A stretch of 39,925 bases of DNA, from assembly GCA_030611665.1 (NCBI GenBank), contig JAUWPI010000006.1, positions 1-39,925 of the forward strand. The letters run 5' to 3'. The stretch is from Candidatus Heimdallarchaeota archaeon. GTDB lineage: Archaea > Asgardarchaeota > Heimdallarchaeia > Heimdallarchaeales > Heimdallarchaeaceae. The notes beneath the pieces are model-generated. The model did not search any database. It saw only the letters and a list, made by a program, of their open reading frames with translations, and had not been told where the DNA came from. Made by a program: the position numbers and the translations under genes. Numbering within the stretch: the first letter of the stretch is position 1; each line of letters opens with the position of its first letter. Shown here in pieces: positions 1 through 39,925 of the stretch.

Positions 1-2
1 TT

Positions 3-911
3 AACGATCAGAATTTCACTGATTATGGTTTTCCTGGAACAGGCACAAAAGAAGATCCTTACAGAATAGAGAATTATAAAATTCTATCTTCTGAAAACAC
101 TGGGATCTATGTTACCTCTACAACTAAACATTTCGTTATTCAGCATTGTTACATTAATGTTTTTTATATCGGTATTAGGTTGTATAATGTAGCTTCTTCA
201 TCAGCAACTATCTTCAACAACACCTGTGAATATAATTCTTATGGTGGAATACTCATAGACACTTGTGATTTTATACAAATCATCAACAATACCTGTACTA
301 ATAACAACTATGTAGGAATAATGACTAAGTTTAGTTTATCTACTATAGTAAACAACACCTGCGTGAACAATCAAGAAGCGGGGATATTGTGTTCAGACTA
401 TTCAGATTATTCTCTATTACTTAATAACAATTGTAAGTATAATGATTTGGGTTTATGGATTCTTCGTTCTGACTACCTAACCATAAGCAACAATACTTTT
501 TCTTATAACACTGAAGGGATATTATGTGGTTTTAGTAGTGGTAATCTTTTCATTTACAATTTAATGAAAGAAAATCTTGAATATGGTGCTAGAATACAAG
601 GTTTTACATTAGGTAATCATATAGTTCATCATAATGCTTTTGTTGATAACAATGACTATGGAACATCTCAAGCACAAGCCGATTCTAGCAGCAATATCTT
701 CTATGATACATCGACTAACGAAGGAAACTATTGGTCTGACTGGTCAGGAATAGGAAACTATTCAATAGATGGACCAGCTAATTCAGAAGATCCTTATCCT
801 CTTGGTATTCCTCCTATTCCAACAATTTCCGAATACAATTACAGTTTTGTTTTCTTCTTACCTCTTTTACTAATTCCTATGGAGTTCTATATAAAACGTA
901 AGAAGATCTAA
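3..911 (+). CDS. NosD-like right-handed parallel beta-helix surface protein, 5' truncated, with C-terminal TM segment and basic tail
   Basis: Frame is open from position 3 (NDQNFTDYGFPGTGTKEDPYRIENYKI...), so the listed TTG at 180 is not the start; repeated INNTCxxNxxxGI coils; C-term FVFFLPLLLIPMEFYIKRKKI. Confidence 0.85.
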   Translation, partial: NDQNFTDYGFPGTGTKEDPYRIENYKILSSENTGIYVTSTTKHFVIQHCYINVFYIGIRLYNVASSSATIFNNTCEYNSYGGILIDTCDFIQIINNTCTNNNYVGIMTKFSLSTIVNNTCVNNQEAGILCSDYSDYSLLLNNNCKYNDLGLWILRSDYLTISNNTFSYNTEGILCGFSSGNLFIYNLMKENLEYGARIQGFTLGNHIVHHNAFVDNNDYGTSQAQADSSSNIFYDTSTNEGNYWSDWSGIGNYSIDGPANSEDPYPLGIPPIPTISEYNYSFVFFLPLLLIPMEFYIKRKKI

Positions 912-1088
912 TTCTTTTCTTTTTTCTTTTATGATAAAAATCCTTTTGAAAATTACCTTTTTTAGCGAAAACCGAAAAACCCATTCATATAAATTCAACG
1001 ATAAGACATTTTTGTAATTTAGAGTGTCTTGTAAAACATGTGAATAAGCTTGTTGATAAGAGTTCTTTACCTGAAGGTGGCTTATGAT

Positions 1089-1217
1089 ATGGAAGATAAA
1101 GAAGAATTATTGAAAGAATTGAAAAAAATACAAGATAAATTTGATAAGATAATTGGGAAAAGAAGAAAGAAAAAAATAATGAAACTTATTGCTAAGGAGA
1201 CTAATTTAGCAGGATGA
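1089..1217 (+). CDS. small charged coiled-coil-like protein (42 aa)
   Basis: ATG ORF MEDKEELLKELKKIQDKFDKIIGKRRKKKIMKLIAKETNLAG; first of four tightly packed ORFs. Confidence 0.45.
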   Translation: MEDKEELLKELKKIQDKFDKIIGKRRKKKIMKLIAKETNLAG

Positions 1218-1228
1218 GGTGATAAAGA

Positions 1229-1378
1229 ATGACGTTCATTAGAAAATTAAAAGTGATAAAACATACTGATTTCAAAGATGATACTAAGTACAGATTAGAC
1301 AGTATTGAAATAAAAATCAATGTGATAATTGACAAGTTAAATGAGATTGTAGATAAGGTCAAGAAATTAGAAGGATGA
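1229..1378 (+). CDS. small protein (49 aa), coiled-coil-like
   Basis: ATG ORF MTFIRKLKVIKHTDFKDDTKYRLDSIEIKINVIIDKLNEIVDKVKKLEG preceded by GAGGTGA Shine-Dalgarno-like sequence. Confidence 0.5.
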   Translation: MTFIRKLKVIKHTDFKDDTKYRLDSIEIKINVIIDKLNEIVDKVKKLEG

Positions 1379-1387
1379 GGATCTAAG

Positions 1388-1519
1388 ATGAGTATAGATA
1401 CAGAAGAACAAACAACAGCTGTTCCTGAAAAGGATAATGATTTTGAGACTGAAGTCTTGAGGATATTGAAAGAGATCTTGTGGATAGTTACACAACTGCT
1501 TCCCCCTAAAAGGAGATGA
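1388..1519 (+). CDS. small protein (43 aa)
   Basis: ATG ORF MSIDTEEQTTAVPEKDNDFETEVLRILKEILWIVTQLLPPKRR preceded by GAGGAT; tightly packed with neighbours. Confidence 0.45.
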   Translation: MSIDTEEQTTAVPEKDNDFETEVLRILKEILWIVTQLLPPKRR

Positions 1520-1520
1520 T

Positions 1521-1991
1521 ATTATTCCTGGTAAAAAGGACGCTCGAATAGAATTACGTATCCCTATAGATGCTAAAGAGCTCTTAAAGAAACGTTTAGA
1601 TGCAGAAGGTTATGATACTCTCTCTGAGTACCTTCGCGATAAAATCTTTGATGAATCTCTTTCTTCTAAAGCTCCCGTTATCTTCGAATTTGATGATGTT
1701 AACATCATTGCTGCTATTGAAAAGAATCGTTCAATCCTGGTCCAGCTTTTGCATAACCAGGAAAGAGCTCAGCAGCTGCAACCCATCAAAAACATTATCG
1801 ATAGTTTAATGTCCCTTGTTTCTCTTGAAGATATGAAAAAATGTAGGACCATTGATCAGTTGAGATCTCTTTTCCCTCTTGATTCTCAAAAAGCATATGT
1901 CTATGACCTAATAAACTACCTTGAGAAATTAAAAATGGTTGTTTCCAAGGAAGTACAAGGAAAAGAAAAATTATATTGGCTGGAGGATTGA
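1521..1991 (+). CDS. ribbon-helix-helix-like N-terminus plus winged-helix-like C-terminus; probable DNA-binding regulator with non-canonical start
   Basis: In-frame upstream extension of ORF 1749..1991: IIPGKKDARIELRIPIDAKELLKKRLDAEGYDTLSEYLRDKIFDE... is RHH-like; C-term EDMKKCRTIDQLRSLFPLDSQKAYVYDLINYLEKLKMVVSKEV is wHTH-like; AAGGAGATGAT SD immediately upstream of ATT ATT. Confidence 0.6.
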   Translation: MIPGKKDARIELRIPIDAKELLKKRLDAEGYDTLSEYLRDKIFDESLSSKAPVIFEFDDVNIIAAIEKNRSILVQLLHNQERAQQLQPIKNIIDSLMSLVSLEDMKKCRTIDQLRSLFPLDSQKAYVYDLINYLEKLKMVVSKEVQGKEKLYWLED

Positions 1992-1995
1992 TCTC

Positions 1996-2883
1996 TTGAG
2001 TCACACAGTTTACATAAAACACATTTCTACCACTATTGACAAATTTTTAAAATCTAAGAATAACCTCCGTCCTACTTCTCAACGTACTTACTATATTACT
2101 CTTAAGAAATTCTATTCTATTACCTCTTCAGATATTGTCACCGAGGATGCATTGAGCTGTTTTCTTGATGCTCTTAAGGCCGAATCTCTCAGCCAGAAAA
2201 CCTATAATAATTACCTATCTCTTGTCAAAGTTTATACTCATTGGCTCAAACGAAGAAATTTAATTGAGGATTCTTCTTTCTTGGTAGATTATCGTGGTTT
2301 TACTAATCCTGAGAAAGTTCGCAAAAAGAAATATTATCCTGAAGAAACTGTCAAGCTATTTCTCCAGGTTCGACCAAGATGGCTACATTATTTCGTTTTT
2401 CTTGGATTTTACTTTGGCTTTCGTCCTAATGAGATAGCTAGATTGGAACTACAAGATATCCATCTTAATCAGAAGTATATTGATGTCCGTCCCTCAGTAC
2501 AGAAGGTTTCAAAACAAGATTATCTTGCAATTCCTGATATTTTTACAGCTAAATTTCACGAGCTTCTTACCTGGAGAAATCGTCAGAAAACTAAACACCC
2601 CTTTCTCCTTGTTGGTTCTAGAGGAACACAAATCTCTCGTGCTATTCTCGAATATCACAAGAAAAAGCTTGATGCAATAGATCCTGACTTCCTTTTCTAT
2701 CACATGAGATATACTGCTGCATGGAGAGATTATAAACAAACAAAGAACATCTATGCTGTGCAGCAACTGCTTCGTCATTCTCGACCTGTTGAGACTGTTA
2801 CTTATCTGGGAATTCAACTTGAAGAGATGTTAGCAACTCAACGTCAAGACATGGAAACAATCTTTCAGGGAGTGCAATTATGA
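1996..2883 (+). CDS. tyrosine recombinase/integrase
   Basis: N-terminal SAM-like core-binding domain (TYYITLKKFYS...SQKTYNNYLSLVKVYTHWL); catalytic-domain motifs GFRPNEIARLELQDI, YHMRYTAAWRDY, LLRHSRPVETVTYLGI; TTG at 1996 preceded by GGAGG. Confidence 0.85.
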   Translation: MSHTVYIKHISTTIDKFLKSKNNLRPTSQRTYYITLKKFYSITSSDIVTEDALSCFLDALKAESLSQKTYNNYLSLVKVYTHWLKRRNLIEDSSFLVDYRGFTNPEKVRKKKYYPEETVKLFLQVRPRWLHYFVFLGFYFGFRPNEIARLELQDIHLNQKYIDVRPSVQKVSKQDYLAIPDIFTAKFHELLTWRNRQKTKHPFLLVGSRGTQISRAILEYHKKKLDAIDPDFLFYHMRYTAAWRDYKQTKNIYAVQQLLRHSRPVETVTYLGIQLEEMLATQRQDMETIFQGVQL

Positions 2884-5060
2884 AAAGAAGAATACCTTCC
2901 GTACATTTGTCCGTAACGCTTTGTAAATTAGATAAATTTATTATTCAATACTGTACATTTAATTTGAAGGACATGAAGGACAAAAAGAGCAAAATAGGTT
3001 TTCCAAAGGAGTTTGCAATTTATATCCCGAAGATGTCTTCGGAAGAACAACGTATCCTAAAAGAACAAAAGAAAAACTTCAAGGTAGATGATTCACTTGT
3101 TAAAGTGCGTGATTATGTAATAGGTTTACTTCCAAATCTTCCTACTCCTTCTGATTTTCTAGTTTTTGCGCTTGGTAAAATTCTCTTTTCTATTTCCGAT
3201 TACGATGCTCTTACTGTCCTTGAAGAAGAATTTTCTTATCAAGGTTTAGATTTGTGGAAAATTAGATTATTACTTAGAAGAGGGTTGAGTGAAGAAGCAA
3301 TAAAGAAAGCCTCTGAGATATACAAAAAAGAGGATATTAGTTTCGTCTTTAAATTACATAGCTTAAGATCTATTGCAAACGGTTATCTGAATCTTGGAAA
3401 CCATGAACAATGTAAAATTTACTTAAATGACTTATTTGAGGTTTCTCTCACTTCGCCTAAATTATCTGCAGACGATAAGCCTATAATTAACGATATTCTT
3501 CTAGAAGCACACAAAGATAATTTCTTTCTTAATAGATATTCAGATGAGAAGATAAAACTTGAAAATAAAATAAATGTTGCATTACAAATTTCCGCAGATT
3601 TAGGTGAAAGAAACCATCTGGGTTCATTCTACTATCTAATGGCACTGTTACAAAGAGATTCTGGAAAAATTGATGATTCTATTAAATATTCCAATCAAGC
3701 TATTGCTCTTTTCAAAGAAACAGGAAATGTTAGTTTACTATCTGCATCTAAAGGAAATCTCGGAACAATAAATGTTATCAAAGGCAACTTGGATGAAGCA
3801 GAATCTATTTACATTGAAATTCTAAAAACTTTCAGAAATTTAGAAGAAAATCGATTTACTGCTCTCTCAATCAAAAGTTTAGGAAATATTGCTATTGAAA
3901 GAGGAAATTATGAAAAAGCGATTGAAAAATATCAAGAAGCTCTAAACATAATAGAAAAACTAAACCTAAATGAAACCTATCAATATTGTATCTTAGCAGA
4001 ATTATATCTTCAAACAGGAAGATTAAATGATTTCGAGATTCTTATAAAAAATATTGAAGAAGAAATTAGAGGATCACCGCCTTCGATAATTGAAGCTTAC
4101 TTACTGTTTCTGAAAGGTCTAGGGGATGTAAAGAAACTTAACTACGGTAAAGCGAGTGAATTTTTCTCAAAAGCATTAGTGATAGCAGATCGGCAAGGTA
4201 GAGGAGAATTATCTGCAAAAATATTAATGAACACAATTTTACTTAACGTCAATAAATATGATGTGGAAAAGAATCTTGAAGAACTAGATTTAGCTATTCA
4301 AAACATTAGTCATATATTACCTTATTTCATTGAAAGTAACTTAATTAAGGAACAGATAGCATTGCGACTTCTTGAAGGAAAAATTTTCGCAATTAAGCAA
4401 GATTATTCACCTTCTTTCAATAGTTTACAGAAAGCTCGTGATTTGCTTCAGCATTACAAAAATAAACAATTGTTGCAGATGGTCAATAAGTATCTAGAAG
4501 CTTTGAACAATCTTGAGAGTAGTGAGGACCTCGTAAGTTTAGAATGGGTTAATGAACCATTCAGATCAGATGTTTATAGTTTGGAAGACATTGGTATCCG
4601 TTATATGCAGAGATCTCATGTTCAAATTGAAATAACCCCCTTAGCTCTAATTCTATTACATAGATCTGGGATACCACTAAGGTCCTTCGTTATATCAAAA
4701 CGTACAGTGAAAGATCAATTATTATTCGGAGGATTTATTGTAGCTATCAGGGACATGCTTTCAGAGTTATTCGAAGGGCAAAAGAGTCAAGTGCTAGTTA
4801 TAACTTATGGTAATTATAAAATAATAATAGAAGCGCATCCTAAAGGTTTTAGTTCAGTAGCGATTTCAGCCAATGACTCATTTTCGCTAAGAAGAAAAAT
4901 ACATCAACTAACTGATAAGCTGTCGGAAGCAGAGATTCCTAGACAATATTATGGAGATTTATCTCAACAACTTAGTACTTATATTGATAAAGAAGTGGAA
5001 TCATTATTTGGACCAAATTTAGTATATAGTGATGCTATTCAAACAAACTTTAAGGAATAG
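2880..5060 (+). CDS. TPR-repeat protein with C-terminal longin/roadblock-like domain (paralogue 1)
   Basis: TPR signatures (GNLGTINVIKGNLDEAESIYIEIL, SLGNIAIERGNYEKAIEKYQEAL); C-term PLALILLHRSGIPLRSFVIS...DQLLFGGFIVAIRDMLSELF. An in-frame ATG at 2973 (MKDKKSK) is an alternative start. Confidence 0.75.
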   Translation: MKRRIPSVHLSVTLCKLDKFIIQYCTFNLKDMKDKKSKIGFPKEFAIYIPKMSSEEQRILKEQKKNFKVDDSLVKVRDYVIGLLPNLPTPSDFLVFALGKILFSISDYDALTVLEEEFSYQGLDLWKIRLLLRRGLSEEAIKKASEIYKKEDISFVFKLHSLRSIANGYLNLGNHEQCKIYLNDLFEVSLTSPKLSADDKPIINDILLEAHKDNFFLNRYSDEKIKLENKINVALQISADLGERNHLGSFYYLMALLQRDSGKIDDSIKYSNQAIALFKETGNVSLLSASKGNLGTINVIKGNLDEAESIYIEILKTFRNLEENRFTALSIKSLGNIAIERGNYEKAIEKYQEALNIIEKLNLNETYQYCILAELYLQTGRLNDFEILIKNIEEEIRGSPPSIIEAYLLFLKGLGDVKKLNYGKASEFFSKALVIADRQGRGELSAKILMNTILLNVNKYDVEKNLEELDLAIQNISHILPYFIESNLIKEQIALRLLEGKIFAIKQDYSPSFNSLQKARDLLQHYKNKQLLQMVNKYLEALNNLESSEDLVSLEWVNEPFRSDVYSLEDIGIRYMQRSHVQIEITPLALILLHRSGIPLRSFVISKRTVKDQLLFGGFIVAIRDMLSELFEGQKSQVLVITYGNYKIIIEAHPKGFSSVAISANDSFSLRRKIHQLTDKLSEAEIPRQYYGDLSQQLSTYIDKEVESLFGPNLVYSDAIQTNFKE

Positions 5061-5080
5061 TAAATCTAGAAGGTTATCGA

Positions 5081-7093
5081 ATGGAAATTAATTTGCCTGC
5101 TTTTGTTGTAAATGAGGTCGAAATATATATTGGCATCAATAAAAGTGAATTCTTTGATAGAATCTCTAAAATCATAAGTTCAAGCAAAAAAGAGGAAACA
5201 GTTCGTACTTCTTTGGAAAATTATCTCTCCAACAAAACTGATTTAGAAGATAAAACAGATCAAATGATTATTCTGACATTTTTCTTACTTAGTTATTGGA
5301 GCAAGGAATATGATTCCGTTATTGATTATTTTAACAAATTCAATGAAACAATCGATAAACTAAATTTATCCCTGCTAGTTCTCCATACGCTTTCTCTTAG
5401 AAATATGTTTAGTTTTGAAGAGTTTAAGAAATTCAATATTGAATCAGAAAAGTTGGTAGATGAGCTTGAAGATTCAAGAGAAAAAGATTTTCTAAGATTA
5501 TCACTGAAGGAATTTTCAGCTGAAACAGAAAAACGACCTGAATTGGGATACAAAGCTCTTAATGAAATTCTACGTTATCTGCTAAAAATGGATGATCTTT
5601 CAAAACAATTTCCATTCATTCTTGATGCTTTATTGAGTGATTTAGTAAATTTTGCTTATGTTATAGTAGATGATACTCTAAAGGACTTGTGGATTGAAAG
5701 TGCAGTTAAGAGAGCAGAAAGTTTCAACAATGATGGAATGCTTTGTTCTCTTTATGATTTACTGACAAACATTTCTATGAAAGAATACGATATGAAAAAA
5801 GCTGAGGAGTATATCGAAAAAGGTGTTAACATAGCAAAAAAACTGAAATCTGATCGTCTACTTGTTACCATGCAACTGAATATCGCTACTATGGAGAAGA
5901 TGAATGGAAAACTCAATGGAGCATTAGTTATATACAAAAACATGTTGAAAATTGAAAACCTGTTAATACCAACGAAAATTCAAATAATAGAAAAAATAGG
6001 TGAAATATACCTTCTAAACGAAGAGTCTGAGAAAGCAGAGGAATTTTATGAAACTGCTCATGAATTAAATAAAAAAAATGGTTTCATTTACGCTCTATTA
6101 GAAATTACTTATGGTTATTTACAATTACAAGCCAAAAAAGATGATGGTGAAGCTCTGAAATTTGGAATGCAACTAGCAGAGGAACAATTTGATTTCAACG
6201 CTATGTCGTATTTTTATTTCTACAAAGGAATATATCTCCAGAAAAAAGTTAATCTTGCTGATGCTGTAGAACAGTTTGAACGAGCTTTAGAATTTTTTGA
6301 AAATCAAGTTATCTTAGAAGGAATTGTATATTCATATGGAAAACTTGCTGAATGTTATTTTGAAATGTTTAGAATTACAGAAAATAATGAATTTGCAGAA
6401 AAGTTCCTATACTATATTGATAGTCTTCTCAATGTCACTCAGGAACTTGAACATCCATTGTATATTGATGCAATGATTATTAAAGCAAGTTATTTCCAAT
6501 ATAGGGATCTAGAAGAAAGAGCAATAGAAATGCTGCAAACTGCATTAGCTTTTGCAGAAGAACTTGAATTGGAAGAGAAAATAACTGAATTAAACATAAG
6601 ATTGAAGGACAAACCATCTCTAATTAAAGAACTTAAAGGATCAAATAGACTCTTCAATAGAATCAGAAAGTTCTCTTTTGGAACCCACAAAAAAATACCA
6701 ATAGTACTTTATCTTCTACTTGTTATTGATGAAGGTGGCTTACCCTTGTATTCATATAATTTCACAGAAACGAAAGGAATGGATGATCTTCTGGTTTCAG
6801 GATTAATAACTGCAATAATAAATTTCTCCTCTGAAGTGCTAGGAAAAGGAGTTGAAACACTTCGAAGCATCAACCACGAAGGAAGAGCAGTAATAATTGA
6901 ACAACAAGAAAATATCATGGCAGTCCTTGTAGCTGATAATGAAACATTTGTATGTAGGTTAAAGGTAAGAAAATTCTTGAAAGAAGCAGTAACAAAAATT
7001 AAGGAGAATATAACAATAAAAACGATAGATCAGGAAGAGTTTCAACCTTTAGTACATGAAGTGTTCTTTGATCCTCCTTTTACACTAAAATAG
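5081..7093 (+). CDS. TPR-repeat protein with C-terminal longin/roadblock-like domain (paralogue 2)
   Basis: TPR-like helices; C-term PIVLYLLLVIDEGGLPLYSYNF...DDLLVSGLITAIINFSSEVLG, same architecture as the upstream gene. Confidence 0.75.
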   Translation: MEINLPAFVVNEVEIYIGINKSEFFDRISKIISSSKKEETVRTSLENYLSNKTDLEDKTDQMIILTFFLLSYWSKEYDSVIDYFNKFNETIDKLNLSLLVLHTLSLRNMFSFEEFKKFNIESEKLVDELEDSREKDFLRLSLKEFSAETEKRPELGYKALNEILRYLLKMDDLSKQFPFILDALLSDLVNFAYVIVDDTLKDLWIESAVKRAESFNNDGMLCSLYDLLTNISMKEYDMKKAEEYIEKGVNIAKKLKSDRLLVTMQLNIATMEKMNGKLNGALVIYKNMLKIENLLIPTKIQIIEKIGEIYLLNEESEKAEEFYETAHELNKKNGFIYALLEITYGYLQLQAKKDDGEALKFGMQLAEEQFDFNAMSYFYFYKGIYLQKKVNLADAVEQFERALEFFENQVILEGIVYSYGKLAECYFEMFRITENNEFAEKFLYYIDSLLNVTQELEHPLYIDAMIIKASYFQYRDLEERAIEMLQTALAFAEELELEEKITELNIRLKDKPSLIKELKGSNRLFNRIRKFSFGTHKKIPIVLYLLLVIDEGGLPLYSYNFTETKGMDDLLVSGLITAIINFSSEVLGKGVETLRSINHEGRAVIIEQQENIMAVLVADNETFVCRLKVRKFLKEAVTKIKENITIKTIDQEEFQPLVHEVFFDPPFTLK

Positions 7094-7100
7094 AGCAAGA

Positions 7101-8984
7101 TTATTTTTCTCTCTTCTTTTTCCTCAACATAGATACTGGAAACAATACAAGTATGGTTAATAGGAAATAGATAGTAGTCTCTTCAGTCGGAAGGGGGTCT
7201 TCTGTATACTCTTCAGGATGTAAAATATAGTATAGTAAATCTTCAATCTCAATAAGAGCTGTTTTTGTTGAGTTTATGGCATCTATGTATTCCATGAGCT
7301 CATATTCAACAACTGAGTTTTCAAGAATACTATTTATTTCCGCTATGAATCCTATAACTTCCTTTGGAGAACCATTATCTATAAAATATTGATAAGCATC
7401 TTCGAATTCTTGTTTGGTTTTTCTGAAGAAATATTTGAAATGAGCTCTTGCTAAACCATCTTGGTTGAAAGTGCTAAAGCTTTCTTCACTGAACGAAAAA
7501 TAATTCATAACGTCTTGAAAGAAAGATGATCCCCAGCCATAAACACTGCTGTGTGGATGAGGTAAACCAAGACCATGACCTAATTCATGGATCATAACAG
7601 CTGAATATCCTCTTCTGGGTTGAGAAGGATTAGCATCTTTGAAAATACTATTTTGAGTTCCAAGAAGTATCTCCCAACCCATTCCTCCTAATCCAGCAAA
7701 TGAAATTCCATTGTATCTGAATCCTATTTCATTGGTTAGGAAGAAATAGCAAGGGAGAACTGTATCAGCTGCATCAAAATCAAAGTAGTTCGTCAGTTCA
7801 TTGCTTAAATAATAGAATAAACCTTCCATCACTTCCACATACATACCATTGACATCTTCGTCAACATAAGAAGCAATTTCATCATAAAGCTCTGGATAAT
7901 CAGTTAGTGAGACGTAATCCACACTCACTTCCCAGTTAATCCAAGGAAGATCGCTCTCTAATTGACTAAACATTCTACTTTCTGAAATAACCCATTCAAT
8001 TTCTTCAGCTGTAAACCCGTTATTGGTCAGATTATCAAATACTTTTACTTGAAGAGAATATGATTCTCCAATCTGATCATCTGAAAAATATGCTGAAAAT
8101 ACATTTCCAAGATATGAATACAACCATTCAGCAATATAGGTTGTCAATATCTCTTGACCAGCTGGAGTATATGGATCATGTGTTTGAATAAGAGTATCGA
8201 TGTCTGGATAATCATAATAGCTAAAATATCCTACATTAAAAGCTGTCCAAGCAGTTAATATCCAATCAAAGTACCAAGAACGAGAAGATAAGTCAATATA
8301 GCAGAAACGATTTTCTCCTCCCCAGCCTAAAGTTGGTCTGGATGGGATTTCATCATATCCAGAATACCAATGAGTGATTGTTTCATTTGTGTCATAAGAA
8401 ATCTTATCAATGTTGTACCAATGTTCCAGAGAGTGATCTGGAGCATCAAAAGATGAAAAATTAAGGAAATAGAGTGTATATCCACTCCTTTCTAATATTG
8501 GATTATGAATGAAAGTCGAAATAAACTTCTCAACATCTTCAGCATCTGCGACTAATCCATCTTCTGGAAGAAAAACATCTGATCTCTCACCTGAAATGAT
8601 ATCTTCATTGAGTTTTGTAATATTTAAGGAGAAACCTACTCCTGTTCCATTAATACTATTTGATAAAATGTAGTTTTTCAAACTATTAACATACACATCT
8701 TCAATGTGTTCGAAATCATAGTTGAAATTAAGCTGAGTTGTTCCATAGTTGACATCCCATTTAGTAAAATTACTTGGAAGTATATCTTCAATTGAATCTT
8801 CGTCAATAATATCTTGATCAAAACCGAGAAATCTAACATAAACAGTTAGATTGGTGTCAAAGTTATCAGGTAAACTAGAAATATAATCTATTCTTTCTTG
8901 AGTGTGACTTGTTTCTCCAACAACTACGAAGGATGAGATAAACAGCAGAAAAACGGAGAAAGAAATCAGCTTCTTTTTCATAGC
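7101..8984 (-). CDS. secreted/surface-anchored zinc metalloprotease, metzincin-type motif
   Basis: HELGHGLGLPH matches HExxHxxGxxH; downstream VMNYF Met-turn-like; signal peptide MKKKLISFSVFLLFISSF; C-terminal TM plus RKKKREK. ORF extends to 9020 but the signal peptide starts at 8984. Confidence 0.8.
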   Translation of the reverse strand, partial: AMKKKLISFSVFLLFISSFVVVGETSHTQERIDYISSLPDNFDTNLTVYVRFLGFDQDIIDEDSIEDILPSNFTKWDVNYGTTQLNFNYDFEHIEDVYVNSLKNYILSNSINGTGVGFSLNITKLNEDIISGERSDVFLPEDGLVADAEDVEKFISTFIHNPILERSGYTLYFLNFSSFDAPDHSLEHWYNIDKISYDTNETITHWYSGYDEIPSRPTLGWGGENRFCYIDLSSRSWYFDWILTAWTAFNVGYFSYYDYPDIDTLIQTHDPYTPAGQEILTTYIAEWLYSYLGNVFSAYFSDDQIGESYSLQVKVFDNLTNNGFTAEEIEWVISESRMFSQLESDLPWINWEVSVDYVSLTDYPELYDEIASYVDEDVNGMYVEVMEGLFYYLSNELTNYFDFDAADTVLPCYFFLTNEIGFRYNGISFAGLGGMGWEILLGTQNSIFKDANPSQPRRGYSAVMIHELGHGLGLPHPHSSVYGWGSSFFQDVMNYFSFSEESFSTFNQDGLARAHFKYFFRKTKQEFEDAYQYFIDNGSPKEVIGFIAEINSILENSVVEYELMEYIDAINSTKTALIEIEDLLYYILHPEEYTEDPLPTEETTIYFLLTILVLFPVSMLRKKKREK

Positions 8985-9031
8985 TATAACATGCAGAAAA
9001 CATATTTTAATGTAACTCATTCACAATTTGA

Positions 9032-9139
9032 TTCCATGAAGGACGAACAGAGATAATATAACAACGTGAAAATAGCATTACAGTCCTCTTAGCAGATAAT
9101 GAAACATTTGAAAGATTTTCCGAAATAAGGATAACCTAG
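9032..9139 (+). pseudogene. decayed C-terminal fragment of the TPR/longin-like paralogue family
   Basis: Frame 9032..: FHEGRTEII*QRENSITVLLADNETFERFSEIRIT*; codons 9035..9109 align without gaps to 6875..6949 (HEGRAVIIEQQENIMAVLVADNETF), 17 of 25 residues identical, with one GAA-to-TAA stop. Confidence 0.85.
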
Positions 9140-9214
9140 CATATCAATATATAACATAATTAATCCTTATTTATGCTAGAGAATTCACCCTTTTTTTCTA
9201 AATTGAAATCAAGT

Positions 9215-11806
9215 TTAATCCGTTTTTCTTCCTAACCATTCTGGTTTTTTTATCTTTCCTGACCATTTTGGTTTTTTTATCTTTCCCTTATACATTAATG
9301 TCCCTATAACTCCAGCAGCAACAGCAGCTCCCCCCAGAGTAGTACTAAGAACGATGATCAAAGTTAAATTTGATCCTGTATCAGCGGTTTTTATGATGCT
9401 AACTTCTTCAGATGCAAGATTTCCAGCGCTATCATTGGCATAAAAAGTGATAGTAATATTTACTTCGGTTAAAGCTGACCATGCTGTTTGATTGATTGTA
9501 CCGCTAAAAGAGTCAATATAATAGGAAATACCTCCATTGAGAGTAAACCATACTGTATCTAAATTAGCATCTGTAACCGTAATGTCAAAACTTGGCGCAT
9601 CGCTGCCAAATTCATCACCAGCATCAGGCGTGTTGATTGAAATAGTTGGAGCTTCAACATCTTTTATTATAATAACCTCTGCAGAACCAATATATCCAAT
9701 CATGTCTCTAACATAAAACGTTAGTGTAATACTACCAGAAGGCGCTACATCCCATGCAGATTGGTCAATTGTTCCATTCTCTTCAAATGTATAATTATGT
9801 AATCCGCTATCAAGAGTATACCACATTTCATCTATATTTGGTTCAATGATGGTTACATCAAAATTTGGTGCGTTGAGACCAAATATGTCGTTGGGATTGG
9901 GTGAATTTATTGTAATTACTGGAGCTGTATCATCCCAAATTGGTAAGTAATCTATCCCCGTACCAAAATCGTGAGGATCATCACCAATGCCGTCGTTGTT
10001 AATATCGCTTCCAGTATAATTATCCCAATAATTACCAATTAACAAACTATTCCAAACATTATTTGAAGACGGATAACCATAATCAACAGCATGTTCTCCA
10101 TTTAGTACAAAGTAATTTGAATAAACTAAACTTCCGTTGCTACCTAGTACGATATACACACCGAATAAAGAATTGCTACTTATTTCATTATTTGAAATAA
10201 TGTTATTATCTGTATCATCTAAATAAACCCCATAAGAATTGTTACTTATTTCATTATTTGAAATAGTGTTGTAGCCAATATTACTTACCGAGATACCATA
10301 AATACTATTTTTTACAGTGTTTCCATCAACTGTATTATTGTGGCTACCACTCGATAAAAATATTCCATAATCTATGTTGGTATCAATAGTATTTTCTGAA
10401 ATTTCATTCCAAAAACCAATAATATTTATTCCACATAAATTGTCATTAATATTGTTTCCCGATAAAGTGTTATAGTTACTATTTTCTCCAAATATGCCTA
10501 CATCATTTGAATTTGCAATGTTTGATGAAACTGTGCTACTATTACAATCACTAAGTAATATTCCTGCATAACCATTATTAGAACAATCGTTCTCGAAAAT
10601 ATTTCCATAAGTATTATTAAATAAATAGATTCCAGCATCAGCAATAGATGTTCCTGAATTACTTAAAGTGCAATTCTTAATTGAAAAATATACTCTAGAA
10701 TTAATTATTGAAATACAACTTCCTGTTCCCTGTGCATCTATCTCTAAATCTTCTATAACATATGGATCAGCAACAGATCCGGAACCGCTACACCAATATT
10801 GACTCTCTGCCCATGTCCAATTATGACCCCCAATGCCTATTGCTGCTGCATTAATTGTGATAGGAGCCATTAAGTTCCATATTGGTAAATAATCTTGATT
10901 TCCTGCTGTACCTGGAATAGTAAATGGGGTGTCTCCGATACCATCACCATTGGCGTCTTCACCATCATAATTAGCCCAATAATTACCAATAAGTGAATTA
11001 TTCCAGCTGGTAAAGGCATTATTATCCCGTGCGATAGGATTATTATTTCTAAAGTAATTCTCATAAAATAGGTTGTTAATAGCAGATGGACCTTTTATTT
11101 GTACTCCTGCAAAAGTATTGTCAGAAATATCGTTTCCCCAGATGGTGTTGTTAAAACTATCCTTATCGATCATAATCCCTTCTGCAGTATTGTTTTTGAT
11201 GTTATTTTCAGAGATGAGGATGTTGTTATTCGATGTTTCTAAACTAATACCTTCTCCGAGATTATTACTTATGTTGTTATTCGAGAAAGATGCAAAAGTA
11301 CAATCATTAAGTAATACTCCAGCCACGTTATCAGTAATATTATTTCCTGAAACGAGGATAGCACTACATGTATCTATATTCATCCCTTCTCCGACATTGT
11401 TTATTATATTGCTATCAATAATTTGTCCATTAGTTACATTAGACAAAAGGAGACCTTTGTTCCCACTAATAGTGCAATTTGTTATAATAAAGTATTTTGC
11501 AGAATTAAAAATACTAAGGCAAAAAGCAGTTCCTGTAAAAAGAATATCTTCGATAATATAAGGATCACTTTCTATTCCATTACCAGTGCAAATACCCTGG
11601 TCTTTCGCCCAAGTCCAATTCTGTGGCTCACCAGGAAGGTCATTAATTTCTACATCTTGATATTCAACAGAAAATATTAAACTATTAACATTCTCTGTAG
11701 GAAAACTACTAATTTGTACCAAAGTAGATACAGAACATAATAATATTACAAATATTAACGCATCAACTCTTTTATTCAACAATAACACCAAGCTAAAGCT
11801 ATACAA
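9215..11806 (-). CDS. large surface protein: two NosD-like beta-helix blocks, two Ig-like repeats, C-terminal TM and basic tail
   Basis: Two blocks each start with NWTWAxxQ..CxGxGxxxDPYxIEDL and end with LIGNYWxNYxGxDxNxDGIGD..DYLPIW; two Ig-like repeats (APVITINSPNPND..., APTISINTPDAGD...); C-term TM plus GKIKKPKWSGKIKKPEWLGRKTD. Confidence 0.85.
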   Translation of the reverse strand: MYSFSLVLLLNKRVDALIFVILLCSVSTLVQISSFPTENVNSLIFSVEYQDVEINDLPGEPQNWTWAKDQGICTGNGIESDPYIIEDILFTGTAFCLSIFNSAKYFIITNCTISGNKGLLLSNVTNGQIIDSNIINNVGEGMNIDTCSAILVSGNNITDNVAGVLLNDCTFASFSNNNISNNLGEGISLETSNNNILISENNIKNNTAEGIMIDKDSFNNTIWGNDISDNTFAGVQIKGPSAINNLFYENYFRNNNPIARDNNAFTSWNNSLIGNYWANYDGEDANGDGIGDTPFTIPGTAGNQDYLPIWNLMAPITINAAAIGIGGHNWTWAESQYWCSGSGSVADPYVIEDLEIDAQGTGSCISIINSRVYFSIKNCTLSNSGTSIADAGIYLFNNTYGNIFENDCSNNGYAGILLSDCNSSTVSSNIANSNDVGIFGENSNYNTLSGNNINDNLCGINIIGFWNEISENTIDTNIDYGIFLSSGSHNNTVDGNTVKNSIYGISVSNIGYNTISNNEISNNSYGVYLDDTDNNIISNNEISSNSLFGVYIVLGSNGSLVYSNYFVLNGEHAVDYGYPSSNNVWNSLLIGNYWDNYTGSDINNDGIGDDPHDFGTGIDYLPIWDDTAPVITINSPNPNDIFGLNAPNFDVTIIEPNIDEMWYTLDSGLHNYTFEENGTIDQSAWDVAPSGSITLTFYVRDMIGYIGSAEVIIIKDVEAPTISINTPDAGDEFGSDAPSFDITVTDANLDTVWFTLNGGISYYIDSFSGTINQTAWSALTEVNITITFYANDSAGNLASEEVSIIKTADTGSNLTLIIVLSTTLGGAAVAAGVIGTLMYKGKIKKPKWSGKIKKPEWLGRKTD
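9231..9284. repeat. two tandem 27-bp units encoding GKIKKP(K/E)W(S/L) at the C-terminus of the beta-helix protein
   Basis: cctaaccattctggtttttttatcttt / cctgaccattttggtttttttatcttt. Confidence 0.85.
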
Positions 11807-11914
11807 AATGTTACATATAAACTTATTTGAAATTTAGATGAAAAAGAGAAAAAAAAAGTAAAAGAGATTAAAATCATATTTTAGTGCAACTCATTTGCTT
11901 TTTGCTTCAATGTT

Positions 11915-13897
11915 CTAAATTCTCAAGGGGCTAATCTGATATTTCAGTCCAATAATCTTCATGACATCCACTGCATCTTCAATTGTATTTGCTGATAATT
12001 CTAGAGCTTCTACAATCTGATCTAGAAACAGTATCTCAACTGTGTTAAGTTTATCAGTTTTCTTCAGAATTGTTGCTAAACCTCTGTGACTGTTTTTATC
12101 AAGTTTATTTTCTAACAGATGAACATCGTTAAAAATGGGATGAGATGCTAAAGGTTGGATACAAACAACTTCTAGAACTTCAACAGCTTTTGTTATCAGC
12201 TGTAATAAAAGATCAGTTTCATCATTAAGATAATCAACGAATTCGCTAGATAATTTATTTCTAGGAATTAGCAATAATTTGCGGTAGGAACGTAAAAGAA
12301 ACCCGATAGAAGAATCAAGAATCTCGGTGATTTTGTAGAAGTGATAATCATCAGGAGCTGGGCGTACGCTACCATAGAGTACTCGTGTCACTTTCATAAC
12401 TAGTTTATCAGCTTCACGTTCTAAATCCTTAGCCTCTCCTAGAAGATCATTGCATTCTTCATGACTTTCACCTTCAACATAAGAATCAAATGCTTGTTTT
12501 AGCTTTCCAAATGCTTCTCTTACTTTTTTGCCATGTTTAAGTGAAATACTTGCTTGAACCCATCCTGGTCTTGTTTCAGTTGCAAAAATTAGAAATGAGA
12601 TAGCAAGTAATCCTAGAATAACTGCTATGACTAAAATGGGGAATTTTAGCATGTTGTCGATATTATTGCTTGTTGCTGGTCCCCAAATTGAGAGTGAGGT
12701 AGCTGAAAAAACCAACCCTATTGCAATTAAAGGACCGGTGAAATAACCTGAATCTAATGAAGCTCGATAAATTCCTAAGCTTTGTTCTCTCTTAACAATT
12801 GGAACAACATCTCTTGTTATTGAAGGAAGACTGGGATAATAAACTGCAGTTCCGATTCCTGCTACAATCATCAAAATCAAAACTAAGGCAAAATTACTTG
12901 TAAGTGTAATTAAACCCATTGCTAATCCTTCAGTGAGTAAACCAATAATTGTAGCTTCTTTTCGTCCAAATCTGTCACTAAGTCTACCTGTCAAAGGCAT
13001 GGAAATACTCCAAGCTAAAGTAAATGCTGACATTACTATACCAATTTGTGTAGCAGTAAAACCATAAATTGTAGTACTGAGCATTATAGGAAGAAGGAGA
13101 ACAATAATACTATCCATTATTCGAGAAAAGTGTCCTGCTAGATAGGTAAGTAGGAGTGTAGGTGTTCTTATGATATTCCTAAGTTTCCACTGTGTTTCCA
13201 CTTTAGTTGAATCAAGCAAAATTTCTTCCTTTGAACCCTTGACTAATTCTGTTGTTTCTACATTTCTTAAAAGGAAAATTCCTACTAGCAAAGCTACTCC
13301 AGCAACAATGAGTGCAAAAATAAAACTTGCTGCAAATCCGTCCTGGTTTTCACCTATCAACCCTGCAAAGAACGCACCTAAACTTGAACCCATATAAACA
13401 GAAAATTCCATTGTACCTAATGAAAATGCACTGCCTTCTGAACCTGCAATGTCTGTCAAAGCAGACATTGAAGCAGTGAAGAAAAATCCTAATCCTCCAC
13501 CTATGAAAACATTTCCAATTATTAAACCGGCTAGTTTGAGATAACTAGCAAGAGCTATTACGACTGAACCAGCAACTAATAATGACAAACCAATTATCAT
13601 GGTGTTTTTTCGCTTGAGTTTGGAACTTACTCTACTACTAAAAAAACCGCTAAGTCCTTTAAATAAACCATAAGCTACTATTGTAGAAGCTATCTGTAAG
13701 AAAATAAGAAAGTTTTGTAAATTATCACTTGAATCGAATAAACCATATGGAAGAATGCTGTTAGCATAAAGAGCTAATGACGTTCTTTGTACACCATAAG
13801 TTATCCCAGTAAGTAGTAATGTTGATATAAGGGGAAACCATTTTCCGAAAGAAGAGCGAATAGTAGTTGAAGTAGATTTAGAACTCATTGTTAGCAA
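11915..13897 (-). CDS. MFS transporter fused to a C-terminal PhoU/DUF47-like helical domain
   Basis: 12-TM-like MFS N-terminus with GRLSDRFGRKEATIIG motif; C-term ~200 aa EAKDLEREADKLVMKVTRVLYGSVRPAPDDYHFYKITEILDSSIGFLLRSY...VEALELSANTIEDAVDVMKII resembles DUF47/PhoU_div. Confidence 0.75.
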   Translation of the reverse strand: MLTMSSKSTSTTIRSSFGKWFPLISTLLLTGITYGVQRTSLALYANSILPYGLFDSSDNLQNFLIFLQIASTIVAYGLFKGLSGFFSSRVSSKLKRKNTMIIGLSLLVAGSVVIALASYLKLAGLIIGNVFIGGGLGFFFTASMSALTDIAGSEGSAFSLGTMEFSVYMGSSLGAFFAGLIGENQDGFAASFIFALIVAGVALLVGIFLLRNVETTELVKGSKEEILLDSTKVETQWKLRNIIRTPTLLLTYLAGHFSRIMDSIIVLLLPIMLSTTIYGFTATQIGIVMSAFTLAWSISMPLTGRLSDRFGRKEATIIGLLTEGLAMGLITLTSNFALVLILMIVAGIGTAVYYPSLPSITRDVVPIVKREQSLGIYRASLDSGYFTGPLIAIGLVFSATSLSIWGPATSNNIDNMLKFPILVIAVILGLLAISFLIFATETRPGWVQASISLKHGKKVREAFGKLKQAFDSYVEGESHEECNDLLGEAKDLEREADKLVMKVTRVLYGSVRPAPDDYHFYKITEILDSSIGFLLRSYRKLLLIPRNKLSSEFVDYLNDETDLLLQLITKAVEVLEVVCIQPLASHPIFNDVHLLENKLDKNSHRGLATILKKTDKLNTVEILFLDQIVEALELSANTIEDAVDVMKIIGLKYQISPLRI

Positions 13898-13954
13898 TAA
13901 TGTAAGATTGTTATCTGATAAGAGTTTTTCCCTAAACTAAAAAAAGTGTGTAAA

Positions 13955-15229
13955 ATGAGAAATAATAACTGGAAGAAGAAAAATAATCCAAAAATTAGCG
14001 ATGAATCCAAGATTATTCTTGTATCAACAGCTGTTTATTCCATTATTCTTATCGCTCTCTATATTTATTCCACTTATATCAACACAGGATTTGAAATAAT
14101 CATATCCGACCAGATAATTTTCTTTAATAGAGGGATAGCAATTATTGATGGGCTCCTTCCCTACAGAGATGTTTCTGTTGATGCTGCATCATTGAGTCCT
14201 TATCTATGGGCTCCCATTGTGTTTCTTTCAATGTTTTTAACCGGTAACTATTCAACTGATTTCGTGACTAGCGACAATTATTTTCTAAATGAAAGCATGA
14301 TGATAAGTTCATACATTTTCAGAATATTTTTTGCCTTTTGCCTGATAATTTCAGCACTTTTACTTTATCGTCTAGTACATAAAAGAAATAATAAAAATGC
14401 TCTAAATATTACTCTTCTCTACATTTTAAATCCCTTTTTCCTCTACCTTTTTTCTTTCTGGGGATCTGATGAGTGTCTATTGCCATTGCTAATACTTCTT
14501 CCAATTTATCTGTACGAAAGGGGAAACAATACCTTAGCTACTTTCAGTATAATTCTTGGTGCTGGATTCAAATATTTTCCGATTTTGTTAGCTCCTTTAG
14601 TATGGATTTATTCAAAAGATTGGAAGGAGAGAAGTTTGCAAACCTTGTTGTTCCTCATTGGGTTAACAGCAATTTCCCTTCCCTTCTATCTTATAGCCCC
14701 TGCAGCTTTTATCAACCAATTTAAAAATCCTGTAGTTGCCCCAGGAAATCAAGGTTTGTTTACTTTAATACAAAATTTTAGTAGTACTGACATTAACCAG
14801 TATAATCTTGTCATTCAGATTGTTACAATGAGTCTAATCCTGTTAGCGGGTCTTTTCTTCTTTCTGAAAAAAGGTGTTTGGAAATATCACAAAACTATAG
14901 TTTTTCTTATCATCTTTTTTGTTATTTACCCGAAAATTCAAGTTTCGTATTTTGCAATGATAATCCCTTTTACATCCATCTGTGTATTTACTGAGGGAAA
15001 GATAAAATGGTCTTTTCTATTATACTATATCTTAGGTACAACATTAGGGGAAGCATCAGATTATCTTCTAGCTGAAACTCAACAACTCCTCTATTTGGAA
15101 GTGCTGTGCTGGTTTTCGTTAGGTCTTTTCTATGTGACATCGTTACTGTTTATTATTTACTTTCTATTTATTAACAAACGAAATGGATCAGCTAATAATT
15201 CTGAATCCATAGGACAAACCTCTTCCTAG
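13955..15229 (+). CDS. polytopic membrane protein, GT-C-like glycosyltransferase
   Basis: Many TM segments; DGLLPYRDVSVDAASLSPYLW early loop motif typical of GT-C/DUF2029-like enzymes; ATG at 13955 preferred over the GTG at 13946. Confidence 0.55.
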   Translation: MRNNNWKKKNNPKISDESKIILVSTAVYSIILIALYIYSTYINTGFEIIISDQIIFFNRGIAIIDGLLPYRDVSVDAASLSPYLWAPIVFLSMFLTGNYSTDFVTSDNYFLNESMMISSYIFRIFFAFCLIISALLLYRLVHKRNNKNALNITLLYILNPFFLYLFSFWGSDECLLPLLILLPIYLYERGNNTLATFSIILGAGFKYFPILLAPLVWIYSKDWKERSLQTLLFLIGLTAISLPFYLIAPAAFINQFKNPVVAPGNQGLFTLIQNFSSTDINQYNLVIQIVTMSLILLAGLFFFLKKGVWKYHKTIVFLIIFFVIYPKIQVSYFAMIIPFTSICVFTEGKIKWSFLLYYILGTTLGEASDYLLAETQQLLYLEVLCWFSLGLFYVTSLLFIIYFLFINKRNGSANNSESIGQTSS

Positions 15230-15980
15230 TACCAGCATTTATCTGGAAAATTTTACTCTTTAACTTATTCTTGAATCTTGCAGAAATCTGTCTAATCTGT
15301 TTTTCATTCATCAGCATCACAGTTATGTTTTGGATTTTCACTTTTTCATTATTAAGCACTTCATCTAGAAGTTTGAACGTGAAATCCATCCCATCTGATG
15401 CCCCTCCAACCATCTCACTTTTTACTCCTTTCCATCCCCTTTTCTTCCAAAGTTTAGTTTGATCACTATCGTAAATGGGAGGAAAACATAAGAGAGTTGA
15501 ATAGTTTCCTTTGGGGATCAAATTCTCCACAATCTCTCCTTTAGATTGTAAAATTGTTATAAATTCAGAAAGACTATTCGCTTCAATATTCTTACTCGCA
15601 GAATTGATAGAAGTTTCATTAATTTCAGTTGCTATAACCTCTTTTTTGTATTTCTTTGCAAGGATCATAGCTAAAGCTGCACTCGCTCCAGTTCCAATTT
15701 CAATGAGAGGATCTTGTGATTGTGTTAAAGAGTTAACAATTTCACAATAAACATGTCTAATTCCTAGAGCTGGAATTAGATGACCTTCTGGTACATCTAA
15801 ATCTATTTGGAGAACTTCTTTGAATAGGTATTTATTTAGAATAGAGAGAACCTTTGGATTTCCTAGATCAAACTTTGGTGGATTTTCTGAAATTAGAAAT
15901 GAATTGAGATCTGGATATTTCTCTACTAATTTGCTAAAAGGTAAAGTGAAATATTTAGCTTCATATTCCTTGTGAATCAT
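15192..15980 (-). CDS. METTL16/RlmF-like SAM-dependent methyltransferase
   Basis: KLVEKYPDLNSFLI...FDLGNPKVLSILNKYLFKEVLQIDLDVPEGHLIPALGIRHVYCEIV resembles METTL16/RlmF N-terminus; SAM motif IEIGTGASAALAMILA; catalytic position reads FPPIYD. Confidence 0.7.
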   Translation of the reverse strand: MIHKEYEAKYFTLPFSKLVEKYPDLNSFLISENPPKFDLGNPKVLSILNKYLFKEVLQIDLDVPEGHLIPALGIRHVYCEIVNSLTQSQDPLIEIGTGASAALAMILAKKYKKEVIATEINETSINSASKNIEANSLSEFITILQSKGEIVENLIPKGNYSTLLCFPPIYDSDQTKLWKKRGWKGVKSEMVGGASDGMDFTFKLLDEVLNNEKVKIQNITVMLMNEKQIRQISARFKNKLKSKIFQINAGTRKRFVLWIQNY

Positions 15981-16088
15981 TTTCTCACTATCAGAATTAT
16001 TGATTGAATATGTAATCTGCTTAACCTAGTATTTAAAAGAAATGATTTTATTCTTAAATTATACAACTGAATTCAAATCCGTGGTAAA

Positions 16089-17222
16089 ATGAAAATCTTA
16101 ATAATTTCAGGTGCAAGACCTCAGTTTATCAAATTAGCTCCAATAATTAAACAAATTTTAAAGGAAGATGATATGAAATTAATCCATCTTCATACAGGGC
16201 AGCACTTTGATGAAAATATGTCTAAGATATTCTTTAGCGAACTGAATATTCCTCCTCCTGATATTAATCTAAATATAAATCGAGGCTCACATGCAGAATT
16301 AGTTGGAAAAATGCTAATTGATATTGAAAAAGTGTTAAGTAAAGAAAAACCTGATGCTGTTTTTGTTGCAGGTGATACTAACTCAACTATTGCAGGTGGC
16401 ATAGCAGCAATTAAGCTTTTAATCCCAGTAATTCACTTAGAATCTGGTTTAAGAAGCTTTGATTATCGTATGCCTGAGGAAATAAATAGAAGACTAACAG
16501 ATCATCTAAGTACACTTTTAATAACAACTTCTAGCACAGCAACAAGAACTTTACTTTCTGAAGGAATTAAAAAAGATTGGATTTTTCAGACTGGGGATAC
16601 AATGGTAGATGTCGTTCTCAATAATCTTGAAAGAGCTAAAAATGAAAGTAAAATACTACAGACTCTCAACTTGACAAATCAAGCTTATTTCCTATTAACT
16701 TTACATAGACAAGAGAATGTTGATGATAAAGAAAGATTAGAACCAATACTAAAAACTCTGATAGACCTTAATCATAAAATTGTTTACCCTATTCATCCCC
16801 GAACAAGAAATAGAATCAAGGAATTCAAACTGGATTATTTACTAAAAAATGAAAACATCATATTGACTGAGCCATTAGGATATCTAGATTTCATTCAACT
16901 CCAAGAAAACGCAAGCATTATTTTAACAGATAGTGGTGGTATTCAGAAAGAAGCTTTAACACTCAAAGTTCCTTGTTTAACGCTCAGAGATAATACTGAA
17001 TGGGTAGAAACCTTAGAACAAGGCACCAATATACTTGTTGGAGCTGATAGAGAGAAAATATTTGATGCGGTATCAGTTTTTACAGATAAACAAAAAGTGG
17101 ATAAAATAGATTGGACCAATCCTTACGGTGATGGAAAAAGCAGTGAAAGAATAGTTAAGGAAGTTTTAAAGAGATTTAAAGAAGGAAAAATGGTTGTGCC
17201 TACTCATTTCATGGTTAAATAA
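16089..17222 (+). CDS. wecB: UDP-N-acetylglucosamine 2-epimerase
   Basis: MKILIISGARPQFIKLAPI, HTGQHFDENMS, ESGLRSFDYRMPEEINRRLTDHLS, TLHRQENVD, DSGGIQKEA. Confidence 0.93.
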   Translation: MKILIISGARPQFIKLAPIIKQILKEDDMKLIHLHTGQHFDENMSKIFFSELNIPPPDINLNINRGSHAELVGKMLIDIEKVLSKEKPDAVFVAGDTNSTIAGGIAAIKLLIPVIHLESGLRSFDYRMPEEINRRLTDHLSTLLITTSSTATRTLLSEGIKKDWIFQTGDTMVDVVLNNLERAKNESKILQTLNLTNQAYFLLTLHRQENVDDKERLEPILKTLIDLNHKIVYPIHPRTRNRIKEFKLDYLLKNENIILTEPLGYLDFIQLQENASIILTDSGGIQKEALTLKVPCLTLRDNTEWVETLEQGTNILVGADREKIFDAVSVFTDKQKVDKIDWTNPYGDGKSSERIVKEVLKRFKEGKMVVPTHFMVK

Positions 17223-17226
17223 AACT

Positions 17227-18462
17227 CTAATCCAGAACCTCTTTGATCTTTTCAGCTAATTTTATAGCTTGATTTCTTCTACTGAATTGTTGGATCTTTT
17301 CTTCATCACAACCGAATTCAAGAGAACCGTTTTTCCACTTATTGTAAAGAATGCAAAGTTCCTCAGCTATTTGTTCTGAATCCATAGAAACTTTAGTGAA
17401 TTGTTGTTTTGTTTTTTCACACCATCTAGATGCTTCTCCATCCTCCCCGATGAGTAGAATATGGGAATTACAGAAAGCATAATCGTAAATTTTTGTTGGG
17501 AGTGTGTAAGATGTTTTTGGGGGGATTAGGACAATATTTAGAGATGATTGATTGATTTCTTTGAATAGAGCTTCTCCACTCAAAAGTCCTAAGTTGTTGA
17601 AATATTCTCCCATGTTTGTTTTTTCAAGAATTTTGTTTAATGTTTTACTGGAGGTTTTTCCAGCGTATTGTAATGCTACTTCATCAATCTTTAAGTTAGA
17701 TTTATCGATAAATTTCCTCATTCCTAATGCTAGAGCTTCAAAACCCACTTGCCTTAAAATGTAAAAATGACCAAAATAGGAGACTGTAAATTTGTTGCTT
17801 TTCTTTATCTTTAAATCAGGTCTGTCTTCTTCAAAGAATCCGTTATAGATAACCTCAATTTTTTTATCACTTATATTTAGGCTATTTGAGATTAATTCTG
17901 AGCATTCTTCGCCAACAGTAATAACAAGATTTGATTCTTTTATAATCTTCTTTTCTGTATGTTTAACAATCTGCTTAATAATTGGAGGAAAGAACATGTA
18001 GGGACTTCCAGTTAGAGGATCTCTATAATCAATAATTAGAGGTAGCTTGTTCTTTTTTGCAAGTTTACAAGCCATAAGAAAACTTGAATGTGGGGGGGCT
18101 GTTACCATTACAGCATCAATTCTTTCTTCATTAATAATTTGTTGACCTTTCTTCTTTGCTCTTCTATTCCAAAATCTGAAAATATCTGGGAAAAAGAAAA
18201 AAGTGTCAAGTTTGAGAGTTTCGAGTAAAGCTAGAATCTTTAATTTGTATCCTATTTTTCTGATACGAATACTTCTTGCTACTTTAAGTGATTGAATATT
18301 GTATTTTTCTTGTAATTCTTTATCATGAAGGATATCTTGATGCGATGTTAAGAGTGAGACATCTATTCCTTTCTCTGGAAAATATTTAGTGAAACTTGCA
18401 GGACGGTAACCGCCAGTAATCTTGTCAGCTGGAGAAAAGTAAGCTATAAGTAATATTCTCAT
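17227..18462 (-). CDS. glycosyltransferase, GT-B fold (GT4-like)
   Basis: MRILLIAYFSPADKITGGYRPASFTKYFPEKG, YRDPLTGSPY, LVITVGEECSELI, IEVIYNGFFEED; ORF extends to 18471, ATG at 18462 preferred. Confidence 0.8.
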   Translation of the reverse strand: MRILLIAYFSPADKITGGYRPASFTKYFPEKGIDVSLLTSHQDILHDKELQEKYNIQSLKVARSIRIRKIGYKLKILALLETLKLDTFFFFPDIFRFWNRRAKKKGQQIINEERIDAVMVTAPPHSSFLMACKLAKKNKLPLIIDYRDPLTGSPYMFFPPIIKQIVKHTEKKIIKESNLVITVGEECSELISNSLNISDKKIEVIYNGFFEEDRPDLKIKKSNKFTVSYFGHFYILRQVGFEALALGMRKFIDKSNLKIDEVALQYAGKTSSKTLNKILEKTNMGEYFNNLGLLSGEALFKEINQSSLNIVLIPPKTSYTLPTKIYDYAFCNSHILLIGEDGEASRWCEKTKQQFTKVSMDSEQIAEELCILYNKWKNGSLEFGCDEEKIQQFSRRNQAIKLAEKIKEVLD

Positions 18463-18574
18463 GATAAGCACTCTAATTGTAAATTTTATCTATACCTATC
18501 AATTTTTCTAAAACAACACAAATAAACATTCCTTTTAACTTGAATATTGAAGCGTTTAAACTGATTTTCAAAAG

Positions 18575-18584
18575 TTTTTTATAT
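18575..18584 (+). promoter_or_regulatory. TATA-box candidate
   Basis: ttttttatat centred about 26 bp upstream of ATG 18605. Confidence 0.45.
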
Positions 18585-18604
18585 TGTGCATTATCAAAAC
18601 AAGT

Positions 18605-20479
18605 ATGACAGATTTCCTTTTCATTGTTTCCTCAGACAAGAAGAGTTTGGAAAAAACCAAAGATCTTTTTCCTTCTAAAATGAAACATCAAGAAGAAATA
18701 AATGACAAAGGTTTACAGATTATAATCAGAGATTTTGAGAAAAACAATTACGAATTGGAAATCAAGAAGAAGAATTATCATTTTTCTCCTAACATATTGA
18801 AGCACAAAGATATTTCTAGTGAAACATCAATAAAGAAGGAATCTTCAGAAAATATTCAACCATTTATTGAAATTGATTTAGAAAAAAAAGAAGCTATTAT
18901 CTCAACAGATCCTATGGGAACCGATTTTATCTATTTTTCTTATGTTGGTAACACATTGTATATTTCTTCACAGATGAAATATATACTCCAAAGTGAAGTG
19001 GGGCTCTTAGGTTCTTTAGATTATGATGCAATGCTGGAGTATGTTTTTTCTCATTGCATATTGGGGATGAAAACTTTCTTCAAAAATATTAAACTTCTTC
19101 CCTACAATCGTACAATCAGAATTAATTATAATAAGATAGAATCAGATCATATCGATTCTTTTCTTTTAACTAATAGCGAAATAAAATATCAGTTTCCAAC
19201 TGATTACAAGAAAATGGATAAGGAAGGATATAATAAAACCGTAGAGGAACAGGCTCTTCAATTTAGGGATTATTTTACGAAAATATTGAACCTAAGAGAT
19301 AACAACAATTATTTCCTTCTATCAGGTGGATTAGATTCCAGAACTTTAATTACAGCTGTTGATCAAGATATTAAATCGAAATATAGTGGGATAACTTTTG
19401 ATTATTCTTCTACTGGTCAAAATGTCACTTATGCAAAGAAAGTTGCAGAAATTCTTGATGTTGAGCACATAGTCAGGATAATAGATGTTGAAGATACGGT
19501 AAGAGATTCAATAAAGCATATGTGGTTTTGCGAAGGAGTATCAACACATGTAGCTTCAAGATTAGTTAGCTTTCTAGAAGAAGTGGAAACCAAAAATAAT
19601 CTGTATATTGATGGTTATCTAGGAGATACGCAACTTGGAGGGGAATTTTTTACTTGTATTAAAGAAAAAAATATGCGAAAGGATACTTCATACTCTTTAC
19701 TTAAAGCAATGCAATTACATAATTATTTCTTCCCACCAGAAATATTTGAGAAAATGGCGAGAGAAAAGAATATTCTGAAAAGAAGTGTCATCCCTGAATT
19801 AAAGAAACATTCTGATCTACTTTGGAAAGTGAATAATAAAAGAATGCAAACTGAGTGCCTTTTAGCACTAACAAGAGGTAGAAAATACACAATAGGTGGT
19901 CCAAAGACGGTAGAAAATTATGGAACAACAATTTTACCGTTTTATCACCCTCAAATATTCAGTACCTACATTAAGATTCCTTATGAACTGAGAGAAAAAC
20001 GAAACTTTGAACTTGATATCTTAAACTTTCTAAATGAAGATATAGCGATGTTACCTACAACATCATCCAAATTTAAGAGATTGAAAATCGTACAAAATTC
20101 TCTAAAGGCAGTTAGATGGTTTGAAAGGAAATTGGGTGTGTCTATTATACCTAAATCATATGCTCCAATATACAAATGGACAGATGAAGAAAATTCATAT
20201 TATAAATTCATTAATAAAATTATACAAGATGATAATTCTTTCATCTGGAACTTATTTAACAAGGATGAAGTTAGAAAACAATTCGATTATCTTTTCAAAA
20301 GAAAAAGTCATCTGGAGTTATTTCTATCAGCATTTATAGATCTTGAAATTATGATGAGGTTATACTTTGGCCTTCATAAACCTGATAAAATCTCAATCGT
20401 AAGTGAAAATCTAAATCTAAAAGTGGATTCGTCACCACTTTTTGAAGCATATGATATAAAGAAAATAATCTCAGAGTAG
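18605..20479 (+). CDS. asparagine synthetase-like protein with degenerate N-terminal Ntn domain
   Basis: PP-loop FLLSGGLDSRTLITAV; AsnB-like C-terminal half; ATG start MTDFLFIVSSDK lacks Cys2. Confidence 0.75.
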   Translation: MTDFLFIVSSDKKSLEKTKDLFPSKMKHQEEINDKGLQIIIRDFEKNNYELEIKKKNYHFSPNILKHKDISSETSIKKESSENIQPFIEIDLEKKEAIISTDPMGTDFIYFSYVGNTLYISSQMKYILQSEVGLLGSLDYDAMLEYVFSHCILGMKTFFKNIKLLPYNRTIRINYNKIESDHIDSFLLTNSEIKYQFPTDYKKMDKEGYNKTVEEQALQFRDYFTKILNLRDNNNYFLLSGGLDSRTLITAVDQDIKSKYSGITFDYSSTGQNVTYAKKVAEILDVEHIVRIIDVEDTVRDSIKHMWFCEGVSTHVASRLVSFLEEVETKNNLYIDGYLGDTQLGGEFFTCIKEKNMRKDTSYSLLKAMQLHNYFFPPEIFEKMAREKNILKRSVIPELKKHSDLLWKVNNKRMQTECLLALTRGRKYTIGGPKTVENYGTTILPFYHPQIFSTYIKIPYELREKRNFELDILNFLNEDIAMLPTTSSKFKRLKIVQNSLKAVRWFERKLGVSIIPKSYAPIYKWTDEENSYYKFINKIIQDDNSFIWNLFNKDEVRKQFDYLFKRKSHLELFLSAFIDLEIMMRLYFGLHKPDKISIVSENLNLKVDSSPLFEAYDIKKIISE

Positions 20480-20497
20480 AAGTAAGTACTTTACAGA

Positions 20498-21865
20498 TTA
20501 AATGCCAATTTTTACTATTTTTCTGTTATGTGTAGAATCTTCTGTCACAATGTTTCGAGTATCGAAGAAAATGTAAGGGGAAGAAGCGAGTGTATCAATT
20601 TCTTCGAAAGCAAGTAATTTATACATATTATGGTCAGAAAGTAAGATTATGATGTCAGCACCTTTAAGGATTAACTTTAGGTCACTTTCAACATTTGTTT
20701 TCGATAGTTTTTCTAATTCTTCTTTACTATACAATGGATCATGTAACCAAACATCTGCATTACTTTGTTGAAGATTATTTATGATATCAATTGTTGGTGA
20801 ATATCGATGTTCTTTGACATTTCCTCTGTATGTGAAACCTAGAAGAACAATCTTTGCATTCTTAATGTCTTTTTGAATATTTTGAAGTTCTTCTCCCATT
20901 TTTTCAATTACATGAACAGGCATGAGTGAATTTACTTCTCTTCCAGATGAAATTAACTTTGAATCTAAACCGATCTCCCTGAGATTTTGGAGTAAGAAAT
21001 GTGGATAGACAGGAATACAATGACCTCCAACTCCCGCTCCAGGCATTAGTATATTTCCTGCAGGTTCAGAATTAACAGCATCTCTTACTTCATAAAAATT
21101 GACATTGAGTTTGTCAGCAATTCTTGCTAGCTCATTTGCTATTGCAATATTCATGTCTCTGTAGACCCCCTTGAATACTTTAACAGCTTCAGCTGTTGTA
21201 GCGGAACTCATTTTTATCACACCTTTTTCTACAAACGTTTCATAGAATTTAGCAATCTTATCAGTGCTTAATGAATCAAATCCACCAACGATTTTTGGAT
21301 AATTCACAGTGATATCTGCCATGGCTCTACCGCTATAGGTTCTTTCAGGAGAAAATCCTATGCCAAAATCTTCTCCAGCTTTTAAGCCTGAAATTTCTTC
21401 TAATAATGGTTTAATTATTCCCTCAGTTGTACCTATTGGGAGAGTAGTTTCTTGAATAATTAGATGTCCTTTCTCCAAATGTTTAGCAATTTTTTCTAGT
21501 AACTCTTTCAATGGATCAAGGTGAGGTTGTTTGTTCTCATCAACTAAGATCGGGATGATAATTACAATAATGTCTGAGGATTTAACCGCATCACTAACGG
21601 ATAATGTAGCAGAAAATTGTTTATTTTCAAGTGCTTTAACAATCCCTTCCTTTACTCCTGGTTCTCCAACAATTGGAATTATACCTTGATTTAAACCTTT
21701 AACTAATTCTGGACTTATATCAACTCCTATCACATTGTATCCTGCTTCTAAGAAAACGGTACAGATTGGTAGACCCATCTTTCCTAATCCAAAAACACTG
21801 ATTGTCAAAGAACGATTTTTTAAAGCGTTGGAAGTGTCCTTTAAATTCATTGAGAAGTATTTCAT
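20498..21865 (-). CDS. wecC: UDP-N-acetyl-D-mannosamine dehydrogenase-like nucleotide-sugar dehydrogenase
   Basis: ISVFGLGKMGLPICTVFLEAGYNVIGVDIS, IQETTLPIGTTEGI, GFSPERTYSGRAM, GAGVGGHCIPVYPHFL, LGFTYRGNVKEHRYSP. Confidence 0.88.
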   Translation of the reverse strand: MKYFSMNLKDTSNALKNRSLTISVFGLGKMGLPICTVFLEAGYNVIGVDISPELVKGLNQGIIPIVGEPGVKEGIVKALENKQFSATLSVSDAVKSSDIIVIIIPILVDENKQPHLDPLKELLEKIAKHLEKGHLIIQETTLPIGTTEGIIKPLLEEISGLKAGEDFGIGFSPERTYSGRAMADITVNYPKIVGGFDSLSTDKIAKFYETFVEKGVIKMSSATTAEAVKVFKGVYRDMNIAIANELARIADKLNVNFYEVRDAVNSEPAGNILMPGAGVGGHCIPVYPHFLLQNLREIGLDSKLISSGREVNSLMPVHVIEKMGEELQNIQKDIKNAKIVLLGFTYRGNVKEHRYSPTIDIINNLQQSNADVWLHDPLYSKEELEKLSKTNVESDLKLILKGADIIILLSDHNMYKLLAFEEIDTLASSPYIFFDTRNIVTEDSTHNRKIVKIGI

Positions 21866-22013
21866 CTATGTTTAGAGGTAAAAAAGTTATTTTTAAATCT
21901 ATTTAAGCGTAATCACAGCTAGTGAAGATTATCTTATTTTTAAATAATAATTTTCCCAAAAGCACTGAAATACATAAATATTAATTTACTTGCAGTACAA
22001 AGGAATTAATAGT

Positions 22014-23465
22014 ATGAATTCGAAAACTTGGAACTTGACTAATTTATATGAAGTTTTCATCCAACTTGAAGAAGATATGAACATCTTCAATTTGAAGGTT
22101 CAAGATATGATTTTATGGGAAAGAATTAGATTCAAAGTTTTCAAAGAACTGTTTCTAAAGAAAGCTATTCATGCTCAAGATGAAGATGATGTTTCGTATA
22201 GTTTTATTGAAAAAAGGAAGCTTAAGAATTATTATCTAAAAAGTAAAAATTTTTTGCGCGCTATCTTTCAGCTGAATCGTAACCCTTTCCTTACTAAAAA
22301 GAAGGATATCTTGTTTATTAGTAGTCCAAGAAGAAAACTAAAGCAAAATGGTAAGTGGTGGGATATATATACAGATTATTTTGTTGAAGAATTGGGACAC
22401 TCATACGTTTCGATGGAAGATGACTTTAAATTACAAATCTTCACACCTCCACAAACTAAGAATCTACGCTATTTTACCTTTCTTGAGATTTTAGTACTCC
22501 TTAAAAGAATATTAGGGCTCTCGAAAATAACTCTTACAAATGGTGAACTAAATTCTTTAAAAAGACTTGAAGATACTTTTTATCAGAAATTTGAAGTTAA
22601 AATTAATTTTACTCAATTAGCTAAGGAATATTTAGCTAGAAGAAAGATGATCATTCCTCTCTATAAAAGAGTGCTAAAAAGGGTTCAACCAAAGTTAGTT
22701 ATACTAGTTTGTAGTTATGGAAAAGAGAATTTCATAGAAGCTTGTAAACAGAACAAAATTCCTGTTGTGGAGTTACAGCATGGAGTTATAACAAAATATC
22801 ATACAGGCTATTCATATGAAAAAGAAACTGCAGAAAAGATTCTATTTCCCGATTTTCTTTTTACTTTTGGAGAATTTTGGAAAGAGACAATCAATTATCC
22901 GATAGAAAAAGAGAAAATAATAAGTGTTGGTTATCCTGAACTAGAAAACCAGAAAGAAGCAGTTAAGAATATTCCAAAGAAAAAGCAGATACTAATTATC
23001 TCTCAACCAGGTTCTGGTGTCTCGTTATCAGAATTTGTAGTAAAATTAAGTAAAGAGAAGGATCTAAATTACAACATAGTTTACAAACTTCATCCAGGTG
23101 AAAGTGCAACATGGAGGGCAGATTATCCTTGGTTGATCGGAACTAACATTGAGGTAATTGATTATGGCACCAAAGACCTCTATGAACTCTTTGCAGAATC
23201 AGAAGTGCAAATTGGTGTGAATTCAACAGCATTATTTGAAGGAATGAGTTTTGGATTGAAAACTTTTATTTTAGATCTGCCAGGAATCGAATATATACAA
23301 CCTTTAATCGATAAGAAAATCATTACAATTATTAGCAATCCCCAAGAAATAATGAAAGTAATTGATTCTCAAAGTAATGAAACTTTTGAAACTGAGAGGT
23401 TTTTTAAAAGAAATGCCACTAAAAACATAATTGATGAAATAGATAGATTGATTTCTAAAACTTAA
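22014..23465 (+). CDS. capsule/teichoic-type polysaccharide glycosyltransferase-like protein
   Basis: VELQHGVITKYHTGYSY, YKLHPGES, QIGVNSTALFEGMSFGLKTFIL; ATG 22014 preferred over TTG 21990. Confidence 0.65.
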   Translation: MNSKTWNLTNLYEVFIQLEEDMNIFNLKVQDMILWERIRFKVFKELFLKKAIHAQDEDDVSYSFIEKRKLKNYYLKSKNFLRAIFQLNRNPFLTKKKDILFISSPRRKLKQNGKWWDIYTDYFVEELGHSYVSMEDDFKLQIFTPPQTKNLRYFTFLEILVLLKRILGLSKITLTNGELNSLKRLEDTFYQKFEVKINFTQLAKEYLARRKMIIPLYKRVLKRVQPKLVILVCSYGKENFIEACKQNKIPVVELQHGVITKYHTGYSYEKETAEKILFPDFLFTFGEFWKETINYPIEKEKIISVGYPELENQKEAVKNIPKKKQILIISQPGSGVSLSEFVVKLSKEKDLNYNIVYKLHPGESATWRADYPWLIGTNIEVIDYGTKDLYELFAESEVQIGVNSTALFEGMSFGLKTFILDLPGIEYIQPLIDKKIITIISNPQEIMKVIDSQSNETFETERFFKRNATKNIIDEIDRLISKT

Positions 23466-23502
23466 ACAAACAAAATAAAAAGAAAAAGAAAAATTGGACT
23501 AA

Positions 23503-25227
23503 TTAAATATTTAGTCTAATTGGTTCAATATAACCTAATTCTTCCAGTTTATCAAGTACTTTTTGAACACTTTCTTCGATAGATTCTTTATCAGTTTCAC
23601 AGATAACTTCAGGAGCTTGTGGTTCTTCATAAGGGTCGTCTACACCGGTAAATCCTTTAATTTCACCAGCACGAGCTTTAGCGTAAAGTCCTTTTAAGTC
23701 ACGTTTCTCGCAATCTTCAACAGGACATTTAACATAGACTACCATGAAGTTTCCTATTCTTTGTCGAATTTCATCTCGAACTGATCTGTAGGGCGCAATA
23801 TTAGCCATCATAGCAATCACACCGTTTCTAGAAAGCAAATGTGTTACAAAACCTACTCTGCGAATATTCTCATCACGGTCTTCTTTACTGAACCCTAAAC
23901 CTTTGCTTAGATTCTGTCTAATAAGATCAGCATCTAAACGCTCAACGAGATAGTTTCGTTTTCTTAATTCAGCTTCTACAACCTTAGAAATAGTTGTTTT
24001 TCCTGAACCGCTCAAACCTGTAAAGAGGACTGAAACACCTTCTTGTTCAGGTCTTTGATGCTTGTTTTTTACTCCATCCATTAGGATCATCGCTACTTCT
24101 GGTCTAGTGAATTCTCTAGGAAGCATTTCACCATTTTCAAGCATTTCACGAACTTTTGTTCCACTAATAAAAACATGTGCGGATTTATCGTGAGGACAAG
24201 TTCTTTGAGTAACCATCTGTTGACACAATTTGCAGTAGAAAGCATGTTCAAATTTCATTGGTTCGACAGCTAATTCTTCTTTTGAGAATTGATCGAAAAT
24301 TTCTTGAGCATCATAAGTCCCATAATAACCCGAAACTCCAGCATGATCCCTTCCCACAATGAAATGACTACAACCATAATTCTGTCTGCTTATTGCATGC
24401 AAAATAGCTTCTCTTGGTCCTGCATAATGCATATTTGCAGGGTATACTCCTAAGAATGTTCTATCTTTGGGATAATAATTATTCAAAATAACCTTGTAAG
24501 TTTCCATTCTTGTATTGGCTGGAATGTCACCTTTCTTTGTAAAACCAATAAGTGGATTTACAAATAGTCCATCAACGTATTCTAAAGCAACCTTTTGAAG
24601 ATGTTCATGAGAACGGTGAATTGGATTTCGTGTTTGAAATGCGACAACTTTTGACCAACCTTTCTCAGTGAAAGTTTCCCTAGTTTGTTTTGGGGTTAAA
24701 CGATATTCATTGAGATCTTTATGAGGAATCTCTTCAATTAGTTTTACTTCTCCTCCGAGATAAACATTATCTGATTGATATAATGCAGCAACACCTGGAT
24801 GAGCTGTATCGTCTGTTTTGTAGACATGAATTGCTTCCTCTTTCTTATCAGGTTTATAGATATCAGAGATTTTCATAATTCCTATGTGTATCTCTTCCCA
24901 AAGAAGTGATATCTCATCTCCAACTTTAATTTGTGATGCAAAATCGTCATCAACAGTCAATGTAATTGGGATTGGCCAAACTGTTCCATCTGCTAATCTC
25001 ATATTCTTGATTATGCTATTATAATCCTCTTCGCCTGTGAAACCAGTTAAAGGAGAATAAACTCCTGTACTCAAGCATTCTAAATTTGCTAATCCTCTCT
25101 CATCAAGTTTCAATTTGGGGATAACTTTTGCTTTTTCTACCAGATCAAATCTTTCTTTCTCATCTGTTACTATTAAATTGATAAGTTTTCCACCGTGTGG
25201 CGATATAAGTTTATTTTCGTCACTCAT
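23503..25227 (-). CDS. sat-cysC: bifunctional sulfate adenylyltransferase / adenylylsulfate kinase
   Basis: SPHGGKLINLIV; FQTRNPIHRSHEHL; GRDHAGV; CxxC..CPH Zn motif; C-terminal APS kinase GLSGSGKTTISKV, IAPYRSVRDEIR, FTGVDDPYEEP. Confidence 0.94.
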   Translation of the reverse strand: MSDENKLISPHGGKLINLIVTDEKERFDLVEKAKVIPKLKLDERGLANLECLSTGVYSPLTGFTGEEDYNSIIKNMRLADGTVWPIPITLTVDDDFASQIKVGDEISLLWEEIHIGIMKISDIYKPDKKEEAIHVYKTDDTAHPGVAALYQSDNVYLGGEVKLIEEIPHKDLNEYRLTPKQTRETFTEKGWSKVVAFQTRNPIHRSHEHLQKVALEYVDGLFVNPLIGFTKKGDIPANTRMETYKVILNNYYPKDRTFLGVYPANMHYAGPREAILHAISRQNYGCSHFIVGRDHAGVSGYYGTYDAQEIFDQFSKEELAVEPMKFEHAFYCKLCQQMVTQRTCPHDKSAHVFISGTKVREMLENGEMLPREFTRPEVAMILMDGVKNKHQRPEQEGVSVLFTGLSGSGKTTISKVVEAELRKRNYLVERLDADLIRQNLSKGLGFSKEDRDENIRRVGFVTHLLSRNGVIAMMANIAPYRSVRDEIRQRIGNFMVVYVKCPVEDCEKRDLKGLYAKARAGEIKGFTGVDDPYEEPQAPEVICETDKESIEESVQKVLDKLEELGYIEPIRLNI

Positions 25228-26035
25228 TTTTGTTCCTTTCTTTCTGTATTAAATTAAATATTTGCTGTGAAGCTATATCTGAAGTCCCTACTATTGAGTC
25301 TACAAGAGTGTTTTTTTGATTGAATATAAAATCTTGACTATACGTATCTGTAGCTTTTCCACCAGCTTCCTCAATGATTAAACATCCTGCTGCTATATCC
25401 CATTCGTTTTTCGGACCTAGGCTGAAAGTAGCATCAGCTTTACCTGCGGCTACTAATGCTAGTTTGTAAGCTATCGAACCCATTGGGATAATTTCTGCAA
25501 ATTCCTCAAAAAACTCGAATTCACCTCGTCGGATTTCTGATCGACTGGCAACAATTGTCGGTTTATCAGAGAGTGTTTTTTTGACATGAATTGGTTTTCC
25601 ATTAAGTTTTGCTCCCTTACCTTTTATTGCTGTAAAAATCTCTTCCTTCAAAGGATTCAAGATGAGTCCAAGGACTGGTTTACCTCTCTGAACTAAAGCA
25701 ATTGAAATCGCATATTCAGGGATACCCGAAACGAATTCTTTTGTACCGTCAATTGGATCAACTATCCAAACCAATTCTTTTTCAAGACGATCAGGATTAT
25801 CTCTTGTCTCTTCTGATAACCATCCAATTTCAGGAAAATGCTTGGACAACTCTTCTTGTAGAATGTTGTTTACTGCATAATCTCCCGTTGTAACTGGATC
25901 ATCATTGCTCTTAATAAATTTATCAAAACCATTTTCAACTATTTCTAACAATTTTTTAGAAGATTTTTTAGCTGCATAAAGCAATACTTCGAACTCTTTA
26001 TTCATGTTCTTAACATCATTATTTTCTACAAGCAT
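25220..26035 (-). CDS. cysQ: 3'(2'),5'-bisphosphate nucleotidase (PAP phosphatase)
   Basis: IGWLSEE, WIVDPIDGTKEFVSG, WDIAAGCLIIEEAGG; stop overlaps sat-cysC start by 8 bp. Confidence 0.9.
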   Translation of the reverse strand: MLVENNDVKNMNKEFEVLLYAAKKSSKKLLEIVENGFDKFIKSNDDPVTTGDYAVNNILQEELSKHFPEIGWLSEETRDNPDRLEKELVWIVDPIDGTKEFVSGIPEYAISIALVQRGKPVLGLILNPLKEEIFTAIKGKGAKLNGKPIHVKKTLSDKPTIVASRSEIRRGEFEFFEEFAEIIPMGSIAYKLALVAAGKADATFSLGPKNEWDIAAGCLIIEEAGGKATDTYSQDFIFNQKNTLVDSIVGTSDIASQQIFNLIQKERNKNE

Positions 26036-26338
26036 TCAAAATTTTGCCTAATAATATCTATTTAAATCATTAGTTAAGGAATAAAGTCAATTCCTTTGCT
26101 AGAACCTTATATTTCAACTGAAAATTAGAATTTTTTTTGAAATAGATAAATCTGAAGAAAAAACAGTCAATGTTGAATTTCTTCTCAAGAGATTAAGAAA
26201 AAACCAATAACAAAAAAGTCCTTACTAAAATTATATGAATAATTAGATTCTTTAAAATAGTTATCTCCTAGCTGCTCTCCTATATTTTAGATACTTTTAA
26301 AAACTGATATGATGGTTAATCATCTGGTGAATCTTTGA

Positions 26339-27910
26339 ATGTTTGGTGATAGAGAATCCTCGTTATTGGATTTGGGTAAAAGTTCAAAATTTGCTATAAC
26401 TTTCTTTATCTCTTTTGTAATTGCAAAGTTACTTGGTCTAGTTTTCACAAAAATATTCACTAATACTCTATCAGAAAGTGATATGGGACTATATTCCATA
26501 ATTACATCAGCAGTAGCTCTAGTGATTGGATTTTCGTCATTTGGTTTTACAACTGCTGTTAATAGATACACTATAAAGTTTAAAATTTCTAAGAACCTAA
26601 ATGATTTTAAGAATTTTATTTTTACTGGAATCATTACATATATTGTCGCATTATTTATAGTAACTGCTGTGATTCTTATTGTATATTTTTTCACAAGGCA
26701 AGGTCCTTGGTTCTTAAATGTAGAAAATTACATTGTAACTGTTTTATTAATTACACTAGTTGTTTTCGCACAAATCTTCAGCACGATCTGTTATACTATT
26801 GCAACATCTTTGCAAAATAGTAGATATTATACAAGCATCATAATTATGCGAGTTTTATTACAAATCCCTTTTGGAATGCTATTTGTTATATTTTTAGACT
26901 TTGGTATATTCGGTCTAGTTATTGGATTAGCTTTATCTGAAACCGTTGTGGCGATTTATAGTATTTATCGAATATTCAAAGATATAGGAATAGGACGATT
27001 CTCCCTTCAAGAGTTTAAAAAAATAGTTACATACGCTCTTCCTTCGTACTATGTAGGAAATGTTTGGCAAGGTTTTAACTTGTTAGTACTACTAATGGTT
27101 GATTATTTCTATCCATTAACTGGTACGGAAACTATCGGGTTGTACAGATACGGAGCTTTACTCGTCACTAATTTGATACTAATTGCAGGGAACCTGATAA
27201 GCATGGTTTACCGACCAGTTATTTACAGAATGTTTGAGAAAAAAGAGCACGATCGTATTCAAGTTACGACAAAGAAAATTCTCAAGATGTTTTTAATGAC
27301 CATATTACCTTTAGGATTAGCTCTCTATGCTTTTTCCCCGTTATTAATCGTGATGTTTACTAACCTAAGCTATATCAAAAGTATTCATATAATTCCATTT
27401 CTTCTTGTAGCTGTTGTATTCAAATATCTGCACAGTATTATAGGTTATGGACACAGTTTATATTTTAAATTATATTGGGATGCAATTTCTGTAACGCTTG
27501 CCCTTGGTGTAGGATTTCTTGTAGCATATTTCGTTATTCCAATTAATGCATTAGTAGGTTTAGGAGCATCTTTCTTTGCAATAAGAGTAGTATATTCTAT
27601 GGGAGCAATATTGGTTTCACAACGTTACTATAAAATCAAACACGATGTTATAGGTTTAATAAAATTATCAACTACTTTTATAATTTCAGTAGGTGTTGGT
27701 GTTCTTTTTTACTTCTTTGTTTTCAATGATATTGCAATCTACAACGTTACTATTTCTTTCTCAATCAGTTTAGTATTGTTTATTCTTGCTGTTATCATCA
27801 CCAAACAAATCAAGAAAGATGATATCAGTTTTTTCACTTCTATGTTCAAAGATTATTTCAAAAGAAATAAACAAAAAAATAAATCGATTAACGAAACAGC
27901 TGAAAAATAG
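26339..27910 (+). CDS. Wzx-like polysaccharide flippase (MATE/MOP superfamily)
   Basis: LGLVFTKIFTNTLSESDMGLYSIITSAVALVIGFSSFGFTTAVNRYT; ~12-14 TM helices; location in glycan locus. Confidence 0.85.
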   Translation: MFGDRESSLLDLGKSSKFAITFFISFVIAKLLGLVFTKIFTNTLSESDMGLYSIITSAVALVIGFSSFGFTTAVNRYTIKFKISKNLNDFKNFIFTGIITYIVALFIVTAVILIVYFFTRQGPWFLNVENYIVTVLLITLVVFAQIFSTICYTIATSLQNSRYYTSIIIMRVLLQIPFGMLFVIFLDFGIFGLVIGLALSETVVAIYSIYRIFKDIGIGRFSLQEFKKIVTYALPSYYVGNVWQGFNLLVLLMVDYFYPLTGTETIGLYRYGALLVTNLILIAGNLISMVYRPVIYRMFEKKEHDRIQVTTKKILKMFLMTILPLGLALYAFSPLLIVMFTNLSYIKSIHIIPFLLVAVVFKYLHSIIGYGHSLYFKLYWDAISVTLALGVGFLVAYFVIPINALVGLGASFFAIRVVYSMGAILVSQRYYKIKHDVIGLIKLSTTFIISVGVGVLFYFFVFNDIAIYNVTISFSISLVLFILAVIITKQIKKDDISFFTSMFKDYFKRNKQKNKSINETAEK

Positions 27911-27961
27911 TCTCAATCATAATTATAACAAATTTTCAATTCATTACGGAAAATAGGACAT

Positions 27962-28786
27962 TTACTCTTTTTCCCAAGCTGTAATATTCAAACCAGTGAG
28001 ATTTTTTAATTTCTCATTATGATTCTTAAAATGTTCATTCAATTCTGCTCTTAATTCTGAGGAAAGTTTTGCATATCCTGGTTTTTTACCCCTTGATAAG
28101 ATAAAACGAACTCCTCTATACATTAAAGATTTTTCACCAAGAATCTCTCTCGTTCTCCTCAGGAGTCGTGGCATTCGCGGAATTATAGTGATATTCCGAA
28201 TTTCATCCTTATATTGAAAATTGTTAAATGGGATATCTAGAAATTTGAACAATTTCCTCATATTCTCTGTTGGATTTTGTAAGAATTCTTCAAAGAGAAG
28301 GAAATGCATATTCTTTATATCAAAAAACTTCAGATATCTCTCTACTTGTTCGATATAGATGCTTCTTTTCAGATATCCCTTAAATATGTCCTGTTCTATT
28401 CTCTTAGATTCAAGTTTTACAGCTTTTTCAAAACTTAAATTTTCTACACCTGCTTTTACTGCATGCCAATAATTTGAATATGCTCGATCAACTGGGTTTC
28501 TGAATATCCAAACTATTTTTACTTCGGGATTATAATCAAAAATCCTTTTGGGTACTTTTTCTGAATAGCTGTAAGTTGGAGTCTTCTCCCCAATTATACC
28601 ACTTGAACTACAATCCTTGAAGAAACTTTCATACCATTCAACCCCTTTGCTAAAATTATCTTCATTATCAAAGAAATGAAGTTCTTTTAGAGGAATACAG
28701 ACTTGAGGATTGTCTTTAAGCTGAAAAGCTAAGCTAGATGTACCTGCTTTCATCGCTCCAACTATTATGAAATCTAATTTTCTCAT
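27962..28786 (-). CDS. PAPS-dependent sulfotransferase
   Basis: 5'-PSB loop DFIIVGAMKAGTSSLAFQL; 3'-PB motif IFRNPVDRAYSNYWHAV; KTPTYSY. Confidence 0.92.
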   Translation of the reverse strand: MRKLDFIIVGAMKAGTSSLAFQLKDNPQVCIPLKELHFFDNEDNFSKGVEWYESFFKDCSSSGIIGEKTPTYSYSEKVPKRIFDYNPEVKIVWIFRNPVDRAYSNYWHAVKAGVENLSFEKAVKLESKRIEQDIFKGYLKRSIYIEQVERYLKFFDIKNMHFLLFEEFLQNPTENMRKLFKFLDIPFNNFQYKDEIRNITIIPRMPRLLRRTREILGEKSLMYRGVRFILSRGKKPGYAKLSSELRAELNEHFKNHNEKLKNLTGLNITAWEKE

Positions 28787-28798
28787 AATGTAACACTT

Positions 28799-29328
28799 CT
28801 AAAGGAATTTCTTTTCTTTTTTAAGCTTGAAGTAGTGATCTTTGTCCCTATAGGAGAATGCTTTAGCAGGATGACCTCCAGCAATGGCACAAGATGGTAT
28901 ATCTTTCACAACTACACTCCCAGCTTGTATGATTGCACCTTCTCCTGTAGTAACTTCTACTACAATAGTACATCTTGCGCCGATCCAAACATTATCTTCA
29001 ATCACTATTTTTTTTCTGTTAAAAGTTTCATCATAAGGTATTTTTGTTCCTTCATAATTAGATTTCTAGTTAGAAGTAAGATGTCCGGATCTGAATGAAA
29101 ATTATCACCAATGACCACCTCTCCATCTCCTCGAATTACTAATCCATTGAAGTTTACATTGTTACCCAGAAAAGTATTCTTGTTAACCCTTGATTTAAAA
29201 TTTACTTTTAAATTCTCTCCCACTTCTTTTGCAACTTTTCTTATTTGAGATCGATAAGTTTTGCGTTTTATTGACCGAAATATTGTTGAAATAACTCCCA
29301 AGATATTAACCATCAGATTAACACTCAA
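28799..29328 (-). pseudogene. left-handed beta-helix (hexapeptide) acyltransferase split by a frameshift near 29060
   Basis: ORFs 29005..29328 and 28799..29005 are the two halves of one LbH protein; restoring one base gives LLLTRNHNYEGTKIPYDETFNRKKIVIEDNVWIGARCTIVVEVTTGEGAIIQAGSVVVKDIP. Confidence 0.85.
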
Positions 29329-29505
29329 TTTATTCCTATTTATTAGTTATATAAGCTTTGTTTCCTTCTCATTGAAAAAATAATTATTTTAAACTCTACA
29401 AGATTTATAAAATTTATTCCTCAATTTCATACTGTAATATGCTAATTTAAATATAAACAAATTTGTATAGATAAATTAATTTTCTTTTAAGAAAATAAAG
29501 GTGTT

Positions 29506-29643
29506 ATGAGCATTTCTTCTTCATCGAACAATTTTAAATTACTGCTTAGTTTTTGGTATTCTCTAAAGAAACTTTTTGTTGATTTAGTTTCATTAATCTT
29601 AAAAAAACAATCAGTAACATCTCAAGCAGAATATTTTTATTAA
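29506..29643 (+). CDS. possible small protein (45 aa)
   Basis: ATG ORF MSISSSSNNFKLLLSFWYSLKKLFVDLVSLILKKQSVTSQAEYFY with close AAGGTG upstream; no recognisable family. Confidence 0.2.
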   Translation: MSISSSSNNFKLLLSFWYSLKKLFVDLVSLILKKQSVTSQAEYFY

Positions 29644-29690
29644 GAGGAAATTAAATATATCTAATTCTTATCAGCTTAGGAGTTCTAGTT

Positions 29691-30143
29691 ATGAATAATT
29701 TGAAAGAAGAATTTCTTAAATGGATTGACTTTAAACCAAATGACTATCATCCTCTAGTTTGGATAAGAGGAGAACCAAAAATCGGCAAGAATGTATACAT
29801 AGGTTTCTTTACGATAGTAAATGCAAAAGAAAGTGAAGTTATAATAGGTGACGATTGTGATATAGCTCCTTTTGTGAGTATAAACTGTGCAGATAGTCAC
29901 AAACGTTGTATTGGCCTACAGGATCATATTGATAGAAAACCAATAATATTAGAAAACAATGTTTTTGTGGGGTCACAAAGTGTAATAAAACCTGGTGCTC
30001 ATATTGGGCATCATTCTGTAATAGCAGCAGGAACAATTGTAGATCCTGTCAAGATTCCACCCTATTCCTTGATTACAGGTAATCCAATGAAAATTAGGGA
30101 AGGATACTACAAAGAGAAATTAGCTGAAAAAAATTCTAATTAA
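29691..30143 (+). CDS. hexapeptide-repeat (LbH) acyltransferase
   Basis: IGKNVYIGFFTIVNAKESEVIIGDDCDIAPFVSINC...NNVFVGSQSVIKPGAHIGHHSVIAAGTIV...ITGNPMKI. Confidence 0.88.
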   Translation: MNNLKEEFLKWIDFKPNDYHPLVWIRGEPKIGKNVYIGFFTIVNAKESEVIIGDDCDIAPFVSINCADSHKRCIGLQDHIDRKPIILENNVFVGSQSVIKPGAHIGHHSVIAAGTIVDPVKIPPYSLITGNPMKIREGYYKEKLAEKNSN

Positions 30144-30146
30144 TTT

Positions 30147-31202
30147 TTATTCATCAGTTATTAGATCAAAATTTAAGGGGGTTCCTCTTATACAGTCTTC
30201 TTTAGCTTTTTTACCAATAATTTCGTTTAGTAATTTTGGTGGTAGTCCATCACTAGGTCTGATTGACCTTACATTTTCATGAGTAAAAGTTTCACCTTCT
30301 TTAATATCTTTGACAATAAAAAGTGAGCGTGCAAACTTTCTATTCTTTTGAGTTTTTTCTGTCAGGTCATAACTAACTTCACCAAGAGCTTTTTCAGCGT
30401 CTCTAATGGATTCTATTAAGGTTTTGAATTCAGTTGGTTCTAACGAAAAACTAGCGTCTGGCCCCCCTAACGTCCTATCTAGTATCAAGTGTTTTTCAAT
30501 TACACATGCACCTAAAGATGCTGCTGCTATGGGTACAGATACTCCTAAAGTATGATCAGACAAACCAACAAGACAATCGAATCTTTTTGAAAGATCTACC
30601 ATAGTTTTTAGGTTAACTTCCTCTAACGGGGTTGGGTATGAAGATGTACATTTAAGTAAGATAATATCATCATTTCCAACCTTTTTACAAGTTGCAATTG
30701 CCTCTTCTATTTCAGTTAATTTTGCAATTCCTGTAGAAATAATAATTGGTTTTCCTTTTGATGCTACATATTCAATAAGAGGTAAGTCGGTAATCTCAAA
30801 AGAAGCGATTTTATAAGCTGGAACGTTCATCTCTTCTAAGAAGTCAACTGCAGTTTTGTCAAAAGGAGAGGAAAAAAAGATAAGTCCTAGACTCTCAGCT
30901 ATTTGTTTTAATTTCGGTTGCCAATCCCATGGTGTGTAGGCTTCTTCATATAGCTGATAAAGTGTTTTTCCGTCCCAGATAGTATCGTGTTTAATTTTGA
31001 AATAATCATTATCACTATCTATCGTTATAGTATCTGGGGTGTACGTTTGTAATTTTATTGCATCTGCTCCTATCTCCTTAGCAGCTTCAATAGTCTTTGC
31101 TGCTAAGTCATAATCTTGCAAATGATTTGCAGAGAGCTCTGCAATGATAAATACAGGCTTTCCTTCCCCAATCAACTTGTTTCCAAACATTATTTGTTTC
31201 AT
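30147..31202 (-). CDS. pseI: pseudaminic acid synthase-type NeuB family enzyme with C-terminal SAF domain
   Basis: FIIAELSANHLQDYDLA; GLSDHTLGVSVPIAAASLGACVIEKHLILDRTLGGPDASFSLEPTEF; SAF domain KNRKFARSLFIVKDIKEGE...IRPSDGLPP. Confidence 0.93.
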   Translation of the reverse strand: MKQIMFGNKLIGEGKPVFIIAELSANHLQDYDLAAKTIEAAKEIGADAIKLQTYTPDTITIDSDNDYFKIKHDTIWDGKTLYQLYEEAYTPWDWQPKLKQIAESLGLIFFSSPFDKTAVDFLEEMNVPAYKIASFEITDLPLIEYVASKGKPIIISTGIAKLTEIEEAIATCKKVGNDDIILLKCTSSYPTPLEEVNLKTMVDLSKRFDCLVGLSDHTLGVSVPIAAASLGACVIEKHLILDRTLGGPDASFSLEPTEFKTLIESIRDAEKALGEVSYDLTEKTQKNRKFARSLFIVKDIKEGETFTHENVRSIRPSDGLPPKLLNEIIGKKAKEDCIRGTPLNFDLITDE

Positions 31203-31328
31203 TGTTTCACCTATATTTGATGCACAATTAAGTGAAGTTCTTGTTTTATATTCTTAAGTATCGTTATTAAAAGATTTTTAAATCAAGTGTAGATAATTAA
31301 GATGAAGCATTTCCTGAGATGAGTCTCA

Positions 31329-32102
31329 ATGAGTCAAAAAATCGTAGCTGTGGTACAAGCAAGAATGGGATCATCACGTTTACCTGGGAAATCTTTAGCA
31401 AAAATTGGTAATCTCTCACTTATTGAACTTGTAATGAAAAGAGTTACTCGTTCCAAATTAGTAGATGAAATTATATTGGCAACCACAGTAAATAATAACG
31501 ACGATATATTAGCTGAACATGTTACAGAATTGGGTTATAATGTTTATAGAGGATCAGAACTTGATGTTTTATCTAGATTTATTAATGCAGTGACATCATC
31601 TGAACCAACAGTAATTGTGAGAATAACTGGGGATTGCCCTTTAATTTCTCCTAAACTAATTGATAAAGCAATACAAAATTTCAACAATTCAAATGTCGAT
31701 TATTTATCTCTATCAATAGGTGAGGGTAAGGTTTTGGCCTATCCTAGAGGGTTTGATGTTGAGGTTACTAGTCTTGAAGCTTTAACAAACGCGTACAAGA
31801 GAGCTGAGAAAAAATATGAAAGAGAACATGTAATGCCCTATATTTATACACATCTTGAGGATTTTTCTATAAAGTATGTTGAGCCAGAAAAAATGTTCTC
31901 TAGACCCAGTTATCGATTGTGTGTAGATACTGAGAAAGATCTAAAATTGATAGAAGCAATGTATGAATTCTTTAAAGAAGATCTACTTCATCTCGATTAT
32001 AAAGAAATCATTGAATTTCTAGATATAAACCCAGAAGTAGTAAGAATAAATCAAGATGTAGAGCAGAAACACTTTACAGTTGTTGAAGATAAGTTAGAAT
32101 AA
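31329..32102 (+). CDS. pseF: SpsF/PseF-type cytidylyltransferase
   Basis: IVAVVQARMGSSRLPGKSLAKI; LATTVNNNDDILAEH; RITGDCPLISPKLID; YPRGFDVEV; RLCVDTEKDL. Confidence 0.88.
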   Translation: MSQKIVAVVQARMGSSRLPGKSLAKIGNLSLIELVMKRVTRSKLVDEIILATTVNNNDDILAEHVTELGYNVYRGSELDVLSRFINAVTSSEPTVIVRITGDCPLISPKLIDKAIQNFNNSNVDYLSLSIGEGKVLAYPRGFDVEVTSLEALTNAYKRAEKKYEREHVMPYIYTHLEDFSIKYVEPEKMFSRPSYRLCVDTEKDLKLIEAMYEFFKEDLLHLDYKEIIEFLDINPEVVRINQDVEQKHFTVVEDKLE

Positions 32103-32172
32103 GAAAAATTCAAATAACGAGTAGAAAATAATTTCTAAGGTAGAAAATAACAGTATTTGAGTGTGATTAGAT

Positions 32173-33210
32173 TTGAGCAATGTAGAAGACAAGATTTGGG
32201 AATGCATACAAGGTAAAGTGGTTTTAATAACAGGTGGAACAGGATTTTTAGGAAGATCTCTCACATCCCGAATCTTAAAATTTGAACCCCAATCGATACG
32301 AATCTTCAGTAGAGATGAAGTAAAGCACTATAGATTTAACAATATTTTTGGTGATAATCCTCTTATTCGAAATCTTATTGGTGACATTAGAGACCAAGAT
32401 AGAATATTCAGAGCTTCAAAAGATGTTGATATACTCATTCATGCAGCTGCTCTGAAACGAATTGATATGCTTGAATACAATGTATCAGAATCAATTAAAA
32501 CTAATGTAATTGGGTCATTAAACGTAGCTCAAGCAGCTGTTTCCAATGATATCTCTAAAGCACTTTTTATCTCCACTGACAAAGCTTGTTCTCCCCTTAA
32601 CTCATATGGAGCATGTAAATTATTAGGTGAAAGAATTTTTACCGAAATGAACTATAGTAAAGGAAAATCAAAAACAGTACTAAGTTCTGTAAGATATGGT
32701 AATGTATTAGCTAGCACAGGTTCTGTTATACCGTTCTTTAAAGAAATAATTAACAAAGGAGAAGAAATACCTTTAACCCATCCTGATATGACTAGATTTA
32801 TTATTACTGCTGAACAAGCCGTGGATTTAGTCATGAAGGCACTTCTCTACAATACTGGAGGAGAAGTAATGATTCCAATCCTACCATCAGTAAAGATAAT
32901 CCATTTAATTAATGCTATAAAAGAAGTAATGAATGTAAATAATGAGATTACAAATATAGGTTTGAGACCTGGTGAAAAAATACATGAAATTTTGATTAAT
33001 GATTACGAGATACCACAAACCTATAAATTCGAAGATGTATATATAATTTCATCTCTAATAGATAAGTATCAAAAAGGTCGCAAAAAACCTCTTTATATGC
33101 AACTCGGAGAAGCAATGATTAATAGTAAAATACAAGAATATTCATCAAATGATAATCTCATTTCTGAAGAAGAATTAGTTGATTTTCTTAAGAAACTAGA
33201 ATTGTTATAA
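32173..33210 (+). CDS. pseB: UDP-N-acetylglucosamine 4,6-dehydratase (PseB-like)
   Basis: KVVLITGGTGFLGRSL; ALKRIDMLEYN; FISTDKACSPLNSYGACKLLGE; VRYGNVLASTGSVIPFF; TTG start. Confidence 0.92.
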   Translation: MSNVEDKIWECIQGKVVLITGGTGFLGRSLTSRILKFEPQSIRIFSRDEVKHYRFNNIFGDNPLIRNLIGDIRDQDRIFRASKDVDILIHAAALKRIDMLEYNVSESIKTNVIGSLNVAQAAVSNDISKALFISTDKACSPLNSYGACKLLGERIFTEMNYSKGKSKTVLSSVRYGNVLASTGSVIPFFKEIINKGEEIPLTHPDMTRFIITAEQAVDLVMKALLYNTGGEVMIPILPSVKIIHLINAIKEVMNVNNEITNIGLRPGEKIHEILINDYEIPQTYKFEDVYIISSLIDKYQKGRKKPLYMQLGEAMINSKIQEYSSNDNLISEEELVDFLKKLELL

Positions 33211-33218
33211 GTGATATT

Positions 33219-34361
33219 ATGAAAATTCCATATGGAAAACAGTGGATAAACGATGAAGATATAGATACAGTTACAGAAGTAATGAAATCAGATTTTCTTA
33301 CAACTGGACCTACTGTAAAGAAGTTTGAAGATAAATTTTCCTCCATTGTAAGTTCAAAATACGCTGTTGCTGTTTCAAGCGGAACAGCTGCTCTCCATCT
33401 ATCTGCTCAAGTGCTAGATGTTAAAGAAAATTCTGAAGTTATCACTACACCAATGACTTTTGCAGCTACATCTAATTGCATCTTATATAATAAGGGAAAG
33501 GTTATTTATTCTGACATAACAGGAAGAGGTTTAATAAACCCTCAAGAAATAGAGTTACAAATTACTTCAGAAACTGTAGGGGTAATACCTGTTCATTATA
33601 TGGGATTACCAGCGGATTTAGAGCATATCTCAAAAATAGCTAAAGAGAATGATTTGTTTACAATAGAAGATGCATGTCACGCTTTGGGAGCAAAGTATAA
33701 AGACAGTAGAATAGGTGATTGTAAATATTCAGATCTTGCTGTATTTAGTTTTCATCCAGTAAAACACATTACAACAGGTGAAGGTGGTATAATTACCACA
33801 AATAGTAAATCACTGTACGATAAACTTCTACAGCTTCGCACTCATGGGATAACAAAGAATAAATCTAAATTTAAAACTGAACACACTGAACCATGGTATC
33901 ATGAAATGCATAATCTAGGTTTTAACTACAGATTAACTGATATACAAGCAGCACTTGGGTTAAGTCAATTATCTAGACTTGATGAATTTGTCCAAAGAAG
34001 AAGAGAAATTGCTAACAAATATTTGGACTTTTTTAATGAAATAGGAGACAATTTTGCAGAACCAATAACAGAAAGAGAAAGTGAATATAATTCCTATCAC
34101 TTATTCGTAATTAAATTAATGGATCCCAATAAGAGAAGATCGTTCTTTGAATACTTAATGAAAAAAGAGATCTACTGTCAAATTCACTATATACCTACTT
34201 ATTGGCATCCATATTATAGAGAAAATGGATATAATGGTTCAATATGTCCAAAAGCAGAGGATTTCTATAATAGAATCATCTCCTTACCTATGTATCCAGC
34301 TCTAGAAGATAACCAGTTGGAGTATGTTCTAGATTGCATTAAAGAGTTTCAAAAAATATGA
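33219..34361 (+). CDS. pseC: UDP-4-amino-sugar aminotransferase (DegT/PseC-like)
   Basis: MKIPYGKQWINDEDIDTVTEVMKSDFLTTGPTVKKFE; SSGTAALHLS; FSFHPVKHITTGEGG PLP-lysine; GFNYRLTDIQAALGLSQL. Confidence 0.93.
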   Translation: MKIPYGKQWINDEDIDTVTEVMKSDFLTTGPTVKKFEDKFSSIVSSKYAVAVSSGTAALHLSAQVLDVKENSEVITTPMTFAATSNCILYNKGKVIYSDITGRGLINPQEIELQITSETVGVIPVHYMGLPADLEHISKIAKENDLFTIEDACHALGAKYKDSRIGDCKYSDLAVFSFHPVKHITTGEGGIITTNSKSLYDKLLQLRTHGITKNKSKFKTEHTEPWYHEMHNLGFNYRLTDIQAALGLSQLSRLDEFVQRRREIANKYLDFFNEIGDNFAEPITERESEYNSYHLFVIKLMDPNKRRSFFEYLMKKEIYCQIHYIPTYWHPYYRENGYNGSICPKAEDFYNRIISLPMYPALEDNQLEYVLDCIKEFQKI

Positions 34362-34400
34362 TTTCATGAATTTCAATGAAATTAAGTTTTAATGTACAAG

Positions 34401-34410
34401 TTTTTAAATA
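34401..34410 (+). promoter_or_regulatory. TATA-box candidate
   Basis: tttttaaata centred about 26 bp upstream of ATG 34431. Confidence 0.5.
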
Positions 34411-34430
34411 ATGTTAAATGAATTATTCAG

Positions 34431-35216
34431 ATGAAAAATTTCCAGTTAGGCATTAAATTATGGTCTTCTAATGAGAACTCATTCCCAAAATGCTTAGAAT
34501 TATTAGAAAAAAATATTTTTGACTATGTAGAAATGTATGTTGTTCCAGGACAGAAATTGGTAAATGAATTAAAAAAATTTAACTCTCATGAAGTTATTTT
34601 GCATGGACCCTCTTACAATCACAGCTTCAATATTATAGATAAAAATAAGAACTATTTTAAGGGCTTAAAATCAGTTCTAGAGATTTCTAATATGGTCGAA
34701 AGTAAAAAAGTAATTTTTCATCCAGGTATTATCAATAATGAAACTATTCCAGATCCTCTTTCTTTGACTATATTGCACGTTGAAGAGATTCAAGCTATGG
34801 GTATAGAAGTGATTTTAGAGAATGTACCCCATATAGGAATTGATGGAAAAACAAAATTAGTAGCGGCAGAATTCAACGAATTTAAATTATTAAAAAAGAA
34901 GACAGACGCTCAGACTTGTATTGATGTTGCTCATACTATCGCAAGTGCAAATATATTTAAAGAAAATCCTTTACATTATTTTGAGAAATTTTTGGAATTA
35001 AATCCGATGATGATACATCTTTGTGATGGTGATTATAATTCTACAATTGATAGACATTTAGGATTTAACAAAGGAAATTTTCCTCTTGTTGAAATCATCA
35101 AAAGGATACCAGATAAAATAAAAATATCCTTGGAAACTCCAAAAGAAGATTTTGTCAACCTATCATCTGATATTCAGAATCTAAATATTTTCAAAGAAAC
35201 AATTGGATCACTATAG
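34431..35216 (+). CDS. TIM-barrel sugar isomerase/epimerase-like (AP_endonuc_2 superfamily)
   Basis: LGIKLWSSNENSF; EVILHGPSY; KVIFHPGI; IEVILENVPH; TCIDVAHTIASANIF; MIHLCDGDYN metal-ligand pattern; downstream of pseC. Confidence 0.75.
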   Translation: MKNFQLGIKLWSSNENSFPKCLELLEKNIFDYVEMYVVPGQKLVNELKKFNSHEVILHGPSYNHSFNIIDKNKNYFKGLKSVLEISNMVESKKVIFHPGIINNETIPDPLSLTILHVEEIQAMGIEVILENVPHIGIDGKTKLVAAEFNEFKLLKKKTDAQTCIDVAHTIASANIFKENPLHYFEKFLELNPMMIHLCDGDYNSTIDRHLGFNKGNFPLVEIIKRIPDKIKISLETPKEDFVNLSSDIQNLNIFKETIGSL

Positions 35217-35389
35217 ATTTTAGATATAGACCTTTAGTGATATCCAAAAGAAGTATTATCTAAACTTTTTCGCATAAAAAAGCCAGAAACCAACAATGTA
35301 CCAATTTCTGGAAGTGCTGATTTCATTGGAACTTTTTTTGATGTACTGGAAATAAGTTTAATATGTTAAATTTAAAGAAAACTAAAAAG

Positions 35390-37270
35390 CTAACTACGAT
35401 ACAAAATATTCTCTAATCTAAATGAGGGAAATTCACTTTTAGCTGTAGTTTTATTTTCATGTTTGAAATAGAATGTTTCTAGTTTAATTACATCTTGTTG
35501 AGATATGTTTGGGAGAGTTAGAGTTAAAAGAAAATCTATGTCGATCTGTGCTAATGCTCTCCCTTTTTCCATACTTTTAATATGATAAAGATTGTTGAAA
35601 TCTTGGGAGTTTAAAATACTAGATAATGCATAGATATTGAAAGAGCTATCTCTAAGTTTTAACGAATGTACATTATTCAAATGATAATACCCATTAGTAT
35701 CAACACTAGATATAATGTTATATCCAGTCTGTCGAATTAGAATTTTGGGATTTTCAATTATCTCTTTGTTATAGCCTCCTGACCAAAGATTCTTAGAATC
35801 AAGGTTCAGCCAGTTTCCTTTATAATTTATGTGAAAAGGGAGAACTTGACTGCTGGATATAATACCCCTTTTCCAATATTTTCCCTTTGATTCAGTTGCG
35901 ATTATATTTTTTTGTCCTATTCTGCTTCTGATCCCCGTATGGATTGTTGCAATATCAGTAATCTTTAAACTAGAAGTAGCTTCCCAATTGTAAATGAAAT
36001 TTTCATCTTCTTCATTGAAATACAAATGAAATCTGTTCAAAGGTGTATCATCAAATCTGTTTTGGAAGTTAGGATAAGATATCCAGTCACTATCTAAGAA
36101 ATCATTTTTAGAAGCAATTAGGTTAGCTGGAAACGCATCAGCTGTAACAATAACTGAACTGTCAGCTGTTCTCTTGAGAAATGATAGGGTAGGACGACCA
36201 ATAGTCACGTAGGAAAAAGGCTCAAAACCTAGCATGCTAAACTCTAGAATTCTTGTATTTTGAAGGATGAAAGATCTTATTTTAGAATAATACTTACCTA
36301 AAAGAAAAGAATCAGGAGTGATAATTCCAAGTATTCCACCATTCTTTAGTAATTTGATTGAACGCTCTATAAAGAGGGGATACATACTGAGCTTGTATTC
36401 AGCTGTAAGAAAATTATCGCGCAAGAATTTCTTATAATCATCATGATAGTTCTGTGCATTTCTCAAACCATAGACCATGTAGGGAGGATTGCTGACGATA
36501 ATGTCGAAACGGAAATCACTATCTGATGAATTAGATGGATGTGGAACAGGTTTAGAGAAAAATTCCAATTCCATATCTGAAGCAAAGTTAAAAGTTTCGG
36601 TTAGTAGAGAGTTACCTAACAAGAAATTACTAGAAAGATTAGGTAATGGCACATCTGGATAATGGAGAGATAGAAAGAAAGAAATTCTTAGTTTACAGAT
36701 GGCAAGCGCAATAGGATCTAAATCAAAGCCATAAAGGTTTGATGTGACAAATTTTAAGAAATCAGCTGATCGCAACTCTTGTTTTTCGAGGACATTTTCC
36801 CTGATATAGGATAAAATTGGTAAGATAAGATTCCCTGTTCCACAAGCAATGTCTGCTATGTGGATATGATTAAGTGATTTATCTCTATTTGAATTCTTAA
36901 AATGGTGAAAAGATTGTTTAACGATATATTGTGAAATGTATAAGGGAGTGAAAAACTGTCCTTTGCTTTTGAGGGATTGAGTTGTACAATTAATTGATGA
37001 TAGGTGGAATGGAGTAAGATGAGAAGAAGATAGATTTTCGTCTAAGGAAAAGTGAATCTTTTCTGGGATTGATGATAATTTGCTAGAAGTGTTAAAAAAG
37101 ATGTCGTGTAGAGGAGAATTTCGGAAAAAAGAAAGGAATTCTTCAGGTTTACTGGTATAATTAATTAAGTTGTGAAAAACATACAACCAAAGTTTGTTAG
37201 GATTCTTAAGATCATTATATCTCTTGGTTAGTTTCTTAAGAGGAAGATATGAAGAATTCTTATTTGTCAC
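35390..37270 (-). CDS. N6-adenine DNA methyltransferase (Eco57I/TaqI-like) with target-recognition domain
   Basis: KGQFFTPLYISQYIV; IADIACGTGNLILPIL; FDLDPIALAICKLRI; IVSNPPYMVYG (NPPY); LLKNGGILGIITPDSFL; C-terminal specificity-like region. Confidence 0.9.
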   Translation of the reverse strand: MTNKNSSYLPLKKLTKRYNDLKNPNKLWLYVFHNLINYTSKPEEFLSFFRNSPLHDIFFNTSSKLSSIPEKIHFSLDENLSSSHLTPFHLSSINCTTQSLKSKGQFFTPLYISQYIVKQSFHHFKNSNRDKSLNHIHIADIACGTGNLILPILSYIRENVLEKQELRSADFLKFVTSNLYGFDLDPIALAICKLRISFFLSLHYPDVPLPNLSSNFLLGNSLLTETFNFASDMELEFFSKPVPHPSNSSDSDFRFDIIVSNPPYMVYGLRNAQNYHDDYKKFLRDNFLTAEYKLSMYPLFIERSIKLLKNGGILGIITPDSFLLGKYYSKIRSFILQNTRILEFSMLGFEPFSYVTIGRPTLSFLKRTADSSVIVTADAFPANLIASKNDFLDSDWISYPNFQNRFDDTPLNRFHLYFNEEDENFIYNWEATSSLKITDIATIHTGIRSRIGQKNIIATESKGKYWKRGIISSSQVLPFHINYKGNWLNLDSKNLWSGGYNKEIIENPKILIRQTGYNIISSVDTNGYYHLNNVHSLKLRDSSFNIYALSSILNSQDFNNLYHIKSMEKGRALAQIDIDFLLTLTLPNISQQDVIKLETFYFKHENKTTAKSEFPSFRLENILYRS

Positions 37271-37406
37271 AGATTAAAAATTACAAGAGAAAATAAAAAT
37301 CTTATTGTCAGAACTGATAAGATTATTGAATGGGAAAAATGAAGTGAAGCAGATTAATGGACATATATATCCAGATAATGTACAGAGCTATATGTTAAAC
37401 GAAAGT

Positions 37407-37481
37407 ATTGAAAGTGATTGGAACTGACACTTAGATATACCTCATCTCTCAATTTACGGCGGTCATATTTTCACTTTCAAT
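37407..37481. repeat. 11-bp perfect inverted repeat (attgaaagtga ... tcactttcaat) in the divergent promoter region
   Basis: 37407-37417 and 37471-37481 between the methyltransferase and TFB. Confidence 0.6.
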
Positions 37482-37535
37482 CAACCGTCTCTGGTCATAT
37501 TTATAGTGCTTTTCGAATGTAATAGTAGAAAGAAT

Positions 37536-38468
37536 ATGTCAGAAACATTAATCATTGAAGATGAAATTGTTTGTGAAGAGTGCGGGAAAGCAACCCTAGT
37601 GGAAACTAGATCAGATGTTGTATGCCGAAACTGTGGTGTGGTTAAGGATAAGATTTATGAGGGTACACATTTCGTAGATCGATCAAGTGATTCTAGTCGC
37701 ATGGGGTCTCCTGAAAGTAGGAGAGGGAAATCAACTTACTTTAGATTTTACGATGCTTCTGTTGGTGTGAATAGAAGTAGATACAGACGCATGTACAATG
37801 CAGAGCATTCACTATACGATGCTATTCAAGAAAATAAGAGTCGACTACTTGGGATCTTAACACGAATTGGTTTAACTGAAAACCAGAAGAATGATATAAT
37901 GTTCGAGTTAAACAAAATCTACAATGATGCTAGACGATCTAATCAAAAAGTCACCAATATTTTTCTTATAGCTTGTGCTATAACTATTAAATATTTAAAG
38001 AACAAAGGACATGCAACCTCTATTTCAGACATTGTCAAAATATTCAAAGAACACAATTGCAAGCTTTCTGCAAAGGCAGTGAGAGATTATATCCTTGAAA
38101 ACAATATTAACTATACAGCTAATTCAGCTGAAGAGTTTGTTCCCAAATATATGGCTAAACTTCGTGCTAATCTTGTTTTTAGAGGTAAATTGCAGGCTCT
38201 CGACCCCAATGATGATCTCAAAGATGAAAAGGTACTGACAACTATTGAGAAGTTAGCTCTGAAACTTAGTCAGATAAAATCAAATGGACGAAAACCATCC
38301 ACTTTCAGCGTATCCTGTATTTTCCTTGCATCAAACTTAGTGGGATATAGATACATTGGGCAAGAACTGTTTACTAAAGAAGAAATATCTAGAGTATGTC
38401 AAATTCCAAGTACTACTCTTAGAGAACATTGTAGATTTTTAAATACTCATCTTCAAATGAAAATCTAA
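37536..38468 (+). CDS. tfb: transcription initiation factor IIB (TFB) paralogue, divergent
   Basis: Zn ribbon CEECGKATLVETRSDVVCRNCG; cyclin-like core repeats; ATG 37536 (MSETLIIEDE) preferred over GTG 37506. Confidence 0.88.
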   Translation: MSETLIIEDEIVCEECGKATLVETRSDVVCRNCGVVKDKIYEGTHFVDRSSDSSRMGSPESRRGKSTYFRFYDASVGVNRSRYRRMYNAEHSLYDAIQENKSRLLGILTRIGLTENQKNDIMFELNKIYNDARRSNQKVTNIFLIACAITIKYLKNKGHATSISDIVKIFKEHNCKLSAKAVRDYILENNINYTANSAEEFVPKYMAKLRANLVFRGKLQALDPNDDLKDEKVLTTIEKLALKLSQIKSNGRKPSTFSVSCIFLASNLVGYRYIGQELFTKEEISRVCQIPSTTLREHCRFLNTHLQMKI

Positions 38469-38648
38469 TAATTTTCATTTTTTTTGTTTTCTGTTTTTTT
38501 AGCTCCACTAAGCAAAATATACATTGAAATGATGTTTATTCTCCGTTTTATTAGTTTTATGGTAAGCTTCTGTTAGACTTCTATTAACAGTATAGATAAT
38601 TTTAAAACTCCTCTTTATTAAGTAGAATTAAAGAAAACACTGATTTAT

Positions 38649-39925
38649 ATGCCATCTAAAGCTGACAAAAAAAACATACTCAAATTGATTAAATCTAAGA
38701 TGTTAATATCTAGATTAGACGCAATTCACGAATTGAAAGAATTGGGTGGTGCAGCTGATTTTGCAGTTTCTGCTCTAATTCGCATAGTCAAGAAGGATGA
38801 AGACGACCTAGCTCGTATTAATGCTTTAGATGTTCTAGCAGGTTTATCTGAGATATCACAAGAAGTAATTGCTGTAATAGAAGATTCTCTGAATTCCAAC
38901 AGTATTGGAGTGCAGAAAAAAGCTGAAAAAATATTAGCGAATATGGATAGAGACGTTCAGGTTATTCCACTTCCAAGTGAAGAACCTTCAACAGCTGATG
39001 AAACAGAAGTCGAAGCAGAAGATACGCCAACACAAGAAGGATTCTTTGAACCTGTAAAAGAAGAACAGCTTCAAAAACAAACAGCTGCTTCAGTTAATGA
39101 AAATGAAGTATCAGAGGATTGGCAATTTGAGGAATTTGGTGTAGGGGAAACAACAGATTTAGATTCAGCAATTGCATCTGATGTATCACCAGATCAAGCA
39201 CCACAACAAGTGGAACCTGAAGAAGTTATAAGTGAAGAGATTCCTCCAATGGAAGACCTTCAACCACCCGTCGAAGAAGAAAGCATAGAAGCTGTTGAAG
39301 AAGTAGCAGTTGAAGAAGTAGCAGTTGAAGAAGTAGCAGTTGAAGAAGTAGCAGTTGAAGAAGAAATTAAAGAACCACGTAATCTAGAAGAAGAATTAAT
39401 ACTAAAAGAGTTAGGAGACACTCCTTTCACAGTATCGTTGTGTAATCTAGAAACACTTTTTGAAGAATTAGACAAACTTGATGAAGATGATGAAAGAAAT
39501 CATCAATTTATACATCTGAAGGTTAATGAATCGATGGATCAATTGATGGAACGTCTTTACAAACTAATTGGTATCACAGCAGAGGAAGAATGGCAAAAAT
39601 TCATAACTTACAAATTTAATACAGGAGATCAAGAAAATCTACAAAAAATTATTTCTTTATTATCAAACAAAGTAAAGGAAAACAAGTGTGATTTTTGCAT
39701 ATTATCATATCTTATATTCATTGGCTCTCTCTCACAAAAATTCGGTATGATAGAAGAAACAGTTACATTTTACGAATTTATACTCAACCAAGATTCTTCT
39801 AATATGATTGTTTTACACAATTTAGGTATGCTCTATGGAAAACTAGGCCAATCTGATGAAGCAATCAAGCAATTCGAAAAAATAATTGAAAGAGAACCAA
39901 AAAATGCTTTAGCTTATGCTCGAGT
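38649..39925 (+). CDS. HEAT-like N-terminus + acidic linker + TPR protein, truncated at window end
   Basis: Open from ATG 38649 to the end: MPSKADKKNILKLIKSKMLISRLDAIHELKELGGAADFAVSALIRIVKKDEDDLARINALDVLAGL...; TPR near the end VLHNLGMLYGKLGQSDEAIKQFEKIIE; not in the ORF track. Confidence 0.85.
   Translation, partial: MPSKADKKNILKLIKSKMLISRLDAIHELKELGGAADFAVSALIRIVKKDEDDLARINALDVLAGLSEISQEVIAVIEDSLNSNSIGVQKKAEKILANMDRDVQVIPLPSEEPSTADETEVEAEDTPTQEGFFEPVKEEQLQKQTAASVNENEVSEDWQFEEFGVGETTDLDSAIASDVSPDQAPQQVEPEEVISEEIPPMEDLQPPVEEESIEAVEEVAVEEVAVEEVAVEEVAVEEEIKEPRNLEEELILKELGDTPFTVSLCNLETLFEELDKLDEDDERNHQFIHLKVNESMDQLMERLYKLIGITAEEEWQKFITYKFNTGDQENLQKIISLLSNKVKENKCDFCILSYLIFIGSLSQKFGMIEETVTFYEFILNQDSSNMIVLHNLGMLYGKLGQSDEAIKQFEKIIEREPKNALAYAR
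39297..39356 (+). repeat. four perfect 15-bp tandem units (gaagaagtagcagtt) encoding (EEVAV)4
   Basis: Directly visible. Confidence 0.95.

Follow-up and report, generated by a model that had tools for sequence, protein, structure and literature searches.

Which surface sugars does an Asgard archaeon make when genes for ManNAcA, for PAPS-dependent sulfation and for a nonulosonate lie in one locus, and which protein would carry out the step of PseG, for which no gene is detected? Asgards are the archaeal group nearest to the eukaryotes, and little is known of their surface sugars. The DNA analysed here (the window, 39,925 nt) is an entire contig from a metagenome-assembled genome (MAG) that is 84% complete and also encodes actin, and therefore belongs to an Asgard archaeon. 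Among solved structures this actin is best matched by 'HC1 actin', from a Hodarchaeales isolate, although the PDB contains few Asgard actins. A preliminary description of positions 16089-35216 had proposed that the three groups of genes are joined there, and profile searches bear this out; the conserved island, in fact, reaches past these positions on both sides. It is likely that the whole is an envelope-glycan locus made of a genus-conserved core and an exchangeable nonulosonate cassette.

A contig taken from a MAG could join archaeal and bacterial DNA through misassembly or a binning error, and the tree places PseI within a group of bacterial sequences. Such an origin is extremely improbable. 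The base composition (GC) is even along the contig, independent congeneric MAGs show the same gene neighbours, and the contig of the congener G017 that carries the cassette also bears TFB and TPR genes. Because congeneric MAGs share both the genes and their order, a bacterial chimera across 16-35 kb, which the preliminary description had named as fatal to its reading, is rejected; the synteny that it had suggested seeking in related archaeal genomes is there.

In the core of the island, the non-hydrolysing UDP-GlcNAc 2-epimerase WecB (16089..17222, + strand) scores 388 bits with TIGR00236 (cut-off 210) and only 112 bits, below the cut-off of 236, with the profile of the hydrolysing NeuC. The UDP-HexNAc 6-dehydrogenase of the WecC type (20498..21865, - strand), which adjoins WecB in G017, reaches 385 bits with the general family TIGR03026 (cut-off 190) and 283 of the 750 bits required by NF040825, the archaeal UDP-ManNAc dehydrogenase. 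WecB was therefore named correctly, and WecC by family, with its name upheld only in part; the closest solved structures, the UDP-ManNAcA dehydrogenase 4r16 and Cap5O, suggest that the substrate is probably UDP-ManNAc, in which case the two enzymes would yield UDP-ManNAcA. A GT4-type glycosyltransferase (17227..18471, -; PF13439, 40 bits, cut-off 28.5) is accompanied by a GT87-like membrane glycosyltransferase (13946..15229, +), a weak match (PF09594, 22.2 bits, under the cut-off of 25) with syntenic homologues. The Wzx-like flippase (26339..27910, +; PF01943, Polysacc_synt, 36 bits, cut-off 28) is confirmed and would export the lipid-linked glycan. Glycosyltransferases are thus present as proposed, but no polymerase stands behind the label 'polymer-type'. 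An AsnB-like ATP-PPase (18605..20479, +; TIGR01536, 57 bits, cut-off 267) keeps an intact PP-loop, SGGLDS, and in the alignment the N-terminal Cys, the glutaminase nucleophile, is absent both here and in the G010 homologue. The likeness to AsnB holds, the glutaminase does not, and the 'amidated' glycan that had been built upon it was overstated; the protein is a candidate amide or amine ligase. The genome also encodes an STT3/AglB oligosaccharyltransferase. Genus-conserved flanks of the island are an MFS transporter with a PhoU-like domain (11915..13897, -; PF07690, 143 bits; PF01865, 41 bits), with homologues of 65-69% identity in conserved order in G006 and G017, and an Eco57I-type DNA methyltransferase (35390..37270, -; PF07669, 90 bits), syntenic in G001, G003, G010, G011, G014, G017 and G021. 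A divergent TFB-like protein (37506..38468, +; NF001658, 24.8 bits) marks the flank of the slot that holds the cassette and stands beside it in G001, G010, G014 and G017 (56-85% identity).

The sulfation unit comprises Sat-CysC, a bifunctional ATP sulfurylase/APS kinase (23503..25227, -; TIGR00339, 466 bits, and TIGR00455, 225 bits, both over cut-off) found in 14 of 20 congeners, and, directly linked to it, a CysQ-like PAP phosphatase (25220..26035, -; PF00459, 197 bits; TIGR01331, 157 bits, cut-off 229), the pair being adjacent in the congeneric loci that were read. The PAPS-dependent sulfotransferase (27962..28786, -; PF00685, Sulfotransfer_1, 78 bits, cut-off 22), with homologues of 77-83% identity in G006 and G011, has a 5'-PSB-like GAMKAGTSSL and a 3'-PB-like RNPVDRAYSNY in its translation. 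Sat-CysC would supply the PAPS with which the sulfotransferase modifies the glycan, and the resulting PAP would be cleared by the CysQ-like phosphatase; the complete cycle announced earlier is sustained for the first two enzymes and in part for CysQ. The Sat-CysC/CysQ pair might instead serve sulfate assimilation, or the sulfation of sulfolipids or small molecules, its position in the locus being incidental: in some genomes it adjoins TauE/SafE-like membrane proteins and not a sulfotransferase, and Sat-CysC occurs in congeners both with and without a nonulosonate synthase. This is unlikely, in that the genome holds no PAPS reductase over cut-off (the sole family match has 20.9 bits against 22.5, which all 14 controls exceed), a result that favours sulfation over assimilation, and the island itself, in the window as in G006 and G011, also encodes a sulfotransferase bearing PAPS-site motifs.

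The nonulosonate cassette includes PseI, the pseudaminic-acid-type synthase (30147..31202, -; TIGR03586, 519 bits, cut-off 340). The protein scores only 321 bits with the NeuB profile, its best solved relative is the Pse synthase 8h2c (345 bits), and in the tree it falls inside the PseI clade; scores and tree together rule out NeuB or LegI, as well as a placement outside the nonulosonate clades, which would have spoken against the original reading. The 4-aminotransferase PseC (33219..34361, +) also passes its cut-off (TIGR03588, 453 bits against 423.5). For the PseB-type UDP-GlcNAc 4,6-dehydratase (32173..33210, +), PseB is still the best family (TIGR03589, 326 bits, cut-off 408; FnlA profile, 227 bits), and the closest solved structure is the UDP-GlcNAc C6 dehydratase 2gn4 (242 bits). 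An SpsF/KdsB-type cytidylyltransferase (31329..32102, +; PF02348, 127 bits) would act in the role of PseF; a true PseF was rejected (TIGR03584, 24.7 bits against 205.7), and SpsF-type enzymes accompany PseI in many bacterial loci. Among the families for which profile searches had been suggested (PseB, PseC, PseI, PseF, Sat-CysC and sulfotransferase), all are over cut-off except PseB, retained in part, and PseF, which falls. The set is not the canonical pseudaminic one, having no orthologue of PseF, PseG or PseH.

In comparison with the CMP-pseudaminic pathway of Campylobacter and Helicobacter (PseB-PseC-PseH-PseG-PseI-PseF), the locus is alike in PseI and PseC, both over cut-off, and in the PseB-type dehydratase; the place of PseF is taken by a cytidylyltransferase of another type, and instead of PseG and PseH the cassette has an LbH acyltransferase and an endonuclease-IV-like TIM barrel. 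PseG gave no match in the whole of its own genome at E 1e-3, was not found in G013, G016 and G017 at E 1e-6, and is undetected in G108 and G149, both listed as 100% complete. No PseH in the genome exceeds the cut-off, the best match (39.7 bits against 93.1) lying on another contig. Since the genome is 84% complete, missing genes may sit in its gaps. The LbH acyltransferase of the cassette (29691..30143, +; PF00132, 48 bits) is intact, recurs in the corresponding position in G013, G016 and G017 (76-78% identity) and is a candidate substitute for PseH. A frameshift at eight consecutive T breaks up a second LbH gene (about 28800..29328, -), whose two frames together make one LbH protein, so that only one of the acyltransferases announced in the plural is intact.

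The TIM barrel is encoded by the last gene of the cassette (34431..35216, +; PF01261, 45 bits). The preliminary description was silent on this gene and on the nature of 21990-23465. The protein aligns with all nine ligands of the trinuclear metal site of endonuclease IV (Nfo, AP_endonuc_2 superfamily), namely H58, H97, E130, D165, H168, H196, D207, H209 and E235; unlike Nfo it is shorter, has no NCBIfam Nfo match at E 0.001 and sits in a nonulosonate cassette, and its Methanohalophilus homologue scores 39 of the 333 bits required for Nfo. The best fold matches of its structure model include endonuclease IV and tagatose-3-epimerase-like proteins. Single-metal ketose epimerases use four of the nine endonuclease IV ligands. 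The barrel accompanies PseI in other Asgards, in Methanohalophilus and in one bacterial MAG, with PseG not nearby: seven PseI loci contain it with its nine ligands, and no PseG lies within 7 kb in any of them. With the window left out, PseG is nearby in 0 of 6 such loci, whereas 50 of the 72 other loci of the PseI family have it (p 0.0015 by Fisher's test, without correction for kinship; a kinship-corrected test has only 3-4 independent gains and no power). No further relatives were found in the viral contigs or plasmids searched.

From its ligands and its company, we tentatively suggest that the barrel may stand in for PseG as a UDP-sugar hydrolase. The wider proposal, that a trinuclear-metal barrel of the endonuclease IV type replaced PseG in Asgards, Methanohalophilus and at least one bacterium, together with an exchange of nonulosonate modules at one site of the island, is advanced with equal caution. 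A rival explanation, also possible and also to be held with some doubt, is that the pathway is canonical, with PseG and PseH encoded in the portion of the genome that was not assembled, and that the barrel acts later, tailoring the CMP-sugar or the glycan as an isomerase or epimerase. The epimerase-like fold matches agree with it, and so does G110, where PseG lies about 10 kb from the PseI-TIM barrel pair on the same contig, which counts against replacement, as does the presence of a true PseH together with the barrel in Methanohalophilus. Moreover, G184 (98% complete) and G211 lack PseG as well as the barrel and yet keep the PseI-SpsF-PseB-PseC block, and another hydrolase is therefore possible. 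Against the rival stand the failure to detect PseG in four congeners and in the two genomes listed as complete, and the retention of all nine ligands.

The 491-aa protein (21990..23465, +) has no profile match of its own, neither PF07388 nor DUF6716, and was characterized through homologue matches and conserved motifs. Of its 21 homologues, searched at E up to 1, 10 have a match to the putative glycosyltransferase DUF6716 (best 3e-6) and two to A-2_8-polyST (best 2e-5), with one of the two above cut-off; the Marinilabilia homologue has 24.9 bits with PF07388 against a gathering cut-off of 23.3. The conserved motifs E261-x-Q-H-G, K366-L-H-P and S412-T share QHG, KLHP and ST with the alpha-2,8-polysialyltransferases of PF07388 and with DUF6716. 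In Asgards, 21 of the 30 genomes with the 491-aa protein encode a NeuB-family synthase, as against 47 among all 228 (p 2e-10, without correction for kinship). The AlphaFold model, with three sequences as input, is poor (pLDDT 45), and a profile of the 21 homologues matched no solved structure. The protein is a candidate GT-B CMP-nonulosonate transferase.

From these identities we infer the catalytic roles, the stereochemistry of the sugars and the final glycan. PseB and PseC would turn UDP-GlcNAc into a sugar of the UDP-4-amino-4,6-dideoxy-AltNAc type, to be acylated by an acetyltransferase for which the LbH protein of the cassette is the simplest candidate. The TIM barrel may then remove UDP, after which PseI would condense the freed sugar and phosphoenolpyruvate; the SpsF-type enzyme would use CTP to activate the product, and the 491-aa protein would transfer the activated nonulosonate to the glycan.

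The island is not confined to the window. G017 keeps the core order (CysQ-Sat-CysC, 491-aa protein, WecC-WecB, GT4, methyltransferase, GT87, MFS-PhoU), which is partly kept in G001, G006, G010 and G014. The cassette order LbH-PseI-SpsF-PseB-PseC-TIM barrel is also maintained in G017 (49-78% identity), and the cassette is present up to the contig ends in G013 and G016. Other species carry at this slot, instead of these six genes, a fusion of CMP-NulO synthetase and PseG and a NeuB-like synthase. A genus-wide ManNAcA/sulfate island whose nonulosonate module is swapped between species is new; bacterial O-antigen genes are likewise exchanged, here at one site of a conserved sulfated-glycan island.

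The 'unusual envelope for an archaeon' of the preliminary description does not hold, as each predicted sugar type has an archaeal precedent. In the haloarchaeon Halorubrum sp. PV6 the nonulosonate genes of a legionaminic acid locus are clustered with N-glycosylation genes (PMC6137143); the window instead encodes PseI and PseC, of the pseudaminic type, besides a unit for sulfate activation. Halobacterium salinarum makes a sulfated N-glycan with GlcA/IdoA by means of the sulfotransferases Agl30 and Agl31 (PMC11980604), so that acidic sugars and the use of sulfotransferases are common to its surface glycan and to the one predicted here; no nonulosonate module is described there, whereas the window locus also holds a Sat-CysC/CysQ unit. 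Pseudaminic acid was detected in the methanogen Methanobrevibacter smithii, according to a citation of Lewis et al. (2009) in PMC6137143; the host of the window is an Asgard, a group for which no case was found in the literature searched.

From the locus, an Asgard archaeon is predicted to bear sulfated and sialic-acid-like sugars on its surface, and the exchange of nonulosonates between species is a usual sign of surface selection by viruses or partners. If the TIM barrel does carry out the PseG step, a gap in archaeal nonulosonate pathways would be filled, its family would gain a new activity, and a DNA-repair fold would serve the synthesis of sialic-acid-type sugars.

The glycan locus is real, and the preliminary description was mostly right in its observations and partly right in its interpretation. 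Profile searches support the calls of WecB, the GT4 enzyme, the Wzx-like flippase, Sat-CysC, the CysQ-like phosphatase and the PAPS sulfotransferase, and they match the WecC-type dehydrogenase (nearest solved structures UDP-ManNAcA dehydrogenase and Cap5O), PseI (nearest solved structure Pse synthase), a PseB-type enzyme (nearest UDP-GlcNAc C6 dehydratase) and PseC. The protein proposed as PseF is instead, by profiles and nearest solved structures, an SpsF/KdsB-type cytidylyltransferase. In the 84%-complete MAG, profile searches gave no match for PseG and nothing above the cut-off for PseH. The AsnB-like protein is present but lacks the glutaminase cysteine, and one of the LbH acyltransferase genes (28800-29328, minus strand) is broken by a frameshift within a run of eight T, reflecting either true decay or a sequencing error. 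The window spans contig C55 of this 2.74 Mb MAG from end to end, with an even GC content (27-36%), and a tyrosine recombinase/integrase is encoded close to its left end (1939-2883), upstream of two TPR proteins. The host is, on sequence grounds, an Asgard archaeon, since the best of three actin-family proteins above the cut-off in the genome (profile search) matches in the PDB 'HC1 actin' (652 bits) and then eukaryotic actins (about 537-539 bits).

Comparison with congeneric MAGs divides the locus into a core and a variable nonulosonate part. The core (MFS-PhoU, GT87-like, methyltransferase, GT4, WecB, WecC, a 491-aa protein, Sat-CysC, CysQ, Eco57I-type methyltransferase, TFB-like, TPR) keeps its gene order, in parts, across G001, G006, G010, G014 and G017, and Sat-CysC is present in 14 of 20 congeners. 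The Eco57I-type DNA methyltransferase (35390-37270) and the divergent TFB-like factor (37506-38468) recur beside the island genus-wide. The cassette LbH-PseI-SpsF-PseB-PseC-TIM barrel is complete in the window's genome and G017, and the same genes are found in G013 and G016 as far as their contig ends. In the same slot, G001, G006, G014 and G018 carry an alternative module, namely a fused CMP-nonulosonate synthetase–PseG-type hydrolase (congeneric loci L136:5137-6831 and L137:16810-18507) and a NeuB-like synthase that shares 36-40% identity with PseI. In G010 (contig C143, L135:401-628) the TIM barrel is reduced to a broken C-terminal third with 50% identity, beside a Wzx remnant; both adjoin TPR and TFB genes, and the alternative module is located elsewhere in that genome. 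We read this remnant as the trace of a cassette copy lost from the same site; together with the differing modules among congeners, it indicates that one nonulosonate module has replaced another here.

Of 228 Asgard genomes, 10 have a PseI above the cut-off. A tree of 79 synthases groups that of the window with G013, G016, G017 and two genomes of another Asgard family, G184 and G211 (SH-aLRT 95), in which the PseI-SpsF-PseB-PseC block is 58-71% identical; this group is nested among bacterial and a few archaeal PseI sequences, with the majority of the remaining Asgard synthases at the opposite end of the tree. The simplest reading of these sequences is that the cassette passed between Asgard lineages, from a source ultimately common with bacterial Pse genes.

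The nonulosonate pathway requires the release of the sugar from UDP ahead of the PseI step. The TIM barrel (34431-35216), which the preliminary description did not mention, matches the AP_endonuc_2 profile, and its Methanohalophilus homologue matches deoxyribonuclease IV. Its model (pLDDT 72, pTM 0.78) resembles the folds of Endo IV and of tagatose-epimerase-like proteins, and all nine trinuclear ligands (H58, H97, E130, D165, H168, H196, D207, H209, E235) find their counterparts in an alignment with solved Endo IV chains. It lies beside PseI or shares its cassette in the window, G017, G108, G149, G110, Methanohalophilus profundi and a MAG labelled Eremiobacterota, with no PseG within 7 kb in any of the seven. 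With the window excluded, this is 0/6 against 50/72 other PseI-family loci (p 0.0015, without kinship correction; a kinship-corrected test has no power), and PseG was not found anywhere in G108 and G149, both listed as 100% complete. On the other side, G184 has neither PseG nor TIM barrel, and in G110 PseG lies about 10 kb away. The TIM barrel, as a putative trinuclear-metal phosphoesterase, would be a fitting candidate for the UDP-release step. An HD-domain hydrolase gene immediately follows PseI in G184 (L181:11754-12428). In M. profundi and the bacterial MAG, at loci with the TIM barrel but without PseG, formyltransferase-like and PIG-L-type deacetylase genes adjoin PseH and PseI (L030:8088-10001, L031:1187-3091), which suggests an N-formylated nonulosonate.

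The 491-aa protein (21990-23465, plus strand) itself has no family match in profile searches. In a scan of 21 homologues with E values up to 1, ten match DUF6716, a putative glycosyltransferase (best 3e-6), and two A-2_8-polyST (best 2e-5, one above the cut-off). Its family conserves almost completely the motifs E-x-Q-H-G and K-L-H-P, which we take to resemble the HP-type motifs of GT-B enzymes using CMP-sugars or CDP-glycerol. Of 228 Asgard genomes, 30 encode it and 47 a NeuB-family synthase, with 21 encoding both (p 2e-10); outside the genus, 12 of 15 genomes with it also have the synthase (p 9e-8; both values without kinship correction), and the two genes are often adjacent. We propose it as a candidate nonulosonate transferase.

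A single protein of the genome matches the PAPS-reductase family, and it stays below the cut-off that all 14 control genomes exceed. PAPS-site motifs are present in the sulfotransferase, which G006 and G011 share at 77-83% identity. Sulfation best accounts for the PAPS made here, and we infer that the acceptor is the glycan of this locus; its attachment to protein is possible, because the genome encodes elsewhere an STT3/AglB enzyme.

Both sugar types have archaeal precedents: pseudaminic acid in M. smithii and legionaminic acid in Halorubrum are described in PMC6137143, together with a survey that found nonulosonate genes in <20% of 122 archaeal genomes, and archaeal N-glycans bearing sulfate have been described (PMC11980604). 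In the open-access literature searched, no paper was found mentioning Asgard together with nonulosonic, or linking pseudaminic acid with endonuclease IV. What is new here is a nonulosonate cassette that lacks PseG, has an SpsF-type cytidylyltransferase and an Endo-IV-like TIM barrel, and is exchanged at a single site within a sulfated-glycan island of Asgard archaea.
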